From Ahaetulla prasina (Eukaryota; Chordata; Lepidosauria; Squamata; Colubridae), in NCBI RefSeq assembly GCF_028640845.1, contig NC_080542.1, positions 128,982,580 to 129,046,579 of the forward strand: a stretch of 64,000 nucleotides of DNA. The letters are read 5' to 3'. The notes under the pieces were generated by a model. That model saw only the letters and a list, made by a program, of their open reading frames with translations. It was not told where the DNA came from and searched no databases. The translations under genes and the position numbers were made by a program. Positions 1-64,000 of the stretch are shown piece by piece (position 1 is the stretch's first letter; each line of letters starts with the position of its first letter).

Positions 1-1263
1 TGTTATTGTCTCACTGTTTCCTCCTATTGGAAAAAGGTATCATTTGTAATGGATTTTCAAGAGTTTACTATATCCATTACTACATTAATTTCAGAAGTTA
101 TTATCTGCTAAACACTGACCTTGAATTCTAATCATCTCATTATTTAGTCATCTTCTGAAAACGATGACTTTCACATTTTGGGGTGTGAAATTCTGTATTA
201 AGAATTATCTTCTAATAGTTTCTCCCAAAGACAAGTTACTTTGCATATGACTGTCAATGGAGAATATATTTTTCATGTTATTTTTTGCTTTTCTTTATCC
301 CATCAGTGCTGCTTTAACACATGCCAGTAAGTATAGGTTTACATGCAGTAGCAAGAGCACTTAGATGTATATATCGCTTCATTGTGCTTTACAGCCTCTC
401 TATAAGTCAGTGGTATGATGACCAATGGTAGGACACTATGATTCACTATGATGACCAGTGGTAGAATACTGAAAAATAAAGCTTATGAGATGAAAAAAGA
501 TAAGAGCAATCTTACAGAAGCTACTCTAGTAAAACTATTCGTTAATTTGTCTTCAAAAGTAAATGTGTTTGACTTAAATGTGCATGAAACCAGAAAAATG
601 CTTTATGAAGATCGCCTACATTTATTGCAAAAGTGTAAGTATAGATCAGAACCGAAAAAAGGGAAATTTGGAAAAAAAAAACTGCTCTGTTTTAAATTTG
701 GCCAACTGGATGTTCCATAAGAATTGAATAAACAAAATATGGTTAGTTTATGAGTGCAGTGACAGTGGCACTGTTTGGCCACATTTCTGTTCCATTTCTT
801 TTCATGCTGCATACTCTCCACTGCCAAATCAGTTTTATCTGATATTAGTGACATTAGAACTATGATGGCCATAACAACGGCATGATTCTAAATAAAATAA
901 TTTCAAAACTCTGAGCAGGTACAATTTTAATAAATCAGGTTCTGTCTTTAAGAATACTAATTCTTGTAATATGTAGTTATAAAGACAGACAGATTGTGTT
1001 TTTTGTGTACTCTCTTTTTGAATAGTGTATTATTTGCTTTCCATGGGACATACATTGATAAAGTAATATGTAATGTTTTATGGATCTTGGTAGGTAATGA
1101 TACATTTCACATTCTATGGTTTGCTTTGGTTTTTTAAAAATTTATTATTTCCTTAAGTAGAAAAATCAAATTTGTTTGCTTTATTGTGATACAATACCAT
1201 GAACGGTGAGGACATTTTAAAATATTTTTTTCAGTTGCTCATTATAAAAATGTTTTTTTTCAG
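1..1263 (+). other. Upstream intronic sequence
   Basis: AT-rich sequence left of the first confident exon. It holds one candidate exon (518-634, listed separately) and no repeat family that I recognise. It presumably belongs to an intron of the CCDC7-like gene. Confidence 0.4.
518..634 (+). CDS. Candidate CCDC7-like exon (weak)
   Basis: This lies in an open frame running over 448-720. An AG at 516-517 and a good GTAAGT donor at 635 would bound a 117-nt exon of 39 codons in phase 1-1, as in the downstream exons. Against it: the acceptor has a purine-rich upstream tract, the peptide lacks the A/B repeat pattern, and it ends in T where the neighbouring exons mostly end in G, giving Tyr at the next junction. 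It may be a chance open frame. Confidence 0.3.
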
Positions 1264-1383
1264 ATGAAAAGTTATATGCACTATCTGAGAAGAAAGAACA
1301 CTTACTAGAAACTCTGGAATCTAAGGAGAAAGAATTAAAAGAAGCTGAAACTCTTGAAATTAGTCAACCAGGCATTGTCAGTG
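1264..1383 (+). CDS. CCDC7: CCDC7-like exon 1 in window (type B)
   Basis: 120 nt, phase 1-1, between a T-rich AG acceptor and GTATGT. It encodes a charged helix with KKEHLLETLESKEKELKEA and ends ISQPGIVS. The K-K-x-x-L-L-E-x-L-E core and the Q-P-G near the end define type B, repeated in exons 3, 5, 7 and 9. Confidence 0.85.
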
Positions 1384-1486
1384 GTATGTATGTAAAGATT
1401 TTCACACGTTCGTTGTTTGTAAATAAAAATTGTTTGTCAGATGTATTGCATTGTATCTTTTTGCTGTAAACTGCTTAGAGTCAGGA

Positions 1487-3040
1487 GAATTAAAGCAGTA
1501 TGAAATATAGTAATAATAATCTACTATACATGGATGACTTAAAAATATATGCGAAAAGCCCCACTGAAATTAAATCAATACCCAACACAGTTCAACTGTT
1601 CAGCAGCAACATCAAAATGAACTTTGGACTTGAAAAATGTGCTATATTATCCATGCAGGAAGGAAAAATGGAAAAAATAAAAGAAATAAAACTGGGAAAT
1701 GGAAGCATAGTGAAAGTATTAGCAAAGGATGACGGTTACAAATACCTCGATATATTGGAAGCAGATAATATCTTGAATGGAAAGATCAAAGAGTCAACAT
1801 AAAAAAAATACATTAGGAGGGTCCACAAAATATTAAAATCAAAGCTAAATTCTGGAAACATAATTAAAGCCATTAATAATACATGGGCAGTTCCAGTGAT
1901 ACGCTACCCAGCTGGAATCATCAACGGCTTTGGTTGAACTGGAAAACTTGGACTGGAAAACGTGCAAACTTTTGAATATGTACCATGCTTTATATCCACG
2001 AATGAAATCGTCAGGTTGTATCTGCCAAGAAAAATAGGGGGCAGAGGACTATTGCAAATCCATCAAACTGTAGAAGAAGAAAAACGAAGTTTGAATGACT
2101 ATGTGAATCAAAATACAGAAAAATTGCTGAAAGCTGTGAAACAGAGAACATTATAAAAACAACAGAAACAAAGGCAAAATATAAGGAAAAACAGCTGGAT
2201 GACAGATTAAATAGATGGAAAACTAAAGCTCTGCATGGACAGCACTTGAAAAACATTGAAGAAAAATGTAATGCCAACTTTACATGGGCTTAAGATGGGA
2301 ACCATTAAGAAAGAAATGGAAGGTTTAATACTCGCTGCTCAAGAACAAGCACTACAAACTAATGCCATGAAAGCAAAGATACAAAAATCTACTGACAATC
2401 CAAACTGCCATCTTTGCAAGAACAAAGTCAAAAGTCTTTCATATTTAATATGTGAATGCAGCAAAATCGCACAAACTGATTACAAAGCTAGACATGACCA
2501 AGCTGCTAAATTAATCCATTGGTAATTATGTAAAAAATATGGCTTACCTATATCCAAAAAGTCATGGGAACATAAAGTTGAAAAAATTATTGAAAATGAG
2601 AAGGTGAAGATCTTGTGGGACTTTCAAATATAGACAGATTGTCATTTGGAACACAACACGCCAGATATCACAGTTGTCGAAAACTGAAACATACAATTTA
2701 TTGATATCACGGTACCAGGAAATGCCAGAGTCGAAGAAAGAGAACTGGAAAAAAAATCACAAAATATTGTGACCTGGCCATTGAAATTACACAATTATTG
2801 ATGAAATAAGTAACAGTGATACTCACTGTCATCAGGATGGTTGGTACCATGTGCAAGAATTTTATAAAATACATCAAGAAATTGCAGCTTCCTGCAGTAA
2901 CACCAGTGGAACAGCAAAAAACTGTACTACTCGGAACATGGTACATCTTAAGAAGCTACTTGGTTGATACCTAGAATGTTATTTTTTTCTGTCATTGACC
3001 AATAAAAAATAGAATAAATAAAATAAACAGCACAAAACTA
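1487..3040 (+). mobile_element. R4/Dong-like non-LTR retrotransposon, 5'-truncated and decayed
   Basis: Fragments of a reverse transcriptase with a restriction-like endonuclease can be read in sense. The RT active-site box appears as LLYMDDLKIYAKS near 1525-1560, followed by a palm segment with FGLEKCAILS. Near 2400-2470 is a zinc-knuckle remnant, CHLCKNKVKSLSYLICECS, with Tyr where the family usually has His. Near 2660-2720 come PDITVV, a stop, then FIDITVPG: the PD...D core of the R2/R4-type endonuclease. The copy ends in a short AATAAA-rich tail. Several stops and frameshifts make it inactive. R4-clade elements are known from Anolis; R2/NeSL-like relatives are the alternative. Confidence 0.72.
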
Positions 3041-3865
3041 TCCTCTAACAAGAACTGTTAGCAACCATTTGTGGGCGAAGCTTACAAATAATGTAACCAA
3101 ATGTTGCTATTTTTAGAGAAATAAATTTAGCTTTGATGTTTTTTATTTAACAGTTATCAGAGTTCCCCAGATATTTAGATAAAAGAGGTGTTATCATCTG
3201 GTGGCAAACAGATGTATAATGAAAAATCTAGGCACAGACTTAAAATACTTTTGATGTTTGCTGGAATAAGACGATTTATATTATTAGAGAAAAATATTCA
3301 GTGAGTGCAAACTGAATTAACAGACTTTAATTGCAGCAGTTATTATTTCAAAAATAAGTTATTTCCAAAAATAAGCTTTTATTTCCAGTCCACATTTAAC
3401 TCTTGTTAGAAATTTGAAAATTATGGAATTAGCTTTTATTTCGTGGCCCATCACCTTTTCCCATTTCTAGATTATTCAAATTTTATGTATAGAGCGGTAT
3501 TTTAGTCAGGTGAGTGTATTATAAAATGGGCAATTATTTAAGATTGTAATGTATATAAAAATTGCTATGCCTTATCTTTAGTGGCAATGTCCAATTAGTC
3601 ACTGTTTTGATTAAACATTTTGAATGTGAAAAAGATCATCTCAAATCTTCTATAATATATCTTGAGATTAGTTCACTACCTATGTTTCCTAATACATGTA
3701 AATCAATCCAGCAATGAAGATGAAAAGGAAAAAATGATTAGAAATATTTAGTTGTGTTAATATGGAACATATTACCGTAGTCATCTATCTAGGGATGTTG
3801 TCATAGTAGATTATATAATTTCCATAAGATTGCAACCCTTGCATTCTATAATTTCAAATATTGCA
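3041..3865. other. Intronic AT-rich sequence, no recognised feature
   Basis: About 0.8 kb of AT-rich intron between the R4-like element and the L2 element. No exon with acceptor, frame and donor, and no repeat that I recognise. Confidence 0.5.
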
Positions 3866-6800
3866 GAACGCATGCGCGTTATGGCGGCGTTCTGAGCTTC
3901 GTGGAGACGGCAGCTGAGAATCCTTCGGGCCGCAATGCTGCTCTGCCGGCCGCCTGGCCGCTTGGTCCCCGGCTCCGGTTGTATGATCCTCCCGGCAGCC
4001 GAGAGCGAGGTCTTTGGTCCTTATTGAGCTCTCGGCTGCTGAGTTCGGAACCGGAGTCCTTGGGCAGCGGCGGATGGCGGCGGCCATGTTGGGGGGGGGG
4101 CGCGGGGAGACGCCCGGCCCGACTCAGCTGTTTGGCGGCCGCAATGCAGTTCCGCCGGCCGCCTGGCTGCTTGGTCCCGGCTCCGGTTGTGTGATTCTCC
4201 CGGCAGCCGAGACCGAGGTCTTTGGACCTCATTGAGCTCTCGGCTGCTGAGTGCGGAGCCGAAGTCGTTGAACAGCGGCGGATGGCGGCGGCCATGCTGG
4301 GGGGGCACGATGAGACGCCCGGCCTGACCCAGCTGTTTGGCGGCCGGTTTTCGGCCGCGGATGTCATCAACGGCTGGACCGCAGGTAACACCGGTGGTTG
4401 GAGTGGGGCCTGCACGGGCATGATTATTGCCCCTCCCCTTTCCTTCCTTCCTCCCTTCATGGCCCGGAACATCGTTCTTCCCCCCCACTGCTGACTTTTT
4501 GCCAAGGCCTGCCAAAAATGCCGTAATTTCACCAACGGCCTACATCTTTCCAGGTTGTTTTTTTCCATCGGCGACAGAGGTGGCTGGGCCTGGTTACTTA
4601 CAACAGCGGCACAGCGGCGCGCTGGAGCCTTGTTGGGCCCAGCGGTAAAATCTGGCGGCTGGTTGGCGGTGGTACGGACGGCGGTATGGACAGCACTGAC
4701 GGCACTGACGGCACTGGCGGCATAATCTCGTCCCGATTATCGTACCACACGGGTTTTTGTCCCGTGATGGTACGTTGCCGGGAACCCGAGGGAGATTTTT
4801 TATCCCGGCTATTGACTTTTTCCATCTTTGTAGCCGAGGAAACAACCAAGGGAAGGCTATTATGCCAACCTCCGAGGCGGAGGTCATTAGATCGGGATCG
4901 GACTTTCGGCCCCTTGGTTGTTTCTGGACCCTTTGGATTTTCTACGGACTATAACTAATATCATCGCCCGAGTGGCCAGTAATATGACTAATACCGGGTC
5001 GGACGAACTATCGGTACGACCGGAACATCTCCGCCGGTCAGGGATGGACATCCTTTCGCTGTATATTGACTATTTCCCATGAGATACTCGTTTGCCGAAC
5101 TACTACGACTGCGAGGTTCCCCGCCTGCAGGAATGGCCTCCAAATTATCGAGGGCTTACTTAACGAAGGGTCTTGGGACCCAGAGAGGTGGTATGCGGCC
5201 AAGAAGAAGTTGTGGGGTTTTTTAAATAGTTTTTTAAACAAGGGTTTTTTAAGGGGGGGGCGGGATTTGACGGGTGGGGGTGAGAACCCGTCGGGGGGGG
5301 ATCCAGCCCCTGTGCTAGTTCGCGACACTATTCCATCTTGTCTGAAGGCAGGGGGGGAGGACGTTCCAGGTTTAGAGGGTTGCTCGATCTATACGGTAAG
5401 TGGGAGAGGCAGATATGGCGGGGGGGAGGGGCCGTACCGAGTTGAGGGAGCACGCGTTCGATGTTTGAGAGCGATCACGTGCTCCGGCCCCTCAGTCCCT
5501 ACCCGTTCCTCGGGTGGCCATGATCCTCAGAGCTTGGATCTTCGGCTGATGTTATGTAATGCCCGGTCCGTGGTTAATAAGGCTCCCCTGATCTGCGATC
5601 TTATTCAGGGGGAGCCCGCGGCCCTTATGGGCATTACGGAACCCTGGTTGGGCCCAGAGGGGGGGGTCCCCCTTGTTGAGATGTGCCCTCCAGGTTCCCG
5701 AGCATTTCATCAGCCGAGGGCCCAAGGTAGGGGTGGGGGGGTGGCGGTTGTTATCAGGGAGGATCTAGAGCCGAGGGAGACCACTGTTCCTCAGATTGCC
5801 GGCTGTGAATCCCTCTATGTGCGGTGGGGCTATAGGAATCAGTTGGGCTTGGTGATCGCATACCTGGCTCCTTGCTGCGTGACCACAGCCCTGCCCGAGC
5901 TGTTGGAGGTACTCGCTGTGGCGGTTGAGACCCCAGACTTATAGTCATGGGGGACTTTAACCTGCCATCAGTTGGCTTGTCATCGACGGCAGCTCGGGAG
6001 TTCTTGGCTTCCATGACGGCCTTGGACCTGATTCGAGTAAATGATGGCCCTACGCACACGGGGGGAGGCACACTGGATCTGATTTATATCTCTGGACAGT
6101 GGTTAAATGATCTGGTGTTAGATGATTTAGTAACGGAACCAATGTCATGGTCGGATCATTTTCTCCTTCGCCTAGACCTTCGAACCGCCATTCACCACCG
6201 CAGGGAGACGGAACCTATACGGTGGTTCCGTCCCAGGCGCCTGATGGACCCCGAGAGGTTCCTGACGGAGCTTGGGCCATTCCCTGAGGAACTGGCCCAC
6301 GGCACGGCTGAGGAACTGGTCGTGGCCTGGGAACAGGCCGCGGCCGGGGCCTTGGACCGTGTCGCGCCTTTGCGGCCTCTGACCCGGCGTAGGTCTCGTC
6401 CGGCCCCTTGGTTCTCCGAGGGGCTGAGGGAGATGAAACGCCGGAGAAGACGCCTGAGAGCACCTGGAGGTCCAGTCGCCCGGTTGATCGGACACTAGTT
6501 AGATCCTACTCTAGGACCTACCTAGTGGCAATGAGGGAAGCGAGGCGTTCTTATGCCTCCACCCTCATTGCGCCGGCAGATAACCGCCCGGCCGCCCTGT
6601 TTGGGTGACCCGCCTCCTACATCAGGAGGTGCGGATGACCTTGCAGGGTCGAGCCGAGGAGTTTAGTGGTTATCTATACGATAAAATCGCTCAGCTGAGG
6701 GACGGTCTGGACCGAATTTGGGATGATCCAAGCGAGGGAGAGGAGGCACGTCTTGTTGAGCCCATTTGGGATGAGTTTGACCCTGTGGCTCCCGAGGACG

Positions 6801-8530
6801 TCGACAGGTTGTTGGGGAGGCTGCACGGCACGACATGTTTACTGGACCCGTGTCCTTCCTGGCTGGTACTGGCCACTCAGGCGGTGACACGAGGCTGGCT
6901 CCAGAGGATTATCAACGCTTTGTTGGAAGGGGTTTTCCCTGCCGCCTTGAAAGAGGCGGTGGTGAGACCCCTCCTTAAGAAGCCCTCCCTGGACCCAGCT
7001 ATTTTAGGTAATTATCGTCCAGTCTCCAACCTTCGCTTTGTTGCGAAGGTTGTAGAGAGTGCCGTGGCGCGACAGCTACCCCAATACCTGGATGAAGACG
7101 TCTATCTAGACCTGCTCCAGTCCGGCTTCCGACCCGGATACAGCACGGAGACAGCTTTGGTCGCATTGGTAGATGATCTCTGGAGGGCTAGGGACAGGGG
7201 TTATTCCTCTGCCCTGGTCCTATTAGACCTCTCAGCGCTCGATACCATCGACCATGGTATCCTGCTGCACCGGTTGGGGGATTGGGAGTGGAGGCACCGA
7301 TATCGGTGGTTCTCCTCCTATCTCTCCGACCGGTCGCAGACGGTGTTGACAGGGGGCAGAGGTCGACCGCGAGGGGCCTCACTTGTGGGGTCCCTCAGGG
7401 TCGATTCTCTCGCCTGCTGTTCAACATCTACATGAAGCCGCTGGGTGAGATCATCAGTGGTTTCGGGTGAGATACCAGCAGTACGCTGATGATACCCAGC
7501 TGTATTTTTTTCCACCCCGGCCACCCCAATGAAGTTGTTGAAGTGCTGTCCCGGTGTTTGGAAGCCGACGGGTCTGGATGGGGAGAAACAGGCTCAAGCT
7601 TAATCCTCCAAGACGGAGTGGCAGTGGATGCCGGCATCCCGATTCAGTCAGCTGCAGCCGCAGCTGGCTGTTGGAGGCGAGTTATTGGCTCTAAAGGATA
7701 GGGTGCGCAACTTAGGTGTCCTCCTGGATGATCGGCTGTCGCTTGAAGATCATCTGACGGCCGCTCCAGGAGGGCCTTCCACCAGGTTCGCCTGGTTCGC
7801 AGTTGCGCCTTCCTTGATCGAGATGCCTTATGCACAGTCACTCATGCGCTCGTTACCTCTCGCTTGGATTACTGTAATGCTCTCTACATGGGGCTCCTTG
7901 AAGTGCACTCGGAGGCTTCAGTTAGTCCAGAATGCAGCTGCTGGTGATAGAGGAGCTACTCGTAGCTCCCATGTAACACCGCCTCCCGCGCAGACTGCAC
8001 TGGCTGCCTGTGGCCTTCGAGTGCACTTTAAGGTGTTGGTTACGACCTTTAAAGCGCTCCATGGCTTAGGACCTGGGTACTTACGGGACCGCCTGCTGTT
8101 ACCACATGCCTCCCACCGACCCGTACGCTCCCATAGAGAGGGACTTCTCAGGGTGCCGTCCGCCAAACAATGTCGGCTGGCGGCCCCAGGAAGGGCCTTC
8201 TGTGGGGCTCCACACTCTGGAACGAGCTTCCCCCGGGTCTACGTCAAATACCTGACCTTCGGACATTCCGTCGCGAACTGAAGACACATCTCTTTATTCG
8301 CGCGGGGCTGGCCTAAATTGGATTTTTAATGGGAAATTTTATTAATTTTTAAACGGGGTTTTTAGTTTATGGTAATTTAATTTCAGGCTAATTTTAAATA
8401 AGTTTTTTAAATGATATTTTAACTTGTATATTTGTATTGCTGGTTTTATCTTGCCTGTACACCGCCCTGAGTCCTTCGGGAGAAGGGCGGTATAAAAATC
8501 AAATAAATAAAATAAATAAATAAATAAAAT
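3866..8530 (+). mobile_element. Near full-length L2-clade LINE, inactive
   Basis: The copy has a GC-rich 5' region with about two tandem monomers and then a decayed ORF2. APE-type endonuclease pieces are visible: LRLMLCNARSVVNKAP and MGITEPWLGPEGG near 5550-5660, MGDFNLPSVG at 5947, and GGGTLDLIY near 6065. RT follows with YRPVSNLRFVAK, SGFRPGYSTETALVALVDDL, and YADDTQ near 7480, now out of frame. The C-terminal domain (HFKVLVTTFKALHGLGPGYL) lies near 8010-8080. The 3' end has the hairpin CCGCCCTGAGTCC...GGGCGG and an AAATAAATAAAT tail. Frameshifts near 5944, 6500, 7435 and 7600 break the frame. L2 versus a close CR1-group clade was not tested. Confidence 0.88.
3915..4338 (+). repeat. Tandem 5' monomers of the L2 element
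   Basis: Two copies of a GC-rich unit of about 205-208 bp. GAGCTCTCGGCTGCTGAGT recurs 208 bp apart (about 4027 and 4235), as does the block with GCCGGCCGCCTGG and CTCCGGTTGT (about 3945 and 4153). A partial third unit begins near 4326 with GACCCAGCTGTTTGGCGGCC. Monomeric 5' repeats of this kind act as promoters in some LINEs; that role here is inference. Confidence 0.75.
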
Positions 8531-9092
8531 CAGCACTTAATTTCTCAAAAATTTAGGAAATTCCTTATTAACTATAGTAGAAAAAGATTAAGTACAAATG
8601 AAACAAAATAATAATTTTAAGATAATTGTACTAAAATAGCAACAGGATTATTTGCTTCTTATCCAAAAACATAACTGAATAGGGGCTAATAAGGAAACAG
8701 ATCTCACATCTTTTCTGATAATATCTTGAACTACAGTACTTATATGAATACCTACAAAGATGACTGCTCAAAAGATGGAGTTAATCATTTTTGAAGCTGG
8801 AGTTTTGAAAAGACATCTTTGTTTATCAAAATATGTATTCTGTTGGTAATAATACCTTTACAAATTTGAATATTAATATTTAATTGAAGGGGCTTCCACA
8901 GATGTAAAAGAAATTATTGAATCACTATTTATGGCTATTGTACAAATTAGAAATGTATTAGATATGTATTCAGAAAGCATTATATAAATCCATTTAGAAT
9001 AAAATAGCTAAATGATATTGTATGCAGTTATACTTAAGGTAATATTGCAGAATATATATTATTGTTTTGATTTGGCCTGCAATTATTTTTAG
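8531..9092. other. Intronic sequence, no recognised feature
   Basis: AT-rich intron between the L2 tail and the exon at 9093. The last 40 bp provide a T-rich tract for the acceptor. Nothing else recognised. Confidence 0.5.
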
Positions 9093-9218
9093 CACATAAA
9101 CTACAAGAACTAAATGAGCAAAGAAGACATTTAAGTGTAGAACTAGAGGCAACTGTATACGATATACAAGAAATAGAAGATCGTGCTTCCGAAGAAGCCT
9201 TAATGAGAAGATCTGAGG
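9093..9218 (+). CDS. CCDC7: CCDC7-like exon 2 (type A)
   Basis: 126 nt (42 codons), phase 1-1, TTTTTAG acceptor and GTAAGT donor. It encodes LQELNEQRRHLSVELEATV, then YDIQEIED. The pattern E-Q-R-R-x-L-x-x-x-L-E-A-x-V-x-D-I-Q defines type A, seen again in exons 4, 6, 8, 10 and 14. Confidence 0.92.
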
Positions 9219-10929
9219 GTAAGTGGAAAATAAATGTCTATATATCAGCACCTGCATATTTTTCAATGGCAGCAGCATGGAATAAAGTATGTAGCAGGTA
9301 GTCACTACTATTCTGTGTTTGGTCCTCAGATTCTCATCCAACAGGCTTGCTCCCTTTTAAAGAGGAGTCAACAGAAGGAACCTTCTTTAAGCCACTGCTG
9401 TGTGGTTGCAAAATATTTTGTAGATAAAGTTACTTATATTGTTGATAAAGCCTGATAAGATAACAAAAACTATATCTTGCAAGGTCACTTGGGATTCAGA
9501 AGTCAGTACAGTACAGCTTTTCAGAAGTCAGTACAACTCGTAGTACCATGAGTTTTATCAATTTAAACAAATGTAATTTTCCCCCTGGCACAAATAATGT
9601 AGAATTCTTTAAACAAGCCGTATTGAAATGAAATGGCTAGAATTACAAGAATTTCAGCAGTATTCCCCAATAAAAATTATATATTTCTTAAAGTGGTAAG
9701 ATGGTGCCTTTCATAAATTCTCTCATCGGGGTTTGATACATCAAAATATACCTCTTGTAGTTGCAGAGAATTGACTTGTGTAAGTATTGCAAATAAAATT
9801 GTTGTGGAAGCCAAAGTTTATGAACCTTACTTGAAACTTCTTAGGATTAGTATAACAGTAGTTTTTCAAGTGAATAAAATATTCCAATCTACCCCTTTTA
9901 TACCTAAAATTCAAAATAAGTTTGATTTTATTCTCTTCCCCAATAGGGACAGCTGATTTTTTCCTGTTATTTTACATTCATTTGAGGTCATATTCCCTGT
10001 GAGGCAAGATATCTATGATTAGTGGGAGGGTGGTTCTCCTAGACTCAGGCTCCTTCTTGTTCAGCAGATGGAGGCACCAGCTTGAAGAGCTTTTGCTCAG
10101 CTTTAGTTGGTGTGCCACTTAAAGCTTTGTGAAATTGGAAAGCCCTAATTGCAGAGATTCATGCTTTTATTACCACATGATTAGAGTATAGTAATACCAT
10201 CTATGCGGGGATATTTTTGAAGAAGATCCAAGCTGCATTTGGTCCAGAATTTGATGACCCAGCTGCCGATGGAACAGGCCACTTCAGCAGTATAACTTGT
10301 GGGCTGAATTCACTCCTTTTTTTACTAATAACTTTCCTGACACAAGTACTTATAAATCTGTACATGTTTCCGTTTTATTTATCTTTAATATTATTTCTCT
10401 GGGCTAAATTCAGCCTATAGTTTAAGATTGTCTGTGGAGAGGATGCTTAGAGCCCTAACATACAAGAAGTTAATAAATCAGATATGTTATTTGTCTTCAA
10501 CATTGTGGAACAGCTTACCCACTGAGTTTTGGTTGATCTCACTGAATTTTTTGAAGGTTTTGAAAAACGTTTTATTATTACAAAAAACATTTGGGTTTGG
10601 CTAATGCAAATAGAGATTTATTTGTTAATCCTTTTCTCTTTCTAATTGCATGGATTTTTTTGATGTTTTTGTTGTGAAGCTTGGTGGTCACAGAGGAAAC
10701 ATGTTTTGGACAAACCTGAGCTGGATAATTGAGAATCTCCATAGATGTTGCAGAGGGAGGCGTTTTGAGTTATTTTAGTTTTTTATTTCTTGTAATCAGC
10801 CTTGATTTGATCAGATAGTGATAAATAGGCATAAAAAATATGTGAGAAATCAAGATTTTACCCGGAAATTTTGAATATAAGCAAATGAAACAATTTTCCA
10901 AAATAACTGTAAATCATTATTGTTTATAG
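9219..10929 (+). other. Intron with a faint L2-like remnant
   Basis: Intron between exons 2 and 3. Around 10500-10590 the plus strand reads LWNSLPTEFW then SLNFLKVLKNVLL, resembling the C-terminal end of L2/CR1-type ORF2, so an old decayed LINE is likely. The rest shows no recognised feature. Confidence 0.4.
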
Positions 10930-11040
10930 AAATTAAACTGCATAAGTTATGTGCATGGAAGAAGGTTTTATTAGAACATCTGGAATCAAATCTGGAACTA
11001 CAAGAAGAAATCCAGACTATGGAACCAGATAACACCACTG
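10930..11040 (+). CDS. CCDC7: CCDC7-like exon 3 (type B)
   Basis: 111 nt (37 codons), phase 1-1. It encodes LHKLCAWKKVLLEHLESNL, then ELQEEIQTMEPDNTT, so it has the type B K-K-x-x-L-x-x-L-E-x-N-L core with a shortened end. The donor GTAGAT is weaker than most here. Confidence 0.88.
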
Positions 11041-11164
11041 GTAGATATATGATAATTCTTGTTTATTTATAATTAAAGTATGAGGTCCTTCTTCTTGAAA
11101 TCTCTTTGGTTCCGTTGATATTATTTGGCAGTCTGTAAACTGAACAAAATTGATATAGAAAATA

Positions 11165-11597
11165 TATATAAAATAATAGAGTTGGAAGGGACCTTGGAAG
11201 TCTTCTCGTCCAACCCCTGCTTAGGCAGGAAACCTTATATCATTTCAGACAAATGGTCATCCAATCTCTTAAAAACTTGCAATGTTGGAGCATTTACAAC
11301 TTCTAGAGACAAGTTGTTCCACTGATTCTATCAGTTCTATCAAGAAATTTCTCCTTAGTTCTAGGTTGCTTCTCTCCTTGATTGCTTCTAGTCCTACCCT
11401 CAGGTGCTTTGGAGAATAGCTTGACTCCCTCTTCTTTGTGGCAACCCTGGAAATATTGGAGCAATGCTATCATGTCGCTCCTAGTCCTTCTTTTTATCAA
11501 ACTAGACACATCCAATTCCAGCAACCCTTCTTTGTATGTTTTAGCCTCCAATTCCCTAATCATCTTAGTTGCTCTCCTCTGCATTTTTCTAGAGTAG
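11165..11597 (-). mobile_element. CR1 LINE 3' end
   Basis: The antisense hallmark GTTGGAAGGGACCTTGGAAG and CCAACCCCTGC is at 11182-11222. On the minus strand 11584-11303 reads MQRRATKMIRELEAKTYKE, then GLLELDVSSLIKRRTRSDM, the typical C-terminal end of CR1 ORF2. 5'-truncated copy, frame broken near 11330. Confidence 0.9.
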
Positions 11598-13725
11598 TTA
11601 ACTTCCTCAGATTATAATGTATATAAAATTCTTGTTTTCTGGGCAGAAAATATATTAAGTTGCATGCTAATTAGTATAATCTTGTTGTATATTTCCCTTA
11701 AAATTCCCTAGGTTGTTATCAAGTTCAGTTTAATATAATTCAAAACTTAGTTAAAACTTTTCTTGTGTTTCATCTTTCAGTTAATCTATATATGAATTAT
11801 CTTCAGTGATAATTATTTTCATCATCTTAGATCACAGAGCAACTATAACGGAATTGCCACATATTTATGAATAATTAATTCACTGATCTATAATTAATTC
11901 ATTAAAATAGAGATAGATTAATGAAGCCATCTCAATCAATAGAAATGGGACTAAGGCAAGAAACATTTAATTCCCATTTCATTGAATATCAGGATAAAAC
12001 TTTAAGAAAACTTGCACCATTCTAAAAAGGAAAAAAGCCCCCACTCCAATTTTTGTTGTTTCTTGCGTTAAAGGATAGGGTTACTCGAAATGGTTTAGAA
12101 AATCTTAGAAATAATAGAAAGGATTCCTTTTTTGTTACCTTTGGCAACTGGCAACTTGGAACAGCAAAATGTTCAGAACTTCCCTGCATTATCTATCTCT
12201 CTATGTATGGTAGGCATTCCCATCAAAATATTTAATTAAAAAATTGATAGTACTATAGGGCTATTTAGCTTAAGATGTATGCTACCTTTAAGTAGCATAC
12301 ATATGCCAATACTATTCCATAGTTCATGCTGCTGGCTAAGGAAGTGTGTTAGCAATATTGTCATCTTGCAGAATAGAGTAGAAGAGAATTCTATATTGGC
12401 CAAGTGTGACTGGACACAAAGGAATTTGTCTTTGGTGCATATGCTCTCAGTGTACATAAAAGGAAAAATACATTGTTTGCTTACCTTCTAGACTGTTTGC
12501 ATAGATCATTGAAATAGGAGCTTTTGATTGAAGAGGAGTGGTAGGGGAGCGAAGTCATTAGTAAGTATAGGATTGGTGAAAGAAATGGTGAATCAGAACC
12601 AATTTCTCTCCTCTTCCACACCATTAGTAATTCTTTAGCCTTCCATAAAACTATTTCTCATTCATTAAAATTATTCAGTTGAAAATTTGTGAGCTTTTTG
12701 CCTATTGAGGATAGACATTTGCTTTCTCTTAACTCCCATAAGAGGTCAACTACTAAAATGTCATATTTCACCTAGAACACCAGTTGATTTGCTCCCTAAT
12801 TAGTCCTGATTCTCTGTTAAGTCTGGAGAATGCTCTGTATATTCTGAATTTCCAAGAATGGTGGTATTTTTTTCTTCCTAGAAACACTCCATTCCAGAGA
12901 GATGCAGACCTCTTTGTTTCTTATCCTATGTCTTGAAAAGTCTGCATGGTTTCTTACAATGTTTTCCCAATTGAAATATACCTGTTTTTAGTTTCTACTA
13001 TGATGTAGCATGCTTCTGTAATTGTTAGAATTATGATACTATTCTACTGCATCGTCTGCAACCCTTTTTATGAAGATTATCTGTTGAGCCATTATTTATT
13101 CTTAGCCTTTGACCATTATATATCATTAACACTTGGATTTTTAATTCTGAACGGATACATTTTGCAGGCCCACTACTGGACAGCACAATTGTATGTCTGA
13201 ATCAATGAAAATAATTTTAATATTAATTGGAATTGTGCTTCTGTTCATTGGTTATAACAAAGTAAGAAAAACATGAAGCTAAGTTAAATGTAATAATTTA
13301 TCAGATTGGCTACTCTTAACCCTAAACATCAAAGACAACATGCTTCAGTCATAATAGATTTTTGTGTTTAAAAAGACAGCCAGAGGAAATCATGGAAAAC
13401 TTTAACAGGAAAGACAATATGACCTGTAACCTCTTTACAATACAATTTATTGTTAAAGGTAGAACAGTTGAAATCATTGTCTGAAAACATTCCTATATAT
13501 TAAAAAAACCCCATTGTGTTCAATATTGCTTACTTCCATATAGGGCATAAAAATTTATCTGGTTTCTAATTCTATAAAATGATTAATGCAGTCATTTCAT
13601 AAAGATATCTTCCTTTGAAGGTTTAAAATTTATATTATTATTACTTAAGATTGGGTAATATTAAAGATTATCTTAACATATCTTGTAAGTATACTTTTAT
13701 CAAACGCTTAACATTTTTTATCTAG
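11598..13725. other. Intron, mostly featureless
   Basis: Intron between exons 3 and 4. Apart from a short L3 LINE end at 12370-12475 I see no exon or recognised repeat. The last 30 bases give the acceptor tract of exon 4. Confidence 0.45.
12370..12475 (-). mobile_element. Short L3-type LINE 3' end
   Basis: This matches the end of the larger copies at 15454 and 62237: TTGGCCAAGTGTGACTGGAC, then AAGGAATTTGTCTTTGGTGC and TGCTCTCAGTGTACATAAAA. It is preceded by GAATAGAGTAGAAGAGAATT, which looks like a decayed AATAG tail. Only about 100 bp is kept. Confidence 0.75.
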
Positions 13726-13851
13726 AAAAAAGGATAGAGGAATTACATCAGCAAAGAAAGATTTTAATTGAAAACCTAGAAGCAGTTGTGGAAGATATAG
13801 ATGATATTAAAAGTTATATTTCAGAAACAGGAGGAATTATCAAATATGTTG
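13726..13851 (+). CDS. CCDC7: CCDC7-like exon 4 (type A)
   Basis: 126 nt (42 codons), phase 1-1, TATCTAG acceptor and GTGAGT donor. It encodes IEELHQQRKILIENLEAVV, then EDIDDIKSYISETGG. Same length and core as exon 2. Confidence 0.92.
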
Positions 13852-14329
13852 GTGAGTAAGAAAAGAAATACCCTTAAACCCATGGGCATCTTTAGGGACA
13901 GATGACATAACTTGCCTCATGACATAAACTTCATTTCTTTTATATATGCATCTAATACATAAATATACTCATATCTAGAGGGCAGAGCGTATAATGTCAC
14001 AATGCATGTTTTGTCATTCTGATAACATCTTCAGATTCCTTTCTTTATATTACTTTGATTTTTTATTGAGATAATGATCAGAATGATTATTTTTAAAAAA
14101 CATTCTACATTATTTGTAACTATCTGAAAATTATCATATAAATTGATTAAATAATAAAAATAATGATTGACTATGACAATCAATTCAAAAGGTCTAATAA
14201 AGGTTAAAAACATTTATTTTTTTATTTATAAAAAAATTATAAGCCATTTTATCTCAATGTAATTTGAAGATATTATTATAAGAAGAATAAAATTTGCTGT
14301 ATCAAGAAGCAAACATAATTCATATGATT

Positions 14330-14995
14330 ATTTATTTATTTATCAACTCATCCACTGTGAGTGGCTAATAAAACCCTCAGTACAAAACTCAATGTCCCCC
14401 TAGTGACAACAATCAAACCAATTATTTGATGGGCTCCATATCCCCTGAAGCCTCCAGACCCATTAGCAAAACCATGTCGTCAGGGCCTTTTGAAAGTGGA
14501 TAATCAGATAGAATGATAATCTAAAGAGAGGAAGCCCCTATAGAGAAGACCTTCTTCTTGGTCCTACCAAATTGATTTCCTTAAGAGAGGGTACTCATAA
14601 TAAACCCTGCCTCCCAACTTAGGTGAGACAGGTAGACATCACTTGGAAAAGATGGTTCTTGAAATAACCTTGCCACAGGCCATGTAGAGTTTTAAAAGTG
14701 ACAACCAGTCTCTTGAATTGTAACCAGAAGTAAATTGGCAGCTTCTGCAAGAAAGGTGATACATATGTAAATCTATATTTGACCAAAATCATGTGGGTCG
14801 CCTATTTTGACCCGTTGAAGCTTACGATACTTTTCAAGGACTGCCCCACGTTGAGTATATTGCAGTAGTCAAGAGTGGAGGTGACTAAAGTATTGGGTGA
14901 CTGTGGTTACTTAAAAATATAACTTGGCTCATCTAACTTTCTGGTTCTGCTCCTGGTGAAAAAATAAAATTGTTAGAGCTTCTTAGAGGCTGACT
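14330..14995. repeat. Unclassified old interspersed repeat
   Basis: A segment that looks like decayed mobile DNA: a TTTATTTATTTATC tract at the left, then phrases such as CATGTAGAGTTTTAAAAGTG and TTGGCAGCTTCTGC that resemble widespread reptile LINE-derived sequence. No reading frame or termini could be fixed. Confidence 0.3.
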
Positions 14996-15008
14996 GAGAT
15001 GAGTTAGA

Positions 15009-15204
15009 GAAGTGGTTCCCAACCTGTAGTATGCACATGCCGTGTGTGTGCGTATGTGTGTTGATGTCAGACAGAGATTCTACAAAGGCTTAAAGAAATG
15101 TTATCATTTAAAAGTTAAGTCTTGGTGGCCCATGGCCATGGTCTATGGCCACAAAAGATATTTTAAGAGAATCCGTGGTGAAGAAAAGGCTGAGAACCAC
15201 TGTG
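15009..15204. mobile_element. Possible short hAT-like MITE
   Basis: The left end AGTGGTTCCCAACCTGTAGT and right end GGCTGAGAACCACTG are imperfect inverted repeats of the common hAT type. The interior is about 170 bp, non-coding and GT-rich. The flanking 8-mers match only loosely, so the duplication is decayed or the call is wrong. Confidence 0.45.
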
Positions 15205-15391
15205 TTAAGGTACTCCACAATGGCAGAAATTTTGGCCAAGTAACATATGCCTCCTTAGTTCCATAATCTGGGATTCAAACTATTGAAGGGACTCTGAACT
15301 ATGCTATGCCAATCTTGTCAAATTGTGTAGTACAGGCAGAGATAACCAGAGACAGATGATCCCCCAGATAACCAAGCCTCATGCCATTAAC

Positions 15392-15453
15392 TATTTTAGA
15401 ATAGAATAGAATAGAATAAAATAGAATAGAATAGAATAGAATAGAATAGAATT
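15392..15453. repeat. AATAG pentanucleotide microsatellite
   Basis: About 12 units of GAATA with one AAATA variant. It abuts the 3' end of the minus-strand L3 LINE that starts at 15454 and is read as the element's tail. Confidence 0.95.
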
Positions 15454-17440
15454 TAATTTATTGGTCAAGTGTGATTGGACACACAAGGAATTTGTTTTGG
15501 TGCATATGCTCTCAGTATACATAAAAGAAAAAGAAAAAAAATACCTTCATCAAAGGTACAACATTTACAACACAAATGATGGTCATAGGTTGCAATTTAA
15601 CCCTTAATGATAGCAACAAAAAGTTACAGTCATACAGTCATAAGTGGCAAGAGATTGGTAATGAAAATGATGAGAAGATTAATAGTAGTGTAGATTTAGT
15701 AAATAGTTTGACAGTGTTGAGGGAATTATTTGTTTAGCAGAGTGATGGCTTTCGGGAAAAAACTGTTCTTGTGTCTAGTTGTTCTGATGTGCAATGCTCT
15801 GTAGCGTTGTTTTGATGGTAGGAGTTGAAACAGTTTATGTCCAGGATGTGAGGGATCTGTAAATATTTTCACGGCCTTCTTCTTGGTTCGTGCAGTATAC
15901 AGGTCCTCAATGGAAGGCAGGTTGGTAGCAATTATTTTTTCTGCAGTTCTAGTTATCCTCTGAAGTCTGTGTCTTTCTTGTTGGGTTGCAGAACCAAACC
16001 AGACAGTTATAGAGGTGCAAATGACAGACTCAATAATTCCTCTGTAGAACTGGATCAGTAGCTCCTTGGCAGTTTGAGCTTTCTGAGTTGGCGCAGAAAG
16101 AACAGTCTTTGTTGTCCTTTTTTGATGATGTTTTTGATGTTAATTGTCCATTTTAGATCTTGAAATATGATAGGACCTAGAAATTTGAAGGTTTCTACTG
16201 TTGATACTGTGTTGTCAGGTATTGTGAGAGGTGGAAGTATGGAAGGGTTTCTCCTAAAGTCTACCACCATTTCTACAGTTTTGAGTGTGTTCAGTTCCAG
16301 ATTGTTACTGTCGCACCACAAGGCTAGTCGTTCGACCTCACATCTATATGTGGATTCATCATTGTCTCGAATGAGACCAATCACTGTTGTGTCATCTGCG
16401 AACTTCAGTAGTTTAACAGATGGATCATTGGAGATGCAGTCATTGGTATACAGAGAGAAGAGAAGTGGGGAGAGCACACAACCTTGGGGGGCCCCTGTGC
16501 TAATTGTACAGGTATCTGAAGTGATCCTGCTTAGCTTTACCTGCTGCTTCCTGTTTGTTAGGAAGCTTGTGATCCACTTACAAGTCTGTTCAGGTACTTG
16601 TAGCTGGTTTAGCTTAGTTAGAAGAGTATCTGGAATGATGGTATTGAATGCTGAACTAAAGTCTACGAAGAAGATCCTTACATAGGTCTTTGGAGATTCA
16701 AGATGTTGTAAGATGTAATGCAGAGCCATATTAACAGCATCATCTATTGATCTATTTGCTCGGTATGCAAATTGCAAGGGGTCTAACAGCGGATCCGTGA
16801 TGGTTTTCAAGTAGAAAAGCACTAGCCTTTCAAAGGCTTTCATGACTACAGATGTTAAAGCAACTGGTCTATAGTCATTCAGTTCCTTCTTCGGCACTGG
16901 GATGATGGTAGAGCGTTTGAAGCAAGAAGGAACATAGCGCATCTCTATTAATTTATTGAAGATATGGGTGAAGATGGGGGCCAATTGGTCAGCACAGACT
17001 TTTAAGCAAGAAGGAGTTATCTTGTCCGGGCCTGGAGCTTTTCCTGGCTTTTGTCTGTGAAATAGGTCCTGCACTGCCTTTTCTATGATCACTAGAGGTT
17101 GTGAACCCAATGGGATGGGGTCAGTTGTAGGAGGCTTGGCTGTTGTTGGTGTGTCTGAGATGGGTGTTATGGAGATAGGTGGCTGTAGTTTCCCTTCAAA
17201 CCTGCAGTAAAACACGTTCAGGTCATCTGCCAGTTTCCTTCAGCCAGGGAGGGAGGTTTGCCATAGCTGGTGATATTTTTAAGAGTTTTCCACATGTTTG
17301 CTGGTTCATTTGCTGAAAATTGATTCTTTAGCTTTTCAGAGTAGCTTCTTTTTGCTGCTCTGCAGCCTCCAAGTGATATCCTTTAGTTATGTGAAATTTT
17401 CTTTAGGCCTATGTATTGTGCATCTGAAGAATCTGTGGTG
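15454..17440 (-). mobile_element. L3/CR1-group LINE with AATAG tail, RT largely open
   Basis: The minus strand at 17215-16055 has 386 open codons of reverse transcriptase. Visible motifs: RQKPGKAPGPDKITPSCLKV, LNDYRPVALTSVVMKAFERL, DPLQFAYRANRSIDDAVNMA, IFFVDFSSAFNTIIP, STGAPQGCVLSPLLFSLYTN and LLKFADDTTVIGL. The D-D pair of the FADDT box is intact. Upstream, 17440-17220 still reads weakly as the domain before RT; downstream, 16055-15460 is the decayed C-terminus and 3' UTR. The tail, (ATTCT)n in element sense, fits the CR1-L3 'Snake1' type; Rex1/Babar-like is an alternative. Confidence 0.85.
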
Positions 17441-17519
17441 AATTGTTGGACTTTTTTGTCCAAGTACTACTTCAGGAGCATTGTTCCTTATTATATGTAT
17501 TATACCAATAAAGGAGAAT

Positions 17520-18285
17520 ATTTGTAGTCCAGGACTGAAATGAGGGGTTCTTGGTGCTCTCTCAGCTTGCTTGTTTTCCTGCAGACATTTTATTACCCGT
17601 ACTAGGTAACATCATCAGTGCTAGTAAGACCCAGTAAAAAATCCAGCAATCCCAGAAGAAGAAATAGGAGTCACCTACAACATACAATGTAAGAACTGCA
17701 ACAATCACAATGTAAGATAAATAGGCAGAAGACTGCCAGAATGCATCCATGAACAGCAGCTGGCAATCAGAAGATATGGTGAAAATACTTTATTTTCACA
17801 AAATATAGGCAGATTTAACTATAGTTCTAATTGGGAAAATGTGACAATCTTAGACCAAGCCAAGTCCAAAAATGCCAGGAAATTTCTAGAAGCCTGGCAC
17901 AAATCAGCTTGCAATAGACACGCAGACATTAACAACATCTATAGACTATTCAAAAGAGAGAATCAACCAGGCCAAAAGAGAACAAAAAGATTCCAGCACC
18001 TCTCCACCACTAATCAACACCTAGATCAGCATATATTAATTTCAAAATTAACTTCAGACTAACAAGTAAACAATATCCCAATCAAGAAACTTCCAAAGAG
18101 CCATCAGTAAACAGCCCAACCAAAGAATCTCTAACCTTCATCCACATAGACAGGCAAGTCACCAGAATATAAACTGACAGCAAACAGCACTCCTTACTAG
18201 CACTTACCTAGTTAGGGTAATGAAACATCTACAACATCTGCAAGAAAACAAGCAAGCTCAGAGAGCACCAAGGATCCCTTATATG
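17520..18285 (+). mobile_element. Penelope-like element, GIY-YIG end with terminal inverted repeats
   Basis: Near 17660-18000 the plus strand reads EEIGVTYNIQCKNCNNHNVR, then further on ILDQAKSKNARKFLEAWHKS and NRHADINNIYRLFKR, the C-terminal GIY-YIG part of Penelope-like proteins, with stops. The flanks are inverted repeats: GCTTGCTTGTTTTCCTGCAG near 17565 pairs with CTGCAAGAAAACAAGCAAGC near 18240, and the outer GGTGCTCTCTCAGC pairs with the AGAGAGCACC side near 18262. Inverted terminal copies are known for this retroelement class. Inactive. Confidence 0.8.
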
Positions 18286-18524
18286 TAGTACATTATTTTT
18301 ATTTTTATACAGTCACCCCCCCCCACACACATATAAAACAAGAAACAGACATTCTGTGAACTCTGGAACTAAAATAATTAAAATTTAATTCTACTAAGCT
18401 TTTGTCAGCCATCCACTGACATCGTCAGAGTAATATATGCCATTTATATGCCATTAACCAAATACAAAAATGTTTCTTGTTTTACAAATATACTTGGAAC
18501 TCGTATTTTTATATGTAGGCCTTT

Positions 18525-19084
18525 GGTTATTCGGTTTTTTCCCCGCGTAAAATTGGAAGTGTCTTGGCTGCGGTCTGGACCAGAAGCACAGAAACGCAGA
18601 AGTGGACCAGAAGCCAGACCACAGCTGCATCATTAGCCATTTCAAACCCCTCCAATCCACACATGCAGCAGACTAACACCCATCATGAAGATGTAGCACG
18701 ACCACAAACATGAAGCCAAACAGCAATGCAGCTCACCAACTCAAATCCCCCTGCAACTCAGACTAACCTGAGTACAACCAAGCCCCCCCCCACCCAAACA
18801 GAACACACCTCCATCCAATTGGAGCACAGCCAACCCCACCATGCAATCAGAGCACAGCCAAACCCCCAACCAATCAGAACGCACCTCCACCCAATCAGAA
18901 CACAGCCAAGCTCCCAACCAATCAGTTCAAACCCTCACTAGCAGTTAAAAAGAAGAAACTGCTGTGATCACACATTGCTCCTAGAAGCACGAAGCTGTAA
19001 ACACCAGTCTGAAGATGACGAATGAGACTTTGTCGAAACATCACCAAGACACTTCCAATTTTACGCAGGAAAAAACCCGAATAA

Positions 19085-19086
<2 letters not shown>
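18525..19086 (+). mobile_element. Penelope-type terminal-repeat element with CCAAT-rich interior
   Basis: The ends are inverted copies: GGTTATTCGGTTTTTTCCCC, then CGTAAAATTGGAAGTGTCTTGG, at 18525-18569 pairs with 19041-19085. No protein is encoded. The interior (18800-18930) holds about six CCAAT or CAATCAG boxes. The right part contains CTGAAGATGACGAATGAGAC followed by GTCGAAAC. The right part and box array recur at 29690-30050, so this is a dispersed family. Assignment to Penelope rests on the characteristic CTGAAGA...GAAAC terminal motif. Confidence 0.65.
18800..18930 (+). promoter_or_regulatory. Array of CCAAT boxes (putative NF-Y sites)
   Basis: Repeated ACCAATCAGAAC-like boxes spaced roughly 20-30 bp, within the Penelope-type repeat. 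CCAAT with flanking CAG is the known NF-Y core. The same array is kept in the copy at 29748-29862. Promoter use is inference. Confidence 0.5.

Positions 19087-19134
<48 letters not shown>
19087..19134. repeat. AC dinucleotide microsatellite
   Basis: About 24 CA units directly at the right end of the Penelope-type repeat. Confidence 0.97.
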
Positions 19135-19136
<2 letters not shown>

Positions 19137-19171
19137 TTGTAGGTTTTCATGGGTATATGTATGATGCAGGT

Positions 19172-19390
19172 GGTATGTTTGGGTCTTTTCCCGTGTAAGG
19201 TTGAAATATTTAGGGAACGTTTCGACAAGGTCTCACTCACCATTTTCAGGCTGGAGTTTTTGGCTTTGTTCTTATTATTGCTCACATAAAAACAAAGCCA
19301 AAAACTCCAGCCTGAAGATGATGAGTGAGACCTCGTCGAAACATTGCCTAAATACTTTCAACCTTACACGGGAAAAGACCCAAACATACC
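19172..19390. mobile_element. Penelope terminal repeats head to head (219-bp snapback)
   Basis: The left arm from 19172 (GGTATGTTTGGGTCTTTTCC...) and the right arm ending at 19390 (...GGAAAAGACCCAAACATACC) are near-perfect inverted repeats of about 100 bp around a roughly 20-bp loop near 19281. Each arm holds the CTGAAGATGATGAGTGAGAC...GTCGAAAC motif. The structure would fold into a long hairpin. Confidence 0.85.
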
Positions 19391-19397
19391 AAAACCT

Positions 19398-19403
19398 GCA
19401 CAT

Positions 19404-19448
<45 letters not shown>

Positions 19449-19451
19449 CAT

Positions 19452-19487
<36 letters not shown>

Positions 19488-19625
19488 GTCTTTGTATGTA
19501 TATGTAGGTAGTGATAGTATATACATACTATCTCTCTATAGAGATAGATACATATAGATATAGATATAGATATATATATAGATAGATATAGATATAGATA
19601 GAGACAGAAATAGATAGATAGATAG

Positions 19626-19690
<65 letters not shown>
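19398..19690. repeat. Compound microsatellite ACATAT / GT / GATA
   Basis: The order is CATATA units (19402-19452), GT (19455-19485), a short unique stretch, then AGATAT and GATA repeats (19530-19690), with about 18 clean GATA units at the end. GATA arrays are abundant in snakes (Bkm-type repeats). Confidence 0.95.
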
Positions 19691-19692
<2 letters not shown>

Positions 19693-20052
19693 AAAGATAA
19701 AGATAAAAGTTCCCCTTGGACATATGTGCTAGTCGTTCCAGACTCTAGGGGACAGTGCTCATCTCCGTTTCAAAGCCGAAGAGCCAGTGCTGTCCGAAGA
19801 TGTCTCCATGGTCATGTGGCCAACATGACTCAACGCCAAAGGAGCATGGAATGCTGTTACATTCCCACCAAAGGTGGTCCCTGGTTTTCTACTTGCATTT
19901 TTTTATGTGCTTTCAAACTACTAGGTTGGCAGAAGCTGGGACAAGTAATGGGAGCTCACCCCGCTATGCGGCATTAGGGATTTGAACCGCTGAACTACCG
20001 ACCTTCTGATTGACAAGCTCAGTTTCTTAGCCACTGAGCCATCGCATCCCTA
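19691..20052 (-). mobile_element. Sauria-type tRNA-derived SINE, copy 1
   Basis: Read on the minus strand it starts GGGATGCGATGGCTCAGTGG (A-box-like), has a degenerate B box (GTTCAAATCCC), then a body with CCAGCTTCTGCCAACCTAG, TTGAGTCATGTTGG and GAGCCAGTGCTGTCC counterparts, and ends in a CTTTATCTTT tail. Its structure matches the copies at 35955, 52167 and 52578. Sauria SINEs pair a tRNA-like head with a Bov-B-like tail. Confidence 0.85.
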
Positions 20053-20161
20053 ATAGATAGATAGATAAATTATTTTTCACAGTGCATATTTAAGATCAGT
20101 GTGATCACAAAATAAAATTTACATTCCAAACTGCTGCTTTATTTTAATTGTTATTTTTTAG

Positions 20162-20281
20162 AAAGAGATTTGGAAACACTTCATCAGAAGAAGCAAATGT
20201 TTTTGGAATGTTTGGAGATAAATTTAAACAACCTTCAAGAAGCACAGACTGTTGCAGTTACTCTTCCAAGCAGAATAAATG
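20162..20281 (+). CDS. CCDC7: CCDC7-like exon 5 (type B)
   Basis: 120 nt (40 codons), phase 1-1. It encodes LETLHQKKQMFLECLEINL, then NNLQEAQTVAVTLPSRIN. Its donor GTTGGT at 20282 is unusual among these exons; a GTATAG four bases downstream would break the frame. Confidence 0.88.
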
Positions 20282-20570
20282 GTTGGTATAGAATAGGATT
20301 TGGTAATCCTTGGCTGATGTATTAATCTTTTACAGTTTCTGGAATTTAGTAGTATCATGATTTCTGAAAATTATTTCAATAGGTTACTGTACGTTGGTGT
20401 AGAAAATAACAATATATCTAAATTACCTCTCAAAATGCAGGGAAAATCCTGATCTCACACCTATAGGTGATAAATCTTTATTCATTGTGCATTATTATTT
20501 CACTAATTGCATCCAATAAGTCCAAAATTACATCCTGATCACACACTACAGAATCTCCTAAATTAGTATA

Positions 20571-20942
20571 CCGTATATACTCGAATATAAGCCGATCCGA
20601 GTATAAGCCGAGGTCCCCAATTTTACCCCAAAAAACTGGGGTAAACTGGGGACTCGAGTATAAGCCGAGGGTGGGAAATGAGGCACCTACCGGTCGGCGA
20701 AACCCTCCCTCCCTCGGCCGAGAAGGCTGGCGGCTCCCCCGCCCCGCCCTCTCACTGCACCCGCAGGGCTTCCCCGCGCTAAAGCAAAAGCCCGCCAAGT
20801 TCGCGCCGGCCGGTATAATGTGAAAAAAAGAAAAAAAAAAAAACTCGAGTATAAGCCGTATATACTCGAGTATAAGCCGAGGGGACGTTTTTCAGCACAA
20901 AAAACGTGCTGAAAAACTCGGCTTATACTCGAGTATATACGG
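20571..20942. mobile_element. Inverted-repeat MITE with TA flanks (Tc1/mariner type)
   Basis: 372 bp bounded by CCGTATATACTCGAATATAA and its inverse TTATACTCGAGTATATACGG, 24 of 25 terminal bases paired, with TA on both sides (20569-20570 and 20943-20944). Internal copies of the GAGTATAAGCCGAGG motif occur near 20600, 20655 and 20865, and there is a short inner hairpin GTTTTTCAGCAC...GTGCTGAAAAAC. No transposase. Confidence 0.85.
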
Positions 20943-21159
20943 TATTATAGAAGATTAATCTATCCATCAATTTAATAACTTGGCAATTTCACAGAGAACT
21001 CTTAATTCTATTCTGAGTGAACCTCAGTACTATATTTAGTTACAAAGTTGCTAGTTAAAAAAGAAAATTCTTAATGTAATCAAATTTAGAAACATAAATT
21101 CAAATTATAAAGTGAAAAAATTTGCAAAAATTTTTTTGTGGCATGAGGATGGATTTATT

Positions 21160-21708
21160 TGTTGTTGTTAATTGTGAAGTCGTGTCTGACCCATCGCGAT
21201 CCCATGGGCAACATTCCTTCAGGCATTCCTGTCCTCTACTATCCTCTGGAGTCCATTTAAGCTCACACCTACTGCTTCAGTGACTCCATCCAGCCACCTC
21301 AGTTTCTGATGTCTCCTTTTGCCCTCAATCTTTCCCAGCATTAGGCTCTTCTCCAGTGAGTCCTTCCTTCTCATTAGGTGGCCAAAATATTTGAGTTTCA
21401 TCTTTAGGATCCTGCTTTCTAAAGCGTAGTCAGGGTTGATCTCCTCTAGGACTGACTGGTTTGATCGCCTTACAGTCCAAGGGACTCGCAGGAGTCTTTT
21501 CCAGCACCATAGTTCAAAGGCCTCAATTCTTTGGCACTCAGCCTTTCTTTTAGTTCAACTTTCACAGCCATACATTGCAAGTGGGAAAACCATAGCCTTG
21601 ACTATGCACACTTTTGTTGGTAGGATAATGTCTCTGCTTTTTAGTATGCTATCTAGAATTGCCATAGCTTTCCTCTCCAGGAACAAGCATCTTTTAATTT
21701 CTTGGCTT
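21160..21708 (-). mobile_element. Bov-B (RTE) LINE 3' end
   Basis: The minus strand reads SQEIKRCLFLERKAMAILDS, then ILKSRDIILPTKVCIVKAMV and YGCES, and further on MKLKYFGHLMRRKDSLEKSL and RRHQKLRWLDGVTEAVGVSL: the C-terminal end of Bov-B ORF2. The 3' side has the GTCGTGTCTGACCC and GCGATCCCATGGGC phrases. The element stops about 15 bp before the CCDC7 exon at 21724. Confidence 0.92.
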
Positions 21709-21723
21709 AAATATTTTTTGCAG

Positions 21724-21843
21724 AACAAAAAATAATTGATCTCACAAATGAAAGAAAGCTTTTGATTGCTGGTCTTGAAGCAGTTATTCAAGATTTGCAA
21801 GACATGCAGGGTATTACTAAAGAAAAAGTTAAAAAGTCCAAAA
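21724..21843 (+). CDS. CCDC7: CCDC7-like exon 6 (type A)
   Basis: 120 nt (40 codons), phase 1-1, TTTTTTGCAG acceptor and GTAAGT donor. It encodes IIDLTNERKLLIAGLEAVI, then QDLQDMQGITKEK. Type A core L-x-L-E-A-V-I-Q-D-L-Q. The Bov-B insertion ends just upstream of its acceptor. Confidence 0.92.
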
Positions 21844-22305
21844 GTAAGTATAAAATAAATTTTATGTGTTTTTATAAGAAATCCATATAATATCTTCCAC
21901 ATGCTTTGTGTCTTGTCCTCTTTTTGTAAAACTGTTAACAAAATGGTTCTAGATTTAATGGTAATTTAATCTGTTGAAAAGGGAAAGACGAAATATCTAC
22001 ATGAATTTTAAAATTTCATTTAATTTTTAAAATTTTCCAATCAAATTTGAATCTGACAAACTTGTAAGTTGATGTGTGGGTTTGTGTGAGAGAAGTATTA
22101 AGAGCTACAGAATGATAGGAGGGAAGGGTGAAAATTGGACGTATCTTATCTGATTAGGAGAAAAGCTCATACAAATGTCTCATCTAGAGAAAGTTTTTTT
22201 GACAAGAGATCTTTTCTAAAATAGAGAAAGTCTGTAGCTAAAGCCAATTTATTTTTCAAGAACTAAAACTTGCATTCTCAGATGATTATTCCTTTTTTTT
22301 TTCAG

Positions 22306-22425
22306 AACAGCTTTTGGAAGAACTATGTGAACAAAAAGAATTGTTATTAGAAAAGTTGTCATCAAATCTGAAAGACTTGAAGCAAGCGCAGGCTCTTGCA
22401 GCTGCTCAGCCAGGCAGTATTAATG
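22306..22425 (+). CDS. CCDC7: CCDC7-like exon 7 (type B)
   Basis: 120 nt (40 codons), phase 1-1, strong T-rich acceptor and GTAAGT. It encodes LLEELCEQKELLLEKLSSNL, then KDLKQAQALAAAQPGSIN. It shows the clearest type B end (A-A-Q-P-G-x-I-N), matching exons 1 and 5. Only 462 bp from exon 6, the closest A-B pair. Confidence 0.93.
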
Positions 22426-23189
22426 GTAAGTATTTGTAAGATATAATAATGAATAAGTTATAGTAGTTATTTATAACTATAAATTACAAAATTATTTTAA
22501 TTATTCAAAAGGGCTAATAATATTATTACAATAATTAATTCTATCAAAAGCCATTTTGATATAGTGGTTAAGGAATTAGGCCTTAAAGCAGCAAATGGAA
22601 ATTCTAATCCCATTTTAGACAGAGTGATCTTGGACAAAAAAAAAACAAAAACACAATTTTTGAGCTTAGGAACGAGGCAACAACAAAAAACTTCCCAAAA
22701 TGTTGCCAAGAAAACTGCAGCAACTTGTCCAGACAATCATCAGGAGTCAAGATTGCCTTGAAGGTGTGTGTGAGCACATAAATATTTACTATCACATTTA
22801 CTATCACATATCGCGCTTCTTTGTATTTAAAAATAAAATTGATCAGTTTTACAGATTAATCCTAAAATGAAGAAAAATACGAATACTACTTCTAGTGATT
22901 TGTTGTCTGGAAAATGGAAAAAACTAGATTTCTCCTAGTATTTTTCAATGGCTGTTGGCCTTTAAAACTAAAGTTTATAGGAACGAGTCTATGTTGTCCT
23001 TTCCTATTTCATAACTCCTCTTTTCTTTTTGTATTCACTAGAAAAAAAAAGAAGGGAAATAACTGTCGGTTTAAGATTAGCTAGATGAATAAAAGATATG
23101 TAACTTTGCTGTGTGAACAAGGAGGCTGTGGATGTCAAGTCACCACCAATCTAGTCCCAAATCACTTTAATTCCCAATTCCGTATCAAA

Positions 23190-23320
23190 ATGCCTTCTGT
23201 TTATTTTATTTTATTTTATTATTTGTATTTGTATACCGCCCTATCTCCCGAAGGACTCAGGGCGGTTCACAGGCAGATAAAAACATTTATATACAAATTA
23301 AAAATAACCATTTAATAAAC
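23190..23320 (-). mobile_element. L2 LINE 3' tail
   Basis: Antisense form of the L2 end hairpin: ACCGCCCTATCTCCCGAAGG, then CTCAGGGCGGTTCACAGGC, preceded by TTTATTTTATTTTATT, the inverse of an AATAAA-type tail. Confidence 0.85.
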
Positions 23321-23974
23321 AACCATTCTGTTGACTATGAAACTGTGAAAAAATATTTTTCTGTTATTATTATATTAAAGTATATATGTTAAAGGAGGGA
23401 TTTACTTGTTTAGTTTCATAAGCTACCAAACGCAAAGTTTTAGTGTGCAGAATAAAGGAACATAAAGATGGATGGATGGATGGACGGACTGGTGTGTGCA
23501 TGCTTCTATGATTGTATTTCCCACCAATACAGAGCATTGGTGGAAATGCACTTGAATACTAATCTATTCTCTACCAGTTGGGATCATAAATCAATGTGGC
23601 CTCTGGTTTGTTTTTTAAAAGAAGGCAAGACTGGTGTCCTAAATACTTCAGGTAGGATAGTATTCCAGAGGCTGGAGATAATGAGAGAGAAGTCACAACT
23701 CTGTTTATTTGGTTAGACCTGAAGTATAAATATCTTGGCAGGAAAAGCAGAGATAATTGGTGCAAGGTGCTTCTGTAAATAATTAATAATTAAATATATA
23801 TAAATAAGCTTGTTCATATAAGTTTTTACCAGTGTTACCTAGCACCTGTAATTGTACTTGGAAGTCGATCGGAAACCAATGAATTTTGTAGAAAGAGGAA
23901 TTATATGGGTATACTGAAGTATGTAGCCCTATCACAGCATTGATCTACAAGGATAATCAATGCTCGCTCTATCT

Positions 23975-23975
23975 A

Positions 23976-24029
<54 letters not shown>

Positions 24030-24095
24030 ATCCATCCATCCATCCATCCATCCATCCATCCATCCATCCATCCATCCATCTATCCACCTATCTAC
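23975..24095. repeat. Compound microsatellite TCTG / ATCC
   Basis: About 12 CTGT units (23980-24027) followed by about 13 ATCC units (24029-24082). Both clean. Confidence 0.95.
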
Positions 24096-24234
24096 TTGTT
24101 TCACCTAAAGGCAATTTTAGGCAGCTTATAACCAAATGCTTTATCTTGATCTGGAATTCAACTGATAAGGATCCATATAATTTATGGATATAAATATAAT
24201 TTATATTTATGGATATAAATATAATTTATTTCCT

Positions 24235-24560
24235 CCAGGGCCCTTTGAAAATATAATCTTCTCTACCCTCTGAAAAGAGGTGCCTGCAGACTGGATGAAA
24301 ATTGTCCAATAATGGTGATTTGGTAATGGTTTCTTGAGCAGGGTATATGGTATTGCCCCTTTCAAGGCAGGAGGCACAACCTTGTTACTCAAGGATGAAT
24401 TCACGATTGTCTGAACTCAAGCGCAATTCATCTCTTGGATGGCCTGACCAACCAAGAGAAATATAAAAGTTGTTCATAGGTAGCTGCCTCACAACTCCAA
24501 AGACCCTATCTCCTTCCTTGAGACACTGAAGCCCAGGAGCTATACATGGGCTCCAGATCC
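24235..24560 (-). mobile_element. Decayed L2-type RT fragment
   Basis: The minus strand reads VPPALKGAIPYTLLKKPLPN, like the FPAALKEAVVRPLLKKPSLD stretch before RT in the intact L2 copies. The rest is too decayed to bound precisely. Confidence 0.6.
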
Positions 24561-24778
24561 CCTTTTATAGCCCACAGAATAGCCCAGGAGTAAACAAGAC
24601 TAAAATTGTGGTCTCTTATTTGATGTTTCCTAAGGTTGGAGGGAATTTCAGTGCCAAAATGGATACTTAAAGCCTTGTAGCTGCTGAAGACCTTTAAATC
24701 CTTGAACTCTCTTAAAGATGATTCCTGGTCCTGCTTTCTTTTGGAATATGCCCCTCTCATGCCATATATAGCCTAGTG

Positions 24779-25051
24779 CATGGCACCCAATCCCCGGGCC
24801 ATGGCTCAGTATTGGACCGTGGTCCATTTGGAACCAGGTCATGGAGGTGGTTGACAAGTATGTGCCTGCATGCAGCTCCAGTTGCGAGAGCAGCAGGTGT
24901 GTGTGCACACGTACATATTCAGCTCCATTTCTGCAAGTGGCGGGCATGTGTGTCTGCTGCTAATACAAAAGGAGCTGTGCACATACATGCGCTCACCATT
25001 CCCTTCCCCCTCACCACTGGTCCGCAAAGATGGAAAGATTGGAGAATGCTG
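24779..25051. mobile_element. Non-autonomous hAT element with 8-bp duplication
   Basis: 273 bp flanked by GCCTAGTG on both sides (24771-24778 and 25052-25059). The ends CATGGCACCCAATC and AGATTGGAGAATGCTG are imperfect inverted repeats. No transposase frame. Confidence 0.75.
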
Positions 25052-25421
25052 GCCTAGTGTGACTATCAAGCTGGTAGATATTAGCATGATCTTATAATCC
25101 TTAACAGTCAGATATAATTAATTATAGTATAAAATACAACTACATTTATGCTAAATTTATATATCTGCCCTAGTGACAATCACAGAAGTGTATTTTTATG
25201 TGAATCATAGATATTGTAGCTGGTATATTTTATTGCCTTTCTTCTGGTGTATCTGAAGAGAAAGAACATAGCTAATAATTTTTAGTTTCCTCATTGCCAA
25301 GGCTATTCTAAAATGCTCAATTTTTCCCAAACCTGTAAAATTATTTATAATGTACCTGTCCAAAAGATAACCCTCCTGTTTTTATCTTTTGTGTTTGACA
25401 TGAAATATATTTCATTTTTAG

Positions 25422-25547
25422 AGCAAAAGATACAAGAATTCAATGAACAAAGAAGGCTTTTGTCTATAGGTTTAGACGGAATTGTACAAAATATTCAAAT
25501 TATACAGAATCTTAAATCAAGCAAAACTGAACTATTAACATCTGGTG
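25422..25547 (+). CDS. CCDC7: CCDC7-like exon 8 (type A)
   Basis: 126 nt (42 codons), phase 1-1, TTTTTAG acceptor and GTAAGT. It encodes IQEFNEQRRLLSIGLDGIV, then QNIQIIQNLKSSKTELL. Length and E-Q-R-R-L-L core as in exon 2. Confidence 0.93.
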
Positions 25548-26040
25548 GTAAGTACAGAATTAAAATTGTTGTCAGATTCATGGGGCTTCACAAATGAACC
25601 TTTTTATCTGTCTCATGCATGAAAGAATATCATTTATATAAACTATCCAATTTTAAGTCTTGCTTAGTTGCAAATGTTTGCATCTGGTGTCCTCTTTAAT
25701 TTGATTTGAAACCCTAGTGATATTATTAAGCTTTTTACCAAAGTTTTCAATTTGAGCTTGTAAATTAAAAATATTTTTTCAAAGCCTTCCCACTAGGTTT
25801 TAGCTTTAATCTGGTGCATTATTTGCATATCTGAATTTATACAGTTAAAGAAAAAAAATGCAGAGATAAAAATGTAAAATATACTGTAACAAAATAGTCA
25901 CAGAGAACATTAAAATAATCTCACATTGAAAGTATAAAGAAGAAAAGAAAAACAAAACGTTTCCTCAAAAATTAAAAAGAAAAAAAAATTTAGACCAAAA
26001 CTTTGTAAGAATTAAACCCTGTAGTGAAATCTAATGCAAC

Positions 26041-26409
26041 TAATCCTCAATTTATAACAGTTCATTTAGTGACCATTCAAAATTACAGCAGCACTGGAAT
26101 AAAAGACTGTTTTCACACTTACAACTGTTGCAGCATCCCCATTGTCATGTGATCAAAATTCAGACACTTAGCAATTGACCCATATTTATGACAGTTGAAG
26201 GGTCCCAAGAACATGTGATCATGTTTTGTGATTTACAAGCAAAGTCAATGAGGAAACTAGCTAACAACTAGGCTACTAACTTAAGAACTGCAATGATTCA
26301 CTTAACAATTGTGGCAAGAAAAATTGTAAAATGGAGCAAAATTCACAAAGCAACAGTATTTCACAAAGCAACAGAAATTTTGGGCTCAATTGTTGTAAGT
26401 CGAGGACTA
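26041..26409. mobile_element. 369-bp inverted-repeat MITE, copy 1
   Basis: Ends TAATCCTCAATTTATAACAG and TTGTTGTAAGTCGAGGACTA are inverted repeats. The interior carries CATGTGATCA boxes and TTAACAATTGTGGCAAGAAA. A second copy lies inverted at 30623-30996. No coding capacity. Superfamily not settled; the TA-containing ends suggest Tc1/mariner. Confidence 0.75.
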
Positions 26410-26819
26410 AGTAGCTGAGAACTGTATAGATATAAATCCATTCAGGTTAATTTCACTACTCAGAAAATTGCAGTTAGCTTCCATAGGCTTCCCAACCCCC
26501 ATCTCCAAAAAATACCAGTGAAGAAGCAAAAATAAGTTGCTGTTAAAATCCAGTGATTCCTTTTGGCACTGAGGGCTGAAACAGGAGCATGTGTGTGTGG
26601 GCGTTCCAGAAACTGGAAGAGCAGCCGCCTGGTGTACATGCATGTGCCGGGAAGATGATCTTCTAGTTTCCGGATGTGCATGTGCACCAGCTTCTCATCC
26701 AAGAAGATTCTTCAGCTCTGACTGGATGGTGGGGAATGGAAGGATTTATATTCCTTGCAGACAACTGGACATTTGCATTCTTTTAGTGAGTCATTAAAGG
26801 CCACCTGGAGGTTTATCTG

Positions 26820-27490
26820 TGTCATCAGGTCACCTGAGTAGTACAAATGGGTGTGGAGCCTTCTTAGAACTGTTGAAAGGACTGTGTTGTAGACTGGAGA
26901 TATATATGTTCTATCCTTTTCCCTCTGTTGAGAGACGGCTGTTCAATTTTGGCATAGATGGCCTCTTTGACCATTTTTTCAAACCTGTGGTCTTCTCTGT
27001 CCAAAATGTGAACTTTGCTGTCTTCAAAAGAGTGGCCTTTGTCTTTTAAATGCAGACAGACTGCTGAATCTAGTTCTGATGGGTTTGTTCTCCTATGTTG
27101 TGCCATGTATTTATGAAGTGGTTGTTTTGTTTCCCCAATGTACAAATCTACACCTATCTCACTGCATTGTACTGCATATACCACATTGTTCAGTTTGTAT
27201 CTAGGTGTTTTATCCTTGGGGTGGACAATCTTCGGCCTTAGTGTATTCTTGGGTTTGAAATGTATGTTGTGTTGGCTGAAGATCCTCCTGAGCTTTTCTG
27301 ATATTCTTGCAACATATGGAATGACAGCATTGCTTCATTTATTGTTATCTTTGTTATGGAGAAGTTCCTGTAGGGTCTTATTTGAGATTTGATAAAGGCC
27401 CACTTGGGATAGCCACACATTCTGAGAAAAACCAGAAAGTCCAGTTGCCTTTTGAAAAAGCACCTTTGGGACCTTCCACCAGTCAATTAA
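26820..27490 (-). mobile_element. Penelope-like element, GIY-YIG domain nearly open
   Basis: The minus strand 27184-26864 keeps an open GIY-YIG endonuclease segment: MVYAVQCSEIGVDLYIGETK, then LHKYMAQHRRTNPSELDSAV, LHLKDKGHSFEDSKVHIL and KEAIYAKIEQPSLNRGKRIE. The Y-A-V...Y-I-G pair and the conserved R and E are visible. Upstream (27486-27190) is the linker after RT with a frameshift. It belongs to a different Penelope lineage from the 17.5-kb copy. Confidence 0.88.
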
Positions 27491-28115
27491 CTTTTAAAAA
27501 TAAGAATCAAATTGAAAGAAAAAACTTTGAAAGTGAAGTTTAAAGCCAAGCATGCTTCAAAATACTAAGTAGCTGAGAGAAAAGATGGAGGCTGAATTCT
27601 TCAACTGCTTTTACCAGGAATTGCAATCTCTTTCCAGGAGTGTCTACAGTTGTCCAAGATTCATCTTAAATAATTCTTAGCTGCTTTCATTTGATCTAGG
27701 AAGCTGATTACCAAGTAACCTTCTTTGGCAGTAAATCAGCTGTTTGTCTGCAGGAGTTAGCAAATCTTCCCATCGTTCAATATGCCATCTTGGAGAAGGA
27801 GTCAAAGAATGGAAATTTCACATTTGCAGAAATGGGGACTCAATCATTGTTTACAGCAGCCTTGGAAAGACAAAATAGAAGCAGAAACTATAATTAAAGC
27901 ATTTCTTAATTTTCTTAATTTATTTATTTTTATAAATAAAATATTTTTTATTTAAAATATTTTATTTTTTATCAGAAATAAGAATTAAGTAAGATAAAAT
28001 CTTGCCTTCCTGTGGGATTCCTTCACATCAGCCAGTAAATAAACTTCCTGGTAAGATGATAGCATGATATTTTGAACCTTTTAGGCTAATAATTTTAAAA
28101 TATTTCCTTTTATAG
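27491..28115 (+). other. Intron 8 tail, no recognised feature
   Basis: Unclassified sequence, AT-rich from 27890, leading to the exon 9 acceptor TTTTATAG. Confidence 0.45.
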
Positions 28116-28223
28116 AAATACAAAGATTATATGAGAAGAGAAGGTTGTATTTGGACAATATGGAATTAAATCTGAAAGATTTGAAAGTTTTGCAGGGCGC
28201 TGCAGTTACTCAACCAGATAATG
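28116..28223 (+). CDS. CCDC7: CCDC7-like exon 9 (type B)
   Basis: 108 nt (36 codons), phase 1-1, GTAAGT donor. It encodes IQRLYEKRRLYLDNMELNL, then KDLKVLQGAAVTQPDN. Type B core with K-R-R-x-x-L-x-x-x-E-x-N-L-K-D-L. Confidence 0.92.
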
Positions 28224-28245
28224 GTAAGTAATTAATTTTTAGTAT

Positions 28246-28392
28246 GTTAATATGCTAGGCACTTTTCTGTTTTCTCAGCACTATTTTGTTTAAGATGAAA
28301 AATCTTCAGTACATTTTTGGTTGGCAAAAACAAAATTTTTCATCTTAAACAAAATACTGCTGAAAAAACAAAAAAGTGCCTAGCATATTAAC
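28246..28392. repeat. Intronic palindrome 23 bp after a donor
   Basis: Arms 28246-28303 and 28335-28392 are 58 bp each, with 55 matching positions, around a 31-bp loop. The left arm starts GTTAATATGCTAGGCACTTT and the right arm ends AAAGTGCCTAGCATATTAAC. Origin unknown: a short MITE or a local fold-back duplication. Confidence 0.85.
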
Positions 28393-28568
28393 AAAAATTT
28401 CTGATGACAAAAATAATTCTTAGTGTCCACCATTTCTTTGGTGTAGGGAAACATCCAACAATAGTTAATTCTCCTTGTAGCCTAGGAGAGCAGGAATCAT
28501 ATTTTAATTATTTTAAACTCTAGGCTTGATGAAATGGGATTAATCTTTCCTTTCTCATAAGGGTCTTC

Positions 28569-28928
28569 CAGGGGTGAAATGCTACTGGTTCACCAGTTTG
28601 GATGAACCAGTAGTGATAAAAGCTACCGGTTCAGGCAAACCAAGAGCAAAAAAAAAAAAGCTACCAGTTCGTCCATACTGGTATTTCCAATCAGCAGCAG
28701 AATTTAAATTAGCTAGAAAATAGGAAATCCTGCTTTCTAGTAAATCTAAATCTTGTGACACAGCTTTCCCCGCCCCTTGCTGTTTTGCTTACCTTGTTAA
28801 GCTTCCTTTTTCTGCGTGAAATGTGCATTTGGTATGCACTGCGCATGCGCGTGCATGGCACATTTGGTGTGCACTGCGCATGTGCAGGCAGCAAACTGGT
28901 GCCAATCTGCAGAGGATTTTACCACTGG
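28569..28928. mobile_element. hAT-type MITE, long form
   Basis: Begins CAGGGGTGAAATGCT and ends GATTTTACCACTGG, the same inverted ends as the 42154 element. The flanks GGGTCTTC and GGGCCTTC differ at one base, consistent with an aged 8-bp duplication. Interior about 330 bp, non-coding, with GCGCATGCGCG-type boxes. Confidence 0.7.
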
Positions 28929-29507
28929 GGGCCTTCAATTATTCTGGTGCAGTTTTCTGCAAACCTCTGCAGGGAGAATTAGGAATTGATAAAAATAATT
29001 GCCCCCATTCTTTCTCTGATGACAGGATTCCTTCTCTCACTATAAATCATATAGCTAGAATTAGAACTGGCATTTCAAATCTTTCTCTATTTCTGTATTG
29101 CCATTTTTGTATGACAAAAGGATCCAGCAAACTTCTCACTTGCTTTTTAACCTCCCAAAGAGATAGGCATTTTACTAGAAGAAGAGGGTAGCAGTACATA
29201 GATCAACTCTTGATATACTTCTGATCTACTTAGAATTTCTTATGCTACTGTTTGTTCCAGCTATTATAAAGTCTTACACTTTTTCCAAATTTCTGATTGC
29301 TCAATCAGCATTGAAGTGATGCATTGCTGCTCTTGAATTTTTGGTTTTTTTTGTAAACATTACTTATGATATTGTTAGTTTAATGTGTTTTATTTCAATT
29401 GTTTTTAATATATTACATCCTAATCTCTAGATTCTGCCTTCCAGTCTATTTCTATGGAGTACATTTCTAAAAAGTTTAATAGTAACACGGATGCTCCTTT
29501 TATGCAG

Positions 29508-29633
29508 AACAGATAATGCAACAATTAGCTGAGAAGAAAATAATATTGTTTGACAATCTGGAGGGAATTATTCAAGCTATAGAACAAGAACAAAACTTAG
29601 ATTTAGAAAAAGGTTTGAAGAAAAGATCTGATG
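29508..29633 (+). CDS. CCDC7: CCDC7-like exon 10 (type A)
   Basis: 126 nt (42 codons), phase 1-1, TATGCAG acceptor and GTAAGT. It encodes IMQQLAEKKIILFDNLEGII, then QAIEQEQNLDLEKGLKK. Same 42-codon length as the other full type A exons. Confidence 0.92.
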
Positions 29634-29689
29634 GTAAGTGTTTAAAAAAAAATTGTAGGGTAATCTATTAATATTAACTGACCTAGAAA

Positions 29690-30056
29690 GAATATTGACT
29701 AACCTGAGCACAACCAAGGCCCCCCCCCAAACAGAACACACCTCCATCCAATCGGAGCACAGCCAACCCCACCATCCAATCAGAGCACAGCCAAATCCCC
29801 AACCAATCAGAACGCACCTCCACCCAATCAGAACACAGCCAAGCTCCCAACCAATCAGTTCAAACCCCCACTAGCAGTTAAAAGGAAGAAACAGCTGCGA
29901 TCACACATTGCTCCTAGAAGCACGAAGCTGTAAACACCAGCCTGAAGATGACGAATGAGACTTCGTCGAAACGTCGCCAAGACACTTCCAATCTTACACG
30001 GGAGAAAACCCGAACAACCAAAGACCTATATACAAACACCCGTGAAAACCTCAGAA
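29690..30056 (+). mobile_element. Penelope-type terminal repeat, second copy
   Basis: Same sequence as 18770-19085: CCAAT-box array at 29748-29862, GCTCCTAGAAGCACGAAGCT, then CTGAAGATGACGAATGAGAC, TTCGTCGAAACGTCGCCAAG and the AAAACCCGAACAACC end. The left inverted end is missing. It lies only 57 bp downstream of exon 10 and is followed by a short TA repeat. Confidence 0.75.
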
Positions 30057-30203
30057 AACATATATATATATATATATATAGTTACGTTTCTTTTGCTTTG
30101 TTGAGAAATGCAGATATAAAGATTTCTTTGCTCTTTGCTCAACTTTACTTTTAAATGCAATATTTTAACCAGAAATTGAATATGTGCATTTCTAAATTTC
30201 TAG

Positions 30204-30305
30204 AGAGAGAAATACATGAGCTGCTAGTGTTTTCAGCACTAGATTCAAAATGTTATGAACTGGAAGAAATGGGAACTCTTCCCTATAATCAGCTGGATGT
30301 TATCA
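30204..30305 (+). CDS. CCDC7: CCDC7-like exon 11 (degenerate type B)
   Basis: 102 nt (34 codons), phase 1-1, TTTCTAG acceptor and GTAAGT. It encodes REIHELLVFSALDSKCYEL, then EEMGTLPYNQLDVI. By position it is type B, but the K-K/R-R and N-L core is lost. Confidence 0.85.
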
Positions 30306-30487
30306 GTAAGTACAGAATTAAGTGCTGAAGCATGTACAATATTTCATGATGAAAAAAAGTTCTTTAGAAGATAACCTATACAGTCACAAGCTATTTAATG
30401 AAAAAAAATATTTATTTAAGAAAATTGCTATTATAAAAAAGTATCTTAAATACATTGTTTCTTTTATTGTCATTTATTGTAATCTAG

Positions 30488-30586
30488 AACGGAAAGTGCA
30501 CAATCTAAAAGAACAAAGAAAGCGTTCATTTGATAGACGTCGTTTAGTTTATCCCAAAGAGCATCCAACAGAAAATATGCTTGAGA
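30488..30586 (+). CDS. CCDC7: CCDC7-like exon 12 (degenerate type A)
   Basis: 99 nt (33 codons), phase 1-1, GTAAGT donor. It starts with the type A head VHNLKEQRKRSFDRRRLV but its second half (YPKEHPTENMLE) lacks the helix core. Intron 11 is only 182 bp. Confidence 0.86.
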
Positions 30587-30622
30587 GTAAGTATGAACAG
30601 TAGTATAATATTAAGTTAGAGG

Positions 30623-30996
30623 TAGCCCTTGACTTACAACCACAACTGGCTCAAAATTTCCATTGCTAAGCAAGACAATTGTTAAGTGATTCTTGCCCCA
30701 TTTTATGACTTTTCTTGCCACAGTTGTTAAGTGAATCCCTGCAGTAACATTATGGTTAAGTGAATCTGCTTTCCCCATTGACTTTGCTTGTCAGAAAGTC
30801 GCAAAAGGTGATCACATGATTCCAGGGCACTGCAGCTGTCATCAATACGAGCCAGTTGCAAATGCCCAAATTTTGATCAGTGACCATGGGGATTCTGCAA
30901 CAGTCATAACTATGAAAAACGGTCATGAGTCACTTTTTCAATGCCATTGTAACTTTGAACAATCACTAAATTGAACTGTTGTAAGTAAAGGAGTAC
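30623..30996. mobile_element. 369-bp-type MITE, copy 2 (inverted)
   Basis: The reverse of the 26041 element: starts TAGCCCTTGACTTACAACCA and ends AACTGTTGTAAGTAAAGGAG plus TA. CAAAATTTCCATTGCTAAGC and TTGCCACAGTTGTTAAGTGA match the first copy on the other strand. Confidence 0.75.
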
Positions 30997-31887
30997 CAGT
31001 ATTTGTATAAAATGTAATGTATAAAAATGAATCCAGTAGCCATCAAGTTCAACCTAGCAATCAAATTTCTGCTTTTTATAATCTTGAATTAGTTGTGGAC
31101 CATCTCAATAATTTGGAACTCTTTTTAGAACACCCTCCCCCATACACAATGATTTTGTATTGGTAACATGATGACATAATGGCCCATAGAAAATAGTTTT
31201 AGCTTTTTCATTCTGCTAATCCTGAAAAGATAATTTGGAATATTATTAGGTGTCTTTGGAGAATGTAAGCTCTGAAAATATGTCACTTTCATATGGACAT
31301 TTATTATTTTTGGGGTATATGTTATTTTTCATAAGACGTGCTCACAAAATATACAAGGATTATCAATTATTTTTTAATAATGGAAATTTCCAAGGTAAAT
31401 ATATGATGGAAATTATTGAAAACTTCCAAGTGGAAAGACTGATCTTGATCACCCTCCCTTCGTTAGAATTGGTTTATAGAAAAACAAAAATGGAAAAACA
31501 AGTTTGAAGAACAAGTTGGCTAAATGAGAAGTAAATAAATACAAACAAATATGTTAATAGTGAAGCTTTTTTGAAAGTCACAATCACTTGCTCGTAAGAC
31601 CCTATATTTTAAAATAAACTCTTAAAAAATCTTGAGGATTAATTTAAAAGGGGGAAGGAAAATAACATATTTTACATCTAAAAGCACTTAGTTTTGCTGA
31701 AGGAGTTCCATACTGTGCAATAGTGGATGAGAAGTAGAATTAGCTGAGAGAACAATAAGCTTTTTTTTTTTATTAAGAGTAAAAAACTGCATGTAACAGT
31801 GGTAAACATGGCTCTTCTTATGGTACATGGTATTATTATCAATACATATCATGCGAATTTAAGTAATAATTGTTCTTTTATTCTTAG
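30997..31887 (+). other. Intron 12 remainder, no recognised feature
   Basis: AT-rich intron. An open stretch at 31250-31507 shows no splice sites in frame with the gene and no family resemblance, so it is taken as chance. Confidence 0.45.
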
Positions 31888-32001
31888 AGCAAAAAGAAGC
31901 ACTAAAAGAATTTCTCCAACAAAGAAAACATCTGTTTTCATATCTGCGATCAAGTATTGAAAATCTGCAACAAAAAAGCATTGCTTGGCAAGATATGTCT
32001 G
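31888..32001 (+). CDS. CCDC7: CCDC7-like exon 13 (type B)
   Basis: 114 nt (38 codons), phase 1-1, TTCTTAG acceptor and GTAAAT donor. It encodes ALKEFLQQRKHLFSYLRSSI, then ENLQQKSIAWQDMS. The core has diverged but the length and end fit type B. Confidence 0.88.
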
Positions 32002-32239
32002 GTAAATTCAATGTTGTTATTTCTGGTTATCATTTTTTGGATTTTTAAGAGTTTCTTTTCAAGGTAAAACCTTGCATGGCACAGGTTTTAGCTACTTGAT
32101 GAACCATTTTGTGCTGCTAGGACAAGCCTGTCCCACTCATGCTGGCAGGGAAAGCCTGCTATGGATTCTGTTAGTTAGGGATTTCCAGCTGTCAGAATCC
32201 AGAAAAAGAACACTTTTGCTGTAGTGCCTGCCTGCTAGG

Positions 32240-33110
32240 AACAAAGTTCACATCCCCCCACTCCCAGGTGAGGTCTGACCCCCATCCTCCTGTCCTTCCA
32301 TTAGAGCTTGAAGACTTAGCTGTGCCTGTTGGCTTAGGGACCCAATGGGAATTATCACATTGGAGATGACAGTTAGATTAATAGCAGATCCCACCTCTCC
32401 CAGGCAAGTTGCTGTTCCCTGTCCATCTTTTAATCATATTGTTATATTTTTACTGTTTATTTTTATTTTCCTTGTTTTCCTGTATTTGTAATTTTTTTAA
32501 TTTTAAATTTTTACTTTTATAAGCCATTCAGAGTAGTCCCGTGATGAGATGTGTGGCAAATATATTTAATACATTAAAAAAAATGCTTCTGTTGTCTAGT
32601 GTTTATTTATGCAGGTTGCTGCAAATTTGCTCTATAGTTTTCAAGTGATATTAAAGACTAGAGCTTCCTGCAGCAGTCCAGTCAGATGATGATGAGAACA
32701 TGACTTAAAGTTCTGCCCTAGATAGGATTCCAGTTGACATACAATTTCGAGCCATGCTCTAAAAGATAAGCTCCATCAGTCAGTTCAGTCTTTGACTCTA
32801 GAAGGACTCCCAATCCCAGTCCTGCTCTCTTTCTTGTTACAAGACTGGAAGAAACAAGATAATCTCAATGAACAAATACAGTAGCAAAAACTTCTAATTT
32901 GGATTAACTTTCAATTTATTTTTACCCATTCGGCCTCCATCAGTGTCCAAATAGACTAGACTGAACAAACACTAGCAGCTCAGATACAATTGGGTATCAT
33001 CAGTATACAGCTTGTATACCACTTGTATTGACCTCTAACTACCCTCCCATGACTATCTCAATAACTTTACCTAGAAAGGAAGATCAGAGACAGGGTAAGT
33101 TTTCAATGTT
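32240..33110. mobile_element. Decayed L2-group fragments, both strands
   Basis: Near 32455-32580 a plus-strand tail resembles the L2 end (AAGCCATTCAGAGTAGTCCC). Near 32965-33020 the minus strand reads VYKLYTDDTQL, an RT active-site box like YQLYADDTQL of the intact L2 copies. Boundaries are uncertain. Confidence 0.5.
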
Positions 33111-33302
33111 GCTTGGATGCAAAGATGACCTTTTTTTGTCTCATATAATTCCCGTTAGCTTTACAATTATGTATGTGTAATTTTCACAAATTCTGAAAAA
33201 AAAAACTTTTGAAGTTTTGTTAAATTCACACATGTACAGGCAAATGTGTATACGTACATATGTACATATATATATATTTGTACATCTGCTTGATCTTTAT
33301 AG

Positions 33303-33413
33303 ATGAGAACATAGCAAAACAAAGATCTTTGGCTGCAAAATTACAAGCAAATATGAGAGATATACAAGCTGCTTTTGAAAAAACACAGAAAATAGAAAAG
33401 TCCAGAGTTGTTG
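33303..33413 (+). CDS. CCDC7: CCDC7-like exon 14 (type A)
   Basis: 111 nt (37 codons), phase 1-1, TTTATAG acceptor and GTAAGA donor. It encodes IAKQRSLAAKLQANMRDIQ, then AAFEKTQKIEKSRVV. Retains the Q-R-x-L...L-x-A-x-x-x-D-I-Q spacing of type A. Confidence 0.9.
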
Positions 33414-34039
33414 GTAAGAACAATGCAAAAGCAATACAGCATAAAAGTATTTTTATACAATTCATTAGATTTCCCTGTAGTTTTTGAAAACAAAGTATAA
33501 ATAATTGCTCTAATTTGATTTTAGGTAGTCAAATCTTGCTTATCATATTGTAGAAAGGCACAGCTTCTTAATCCCAAATGATCTATGGCAAACTTCTTCC
33601 TTGTGCGCATATCCTCTTTCATACCTAGGAGGAGAAGTGCCTTTTAGTTTTCAATAATTTTTGTCTTCTGTGATATCTGCTTGAGAACTGTTTGGTTTAA
33701 AATGCTCTAAAACTTCAGTCTATTTGGAAACATTTTTAGTGACAACAGAAAAATCAGTGACAAGAAAATGAAGGACAGACAATTCTTGCTATAGCTTGGC
33801 AGTTAGTGAGGAGAGCAATGTAAGAAAGAGGAGAAAATTGTAAGAATTTTGTGTATTGGCTGTTTTTGTGGCCCAAGACCAATAATAAATATATAGGGAA
33901 CCATTTAACTAAGTTATAACAAAACTTAAAAAGTTAATATAAATGGAATCAGGGATAGAAAAACTAATAAAGGCAAAGCAAGCTGAGTTCAGCAAGCAGA
34001 GGATTACATGACTTTATATCTAGAGCAGTTCAGACCTGA
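33414..34039 (+). other. Intron 14 left part, no recognised feature
   Basis: No exon or repeat recognised before the minus-strand LINE that begins near 34040. Confidence 0.45.
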
Positions 34040-35525
34040 GAAGATTAAGTTGGATATAATGAAAGGAAACAATACAACAGGAACAATAGGCATGCTTGTG
34101 CTCTTATGCATGCCCCTTACAGACCTCTTAGGAATGGGGTGAGGTCAATAGTAGATAGTTTTTGGTTACAGCTTTGGGAATTTTGGGAAGAGACCAGAGT
34201 CAGGTAGTGTATTCCAAGTATTAACAAACTGAAGTCATATTTTCTGCAATCAAGATTGGAGCGGTTAACATTAAGCTTAAATCTATTGTGTACATGTGTA
34301 TTGTTGCAATTGAAGCTGAAGTAGTCTTCAACAGGAAGGACATTGTAATAGATGATTCTATGAGTTAAATTCAGGACATGTCGAAGGCAGCGTAATTCTA
34401 AGTTTTCTAAACCCAGGATTTCAAGTCTGGTGGCATAAGGTATTTTGTTGTATTCAGAAGAGTAGAGAACTCTTCTTGTAAAATATTTCTGGACACGTTC
34501 AATTTATTGATGTCTGAAATGTGGTATGGGTTCCAGACAGTCGAGCTATATTCAAGAATTGGTCTAGCAAATGTTTTATATGCTCTGGTTAATAGTGTAG
34601 TGTTTCTGGAGAAGAAGCTACGCAAGATTAGGTTTACAACTCTTAAAGCCCTTTTTGCGATGTAGTTACAGTGGGCTTTAGTACTTAGATAATTTGATAG
34701 GAAAACTCCAAGGTCTTTAACAGGATGGGGGTCATCTGAAAGGTAATGTCCATCGAGCTTATATTTAGTGTTTTGATTCTTTTTTCCAATGTGTAAGACA
34801 GAGCATTTGCTGGTTGAGATTTGGAGTTGCCAGGTTTTTGACCATTCTGACACAAAGTCAAAGTCTTTTTGAACGGTAGCTGTATTGTTGGTGGTGTTAA
34901 ATAGTTTGACATCGTCAGCAAAGAGAACACAATTACTTATAATATGGTCACAGAGATCATTAATGTATAATATGAAGAGTGTTGGTCCAAGAATGCTGTC
35001 TTGGGGAACGCTGCTTTTGACAGGAACAGGATTTGATATAGCACTGCCAATTTTGACCACTTGTTGTCTGTTTGACAGGAAAGCTGTTATCCAATTGTGA
35101 AGGGGTCCTGAGATGCCATAGGATTTTAGTTTTAGAAGAAGTTTGTCATGTACCACTGAGTCAAAAGCTTTATAGAAGTCTATATAAATTGCATCTATTG
35201 CTTTGCCTTGGTCAAGATTTGTAGTCTATATGTTTTTGCAATGAAGAAGTTGTAAATTACATGATAAATTTTTTCTGAAACCAAATTGTTTATTAGAGAG
35301 TAGGTTGTTTGTTTCTAGGTGGAGGGTAATGGATTGGTTGATGATAGATTCCAGTACTTTGCAGGTGACGCAGCATAGAGAGATTGGTCTGTAATTTTCA
35401 ACTAGGCTGGGGTCTCCTTTTTTGAAGACAGGGATGACCGTGGCTAGTGACCAAAGTTTGGGAAGGGAACTGGTCATGAAAGCTTTTTTGAAGATTATAA
35501 GTTCATGAGTCTTGAAGACCCGGCA
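34040..35525 (-). mobile_element. CR1-group LINE, RT and C-terminus, copy 1
   Basis: The minus strand reads LATVIPVFKKGDPSLVENYR and LLSNKQFGFRKNLSCNLQLL, then after a break YGISGPLHNWITAFLSNRQQ, GPTLFILYINDLCD, CVLFADDVKLFNTTNNTATV and RAYKTFARPILEYSSTVWN. The F-A-D-D box is intact. The QDSIL stretch is QGSVL in the 42.4-kb copy. 5'-truncated, with a frameshift near 35200. The clade within the CR1/Jockey group is not fixed. Confidence 0.85.
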
Positions 35526-35954
35526 ATAAACAATGTAACTACTGAAAATAATGTTACTTAGAAAACTCTTTTACAGAATGATATTTAATTGGGGCAGTAC
35601 CTTCTTGTAAAAAATTAAATATGAAAGAAAATAAAAAATAATACATCCAGAAGTATGTCTTTATTATTCATATGTTCTTTTTTTAATACTTTGGAGAGCC
35701 AAGATCCAAATCAGAACCTTGTTCTATGATTGTTTTCCAAGAATGATACAGTTATTATTCACATTTCTCTGAGGAAGATACTAATTTATATGTATTATAG
35801 AAAAATTATTTTTGTTTTTAAGATTTTTGAATTATTTTGATTTTTTTAATCTGGGATAAGAGTATAGGACAAAATACAAATACAATATTTCAATCTTGCG
35901 TACTGCCTTAATGTTCTGTGATGCCATTCAGAAGATGTAGCAAATATATGGGTA

Positions 35955-36316
35955 AAAAGGTAAAGATAAAGGTTCCCATCGCACATACGTGCTAGATGTT
36001 GCCGACTCTAGGGGGTGGTGTTCATCTCCGTTTCAAAGCCGAAGAGCCAGCGCTGTCCGAAGATGTCTCCATGGTCATGTGGCCGGCATGACTCAACACC
36101 AAAGGTGCACGGAACGCTGTTACCTTCCCACCAATGGTCCCTATTTTTTATACTTGCATTTTTACGTGCTTTCGAAACTGCTAGGTTGGCAGAAACTGGG
36201 ACAAGTAACAGGAGCTCACCCCGTTACACGGCAGCACTAGGGATTTGAACCGCTGAGCTGCCGACCTTTCGATTGACAAGCTCAACGTCCTAGCCCCTGA
36301 GCCACCGCGCATCCCT
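35955..36316 (-). mobile_element. Sauria-type SINE, copy 2
   Basis: Same structure as the 19.7-kb copy. On the minus strand: GGGATGCGCGGTGGCTCAGG (A-box-like), a degenerate B box, TGCCAACCTAGCAGTTTCG, CATGCCGGCCACATGACC and a CTTTATCTTTACC tail. Confidence 0.88.
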
Positions 36317-37324
36317 TGTAATATATGGGTAGTATACCTCAACATATGACTGGTTGTTTAACGACCAATCAGAGTTATATTAAATTCCCAAAAGCTACTT
36401 AAGACCCAGTTTCAAATTTACAGTGGCTGCTACACCCTCACAGTCATTTGTCCTTAATGATGATTGCAGGGATGCTGCAGTAGTCACCCACCCACCCATT
36501 CCACACCACTGAGACCCTGCCCAAGGCAGATCAGGCTGTCTATAAGTGGGTGTGAATTAGCTGGAGCTTGCAAGCCTCCATCTTCCTTCTCATCCAGTAA
36601 CCAAGGATCATGGTGGCTGCAGTTTGCAAACCTCCAGTTTCTTTCCCATCCAAGGACTTACGGAACCCATCCAAGGACTTACGGACTTACGGAGCCCAGC
36701 AACACCCCACTGATCTTTCTGTTTTTTTGCAGCTTCTGAGAGAAGGCATCTAGCCTGACACAGGGTCAGCTTTTTTTACAGACCTAACCTCATGGCAAAG
36801 TATGTGTTATTCTTGCAAAGTGGTAACAGGCTCCCTTTTCAAGGCAGCTGCATAAACCTGTGCCTTTTAATAAATGTAGCTGGAAAAGGGTGCTACTAGA
36901 TTTCTGATATTTTGGCCATCATATAGTGACAAGGATCTCTTCCTATATTGTCTTATATTTGATAGAAAATGTGGAGGAGGAAAAGAGTAGCAGAATTAAT
37001 GAAAATTCATAATGAAATTAGAATGTGACAGAAGATCATTGCAAGAAGGATTCCTACCCAATGAAATAGATAAACTAATACCTTAATGCATGTATGCTGT
37101 CTACCAGACATGTGAAACAACAGAAGTCAATTGGAAAAACACCAATATAATGTCTTCTGGCCATTATAGGTCACTGTTATGTATCAATGCAACCTTTTTA
37201 AATAAGCATTCTTATTACTCAGGGTCAACTGAATTGGCAAATAATTGCTACCAAGCTTGTTGAATTATTTTATTTGAAAACATACTAAGATTTTTATTCT
37301 TTTCTTGACATATTTGAATAACAG
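36317..37324 (+). other. Intron 14 right part
   Basis: Around 36640-36690 is a short local duplication of CATCCAAGGACTTACGGA. The rest shows no recognised feature before the exon 15 acceptor. Confidence 0.4.
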
Positions 37325-37438
37325 AATCAAGGCAACAATTTCAACCACTAATTAGTCAGAAGACTACTGTAACTCAACCGTCATATCACCAACTATTGAT
37401 GGCAAAAGTTTCATCTCTACAAATAACCAAAGCTCCTA
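37325..37438 (+). CDS. CCDC7: CCDC7-like exon 15 (last of the alternating series)
   Basis: 114 nt (38 codons), phase 1-1, AACAG acceptor and GTAAGT. It encodes SRQQFQPLISQKTTVTQPS, then YHQLLMAKVSSLQITKAP. V-T-Q-P recalls the type B end, but the helix core is gone and the sequence turns S/T/Q-rich. Confidence 0.86.
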
Positions 37439-38323
37439 GTAAGTACAAAATGTACATAATATCAGGAAATGCAAATATGGCTATTAGATGGACACTTACA
37501 CTCATTAAAACTAGAACACATTGAATTATAGTTAATATAGTTTTTGAAGATTCAAATATAAGAAATATATGTAACTTGAAGTTGAACTATGAACATTTCC
37601 TTATCCAGCTAGAGCATGATAATATTATCGAGTTGAATAATAAAATGTTTGCAAGCAAATAACTAAGCTCAGAGAATACACAGAACTCACAGTTACTAAA
37701 AGGCTAATATAAAGATCAGTTGTATTATTAGATGCTTCAGTCATATGGAACAAGGAATGTGTTAAGATGTAATCCCCCTTTTGCAATTTTTATAAATTTA
37801 TTTCTAGTAAGTCATATTTTTGAACTATTCCATTTTGAAATATTCTATTTTGAAGTTTATACAGCAAATGCTATTCTTGGTCGTTTTCTCTCTCCTCCAT
37901 ATAATTAGGTTCTGATGCTCAGAGTATTAATTAGACAACTAGTTTATATTTTTCAGCAAGAACCCAATCTGATCCTCTTTGCTGTTGTGTTTTTATGGCC
38001 ATAATCAATAATACACTTTTTAGGTGCAAATTCTCCAAAATCAGCACACACTAAAAGATGTGAGTTGGGCACTACTTACATACTTTCCTGGACCAACATT
38101 CCATTTTTACAGTCACCCATATCCTTGTCATTATCTTTAACTTTTTCAGACTTAGGAAGGGAAGGCATTTGAGTTGTTTTCTAAAAAACACCTTCTTAGT
38201 CTGAACTTAAATTTTGTTTGTCTGTTTGTTGCTTTAGTAACAGATCTTCCCTCTGGTTTTAGTCCATCCTTTATACCCAGAGATTTTTATATATAGATGT
38301 TTTCTCTTCAACATTCTTTTTAG
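37439..38323 (+). other. Intron 15, no recognised feature
   Basis: AT-rich sequence with a T-rich acceptor for exon 16. No repeat recognised. Confidence 0.45.
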
Positions 38324-38422
38324 TGATAAGACATATCGGACATGAAGAGACAAGCCTAGACAGTGCAAAATCAGAGGAAAGACCCATCAGTTCTCTCCTA
38401 GAGCAGCGGAGCAGAATTCTAG
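38324..38422 (+). CDS. CCDC7: CCDC7-like exon 16
   Basis: 99 nt (33 codons), phase 1-1, TTTTTAG acceptor and GTAAGT. It encodes IRHIGHEETSLDSAKSEER, then PISSLLEQRSRIL. No A/B similarity; polar and probably unstructured apart from a short helix. Confidence 0.86.
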
Positions 38423-38534
38423 GTAAGTGATGACTTTCTAGATATACCTGTTATTTGTACCTAACTGAATTTTCATACAATTAGCATGTAAGTCATCTTT
38501 AACCTGTTAGATTGCTGATTTTCAAAATATTATT

Positions 38535-38692
38535 TTTTTATTATTTTTTATTTTGTCGAATACATATTAGATAATATATATAAGTATAAGCATGAATTGA
38601 ATATATAAAGTGAATACAATTAAAGGGAACATTAGGACAGGGAGGTGGGCACGCTCGTGCTCTTATGCAGGCCCCTTACAGACACAGAATAT
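38535..38692 (-). mobile_element. Short CR1-group LINE 3' end
   Basis: The extreme 3' end of the family at 34040, 42418 and 49837: TTTTATTTTGTCGAATACAT, then GGCACGCTCGTGCTCTTATG and CAGGCCCCTTACAGAC. About 160 bp, 112 bp after exon 16. Confidence 0.8.
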
Positions 38693-38819
38693 AAATTCAA
38701 AATTGCTTTGTGCCTATACATATAAATTTGTTTATAAATATATATAAAATGATTCTTTAAATTTATGATGAACATTTTGGTATCTCTGCAATAACCTAAT
38801 ATAATCCTTTTCTTTCCAG

Positions 38820-38915
38820 GAAGGGAAGTAGATATGTCAAGTAGAAGCAAACTTATCCCACAGTCTTTGCATAACATATCCAGTTTTTTTCCATTTGATA
38901 TCAGCAAGTTTTCTG
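38820..38915 (+). CDS. CCDC7: CCDC7-like exon 17
   Basis: 96 nt (32 codons), phase 1-1, CTTTCCAG acceptor and GTAAGT. It encodes REVDMSSRSKLIPQSLHNI, then SSFFPFDISKFS. Serine- and phenylalanine-rich; no known domain recognised. Confidence 0.88.
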
Positions 38916-39816
38916 GTAAGTATATAGATAAATATTTTGAGGAAAATTGGGGATGGACATAAAAAGATGGTCCCAATTTAGACTTTGAATAAAGGAGCAA
39001 AAAGAATTTTAAGACTTGGGTATATATGTTAAAGGAAAGGTTTAAACTTTTTTTAAAAAAACCAAAGGTACAGTTCCATTCTACTTGTAAAAGAATGGCA
39101 CTTTAATTGTTAACAGTTCTTTGGACAAAGACTGTCTATCTGCATTTCATTCCTAAAGTAAGTTCTTGAGGATATAAAATATTGCAGTAGCAAAGCAAAA
39201 GGAAAACTAAATGAACAAGCAAAAATGTCTCATTTTTTCCCCTAAGAAAAGATTATCCTTATTATAAACCATAGATGTAGGACAGAGATAAAAAATAAGG
39301 AATAAAAACAAGGACATGTAAAAATAAAAGCAAACTTTTAAAATATATTTTACCCTGATGGTATATTGTTTCAGCACTTCAATCAAGACAGATTTAAAAT
39401 ACTTCGGCAAACTCTAAAATACACAGTTTGCCTAAGGGCTTATACCTAAAATTGTTCAATTACATCTAAAATATGAGTTAATATGTACAAGCAGATGCAA
39501 GATAGATCAAACTGATAAGAATCATAGTTAAGCTTTGCCTGAAGCAACATAAATAATTATAGAATTATTCCTGCTTTGGTCTTCTGTTTCTAGGACAAAA
39601 TGCTGAACTTATATTAATTCACACATTATAGGCAGAAATTCACACTGAAAACAGAAATATTATTGCCAAATGCATCTAAACAAAGACACACACATCCTTT
39701 AATATTATCAAAAGGATAGAATCAGACCAGAGCATTACAGCAGACAGATTTATTGAGAAAATGCAGGAATTTTGGTTGATTCTTTTTTAAACTTTAGTTC
39801 ACCTTGTTGTTTTCAG

Positions 39817-39939
39817 CCGATATTGCATTGCATGAATTACTGGAATATAACAGGACTCTGCTTCCAGGCCATAAAGCAAATCTGCGGCATGCATGGCAAC
39901 TTGCACAGCGAAAGATACTACAACAACAAGCTAATCTTG
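39817..39939 (+). CDS. CCDC7: CCDC7-like exon 18
   Basis: 123 nt (41 codons), phase 1-1, TTTTCAG acceptor and GTAGGT. It encodes DIALHELLEYNRTLLPGHK, then ANLRHAWQLAQRKILQQQAN. Helical and basic; not part of the A/B series. Confidence 0.9.
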
Positions 39940-40124
39940 GTAGGTTATTTGGTTAATGATGTATACAAATCATCATTTACATGTCCAGGAAACCAAGTGA
40001 GTTTTTCTTTTCTATTATGAATAACTCAGTTTAAAATCTAGCAAAGTATGAGTAGTTAGATATTTTGAATGGCTAACTATTTCTTTCACATTCTGAGTAT
40101 ATTTTAATTTATTTCTTAGTTGTA

Positions 40125-40835
40125 GGAACCAATCTGGATTGGTCATTGGGATGAGAGGTTTTGTCTTCCAAGCTTTCGGAATCATGCTAGAGCCTTTCCT
40201 CAGGGTACTTCTAGAGCAGCGGTTCTCAACCTGTGGGTCGCGACCCCATTGGGGGTCGAATGACGATTTGCCAGGGGTCGCCTAAGACCATTGGAAATAT
40301 GGGAAGTATACTTGCGAGTCGAAGAATCGCGCTCCAATGGTTGACTCCACAAGCCAGCTGCAGGCTCTTCAAATTGCTAGCCGAATTCGGCTTCAGGCGC
40401 GATGAATTAAAAAAGAGAGAAATCTTTGCTCTGATGTCTCCCTCTCAAGCCAGCTGCAATCACTCCCAATCGCTACCCTAATCTGGCTTCAGGCGCGATA
40501 AACTTAATATGGGAGGAGTCGCCGCTTTAATGCCTCCGTCCTCAAGGCAAGCGCAAGCAGTTCAGTCGCTAGCCAATACGGCATCAGGCGTGATAAATTC
40601 AAACCCCCCCCCCGCAGTTTGCCGCTTTTTTTTCCTCTTCTGCGGTTGGGGTCGTCACATCGTGGGGAATTGTATTAAAGGGGTCGCAGCACTATAAAGG
40701 TTGAGAACCACTGTTCTAGAGGCTAGAGACAAATTCCCTGAAAATGGGCTCTAGCACAAGTCCAAAAGCTCAGAAAACAAAACCTCTGGTCCCATTGAGC
40801 AACCCAGAATGGATCCTGCAATATTATCCTGGGAC
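40125..40835. mobile_element. Penelope-like inverted terminal repeats split by a hAT element
   Basis: The left arm (about 40125-40208; ACCAATCTGGATTGGTCATT, GAGGTTTTGTCTTCCAAGC) is the inverse of the right arm (about 40748-40832; CAAAACCTCTGGTCCCATTG, AACCCAGAATGGATCC). On the minus strand the left arm has CTGAGGAAAGGCTCTAGCAT followed by TCCGAAAGC, the CTGANGA...GAAA arrangement seen in Penelope terminal repeats. The SPIN-like element at 40217 interrupts it. Confidence 0.55.
40209..40721. mobile_element. SPIN-like hAT element with perfect 8-bp duplication
   Basis: The element spans 40217-40713 (497 bp) and is flanked by TTCTAGAG on both sides (40209-40216, 40714-40721). Ends CAGCGGTTCTCAACCTGTGG and GGTTGAGAACCACTG with subterminal GGGGTCGCCTAAGACC are typical of SPIN hAT transposons, known to have moved horizontally into squamates. 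The interior has three degenerate repeats of about 75-85 bp around GCTTCAGGCGCGAT. No transposase. Confidence 0.88.
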
Positions 40836-40839
40836 AATT

Positions 40840-42145
40840 ATATTTGTTTTAGAAGTATATCTGACTGCAATGTCTGCAGACTATTTATACAATCTGTTTT
40901 CTATTTTTTTTTCTTTTTTTGCAGAAATTTGAGAGGGAATATGCATTTCTTAAATTATGCCTGCAGTTTTTTTATTTAGAAAAACTGGATGAAAAAGAAA
41001 TTAAAAATGCCATTGAATTATGATGTAGGAGAATATTTTGGATTGCAAAATTAAATCATTCAACATTAAGAACAGATGGTTTGTTAAAAGCACTAATAAT
41101 AAACTTAAAAGGTACTATTTTGCACACGTAACCTTTAGGCAACAATAATAGGAAAAGGTTTTGATCCTCGAAAAATTGAAGGCAACCAAAAAAGAGATTA
41201 ATGGAAAACTAGATAGCTAGATACCATCAATGATGACACATATATGGTTTACAAGAATGTAAAAGAAGCAGGTAATAAACATTCTTGCTGAAATTACGTC
41301 TACTGACTTGAAGAATCAGAAGTGGCTGAATGATATCAAAGAAACAAACAAGAACAGTCCAGCAGCTCATACATAGTCAATGCATTTTTAAAAAGTTGAG
41401 TAGCACAGGAGTGCACTTAACTTCCGTACTGGCTAGTGTAGTATACAACACTACACTACAAGCTCTAGTTTTTGTATTCAAGGCTACACGTACCGTATAT
41501 AAAATGTGTATCTGTAATCTAGTTGTGAGTTTATTAAGAGCATAGAGAGCTGTGGTCAGACAATTTTAGTCCAGTATCAGCTAATGTGGTGCAATGGTTA
41601 AGAAGATGTTAGGCTAGAATAGCAGGGAGATGCAAGGTTAAATTTATCATAGAAACTCACATTTGAAGTTTAAGTCACATTTTCTTACCCTTACAGTGTA
41701 GTTGTTTTGGGGGCAAATGGAAGAGGAAGTGCTTTTTACAATGATTGATATCTTTATAGAAAGTCAGAATAAATAGTTCTAGTTTTTTCATAAAATTTTT
41801 GTTGTGAAGAAAAATGAAGAAGGAATGCTATATATGTATATGTATGATATTTGACCTCTTAAAGGAAAGGCAGGATATTGGCCTATCAAATATCTAATTA
41901 GCTAATTAACTGAAGAATACCTATAGTTTACAAACCAATGTCAGCTAGACATAGGCAGTGTTAGTTACTGATATCACCTGCATCTTTAGTAATAGCATGT
42001 ATCAAAAAAGATTTTCAAATGATTTATTTCTATAGGGGAACAATAAGCTTACCCAGTAATTGTACCCACTGTGGAACAGTAATAGTTTCCATAATCACTA
42101 AGTTACCCACAACATGTCCATCTTGAAAGTGTTTCAATGGATTAC
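40840..42145 (+). other. Intron 18 middle part, no recognised feature
   Basis: AT-rich; short open frames here have no family resemblance. No exon with phase 1-1 found. Confidence 0.45.
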
Positions 42146-42372
42146 TTCTAAACCAGGGGTGAAATCCAGCAGGTTCTGACAGGTTCTGGAGAACTGGTAG
42201 CAGAAATTTTGAGCAGTTCGGAGAACTGGCAAATACCACCTCTGGCTGACCCCAGAATAGGGAGGGAATGGAGATTTTGTAGTACCCTTCTCCTGACATG
42301 CCCACCAAGTCTCACCGACCAAGCCACGCCCACAGAACCAGTAGTAAAAAGAATTTCACCACTGTTCTAAAC
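42146..42372. mobile_element. hAT-type MITE with 8-bp duplication
   Basis: The element spans 42154-42364 (211 bp) between two copies of TTCTAAAC (42146-42153, 42365-42372). Ends CAGGGGTGAAATCC and GAATTTCACCACTG are inverted repeats. The interior is GC-rich and non-coding. It shares termini with the 28569 element. Confidence 0.88.
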
Positions 42373-42414
42373 CATTGAAAGACCAGTTGCATACCATGAC
42401 AGATTATCTAACAA

Positions 42415-43718
42415 AGATAATGAAACAAACAACCTTCTCTCTAATAAACAATTTGGTTTCAGAAAAAAATTGTCTTGTAACTTACAACTTCTTCACTGCA
42501 AAAACATATGGACTACCAACCTTGATCAAGGTAAAGCAATAGATGCAATCTACATAGACTTCTGCAACGCTTTTGATTCAGTAGTACATGATAAACCACT
42601 CCTCAAACTAAAATCCTATGGCATTTCGGGACCTCTTCACAATTGGATAAATGCCTTCCTGTCAAACAGACAACAAGTGGTCAAAATTGGCAACATTATA
42701 TCAAATCCTGTTCCTGTCAAAAGTGGCGTTCCCCAAGGTAGTGTTCTTGGTCCAACGCTCTTCATACTATACATAAATGATCTCTGTGACCTCATCTCAA
42801 GTTATTGTGTTCTCTTTGCTGACGATGTCAAACTATTTAATACCACTAACAATACTTCTACCCTTCAAGAAGACCTTGACTTAGTTTCCGATTGGTCTAA
42901 AACTTGGCAACTCCGAATCTCTACTAGCAAATGCTCAGTCTTACATATTGGAAAAAAGAATCCTATCAACAAGTACAAACTCGATGGTCATTACCTTACT
43001 GATGACCCTCACCCTGTCAAAGATCTTGGAGTTCTCATATCAAATGACCTAAATGCCAAAGCCCACTGCAACTACATAGCAAAAAAAGCACTAAAAGTAG
43101 TGAACTTAATTTTACGCAGCTTCTTTTCCAAAAACTCTACACTACTAACTAGAGCATACAAAACATTTGCCAGACCTATTCTTGAATACAGCTCATCAGT
43201 CTGGAACCCATACCACATCTCTGACATAAATACAATAGAACGTGTCCAGAAATATTTTACTAGAAGATTCTTCGCTCCTCTGAAAACAACAAAATGCCTT
43301 ATACCACCAGGCTTGAAATCCTGGGATTAGAAAACTTACAACTCCGTCGACTCCGACATGACCTGTGTTTAACACACAAAATAATCTATTGCAATATCCT
43401 TCCTGTAAATGACTACTTCAGCTTCAATCGCAATATTACAAGAGCAAAAAATAGATTCAAGCTTAATGTCAACCGCTTCAAACTTGATTGCAGAAAATAT
43501 GACTTCTGCAACAGAGTTGTTAATGCTTGGAACTCATTACCTGACTCCATAGTCTCTACTCAAAATCCCAAAATCTTCAACCAAAAACTGCCTACTATTG
43601 ACCTCACCCCATTCCTAAGAGGACTATAAGGGGCGTGCATAAGAGCACAAAAGTGCCTACCGTTCCTGTCCTATTCCCTTTATTATATCAAATTAATATA
43701 TCTAATGCATATTCTTTA

Positions 43719-43765
<47 letters not shown>

Positions 43766-43842
43766 TTCATGATATGTTTTTTTTTACTTATGACAATGTT
43801 TGTGTATACTGTTGTGACAAAATGAAATAATAAAAAAAAAGA
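42415..43842 (+). mobile_element. CR1-group LINE, RT and C-terminus, copy 2
   Basis: Open from 42470 to 43330 and again to 43629. Motifs: AIDAIYIDFCNAFDSVVHDK, SGVPQGSVLGPTLFILYIND, YCVLFADDVKLFNTTNNTS, TWQLRISTSKCSVLHIGKKN, VKDLGVLISNDLNAKAHCN and, in the second frame, CRKYDFCNRVVNAWNSLPDS. One frameshift near 43320 splits the C-terminus. The 3' UTR has an AT microsatellite (43720-43762) and ends in an A-rich tail. Best-preserved copy of the family also seen at 34040, 38535 and 49837. Confidence 0.88.
43720..43762. repeat. AT microsatellite in LINE 3' UTR
   Basis: About 20 TA units inside the 3' UTR of the CR1-group LINE at 42415-43842. The related copy near 49890-49912 also has a TATA run. 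Confidence 0.95.
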
Positions 43843-44376
43843 TTTGGATCAATCATCTTTATAAGCAACTTTTACTCATCTCTTCCTCTAGTCACCTCAA
43901 ACTGTTGCAGAAGCCCAAGAAACCAGGAATGTTTAACCAAAGACAAAATAATGTAGAGGCACTATGGAGTAGATCTTTTTCATAATCTCTTCACATTACA
44001 CATATCAGTGATCGACATCGTTACTTGCAGAAGATAGGTTAGGTATCTAATGAAGTACGGGAAGACAAAATCATTAAACCAAAAGAAGTGTTAGTCCTTT
44101 TTTTAAATTCTTGGCAATGATGATACACATACAGTGAATGCTATAATCACGTCATTATTCTGTAAAGTTCCTGAAGAGAAATGCAATAAAAAAAAGTAAT
44201 AAAAATGATTATCAAGGCCATTGTCTGGTGGTGGCAGGCCTGCAGTTTTATTTTGGAGAGACTTTGGATAGAAATAAGACCCGCAAAACTAACCAAATAA
44301 AGAAAATTGAAGAAGAGTGTTATGTTCAGTATGAAAGAGAGACAGCTGTGAATACCTATGTAAGTTATGAATATAC
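43843..44376 (+). other. Intron 18, no recognised feature
   Basis: Sequence between two LINE copies; nothing recognised. Confidence 0.45.
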
Positions 44377-45120
44377 CAGGTCCGCCTGATTCGCCAGTTG
44401 TGCCCCTTCCTTGACCTGGATGCCCTATGCACGGTCACTCATGCTCTTGTTACCTCTCGCTTGGATTACTGCAATGCTCTCTACATGGGGCTTCCCTTGA
44501 AGAGCACCCGGAAGCTCCAGTTGGTTCAGAATGCAGCTGCACGGGTGATAGAGGGAGCCGCTCATGGCTCCCATGTAACACCACTCCTGCGCAGTCTGCA
44601 TTGGCTACCTGTGGTCTTTCGGGTGCACTTCAAGGTGTTGGTTACTACCTTTAAAGCGCTCCATGGCTTAGGGCCGGGTTACTTACGGGACTGCCTACTG
44701 CTACCGATTGCCTCCCACCGACCCATGTGCTCTCACAGAGAGGGACTCCTCTGGGTGCCATCCGCCAAGCAATGTTGGCTGGCGGCCCCCAGGGGAAGGG
44801 CCTTCTCTGTGGGGGCTCCCACCCTCTGGAATGAACTTCCCCCAGGACTCCGTCAACTGCCTGACCTTCGGACCTTCCGCCACGAGTTGAAGACATACCT
44901 ATTTATTCGTGCAGGACTGGCATAGAAATTTTTAGTAGTTTTTAATATTTGGATTTAAATTTTATGGGGTTTTATGGTTTTAAATGGATTTTAATTTGGC
45001 CTTATATTTAATAAGTTTTTTAATCATTGTTTTATTGTGCACTTTTTATTGTTTTATTTGGCTGTGAACCGCCCTGAGTCCTTTGGGAGAAGGGCGTATA
45101 AAAATCTAATAAATGAAATG
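44377..45120 (+). mobile_element. L2 LINE 3' part, copy 2
   Basis: Open from 44398 to 44925: CPFLDLDALCTVTHALVTSR, LDYCNALYMGLPLKSTRKLQ, VHFKVLVTTFKALHGLGPGY and GAPTLWNELPPGLRQ. The end hairpin CCGCCCTGAGTCCTTTGGG...AAGGGCG is followed by AATAAATGAAATGAAAT. Strongly 5'-truncated. Confidence 0.92.
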
Positions 45121-45627
45121 AAATATAGTATGCTAAAGTAATGGGAGGTCCAGTAAGAAAGAAGGCAAAACAATAGAAGATGCCAAGCAAAGTTCCTTGA
45201 AGGTTCTGTGCTCATGTATATTGTCCAGACAAAGAACAATCAAATTTTAAAACAGCATTAGAAGCTTAAATCCTCTGTATGTTTTAAAAAAAAAATTCTA
45301 AAATTCAAGTTACTTCAAATTTTATTCTCCAATACTCCGAGAGTATAATATTCTGAGGTTAATTTGTTGTTAAAAAACCCCAAATTAATTGGAAGCCAAT
45401 ACAAAACATCCTCTTTTCAACTTTGTTATTATATATTTACAAACATTTTGTCCATTATTTTGATTACTATTCTAGTTGGAGTCTGAAATTTTAATTAGAA
45501 TATAAGAATGTGTATCTTACATTTTCTTATTTAAAAAATCTGACCTTGTTAGCCTTATTTTTCATTAGAATTATATTTTTCCATTCACATTGTTCTCTTA
45601 GAAATTGTGTTGTGTTTTCACTTGTAG
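45121..45627 (+). other. Intron 18 end, no recognised feature
   Basis: AT-rich stretch leading to the exon 19 acceptor. Confidence 0.45.
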
Positions 45628-45717
45628 CTGAAAAGTTCAGAGGCTTGTCAGTGTTTTTGCCTCAACCAGGTGGCACTACTAGGTTCCAAGATTATTCTGC
45701 CCATCCTTTAAGACCAG
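45628..45717 (+). CDS. CCDC7: CCDC7-like exon 19
   Basis: 90 nt (30 codons), phase 1-1, CTTGTAG acceptor and GTAATC donor. It encodes EKFRGLSVFLPQPGGTTRF, then QDYSAHPLRP. Proline/glycine-rich, not helical. The L2 copy at 45825 starts about 110 bp downstream. Confidence 0.85.
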
Positions 45718-45824
45718 GTAATCCATACAGTTGACTTAGTGAAAATAATTCTGAAGTTTATTTTTTAAAAAATGAATATTATATTCTAGATGTTATGGAT
45801 GTATTTAAACATAACTTTGGTTAA

Positions 45825-47580
45825 TTTGGTTGGGGAGGCTTCACGCCACTACATGTTTACTGGACCCATGTCCTTCCTGGCTGGTACTGGCCACTCAGGA
45901 GGTGACACAAGGCTGGCTCCAGGAGATTATCAACGCTTCTTTGTTGGAAGGGGTTTTCCCCGCCGCCTTGAAAGAGGCGGTGGTGAGACCCCTCCTCAAG
46001 AAGCCCTCCCTGGACCCAGCTATTTTGGGTAATTATCGTCCAGTCTCAACCTTCACTTTGTTGCGAAGGTTGTAGAGAGTGCTGTGGCGCGACAGCTACC
46101 ACAATACCTGGATGAAGCCGTCTATCTAGACCCGTTCCAGTCCGGCTTCCGACCCGGGTACAGCACGGAGACAGCTTTGGTCGCATTGGTGGATGATCTC
46201 TGGAGGGCCAGGGACAGGGGTTATTCTTCTGCCCTGGTCCTATTAGACCTCTCAGCGGCTTTTGATACCATCGACCATGGTATCCTGCTGCGCCGATTGG
46301 GGGGATTGGGAGTGGGAGGCACCGTATATCGGTGGTTCTCCTCCTATCTCTCTGACCGGTCGCAGACGGTGTTGACAGGGGGGCAGAGGTCGACCGCAAG
46401 GGACCTCACTTGTGGGGTGCCGCAGGGGTCGATTCTCTCGCCCCTTCTGTTCAACATCTATATGAAGCCGTTGGGGGAGATCATCAGTGGCTTTGGGGTG
46501 AGATACCAGCTGTACGCTGATGACACCCAGCTGTACTTCTCCACCCCAGGCCACCCCAATGAAGCTGTTGAAGTGCTGTCCCGGTGTGTGGAAGCCGTAC
46601 GGGTCTGGATGGGGAGAAACAGGCTCAAGCTTAATCCCTCCAAGACGGAGTGGCTGTGGATGCCGGCACCCCGATTCAGTCAGCTGCAGCCGCGGCTGAC
46701 TGTTGGAGGCAAGTTATTGGCCCCAAAGGATAGGGTGCGCAACTTAGGTGTCCTCCTGGATGAACGGCTGTCGTTTGAAGATCATTTGATGGCCGTCTCC
46801 AGGGGGGCCTTCCACCAGGTTCGCCTGGTTCGGCAGTTGCGCCCCTTCCTTGATCGGGATGCCTTGTGCACGGTCACTCATGCGCTCGTTACCTCTCGCC
46901 TGGATTATTGTAATGCTCTCTACATGGGGCTCCCCTTGAAGTGCACTCGGAGGCTTCAGTTAGTCCAAAATGCAGCTGCGCGGGTGATAGAGGGAGCTCC
47001 GCGTAGCTCCCATATAATACCGCTCCTGCGCAGACTGCACTGGCTGCCTGTGGCCTTTCGAGTGCGCTTTAAGGTGCTGGTTACGACCTTTAAAGCGCTC
47101 CATGGCTTAGGGCCTGGGTACTTACGGGACCGCCTGCTGTTACCACATGCCTCCCACCGACCCGTACGCTCTCACAGAGAGGGACTTCTCAGGGTGCCGT
47201 CCGCCAAGCAATGTCGGCTGGCGGCCCCCAGGGGAAGGTCCTTCTCTGTGGGGGCTCCCACACTCTGGAACGAACTTCCCCCGGGTTTACGCCAAATACC
47301 TGACCTTCGGACATTCCGTCGCGAACTGAAGACGCATCTTTTTATTTGTGCGGGGCTGTCTTAAATTGAATTTTTATCAAATTTTTAAAATTTTTATTAA
47401 CTAATTTTAAACGGGGTTTTAGCTCACTGTATATTTTAATTTTCAGGCCAATTTTAAAATAAGTTTTTTAATTGCATTTTAAATTATATATTGTACTGTC
47501 TGTTTTATTTTTGCCTGTACACCGCCCTGAGTCCTTCGGGAGAAGGGCGGTATAGAAATCAAATTAATAATAATAAATAA
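45825..47580 (+). mobile_element. L2 LINE, copy 3, with open RT
   Basis: 5'-truncated; the RT domain onward is open from 46084 to 47364 (426 codons). Motifs: LDPFQSGFRPGYSTETALVA, ALVLLDLSAAFDTIDHGILL, LTCGVPQGSILSPLLFNIYM, VRYQLYADDTQLYF and NRLKLNPSKTEWLW. The A-F-D and Y-A-D-D residues are present. The 45830-46075 part is in another frame. Ends with the same hairpin and an AATAATAAATAATAAT-like tail. Least decayed LINE here, but lacking endonuclease and start it cannot move alone. Confidence 0.94.
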
Positions 47581-48595
47581 TAATAGATTATTAATAAAAG
47601 AGTATGGATTTATTTTATGGCACATAAAGTCATTTCTAGCACTTAAGACAGATTTGTGTTTTTCAAATAGCACTTTCTGGAATCCTATGGCTTTTTCTCT
47701 TGATCAGGGGTTCCAGTTTTTTGTTTTTTGTTTTTAAAAAACCTGGAAAAAAATGAAATTCCCTGAAATAGATTAACTTAATCTATTAGAACATAGAATA
47801 ATAGAGTTGGAAGGTACCACAGAGGTCTTTTAGTCCAATCCCAGGCTCAACTAGAATACCTCTAGTTGGATCTCTGGAATACCTCTGAGATTAAATCCTT
47901 AGATTTGAAGAATTTGTAAACTCCAACCCACATCCCAGTACTTAAAAAAGTGTGCATTGTATGTAATAACCCAACCAAAACCGACTAAATGCAGAATTTA
48001 ATAGTTAGTATTCGGTTAATAGTTTTTTTTAAAATTTTATTTTAACACTCTTTTAGCTTTTGAGCCAGTGTTGACTCTTAGAGACTACATGGAAAAATCC
48101 ATGCAGCTTTCTGGGCAATATTTTTGGAAGTGGATTGCCATAGTTTTCCTCTTAGAATTCAAGAGAGTATTTTTTAAAAAAAAAAACTTTTTGTAATAAT
48201 AGTTATATCTTAAATTTTGTGTCTGATTGTATAGCATATACAAATCTGATTCTTTAAACACCTGAGTTGCTCTGATTATTATAAGCATATAGATGTTCAT
48301 AATTCAATACATTATTTTTTCCTCATTATCCTATGATAGGAAATTGCATATTTTAAACTCATTTTGACTCGGACATGTACCAAGATAAATATTCTGAATG
48401 GATAAATAAGATTTTTCAAACTTTAAATTTGTTAAGAATGGTATATTTTATATCTTCGTTTTCTTTTTTATCCTTGAATACCAAGAAATGTAAATAATTA
48501 CTACTACTTACAGTGAAAAATACTTCAGCATTTTTAAAATTCAAGATACAGGCAAAGTAATGTTGCATTGATCACCTGTATATATTTCCATGTAG
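47581..48595 (+). other. Intron 19 with a CR1 scrap
   Basis: Near 47788-47880 the plus strand has AGAATAATAGAGTTGGAAGG, then GTCCAATCCCAGGC, a short antisense CR1 3' end. The rest shows no recognised feature up to the exon 20 acceptor. Confidence 0.5.
47788..47880 (-). mobile_element. CR1 LINE 3' end, short
   Basis: Antisense CR1 terminal phrase ATAATAGAGTTGGAAGGTAC, with AGGTCTTTTAGTCCAATCCC. About 90 bp. Confidence 0.75.
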
Positions 48596-48694
48596 CATGG
48601 GAAGCAAACCAGTTAAGCCAAAAGAGCTACCCTCAAAAGCTGTCTTTGTTAAAGAGAAGACTATTGGGACCAGAAATAAAAAACAATATAAAAG
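48596..48694 (+). CDS. CCDC7: CCDC7-like exon 20
   Basis: 99 nt (33 codons), phase 1-1, CATGTAG acceptor and GTAATA donor. It encodes WEANQLSQKSYPQKLSLLK, then RRLLGPEIKNNIK. Basic; last exon of the phase 1-1 run. Splice sites are weaker than average. Confidence 0.8.
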
Positions 48695-49074
48695 GTAATA
48701 ACTCAAGTGTCAATTGTACCTTCTTCATAGATTTTGAGAGGGAAAATGTAAAAATGTACAGTGTTCATGAGATTGTCTTTAAAAGATATTGGGGGAAAAG
48801 CATGCTTCACTTTGCTAGGTATATTTTGTATATTAGGTATATATACTTTGCTAGGTATATTTGCTAGAATAATCAGAACTGCACAATTTGTAAAAAAAGG
48901 GCTGTTGCTGACTTTCTGGATGTAGTATGCTGAATACTTTACCTCTAAATCTAAAAAAAATCACCACCAAACTCTGAGGGAAATGTCACAGGTTTTCAAA
49001 ATATGAGAAATAAATAAAGGAAGGAAGAAAGGAAGGAGGGAAGGAAGGAAAGAAAGAAAGAGAGAGAGCGAGAG

Positions 49075-49125
<51 letters not shown>

Positions 49126-49836
49126 AAATATAAATATTTTAAATTAGTTGGTAATGGTGACTTCCTAAAAAAATGCTTATCTTTAATTTTTTCTTCAGTT
49201 TTTATGGTTGCTCATTCAACATAAAGCTTTGGGCAGTAATAACAAGCAGTTCTTCCAGGGGGCAATCCACTTGTTTATTTGAACCATCTTTTCCATTGAC
49301 TTCCTCATCTTCTCCTTTTAACCTTGCCAAGTGGGCAATTGATTTATGTCTTCAGAATAAAGTCAAAAATACTTCTTTGTTCAACCATATAACTCCACCT
49401 AAAATATCCTTCTTTACTCTCCTGTAGACAGGATCAAGGGTATGATGATACCAAAATTTCTGTCCCTAAACAATTCTTTTGCTATACCCAAGGAACAAGG
49501 CCTATAGAGTAACTCTTCTTACATAAAGATAGTACTCACCCTAGGCTGTGGGTATCAGAAAGGTATCAGATAAAGAGGAGGTGATTTTTTTTGGCCTTCT
49601 TTGCTGCCTCCCTCTTTCCCCTGAGTCATTATAAATTCTCTCCCCCTCCCTTTATTCCTTACCACTTTGGAAGACCATTCCCTTGAAATGGGAAGTAAAG
49701 AAGAATAATGAGGAACCTCCCTGATTCCCTGGCATCGTAGCTTGGCAGTGGGGGAGAGACTTAGGAGAAAGCCATGATGATCACTGGTAGGAATAGCAAC
49801 TTTCTGGGAATTTTCCACTAGATCTGTACTATTATT
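48695..49836 (+). other. Intron 20 left part
   Basis: Contains the purine microsatellite at 49015-49126; otherwise no recognised feature. Confidence 0.45.
49015..49126. repeat. GGAA / GAAA purine microsatellite
   Basis: Polypurine run of GGAA, GAGA and then about 11 clean GAAA units. Confidence 0.95.
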
Positions 49837-50190
49837 TATTATTTATTATTTATTTAATATATAAGCATAAGCATGAAAGTAACTATATAATATATAAGCA
49901 TATATATATATAAGCATAAGCATGCAATAACTATATTAATTGGATATAATGAAAGAAAACAATAGGACAGGAACGGTAGGCACGTTTGTGCTCTTATGCA
50001 CGCCCCTTACGGACCTCTTAGGAATGGGGTGAGGTCAATAGTAGACAGTTTTTGGTTGAAGCTTTGGGGATTTCGAGAAGAGACCACAGAGTCAGGTAGT
50101 GCGTTCCAAGCATTAACAACTCTCATAGTCATATTTTCTGCAAGAACAAACTTTGGTTGCCAGAAAGGTTCTAGTCTCTCAGGCAACCAA
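49837..50190 (-). mobile_element. CR1-group LINE 3' end, copy 4
   Basis: Matches the 34040-34250 end: GGATATAATGAAAGAAAACA, GCACGTTTGTGCTCTTATGC, CCCCTTACGGACCTCTTAGG and GGGGTGAGGTCAATAGTAG. Contains short TATA runs as in the other copies. Confidence 0.85.
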
Positions 50191-50585
50191 ACAAAATAGC
50201 CTTGGAGTCAGAGAACCCTATATCTAGACTGTAGAAAAAAGGGGTGGTTAATGATTGTCCTATAGGTAGCTGTAGAAAGTAAAGAATATGTTCTTGATGT
50301 AAATAGGCAAGAATATGCAGGTAGGTTGCTAATTGATGCAAAGCATATAGATCATATGATAACTGTACCTAAAGAGCTACACTGGTTTCCAGTAGCTTAC
50401 CAGGCACAACTAAATGGAAATAATATCTAGCTATTTTGAGCAATTAGACGGGAAAGCAAACACATACAGGACACAGGTCGTCTTCTCTTCCATATTGCCA
50501 ACCATAGGTCAATACCCAATGAGGAAATGGAGGATTTTAGAAGTAAATTGCTGGCACAAGGGATGGTGCCATTGAGAGAATTTAG
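50191..50585 (+). mobile_element. Decayed L2-type ORF2 C-terminus
   Basis: Near 50368-50400 the plus strand reads KELHWFPVAYQ, like the LHWLPV segment of the L2 copies. The rest is too decayed to bound. Confidence 0.4.
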
Positions 50586-50790
50586 GATTAGAATAGAATA
50601 ACAGAGTTGGAAAGGACCTTGGAGGTCTTCAGGTCCAACCCCCTGCTTAGGCAGGAAGCCTTATACCATTTCAGACAAATGGTTATCCAATCTCTTCTTA
50701 AAAACTTCCAGTGTTGGAACATTTACAACTTCTGGAGGTAACTTGTCCCACTGATTAATTGTTCTGTCAAGAAACAATTTTGTTTTCTAC
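50586..50790 (-). mobile_element. CR1 LINE 3' end
   Basis: Antisense CR1 phrase AACAGAGTTGGAAAGGACCT, CCAACCCCCTGCTTAGGCAG, followed by CAAATGGTTATCCAATCTCT as in the 11.2-kb copy. Confidence 0.9.
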
Positions 50791-51825
50791 AGGTTTTGTA
50801 GACTATGGTTTATGATACCTTTAGGAAGGGCTTCTGCTGAAAGACGGACTGCATCTTTTAAGGATTGGGAAGAATGTTTTTGGAAACCACTAGCTAGGTT
50901 AATCTGAAAGGCTTTAAACTAAAAATGGAAGGAGAGGGTGTCAAATCTTTAAGACCAAAGTCAATCATAAACTCCAAGACAACAAATCAGCCAGTGAGGA
51001 AAGAAGTAGTGACAAGGAAGGGGAACTCAAGTATAAATTAGGAGACCTGGAAGCAAACACAGGATCAGCCATAAAAAGCTCAGAAACTCTGAGAAATGAG
51101 ATTATTAAAGCCCAAACACAATACTACAGAAAAAGAAAAAGAAAGAAAAAAGAGATCCGAGGTGAAACCAGCATGGTTGCATAAAGTGTTATCTGACAAA
51201 CCATGGGACAAAAAGGGCAAATATACAAAATGAAAAGAGGGACACATAACTAAAACAGAATACTACAAATAGCCTGAATCTGCAAGGAGGGACTCGAGAA
51301 AAATAAGGCTTTCCCTTTCAAAAAAGGGAAAAAGCTATATACCACAGCTCAATACCTGGGAAAATTCTAGAAAAAATAACTAAGCAGCAGATTTGTAAGC
51401 ATTTGGGTCTGGCGGTTAAACCATATGACAATTAAGGGAAGTCAATATAATGAAGAGAAGGATTAGGGATGAAATGAAAGTGTCTTCTAATACTTGAGAG
51501 GCAGACAGAGAAAAAGGGTTTTTTATTTATAACTTATTCTCCAAAGCTCCTGAAGACAGGACAAGAAACAAGGTGGGGAGGCTCATCAAAGAGAGATTAA
51601 ATTCCTGGAACTAAGGAGAAATTTCTTGATAGCTTAGTTCCTGGAGTTCTGGGTGCTCCATTGTTGGACGTTTGCAAGAAAAGATTGGACACCCATTTGT
51701 CTGGGAAGTCCTTGGACTCTTGTCTTAGGCAGTGAGTTTGATTAGAAGGCCTCCAAGGTTTCTTCCAGCTCCATCATTCCATTCATTCCACTCCATTCCA
51801 TTTCATTGGATTTTCCTGCACATCT
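50791..51825 (+). mobile_element. CR1-like element in sense, 3' end certain, 5' part tentative
   Basis: 51540-51825 is a sense CR1 end: AGGAGAAATTTCTTGATAGC, GATTGGACACCCATTTGTCT, GGCCTCCAAGGTTTCTTCCA, then an ATTCCATTCATTCC-type tail. The upstream 0.75 kb is purine-rich, possibly CR1-derived, with no motif I can name. Confidence 0.7.
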
Positions 51826-52166
51826 CTGTCTATTTCTGTCTGATTTTCTCAGATACTTTCTTTTTGTTTCTAATCCCAGGCTACACTTGGAGCAAATAGT
51901 CTGAATCTTCTTTCAGTAGAATAGCATTAAAGTACCAAGCTTTGCTTATCTATACTTTTTGTAATCAAATCTATCTTTGTTATAATTATAAAAATCTGTT
52001 CTCATTATTCATTGGTTAGGTCAGATTTCCAATCTCAGGAACTTTCCTATTCACACACTTCAATTTGGATTTATATCTTGTTTTTATGTCTGAATTTTCT
52101 TAGCTGTTTTGAGCCCTGAGCAAAGTAGAAATGTGGTGATAAATTTGATATATAAATTAAGTACTA

Positions 52167-52518
52167 AGACAGTGGCTCAGTGGCTATGACGCTGAGCTTG
52201 TTGATCAAAAGGTTGGCAGTTCAGTGGTTCGAATCCCTAGTGCTGGGTAACGGGGTGAGCTCCTGTTACTTGTCCCAGCTTCTGCCAACCTAGCAGTTCG
52301 AAAGCATGTAAAAAATGCAAGTAGAAAAATAGGGACCACCTTTCATGGGAAAGTAACAGCGTTCTGTGCGCCTTTGGCATTGAGTCATGCCGGCCACATG
52401 ACTGTGGAGACGTCTTTGGACAGTACTGGCTCTTCAGCTTTGAAACAGAGATGAGCACCACCCCCTAGAGTCGGGAACAACTAGCACATATATGCGAGGG
52501 AAACCTTTAACCTTTAAG
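52167..52518 (+). mobile_element. Sauria-type SINE, copy 3
   Basis: Sense orientation. The A-box-like GTGGCTCAGTGG and B box GGTTCGAATCCC are well kept, then CTTGTCCCAGCTTCTGCC, GAGTCATGCCGGCCACATG and an ACCTTTAACCTTTAA tail. Confidence 0.9.
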
Positions 52519-52577
52519 ATTGTCTAGCCAACTAAACATTTGAACTCAGTTAAAGTTAAAGGTTAAATTTTAAAGTT

Positions 52578-52933
52578 AAAGAGACACGGTGGCTCAGTGG
52601 CTAAGACACTGAGCTTGCTGATTGAAAGGTCAGCAGTTCAGTAGTTTGAATCCCTAGTGCTGTGTAATGGGGTGAGCTCCTGTTACTTGTCCCAGCTTCT
52701 GCCAACCTAGCAGTTTGAAAGCACATAAACATGCAAGTAGAAAAATAGGGATCATCTTTGGTGGGAAAGTAACAGTGTTTTGTCCGCCTTTGGCATTGAG
52801 TCATGCCGGCCACATGGCCACGGAGACATCTTCAGACAGTGCTGGTTCTTCGGCTTTGAAACCGAGATGAGCACCACCCCCTAGAGCCAGGAATGACTAG
52901 CACATATGTGCAAGGGGAACCTTTACCTTTTTA
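52578..52933 (+). mobile_element. Sauria-type SINE, copy 4
   Basis: Sense copy about 60 bp after copy 3. GTGGCTCAGTGGCTAAGAC is kept, the B box is decayed (GTTTGAATCCC), and it ends AACCTTTACC. Sequence differences from copy 3 indicate a separate insertion rather than a recent duplication. Confidence 0.9.
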
Positions 52934-52952
52934 AAGTTTAGATACTGTGGAA

Positions 52953-53070
52953 CAGTGTTTCCCAACCTTGGCACTTGAACATATGTGGATTTCAACTCCT
53001 CAAATTCTCCAGACAACATAGCATAGATGAAATCCACACATCTTCAAATGGCTAAGGTTGCAAAACATTG
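52953..53070. mobile_element. Short palindromic hAT MITE
   Basis: The left half CAGTGTTTCCCAACCTTGGC and the right half ending GGTTGCAAAACATTG are imperfect inverted repeats around a short centre (118 bp). This form is common in squamates. Flanks CTGTGGAA and CTGTAGGT may be an aged duplication. Confidence 0.7.
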
Positions 53071-54720
53071 CTGTAGGTGTTGTCCTTTGTCAAAAATTCA
53101 GAAAGCCAAGCTGAATCCAAATCCATTTTTCCTTCTAGTTGCATGGCAGACAGAGAAGGGAGAGAGTAAGCACAAAGTTTCATTCGGGCTTATGTGGGCA
53201 TAGGTCTATATTAATGCTAAATTGAGCAATATGTGGGGGTCTAGGACTTTTCGGCTTGAACTTTTTGCCTTGCCTGTTTCTCCTAGAGGTTTTCGCCTCT
53301 GCATTATTAGCCACAAACTTTTCTCCTCAGCTGGCCCTCCCCCAGTCTTTTGCCCTGGCACATTGGCGACGGTCCCTCCATCCCAGTCCCTTTGCCATTT
53401 GTTGAAGTATAGTTAACGTAGGGCTTTTGGCTGCCCAAGACAGCCTATTTGCAGCCAGCCTATTGGTGCAGGGACTTGGGGGCTTTGGGAGTGGAAGAGC
53501 AGGGGCTGCAGTTCAGAGAGAGGCTCAGGAGAGCCAACAACACCCCACCCCTTTGTTCAAAGTGCCTGAGACAAGGGCTGGTTCGCATCTTCTGCCACAA
53601 AGGATGGGGGGGAGATGGGGCTGTAGAGGATGAGGGATCCATCAGGTGAGGTTCCCAGGGCCTCTCCCTGTGGAAGAGTAGCTGGGAGGGGGCAAAGATA
53701 TTTTGTCCCTGACCAGGGCTGCCGTGGTTAGTAGTACTTGGGGCTCTGTCCCCCCAGCCAAGAGCCACTCGCCTGTCAGTTCGGAGCCTTCTGATGTTGT
53801 CGAAAGCACCATGGGGGGAGGGAGGGGGGGCTGTAGATCCATCAGGTTGAGCTTTTGCAACCAGCTGGTGGGAATAGCTGGCCTGAACTTTTGCTTTTCC
53901 TTCTCCTGGTTTCTGAAGACCCACCTGTCCCCAGAGCCCTGCTCTCCTCTAGCTCCCATCCCTCTTTGTTCCCTCTCTGCTTCTCCCAGGTATCTGGGAG
54001 TACCCAGCTGGGCTCACAGGTTTACCAGCAAATATTTTCCCAGTGTCCTTTGTTGAGGTTATTTACCCTGGATGGGCTAGCTCATGCCCTCTGCCTTTGC
54101 CCTGTGATTCCTTGGTCAAAGCCGCCTCCCCCAACATTTGCCAGGGTTCCCCTGTGTGGCAAGGCTAGAATCGATGCTGCCTTCTGGGTATGCTGGGGTG
54201 GCATTGTGAGTGTTCTCCTGTTTGTTTATTCAGTAAAGAGGTTTTAAGCATAAATGGAGGTGCTGTGGAAGAGCGGAGGAGGGGAGGGGCGTGAATAACC
54301 AGGCTTAATCGAAAGGAGTATGTTTGAAGTCAGAGAGGAAAATTCTTTTTACCACCTTTTTTTTTTCGTGGGGTGTTTACATTGCTCTGGCTTTGATTTG
54401 CCTGCCCTTTATGCTTAACAACCTCTTTTCTGAATAAGCAAACAGGAGAACTTAAAGAGCCAGCTTCCTTCCTAATTTCCTAAGGAAAAGGTTTGATTCT
54501 AATGAGTATCTCTGTGTATTTGATAAGCTATATAAGAGCAGTGGTGGTGGTGGAGTTAGGGTCCTTCTGATCCTTTGCCAAAGATCCCTTCCTTGCAAGA
54601 GTGTGGAGTGCCCGGTCTTTCCCTGGACTTCAATGGGAAGCCCGGCTGGCATGCTGGACGGAGATCAAGAAAAGTCCCATTCCGATATGTGGAAACACAT
54701 TGTAGTGAACTCATAAAAAC
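53071..54720. other. GC-rich unclassified segment with an inverted repeat
   Basis: A compositionally distinct block, C/T-rich then G-rich, unlike the AT-rich intron around it. 54206-54252 (TGTTCTCCTGTTTGTTTATT...) and 54411-54457 (...AATAAGCAAACAGGAGAAC) are inverted repeats of about 45 bp flanking 158 bp. A TATA-like CTATATAAGAGC is at 54528. No RT, endonuclease or host protein could be read; long open frames here reflect base composition. Confidence 0.45.
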
Positions 54721-55068
54721 CCTTGTTTTCAATATGAGTTGAATGGCAGTGCTGTACTACTAAAGCTTTATTGAAGGATATCAATAACAGAAAGGGAAAG
54801 AAATAATAAAAACAAATCAGGCTTCACTGTAGTTTCAAAGCAATTTATACAGCATTCAATCTGCACTGCAATAGAGTTGCATAGATTGCATTTTAAAATG
54901 GTAACATAGCTATTTATCTGTCATAAAATATTTACATTCATGTTAAAATTATAAAAAGTCAATACTATAAAGTTGACTAATATTTTGCCTAGCAAAAAAA
55001 TACAATTAAATATCAGGTAGATTCTAAATTGTTATAATACAATAATAGACTTATGCATTTGTCCTTAG

Positions 55069-55118
55069 GAGCCACTTCTTCAGCCTTTCAAGGACTAACT
55101 AATCAAGTTCAAGATGTA
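55069..55118 (+). CDS. CCDC7: CCDC7-like exon 21 (penultimate)
   Basis: 50 nt, the only exon in the window that changes phase: enters in phase 1, leaves in phase 0. GTCCTTAG acceptor and GTAAGT donor. It encodes ATSSAFQGLTNQVQDV. Short, but both sites and the frame into exon 22 agree. Confidence 0.8.
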
Positions 55119-56710
55119 GTAAGTAACTATTGCTCACAAGTTGTAGAATACTTCTGTAGTTGATATATTGAAGGGACTACAGGTAATCCTTGAGGTACGG
55201 AAGGCCTTTTAACGAATGTTCGAAATTATGACAGTCTCCAAAAACTAAATATGACCCCATCCCATGGCCCTTATGACTCACTTTAGGTGGCTGCAATGCC
55301 CTCCATCTCTCCTCCATCTCATTCTGATGAAATCTTGCAGCACTTGGGCCTCATCCCCACATGCCTATCACGCTGCACACTTGCCTTTTGAAAGCAGGTT
55401 ATGAGTCCCCAGGCCATGCAACAGTGATCCAAATACAGCCTTCAAATCAGAATCATAGAAATCTATTAAGCCTTTAAACCACCTTTAAAGTTTTGCTATC
55501 TAATATGCTATTTCATGAATATTTCTTCTTTATAAATTGATAAATTCAAATAATGCTTATAGCCAATGGAATTGTCCTGTCCACTCAAGAAAGCAGATGT
55601 TGATTTTAAAAATACCATTACTATTTGCAAAGAGCGATTCACTGATTAAAAAAATAAACTCCATATTTAATCATGTTCAAACAAGGTGAATTTGTATAAA
55701 AACAGTAGACTTCAAAATGATATTAAAGTAGTAATGCTTATAATTAGAGTTGCCTGTAAAATAGAAAATTTCTGTTTTATCATTTAAACAATATAAGTTG
55801 GTTGTATTCCAAAAGAACAAAATATAAAATAACTCGCATTCCATGGTTTTTTAGAACACATTTAGAAGTTTCAAGTGTTGCAGGAAACCGCATGAGAAGA
55901 GAAACTTTGCACCTTTGTTTCTATGACTGTAGTGTATGTGAGATGTCCTTGACAGAAATTGGCAAGAACCCCTATACAAGAAAAAAAAAGCTTAGTTCTT
56001 TTAAGTTCTGGGGAGCAAGATAGTATATTCACTTAATGGCAATTTGAAGTTACAACAGACCCCCTTCCTAAAGGTACTTAAGACTGATTTTGAGGCAACT
56101 CAAACATGTCCCTGGCTCATTGGGATATAAGGAGAAGAAAAGCACATTGGGCTGGCAAGATTCTGTTACTAAAGTCTAGCTAAATAAAGTGTAGGTTTAG
56201 TTTTCCAATTGAGTGCTTTTCTGATCTGATCGGATCCGATCTATCTAGCAGGGCTAACAATGACAGGGTCACAAGAACAGGTAAAACTGACAGTGCCATA
56301 TTATGTACCTGACTTGCCAATTTTATTTTTCACCAGAAGTATTTTTAAAGTTGTTCTTGTCATGCTTTACTTAATTTTCGAAATGGTTTTTATTTCAGTA
56401 GTTTGAACACTTTATTGCAAAAAAAATAAATAAAAATGCTACTGGTCTCCACCATTTTAGCACCATTCATGCTAAGATCTCATGCTAAGAACATCTGACC
56501 ATTTGGGACAAGTTTCAAGCAAAAAATGTTTTCTGGTCTCAAGCTGTAGTGTATATATGAAGTTTCTAATTAATTGTCTATTGATTAACCAAACTTACAA
56601 TTGCAAAAGGAAATGAAGGGAATAATATATAATTCAAATAATAATGTGAAATGTATTTTATAAAGTTGATTATTGTAATTGCATACAGAATATTTATGTT
56701 TGAATTATAG
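55119..56710 (+). other. Last intron
   Basis: Contains a decayed MITE-like stretch near 55190-55450 (GGTACGGAAGGCC, then CAACAGTGATCC). Otherwise AT-rich with no recognised feature. Confidence 0.4.
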
Positions 56711-56800
56711 GATTCATTCATTATTTGTGGAAAAAGATGCAGTCCTCCAAGAAAAGATGGACCTTCTCCAGTTATAGGGCAGAATTCAAGAAGCCACTGA
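56711..56800 (+). CDS. CCDC7: CCDC7-like terminal exon with stop
   Basis: Starts in phase 0 after TGAATTATAG and encodes 29 residues (DSFIICGKRCSPPRKDGPSP, then VIGQNSRSH) ending in TGA at 56798-56800. Two cysteines and a basic, proline-rich tail. The frame joins exactly to exon 21. The 3' UTR extends rightward; no clear AATAAA was found nearby. Confidence 0.82.
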   Translation, partial: DSFIICGKRCSPPRKDGPSPVIGQNSRSH

Positions 56801-58569
56801 TCTAACTTTGTTTTTTGTTTTTTTGATTAATTCATTATGCAGCGACCTTGTAACTTTCAACTTTATAACTGTGATAAGAAAAAATTAAGGCATTCATGTA
56901 TGAATCTCTTTTGAGACCTGTGAAAACTGTAATTTGTAGTGTAATGGCAGTTAAAATATACGTAAACTGAACTACCAAATCTCAGAATGCTTTTTACTGC
57001 ATTTGATAAAAATACATTTATGCCTCTCTGAAATGACTTTTTGGGGTGGAGGGTTTGGAATGGCATAGTCTGTCTAGAATTCAGATTTTTTTTTCAAAAA
57101 AGGACCTAACCAACCAGACCCTTAAAATTCACAGGGAACCAGCTAATACAATATAATCTTCATGTTAAGTCATAATATAGTTCATTTCTTTATAAAATTT
57201 CATGCTCTGTTTGCTCTCCACCACACTTAAAGCAGCTAGCAAATGTTGACTTATAAGCAAAGTGAAGGTTCTCTTTGTCTTGTTATATGCAGAGATAATA
57301 GCAAGTTCAAAAAAATAGATGGATTTTTTTTGTACTATTCCAGCTAGGGAATCATGCTGATATGGATGGATATATCAGTTCCAAGTGGGGACAAAGACAC
57401 TGGAAACATGGAGACTGCTTGGAAAGATGGTTTAATGGTGGTCAGGATCACATGGCTTGAGATCCTGAACAGAAAAGGGATGAGATCCTGTGTGCTCCCT
57501 GGCTTTATGCTTTTTCTGAGCTTTAAACTTTCTGGGGCACAAGAAGAGTACCCTGATTGGCTGTCAGACTCCCAGGGGGTGGGGGGTCTTAGCTAACCTT
57601 GCTGGCTGATGTAATCTTCCCAGGTGCCATGTGGTGAGTTCTGTTCTATTGTGTTGCAAATGATGGTCCTAAAGGTGGGGGGATTGAGTTTCTACCTCTG
57701 ACCCATTGACAAAGGTGGGGGGAAATGAGTGAGCTTGGTTGAGGCTTTAATGGCCCATTGACAAAGGTGGGGGGTAGTCAGGAAGTTGCAGGGAGCTACT
57801 TTGTCTTTAAAACATGTTTCTCCATTTCTCATCCAGGGAAATATATTCTGCCTTTTAAGTATTTTCTAAAATATTTCATTCTTCTAGGAGGGGGGTGGGT
57901 GCTAAATTCCTACAAATCTATGTACAGTTCTCATCCTCCCAAATACAAAATCTGCTCATGATTCTAATGTAGACAGTTGATTGAAATAGAACCCATAATT
58001 AGCATACTTTCTGCATTATGCTGGTCTACACATAACAAAGGAGCAGTAATTTGTTCCTTTAGGAATATTTGTTCCTACATGAAAAGGTGGTTATTGTTGA
58101 AGTATCCTAAATGGTAAGAGGACACTATGTAAAACTTCTGATATTTGACCACTTAGCCTAAATGAAACCAACAAAATAATATTGCACATGCTGAGGTATC
58201 AAGTAACACAAGTTAGAATGTATAATGGTTGCATAGGATATATTGGTGGGACGGGTAGGAAAGACAAATTATTAAATGCTGAGTTCCAGATATCTTTTCA
58301 TAGTCCTAATGAAACAAAAACATGTCTTAATATCCTTAAGTTCCAGTTGAATGTTCAAAAAAGCCTAAAATCTGCCATTGCTATTATATATATTTCCAGG
58401 TTCCAAATGTTTTCTCTTCCCTGGCATTAAAACTCCTAAATCTGCCTGATGGATGGAACCTGGGATTCTTGAATTTTCTTTAGAACTATTCTTTCACCTC
58501 AAGAAAACCGGAACTCTCCTACATTTTAAGAATGTTCAGCTTTAGCAACACTTACAATAAAGAAAGAAA
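56801..58569. other. Space between convergent genes
   Basis: Includes the unbounded CCDC7-like 3' UTR. Around 57650-57780 the phrase CCATTGACAAAGGTGGGGGG occurs twice with a looser third copy upstream, probably part of an unclassified repeat spanning about 57350-57850. No gene found. Confidence 0.45.
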
Positions 58570-59722
58570 TACCAATACGATTTTTAAAGGAATTTATTAA
58601 ATTTAATAAATAATTTCCATGGTAACATTGTAAAAAGTGAGCATTGTTAAAATAAAAGGCACTTAAAATATGAATGTGGCCAGTACTGAACAGATAACAG
58701 AATAGCCAGCAGCAAATATACAAGCCACAGTAACTCCTGATTCAGAATCATGCAATTTTAGCTATAGGATAAATTACAACCAAGATTGCAAACATAAGCT
58801 GGTTTAACAGTTTAACAATTATCTTACACAGAAAGAAATCAAATACATTAAAGATAAATTGCCAAAGCACCAGGCTTTAAACCAAGCAAGAAATTTAAAA
58901 ACAAACCTAAGGAATTAAGGCGCTAAGAACTTGCTCCTATTCTGTGCCCTGTATATGTTGGACTTTCAATTTCAAATATGACCTGTTTTTTAAAAGTCCA
59001 GCACCTCAGGATGGCATCAGATAACGGGGAGATGATTTAAAAAGGAGTCTTGGCAGTGTACTTGTCAGTACTAAAATTGGAAACTGAATTTACACACAGG
59101 AATTATTATCATTATCATCATCATACCTGTTTTAATAATATTAAAGCTCTTTATTTTGGATCTATTTTTTCTTTTCTTATACATACATAGTGACAACTTA
59201 AAATGTATGTCACACATGAAGCTTGAAATTAAAGTTACATCATGGTTTCTGTATTACTGAATACAGAAAGTTGGAAATTAAGTCTCACATTATTCATAAA
59301 CTAATTTTTATAGTTTATTAGTAAGTATTAGGTTTGCACTATTTGTGCAAGCCAAACCTTGATACATCTATAAGGCTAAAAACTGTTCTAATTTTAATAC
59401 TTAATGTATAGGCAAATTGTTTATTAAGTGTTTCATTCCATACAAAAAACAGGGTAGATAAAAAAGCACCTCGAGTAAGCTATAATCTTATTGAGTAGGA
59501 TATGCAATCTCAAGTATTCAGTGAATCTTGTGGCACTATTTGTTTGCAAAATCAAAGAAAAAACTTCAAAAATAAAAATACTGTACATTTAAAAAATTGC
59601 ATAGGAAACAACTGTGTAGGTAAGTAAGGAACTAGTAAATCCATTGCAATATTGCCAAAAGCTACGTAATGAGTACAAAACTATTATATCACACCCAGTG
59701 CTGTGAAATCATAAAGCAGTTT
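58570..59722 (-). other. ITGB1: ITGB1 3' UTR
   Basis: Sequence on the minus strand between the beta-1A stop and the poly(A) signal, about 1.13 kb. AT-rich, with no recognised mobile element, in contrast to the rest of the window. The length fits the roughly 1-kb 3' UTR known for vertebrate ITGB1 mRNA. Confidence 0.75.
58593..58598 (-). promoter_or_regulatory. Probable ITGB1 poly(A) signal
   Basis: AATAAA on the minus strand about 1.13 kb past the beta-1A stop. Others nearby on that strand are weaker in context; cleavage would fall near 58570-58580. Confidence 0.6.
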
Positions 59723-59788
59723 TCATTTCCCCTCATACTTAGGATTCACTACAGTTGTCACGGCACTTTTGTATATAGGATTTTCACC
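59723..59788 (-). CDS. ITGB1: Integrin beta-1, beta-1A cytoplasmic tail (terminal exon)
   Basis: The minus strand after a TTTTAG acceptor encodes GENPIYKSAVTTVVNPKYEG, then K and TGA: the C-terminal 21 residues of integrin beta-1A. Beta-1 is the shared subunit of many cell-matrix receptors. This piece lies in the cytosol and carries both NPxY motifs, NPIY (membrane-proximal, talin/PTB-domain binding) and NPKY (distal, kindlin binding), with the intervening TT needed for kindlin. The exon starts at the Gly codon, the known splice junction after the shared KWDT segment. Upstream exons lie to the right, outside the window. Confidence 0.97.
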   Translation of the reverse strand, partial: GENPIYKSAVTTVVNPKYEGK

Positions 59789-61596
59789 CTAAAAGAAAAT
59801 AAAAAAGGATTATAGAGTGAAAAAACTGTCAATTTATTGAAATACTTTCAACATACTGCCAAGCCAATTAGAGCTCCATGTGCATATAGGTCCCACAGCT
59901 CCTACAATGTATCAACGACTGAAACAAGCAAGAAAACTTTTTTCCGGAGTGGAATGGAAATATTACAGATTATCTATTATCCAGCATTTTTAATTTTTAC
60001 TACACATCATGCCTAGCACAAATTGTTCTTTAGAATATACAAGGAAAGAAACTGCAAATAATCTATTCATAGGAATTTTATAACACTTTAATGCACGATG
60101 ATGATATGGGTAGCCCTATAAACAAACATTAAAAGAATTTTGGGAAAAATATTTCTTTTACATCAATTCCATATTCCCTCCTGTGTATACGTACTTTAAT
60201 TGAATTGGAAACTTTGGATGCATTTCTGAAAGTGCAAAATTATCATTGGCATTACTGTATCAGGAAGACTCACAGCCAAGTGCTCCTTTATTACTGAAGT
60301 CTAATGATCTAAGTAACATCAGCCATAAAATTAGTCTCAATGTGAACACAGCAAATCCATCCTTCAATATTGAGAAACAAAGCTCACAAACAGCAAACAG
60401 AAGAGAGGACTTGCGACTCACACATAAAACCTGTATAATCAAGTTGTTTAAGCATGGATGAATTTGTTCCAAATTACATATATGTTGACACAGCAAATTG
60501 ATTTGCAACTAATTCCCTATACTGAAATCCATGATATTATCTGACTTAAAAAAGCAGCATTATTCTGCACTCAAAAATTATGGACTTCAATCCAGGACAC
60601 TATTTTTGAACTTTTGTTAACTATTCTTTTTAAAGCTTGGGGAAAATGTTTTGTCTTTTTTCAGGACTATCACTGGCAATTATATAACCAGATTCATATA
60701 GCATTAGTGTGTTCAGAAATAAAAAAATAACAACTGAATATCAAATAGCAAGAGAGGGAATGGATATATAATAAAAAAGAAAGAGAAAAAGTAAGAAGAG
60801 GAAGACATACATGTGAAGAATGCAGCATATTTATGTATACTACTAATAATTTGGTTGTGCCGCAAATCAAATTTGTATGTTTTATATAAACTAACAAAGT
60901 TCAGTCTAACAATATTCTATCTCATCATACTATTGTTGTATTCAGTTAGAATAGAGATCAACATTCAAAAAGAATTATTTTATATGTTGCCAAGATTGTA
61001 TTTGCAAATACAAATGCTCCGTTTCCTGCCACTGATGCTTTTTTCTCTAAAGCATCTATTTAGTTAGTGGCCATTGGCCCAAGAGTCATCTGGGGATAGC
61101 ACTTACAAACACAATCAGTATTCTCAAGTAAATTAACTAGCCAGCTAAAAAGGTGATTTCAGTGACAATGCAGTAAATAATTTATTCCATTAACAACTGA
61201 AATTACTTTAAATTAAGCTACATCATGCCCAGTCTATTTCACAAGATTCAAAGAGCATCATATCTCAACATTTGCCAAGCCCTAAGGTTGGAAAAGGGCC
61301 AGAGCTCAAGCATGTGATTAATATAATTTTGCATAGAAGCCCTTCTGAAGAGAAGAGAGTGCTCTGGTTTGCATTTCTCACTTTTTTAATGGGGGTCCTT
61401 GTTTTACTCACCAGTGTTTCAGACCTTATTAAAGGGGGCAAAATGAGTTCTTAAATACTTGTCCACTTCCTAATTATTTATTGGCTGCCTTCAAATCAGG
61501 CCCTAAGGTTTTCTTGCCAAAATTCTTCAGGAATGGCTTTCTATTACCTTCTTCCTATAGCTGAGAAAAAGGGAAATGTGCTCAAAGTCCAAAGAC
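59789..61596 (-). other. ITGB1 intron, left part
   Basis: AT-rich intron between the beta-1A exon and the Tc1-like element. No repeat or exon recognised. Confidence 0.5.
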
Positions 61597-62173
61597 TATA
61601 CTGTGTGCACAATTACTGGGCAAATATTTTGACCATATCATCGTTTTTGTGTATATTTTCCACCTCCAAGCTATATAAACTTGAATGCTTAGTAGATATA
61701 AGCAGATCAGGTGATGTGTTTTTGTGTAATGAGGGAGGGGGTGGCCTAAGGAGATCAACACCCTATATCAAGGTGTGCATAATTATTAGGCAGCTTCTTT
61801 TCCTCAAGACAAAATAGGCCAAAAGAGATTTAATTGACTCTGAAAAGTCAAAAATTTTAAAAAGTCTTTCAGAGGGATGAGGCACTCTCAAATTGCTAAG
61901 TTTTTGGGGCCTGATCACAGAAACATCTAACGTTTTGTTGCAAATAGTCAACAGGGTTTCAGGAAACGTATTGGCACATTAACTGTCAAAGATTTGAGAA
62001 GATTCAAACATGAAGCTACCAGGAACCCATTATCATATTCCAGAATTGCAACCTACCTGGAGTGCCCAGAAGTACAAGATGTTCAGTGCTCAGAGACATG
62101 GCCAAGGTAAGAAAGGCTGAAACCCACCACCACTGAACAAGACACATAAGTTGAAAGGGCAAGACTGGGCCAA

Positions 62174-62236
62174 GAATAGAATAGAATAGAATAGAATAGA
62201 ATAGAATAGAATAGAATAGAATAGAATAGAATAGAA
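62174..62236. repeat. AATAG pentanucleotide microsatellite
   Basis: About 12 clean GAATA units at the 3' end of the nested minus-strand L3 LINE. Confidence 0.96.
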
Positions 62237-62670
62237 TTTTATTGTCCAAGTGTGATTGGACACACAAGGAATTTGTCTTGGTGCAGATGCTCTCAGTGTA
62301 CATAAAAGAAAAGATACGTTCATCAAGGTACAACATTTACAACACAATTGATGATCAATATATCAATATAAATCATAAGGATTGCGAGCAACAAGTTATA
62401 GTCATACAGTCATAAGTGGAAAGAGATTGGTGATGGGAACTATGAAACGATTAATAGTAGTGCAGATTCAGTAAATAGTCTGACAGTGTTGATGGAATTA
62501 TTTGTTTAGCAGAGTGTTTAGCCTTTGGGAAAAAACTGTTCTTGTGTCTAGTTGTTCTGGTGTGCAGTGCTCTATAGCGTCGTTTTGAGGGTAGGAGTTG
62601 AAACAGTTTATGTCCAGGATGCGAGGGGTCTGTAAATATTTTCACGGCCCTCTTCTTGATTCGTGCATAT
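62237..62670 (-). mobile_element. L3/CR1-group LINE 3' end nested in the Tc1 element
   Basis: The minus strand reads RAVKIFTDPSHPGHKLFQLL, then RRYRALHTRTTRHKNSFFPK, the C-terminus of the same family as the 15.4-kb copy, with the same 3' UTR (CAAGTGTGATTGGACACACA in plus). Transposase-like sequence resumes at about 62672. Confidence 0.9.
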
Positions 62671-63703
62671 AGAAATATATGAAGACAGATTTTTTCAAAG
62701 GTTTTATGGACTGATGACATGAGAGTGACTCTTGGCAGACCACATGGATGGGCCCATGGCTGGATCAGTAATGGGCTCAGAGCTGCACTTCGACTCAGAC
62801 ATCAGCAAGGTGGAGATGGGGTACTGGTATAGGCTGGTATTATTTAAATTAACTAGCTGGACCTTTTCAGGTTGAAGATGGACTCAAAATCAACTCCCAA
62901 ACCTATTGCCAGTTTTTAGAAGACACTTTCTTCAAGCAGTAGTACAGGAAAAAGTCTGCATCTTCCACGACCACCATAATTTTTATGCAGGACAATGCTC
63001 CATCATATGCATCAAAGTACTCCACTGTATAGCTAGCCAGTAAAGATCTTAAAGATGAAAGAATAGTGACATGTCCCTTTTCCTCAATTGACCTAAACTC
63101 TATTGAGAACTTGTGAACCCTTCTTAAATGGGAGATTTACAGTGAAGGAAAACAGTACACCTCTCTGAACAAGAGATTATGGTTGCTGCTGCACAAAAAG
63201 TTGATCATCAACAGATCAAGAAACTGACAGAGTCTGAATGGAAGGCTTATGATTGTTACTGAAAAGAAGGATGGATATATTGGTCACTGATTTTTGTGTG
63301 TGTGTAAAATGTCAGAAATGTTTATTTGTGCATTTTGAGTTGTTGCCAAAATCTCACTTTTACTTTCTTAAATGCTCAGGTTTGAGGTTTATTAACATTG
63401 TGAATTGACCAAGAGCACTGTAGTTGTTCAATAATTAAATTAATCCTCCAAAATACAACTTGCCTAATAGTTGTGCATAGAGTGTACATGCCTAAGCCTA
63501 GAATTTGGTTTCCCAGGTTTCAACCTAGTCCCTTTAATTATTACACTAAACTTCCTCTCTAAATTCTGTTACAATTCAAAGTATGATGCAGCAGTTAAAA
63601 AAGGTGTTAGGAATCAAGCAATAATTAGTTAAAGCTGCATTCAGCAACTGAAGAAAAGCACATGCAAAGAGAAAGAAATAGAAAAGAAAATACGAACGGA
63701 AAC

Positions 63704-63778
63704 TTAGAGACCAGCTTTACGTCCATAGTTTGGATTCTTGAAATTATTAATAGGACTCTTGTATATTGGATTTTCTTG
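63704..63778 (-). CDS. ITGB1: Integrin beta-1, beta-1D alternative cytoplasmic tail exon
   Basis: The minus strand after CTACCTTCAG encodes QENPIYKSPINNFKNPNYGR, then KAGL and TAA: the muscle-type beta-1D tail, which appears identical to the human one as known. It keeps both NPxY motifs (NPIY, NPNY) but replaces the segment between them, which strengthens talin binding in striated muscle. It starts with Gln at the same junction where beta-1A starts with Gly. Its order (D before A in transcription) is the known one. A donor downstream of the stop, needed if D is used as a cassette exon, was not resolved. Confidence 0.96.
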   Translation of the reverse strand, partial: QENPIYKSPINNFKNPNYGRKAGL

Positions 63779-64000
63779 CTGAAGGTAGAAAAATCATCAA
63801 TGTGGAATACAAGACAGACAACATTCTAAAGAAAAAAGGTTGTGTTCTGCTAGCATAAAACTGTTAGTTCCTTTAAGATTCAGAGTTGTATTCTATGATA
63901 TTCAAATGGACAGAATCCTACCAATATCCTCAGAGAACAAAATATTGAGGTCTACAACTGGAAAAACTTGGTGTTAATATTTAAAAGGCTGAACACTTTT
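63779..64000 (-). other. ITGB1 intron upstream of exon D
   Basis: Intronic sequence to the window edge; its left end gives the pyrimidine tract and AG for exon D on the minus strand. Nothing else recognised. Confidence 0.5.

Follow-up and report, generated by a model that had tools for sequence, protein, structure and literature searches.

Evidence for repeated duplication of a two-exon cassette in the CCDC7 gene of snakes and lizards

An ancestral pair of exons, here called B and A, has very probably been duplicated over and over in squamate CCDC7, giving rise to a long array of predicted helices. The array was analysed in a 64,000-nucleotide stretch of the Ahaetulla prasina genome (the window), for which an original prediction, made from sequence alone, had proposed fifteen exons of two alternating types in a CCDC7-like gene.

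The window contains the 3' part of the Ahaetulla prasina CCDC7 gene. Twenty-two window exons, when joined, exactly match residues 1932-2726 of the Ahaetulla protein model P0042, which is named "golgin subfamily A member 4" by NCBI. This protein carries BioT2, the CCDC7 domain (Pfam PF15368; 111.9 bits, E 3.9e-32, cut-off 27), and its N-terminal 400 residues are 51% identical to Mauremys CCDC7 and 35% identical to horse CCDC7. At E 0.001, Pfam searches with P0042 and P0036 returned BioT2 only, and no golgin, myosin or other name-giving family domains; a constructed unit consensus and the 15-exon protein matched Pfam families only below the curated cut-offs. The gene lies tail-to-tail with ITGB1, as it does in the human genome; the last coding exon of ITGB1, recognised by its motif and by matches to solved integrin beta-1 chains, is on the minus strand of the window. 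The N-terminal BioT2 domain, the names of some orthologues and the ITGB1 neighbour thus identify the "CCDC7-like" gene as CCDC7. Many reptile CCDC7 proteins are entered in databases as golgin, myosin, girdin, rootletin or lava lamp, as the naming is guided by the bulk of coiled coil and overlooks CCDC7.

All 15 exons of the repeat region start where they had been predicted to, have AG/GT borders, are open and begin and end in phase 1; their lengths (99-126 nt) are multiples of three (Table 1). Twenty-one consecutive introns in the window are in phase 1, and the last one alone is in phase 0. Exon borders were read directly and compared with the NCBI model, in place of a generic splice-site scan, which at fixed thresholds yielded 20 candidates with only 5 of the 15 exons among them. 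The donor of exon 20162..20281, GTTGGT, looks weak, yet is used in the NCBI model. The 15 exons occur in the expected order in one NCBI protein model, with 580 of 580 residues identical, their joining being that of database protein models (NCBI prediction). The lengths were described as mostly 42 codons for A exons, which is exact for four of seven, and mostly 40 codons for B exons, which is generous, since three of eight have exactly this length.

Table 1. Features of the window. Bit scores are from lizard-only profiles.
Feature	Position	Strand	Evidence
B exon, 40 codons, ends QPGIVS	1264..1383	+	splice sites, phase 1-1; B 53.7, A 11.8 bits
A exon, 42 codons	9093..9218	+	A 64.9, B 11.1 bits
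B exon, 37 codons	10930..11040	+	B 27.9, A 6.6 bits
A exon, 42 codons	13726..13851	+	A 45.3, B 15.4 bits
B exon, 40 codons	20162..20281	+	B 55.6, A 10.9 bits
A exon, 40 codons	21724..21843	+	A 41.5, B 12.0 bits
B exon, 40 codons, ends QPGSIN	22306..22425	+	B 59.7, A 23.2 bits
A exon, 42 codons	25422..25547	+	A 44.5 bits; no B match among those listed
B exon, 36 codons	28116..28223	+	B 43.7, A 5.6 bits
A exon, 42 codons, last clear array unit	29508..29633	+	A 22.4, B 13.8 bits
Tail exon, 34 codons	30204..30305	+	in NCBI model; best match B 5.5 bits, E 1.9
Tail exon, 33 codons	30488..30586	+	in NCBI model; no A/B match among those listed
Tail exon, 38 codons, unit-like, closer to A than to B	31888..32001	+	A 15.9, B 10.1 bits
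Tail exon, 37 codons, weakly A-like	33303..33413	+	A 13.9, B 10.6 bits
Tail exon, 38 codons	37325..37438	+	in NCBI model; no A/B match among those listed
CCDC7 3' exon, non-repeat, phase 1-1	38324..38422	+	
CCDC7 3' exon, non-repeat, phase 1-1	38820..38915	+	
CCDC7 3' exon, non-repeat, phase 1-1	39817..39939	+	
CCDC7 3' exon, non-repeat, phase 1-1	45628..45717	+	
CCDC7 3' exon, non-repeat, phase 1-1	48596..48694	+	
CCDC7 penultimate coding exon, phase 1 to phase 0	55069..55118	+	
CCDC7 last coding exon with stop TGA (56798-56800)	56711..56800	+	
ITGB1 last coding exon, 21 residues and stop, convergent with CCDC7	59723..59788	-	solved integrin beta-1 chains matched, E 1.1e-08

The Ahaetulla array extends far beyond the window and comprises 20 B and 19 A units. 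The number of units per protein is 25-45 in 17 full-length squamate proteins and 3-12 in six turtle proteins, and CCDC7 is much longer in snakes and lizards than in turtles, alligator, emu and the few mammals compared. Five caenophidians have counterparts, in order, of 38-39 of the 39 Ahaetulla units; in the python, 31 units are reciprocal matches, 30 of them in order. The array has no counterpart in the mammalian CCDC7 proteins examined (three from Equus, one from Erinaceus), in which no A or B unit was found; at a low threshold, their best real match (0.7 bits) was below several shuffled controls. Homology to mammalian CCDC7 is seen in the N-terminal 400 residues with their BioT2 domain (31-36% identity), and a blastp comparison of the hedgehog protein and one of the horse proteins with six sauropsid proteins (E of at most 0.1, low-complexity filter) revealed nothing past residue 410 or so.

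Alternatively, the units could form a bank of alternative exons, mutually exclusive or widely skipped, with no constitutive long scaffold. Symmetric phases permit such use, and in four of eight isoform comparisons the segment missing from a predicted isoform is precisely one A (41 aa, Elgaria), one A+B (81 aa, in Elgaria and in Sphaerodactylus) or one A+B+A (128 aa, Pogona), while in a fifth, between Pelodiscus X4 and X5, a unit is swapped for another stretch. We nevertheless consider this unlikely, as the longest models in the 17 squamate proteins hold all the units counted above and snakes retain theirs in order. Annotation pipelines favour long forms, and the long models are hence not decisive. 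CCDC7 models include nearly all copies, unlike mutually exclusive exons; in tandem duplicated exon substitution (PMC9741552), there are tandem copies too, but one copy is used per isoform.

The proposed repeated duplication of an A+B unit is supported by the order of units and by their tree. Among the 599 pairs of contiguous neighbours in the 17 full-length squamate proteins, 569 alternate between A and B. Of the remaining 30, 21 are BB pairs at the array start and 9 are internal (Pseudonaja, Liasis, Pogona, Phrynocephalus, Lacerta, Zootoca and Hemicordylus); single-exon events or annotation gaps thus occur. Alternation in Paroedura merely equals the best of 2000 shuffles. A tree separating A from B had been set as a test, and the tree of 218 labelled squamate units contained 3 A/B changes, compared to a mean of 72.7 and a minimum of 61 in 500 shuffles, the labels being derived from profiles of those same sequences. 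The tree was built from units of ca. 40 residues with a fast method, and the A/B split alone was tested. It still had 3 changes when 16 of 18 turtle units were added with labels given by position, which were assigned after the neighbours of these units had been seen.

These data bear on the possibility that exons were duplicated singly, with A and B characters arising repeatedly or being sorted by selection for alternation, and no inherited cassette. The 9 internal AA or BB neighbours suggest that single-exon events may happen. As a general origin, this is rendered very improbable by the small number of changes in the tree, by the turtle units, whose closest relatives are in the same two groups of squamate units, and by recent copies, which are spaced at intervals of one, two or three complete cassettes. 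Such recent duplicates have an identity of 0.89 in Podarcis and Hemicordylus and 0.90 in Sphaerodactylus; close matches two cassettes apart were observed in Podarcis, Lacerta and Rhineura, and six Pelodiscus cassettes are 93-100% identical. The array has grown repeatedly and, as it appears, on a separate occasion in a softshell turtle.

Judged from these sequences, the cassette predates the squamate-turtle split, because turtle units fall into the same two groups. A symmetric phase 1-1 pair of B (ca. 40 codons) and A (ca. 42 codons) would have been present before the two lineages parted and would then have been duplicated in squamates, mostly as a pair or in multiples, to reach ca. 11 to 22 cassettes per gene. 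Since every exon starts and ends in phase 1, as seen in the window and assumed upstream of it, gain, loss or skipping of an exon would leave the frame unchanged. The copies likely arose by unequal crossing-over within introns. A search for duplicated intron DNA in positions 1-38500 of the window (repeats of at least 60 nt, 14-nt seeds) produced eight families, none of which included an array exon; none is expected if the copies are old, as indicated by a median cassette identity of 0.37 within Ahaetulla. Units ancestral to all amniotes were also considered and set aside, the four mammalian proteins (two genera), with no amphibian, being unable to tell sauropsid gain from mammalian loss.

The misnamed proteins and a fast-evolving 3' tail (75% identity to Pantherophis, versus 91% for the array part) might suggest that Ahaetulla CCDC7 is degenerating as a pseudogene or is an artefact of annotation. 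This is highly improbable, since all 22 exons are open and have splice sites, the 580 amino acids of the window exons are 85-91% identical in Pseudonaja and Pantherophis, the reading frame of CCDC7 exons is conserved as far as geckos, and array order is the same in the caenophidians compared.

Within the window, the typing of the first ten exons (1264 to 29633) held up. Their A/B division ranks first of all 126 possible 5/5 splits, with a score difference of 24.4 against 14.5 for the next best split. Label shuffles reached the observed difference in 168 of 20,000 trials for these ten exons and in 23 of 20,000 for all 15 labels, the latter result being largely driven by the ten. In a six-frame scan of the window, the ten exons came out on top for their respective types (35-66 bits). 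Because the profiles used were trained partly on the window exons themselves, the scan was repeated with profiles from nine lizard proteins only, and no snakes; the ten exons scored 22-65 bits, each higher with its own type, and the best match outside the array and tail exons in six frames had 6.9 bits. That unrelated coiled-coil exons look alike by chance, through heptads and charged residues, is for these ten exons largely refuted and scarcely credible: scores between A and B also exceed composition shuffles (z ca. 3-9), as a generic coiled-coil pattern would, but the scan, the split, the tree, the uniform phases and the near-identical copies in lizards and a turtle all speak against it.

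The situation is different for the last five exons (30204-37438), and the assignment of all 15 exons to A or B was set aside, because the profile scores do not confirm the labels of these five. Exon 31888, proposed as B, scores better as A (16.1 versus 13.7 bits, or as in Table 1 with lizard-only profiles), and exon 33303 is weakly A (12.2 versus 8.2 bits); both labels are weak. Exon 30204, proposed as a degenerate B, has a mere 4-6 bits to B, and exons 30488 and 37325 (supposedly degenerate A and B, respectively) have no match listed with either profile set, so that none of these three usefully resembles either type and their labels may well reflect chance likeness. Lizards, a boa and a python have an extra exon-sized stretch between the equivalents of 31888 and 33303, which is absent in Ahaetulla; a search of positions 31801-37500 for its relic gave a best E of 0.15, on the minus strand. 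Given the weak labels and the absent stretch, the "strict" B-A-B-A order is not established at the degenerate end.

Each unit, with a heptad-like leucine pattern, was modelled as one helix and a turn, and each exon would encode a helix of roughly 30-37 residues followed by a short turn. In the P0001 model, the helix is broken at 13 of the 16 joints between units, and in the P0008 model at 7 of 8 (pTM low, 0.30 and 0.27), and the predicted "modular coiled-coil rod" was not retained as proven. A sequence search of solved structures with the Python fragment P0008 gave no matches at E 0.1, and fold searches with both models gave none at E 0.001; the best fold matches, the srGAP2 F-BAR domain (E 0.017) and a synthetic tetrameric building block (E 0.28), were disbelieved because of low pTM. 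In these models, a helical hairpin or a kinked coiled-coil segment is the probable form of the B+A cassette, the hairpin being a guess in view of the low pTM and the lack of a solved-structure match, and the array would be an elongated helical scaffold whose length differs between lineages.

Long modular repeat proteins with tandemly duplicated exons include nebulin, titin and obscurin. These are muscle proteins with folds other than that of the CCDC7 array, the likeness being in modular tandem exons; nebulin and obscurin are among the tandem-exon-duplication genes in PMC9013439. A closer parallel is teleost piccolo b, for which Nonet 2012 (PMC3484663) describes a zinc-finger exon amplified to 8 to 16 copies, depending on species. 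In both cases a short exon of a conserved gene was amplified in one vertebrate lineage, independently more than once, but in piccolo b a single exon was gained and lost singly, whereas in CCDC7 an alternating helix-coding pair was amplified to at most 45 units, mostly in pairs. The literature searched contained no description of a two-exon cassette in snake CCDC7. Thus, the kind of event is already known, while the CCDC7 case appears to be new. The common phase and lengths divisible by three that characterise tandem symmetric-exon genes are found in all 15 window exons, and homology of the copies is indicated by their tree and by near-identical duplicates of recent origin.

CCDC7 is listed as a boar sperm phosphoprotein in PMC8322956, and, by analogy with mammalian CCDC7 alone, the protein is likely to have a structural function in sperm or other male germ cells. 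One could go further and suppose that in sauropsid CCDC7 one exon is one helix and one cassette one hairpin, and that cassette number is an evolvable length setting for a sperm or spermatid structure (ca. 19 and steady in caenophidian snakes, variable among lacertids, small in geckos and increased anew in a softshell turtle); this is speculation that we would not expect to hold in full. The cassette would provide a clear vertebrate example of a two-exon module that has often changed in copy number in squamates while retaining its internal order. Old, steady arrays (snakes) can be contrasted with fresh copies (Podarcis, Hemicordylus, Sphaerodactylus) and with an apparently separate turtle expansion. 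Duplication events could be dated and counted, it could be asked why the exons stay paired, and a relation of array length to a trait such as sperm size becomes testable.

The fifteen exons of the original prediction, here named by their start in the window, were all present when read directly: AG and GT borders flank 15 of 15, all 15 are in phase 1 at both ends, and every length is a multiple of three (99 to 126 nt). Joined, they encode 580 residues without a stop codon. All 580 match residues 1932-2511 of P0042 without exception; this NCBI entry for an Ahaetulla prasina protein has 2726 residues and bears the name 'golgin subfamily A member 4'. Because P0042 comes from the same species, the match is annotation agreement and not independent evidence of expression. 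Seven more exons 3' of the fifteen carry P0042 on to its stop codon (56798-56800), and the 22 joined exons match residues 1932-2726 exactly. Twenty-one consecutive introns of these exons are phase 1, and the last one alone is phase 0. LINE-like elements with four reverse-transcriptase open frames (Pfam RVT_1) lie in CCDC7 introns.

The BioT2 domain, which defines CCDC7 in Pfam, was found in P0042 (E 3.9e-32), and orthologues of Pantherophis, Vipera, Liasis, Pogona and Paroedura carry a CCDC7 label in NCBI or UniRef. Reptile CCDC7 orthologues are widely misnamed in public protein records: many bear coiled-coil names (girdin-like, myosin-8-like, lava lamp, rootletin, plectin-like, A-kinase anchor protein 9), and further misnomers are golgin A4, golgin B1, myosin, interaptin and MLP1. 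The neighbouring gene is ITGB1, on the opposite strand; human CCDC7 and ITGB1 are likewise arranged tail to tail. A second ITGB1-like tail looks like the alternative muscle-type tail, beta-1D.

Neighbouring and intronic features in the window
Feature	Position	Strand	Remark
ITGB1 last coding exon	59788-59723	-	matches solved integrin beta-1 chains
Second ITGB1-like tail (NPIYKSPINNFKNPNYGRKAGL + stop)	63772-63704	-	upstream of common tail on ITGB1 strand
RVT_1 open frame, LINE-like	16058-17215	-	CCDC7 intron
RVT_1 open frame, LINE-like	34410-35156	-	CCDC7 intron
RVT_1 open frame, LINE-like	42470-43327	+	CCDC7 intron
RVT_1 open frame, LINE-like	46084-47361	+	CCDC7 intron

The fifteen exons had been assigned to two alternating paralogous types, A and B. 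This assignment held for the first ten exons (1264 to 29508) and was not confirmed for the five after 29633. The labels of the ten rank first among all 126 five/five splits; when labels were shuffled over all 15 exons, 23 of 20,000 shuffles reached the observed value, a low count that is due mainly to the ten clear exons. Profiles seeded with the ten exons and iterated on 12 squamate proteins returned these exons as best matches in a six-frame scan of the window. Because that scan is partly circular, profiles were retrained on units (protein segments of A or B type) of nine lizard proteins only. With these, the exon's own type scored best in 10 of 10 cases (22 to 65 bits), and no match in the window outside the array and tail exons exceeded 6.9 bits. 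Tail exons 31888 and 33303 resembled the units weakly, in both cases A more than B; 30204, 30488 and 37325 gave no useful match to either profile. Candoia (a boa), Liasis (a python) and lizards carry an extra exon-sized stretch between the counterparts of 31888 and 33303, which is absent from six caenophidian proteins with a readable region, Ahaetulla and five others (the motif used left Vipera and Crotalus unread); no relic of it was found between 32001 and 33303 in the window.

At a threshold of 10 bits, the Ahaetulla array comprises 19 A and 20 B units, and the total per protein ranges from 25 to 45 in 17 full-length squamate proteins (19 less the isoforms P0033 and P0048). The A count is 18-20 in six caenophidians and the python, 16 in two agamids, 18 in Rhineura, 16-22 in four lacertids, 21 in Hemicordylus, and 11 and 13 in two geckos. 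Among six of eight turtle proteins, three Pelodiscus isoforms have 11-12 units, Mauremys 6, Caretta 5 and Eretmochelys 3. The emu has 6, and the alligator 7, or 4 in another isoform (two of five isoforms counted). Some counts may be lowered by isoform choice and annotation gaps. No units were found in four of four mammalian proteins (three Equus, one Erinaceus), where real sequences scored below shuffled controls with a broader profile; the horse and hedgehog proteins resemble six sauropsid ones only up to about residue 410.

Of 599 pairs of adjacent units, 569 alternate. The other 30 comprise 21 BB pairs at the array start and 9 internal pairs. Alternation exceeded all 2000 unit-order shuffles in 16 of 17 proteins and equalled the best shuffle in Paroedura. 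A fast tree method was applied to 249 units of ten species; on the resulting tree the 218 labelled squamate units require 3 A/B changes (mean of 500 shuffles 72.7, minimum 61). The profiles call all Pelodiscus units B, and on the tree their nearest squamate units alternate B, A; the number of A/B changes stays the same when 16 of 18 turtle units are labelled according to position. The turtle labels were assigned after the neighbours were seen, and the squamate labels derive from profiles built on these very sequences. Subject to this caveat, the A/B pair predates the squamate-turtle split.

Reciprocal best matches in order cover 38 or 39 of 39 units between Ahaetulla and each of five caenophidians; with the python there are 31, 30 of them in order. 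We conclude that snakes retain one-to-one unit order. Against nine other squamates, just 6 to 16 units remain (111 pairs in all). Of these pairs, 49 involve the window's own ten units, above the 10 in 39 that would be proportionate; the window therefore seems to hold an older, better-preserved part of the array, with turnover in the middle. Several mid-array A units of P0042 (residues 905-1433) reach a length of about 45 residues and end in sequences resembling ERTTFIQPSEKE. The cassettes (B+A pairs) of this region are the most alike within Ahaetulla (identity 0.62-0.64), perhaps as the product of a more recent burst that the python shares. Recent copies, with identities reaching 0.89-0.90, occur in Podarcis, Hemicordylus and Sphaerodactylus, and some close pairs in Podarcis, Lacerta and Rhineura lie two cassettes apart. 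For six Pelodiscus cassettes with identities of 0.93-1.00, a separate expansion is the preferred reading, provided that they are not an assembly artefact. The Pelodiscus proteins P0021-P0024 also hold a further 40-residue segment whose position varies between predicted isoforms. This hints that the copied unit in Pelodiscus may consist of three exons, one of which is usually skipped.

Unequal crossing-over is assumed to be the source of the copies; no duplicated intron DNA was found in window positions 1-38500 (repeats of 60 nt or more, 14-nt seeds). Since the exons are symmetric, isoforms lacking a whole A, A+B or A+B+A are possible, and in four of eight comparisons (Elgaria twice, Sphaerodactylus, Pogona) predicted isoforms lack exactly that.

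Among B units exactly 40 residues long (143) and A units exactly 42 long (68), drawn from ten squamate proteins, the two types share bulky hydrophobic residues at positions 4, 7, 14, 18 and 25, and 92% of B units have proline at 36. One fragment from Naja and one from Python were modelled with AlphaFold2 (mean pLDDT 70.4 and 70.9). Most units in the models form a single helix; in the Python model, 8 of 10 helices are 34-37 residues long. Breaks fall at 13 of 16 (Naja) and 7 of 8 (Python) unit joints. The pTM (0.30 and 0.27, respectively) is too low to fix packing, and no solved structure matched either model at E 0.001. The array probably consists of helical hairpins in series or of a kinked coiled coil, and its length would be set by cassette number.

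A germ-cell role may be inferred from the Pfam family name and from a boar sperm phosphoproteome, which has CCDC7 among its entries (PMC8322956). The role need not be testis-only, since a placental study reports cytoplasmic CCDC7 in human trophoblast (PMC10971223) and a review lists it, as Biot2, as a cancer/testis antigen (PMC10311965). Among the matches listed, openly licensed literature on CCDC7/BioT2 and tandem exon duplication showed no account of the array. The closest printed parallel met is piccolo b of teleosts, where one exon was amplified 8 to 16 times, more than once (PMC3484663); a single exon is copied there, whereas reptile CCDC7 has a two-exon cassette. The kind of phenomenon is thus already known; what appears to be new is the gene involved, its cassette of two exons and the spread of this cassette among reptiles.
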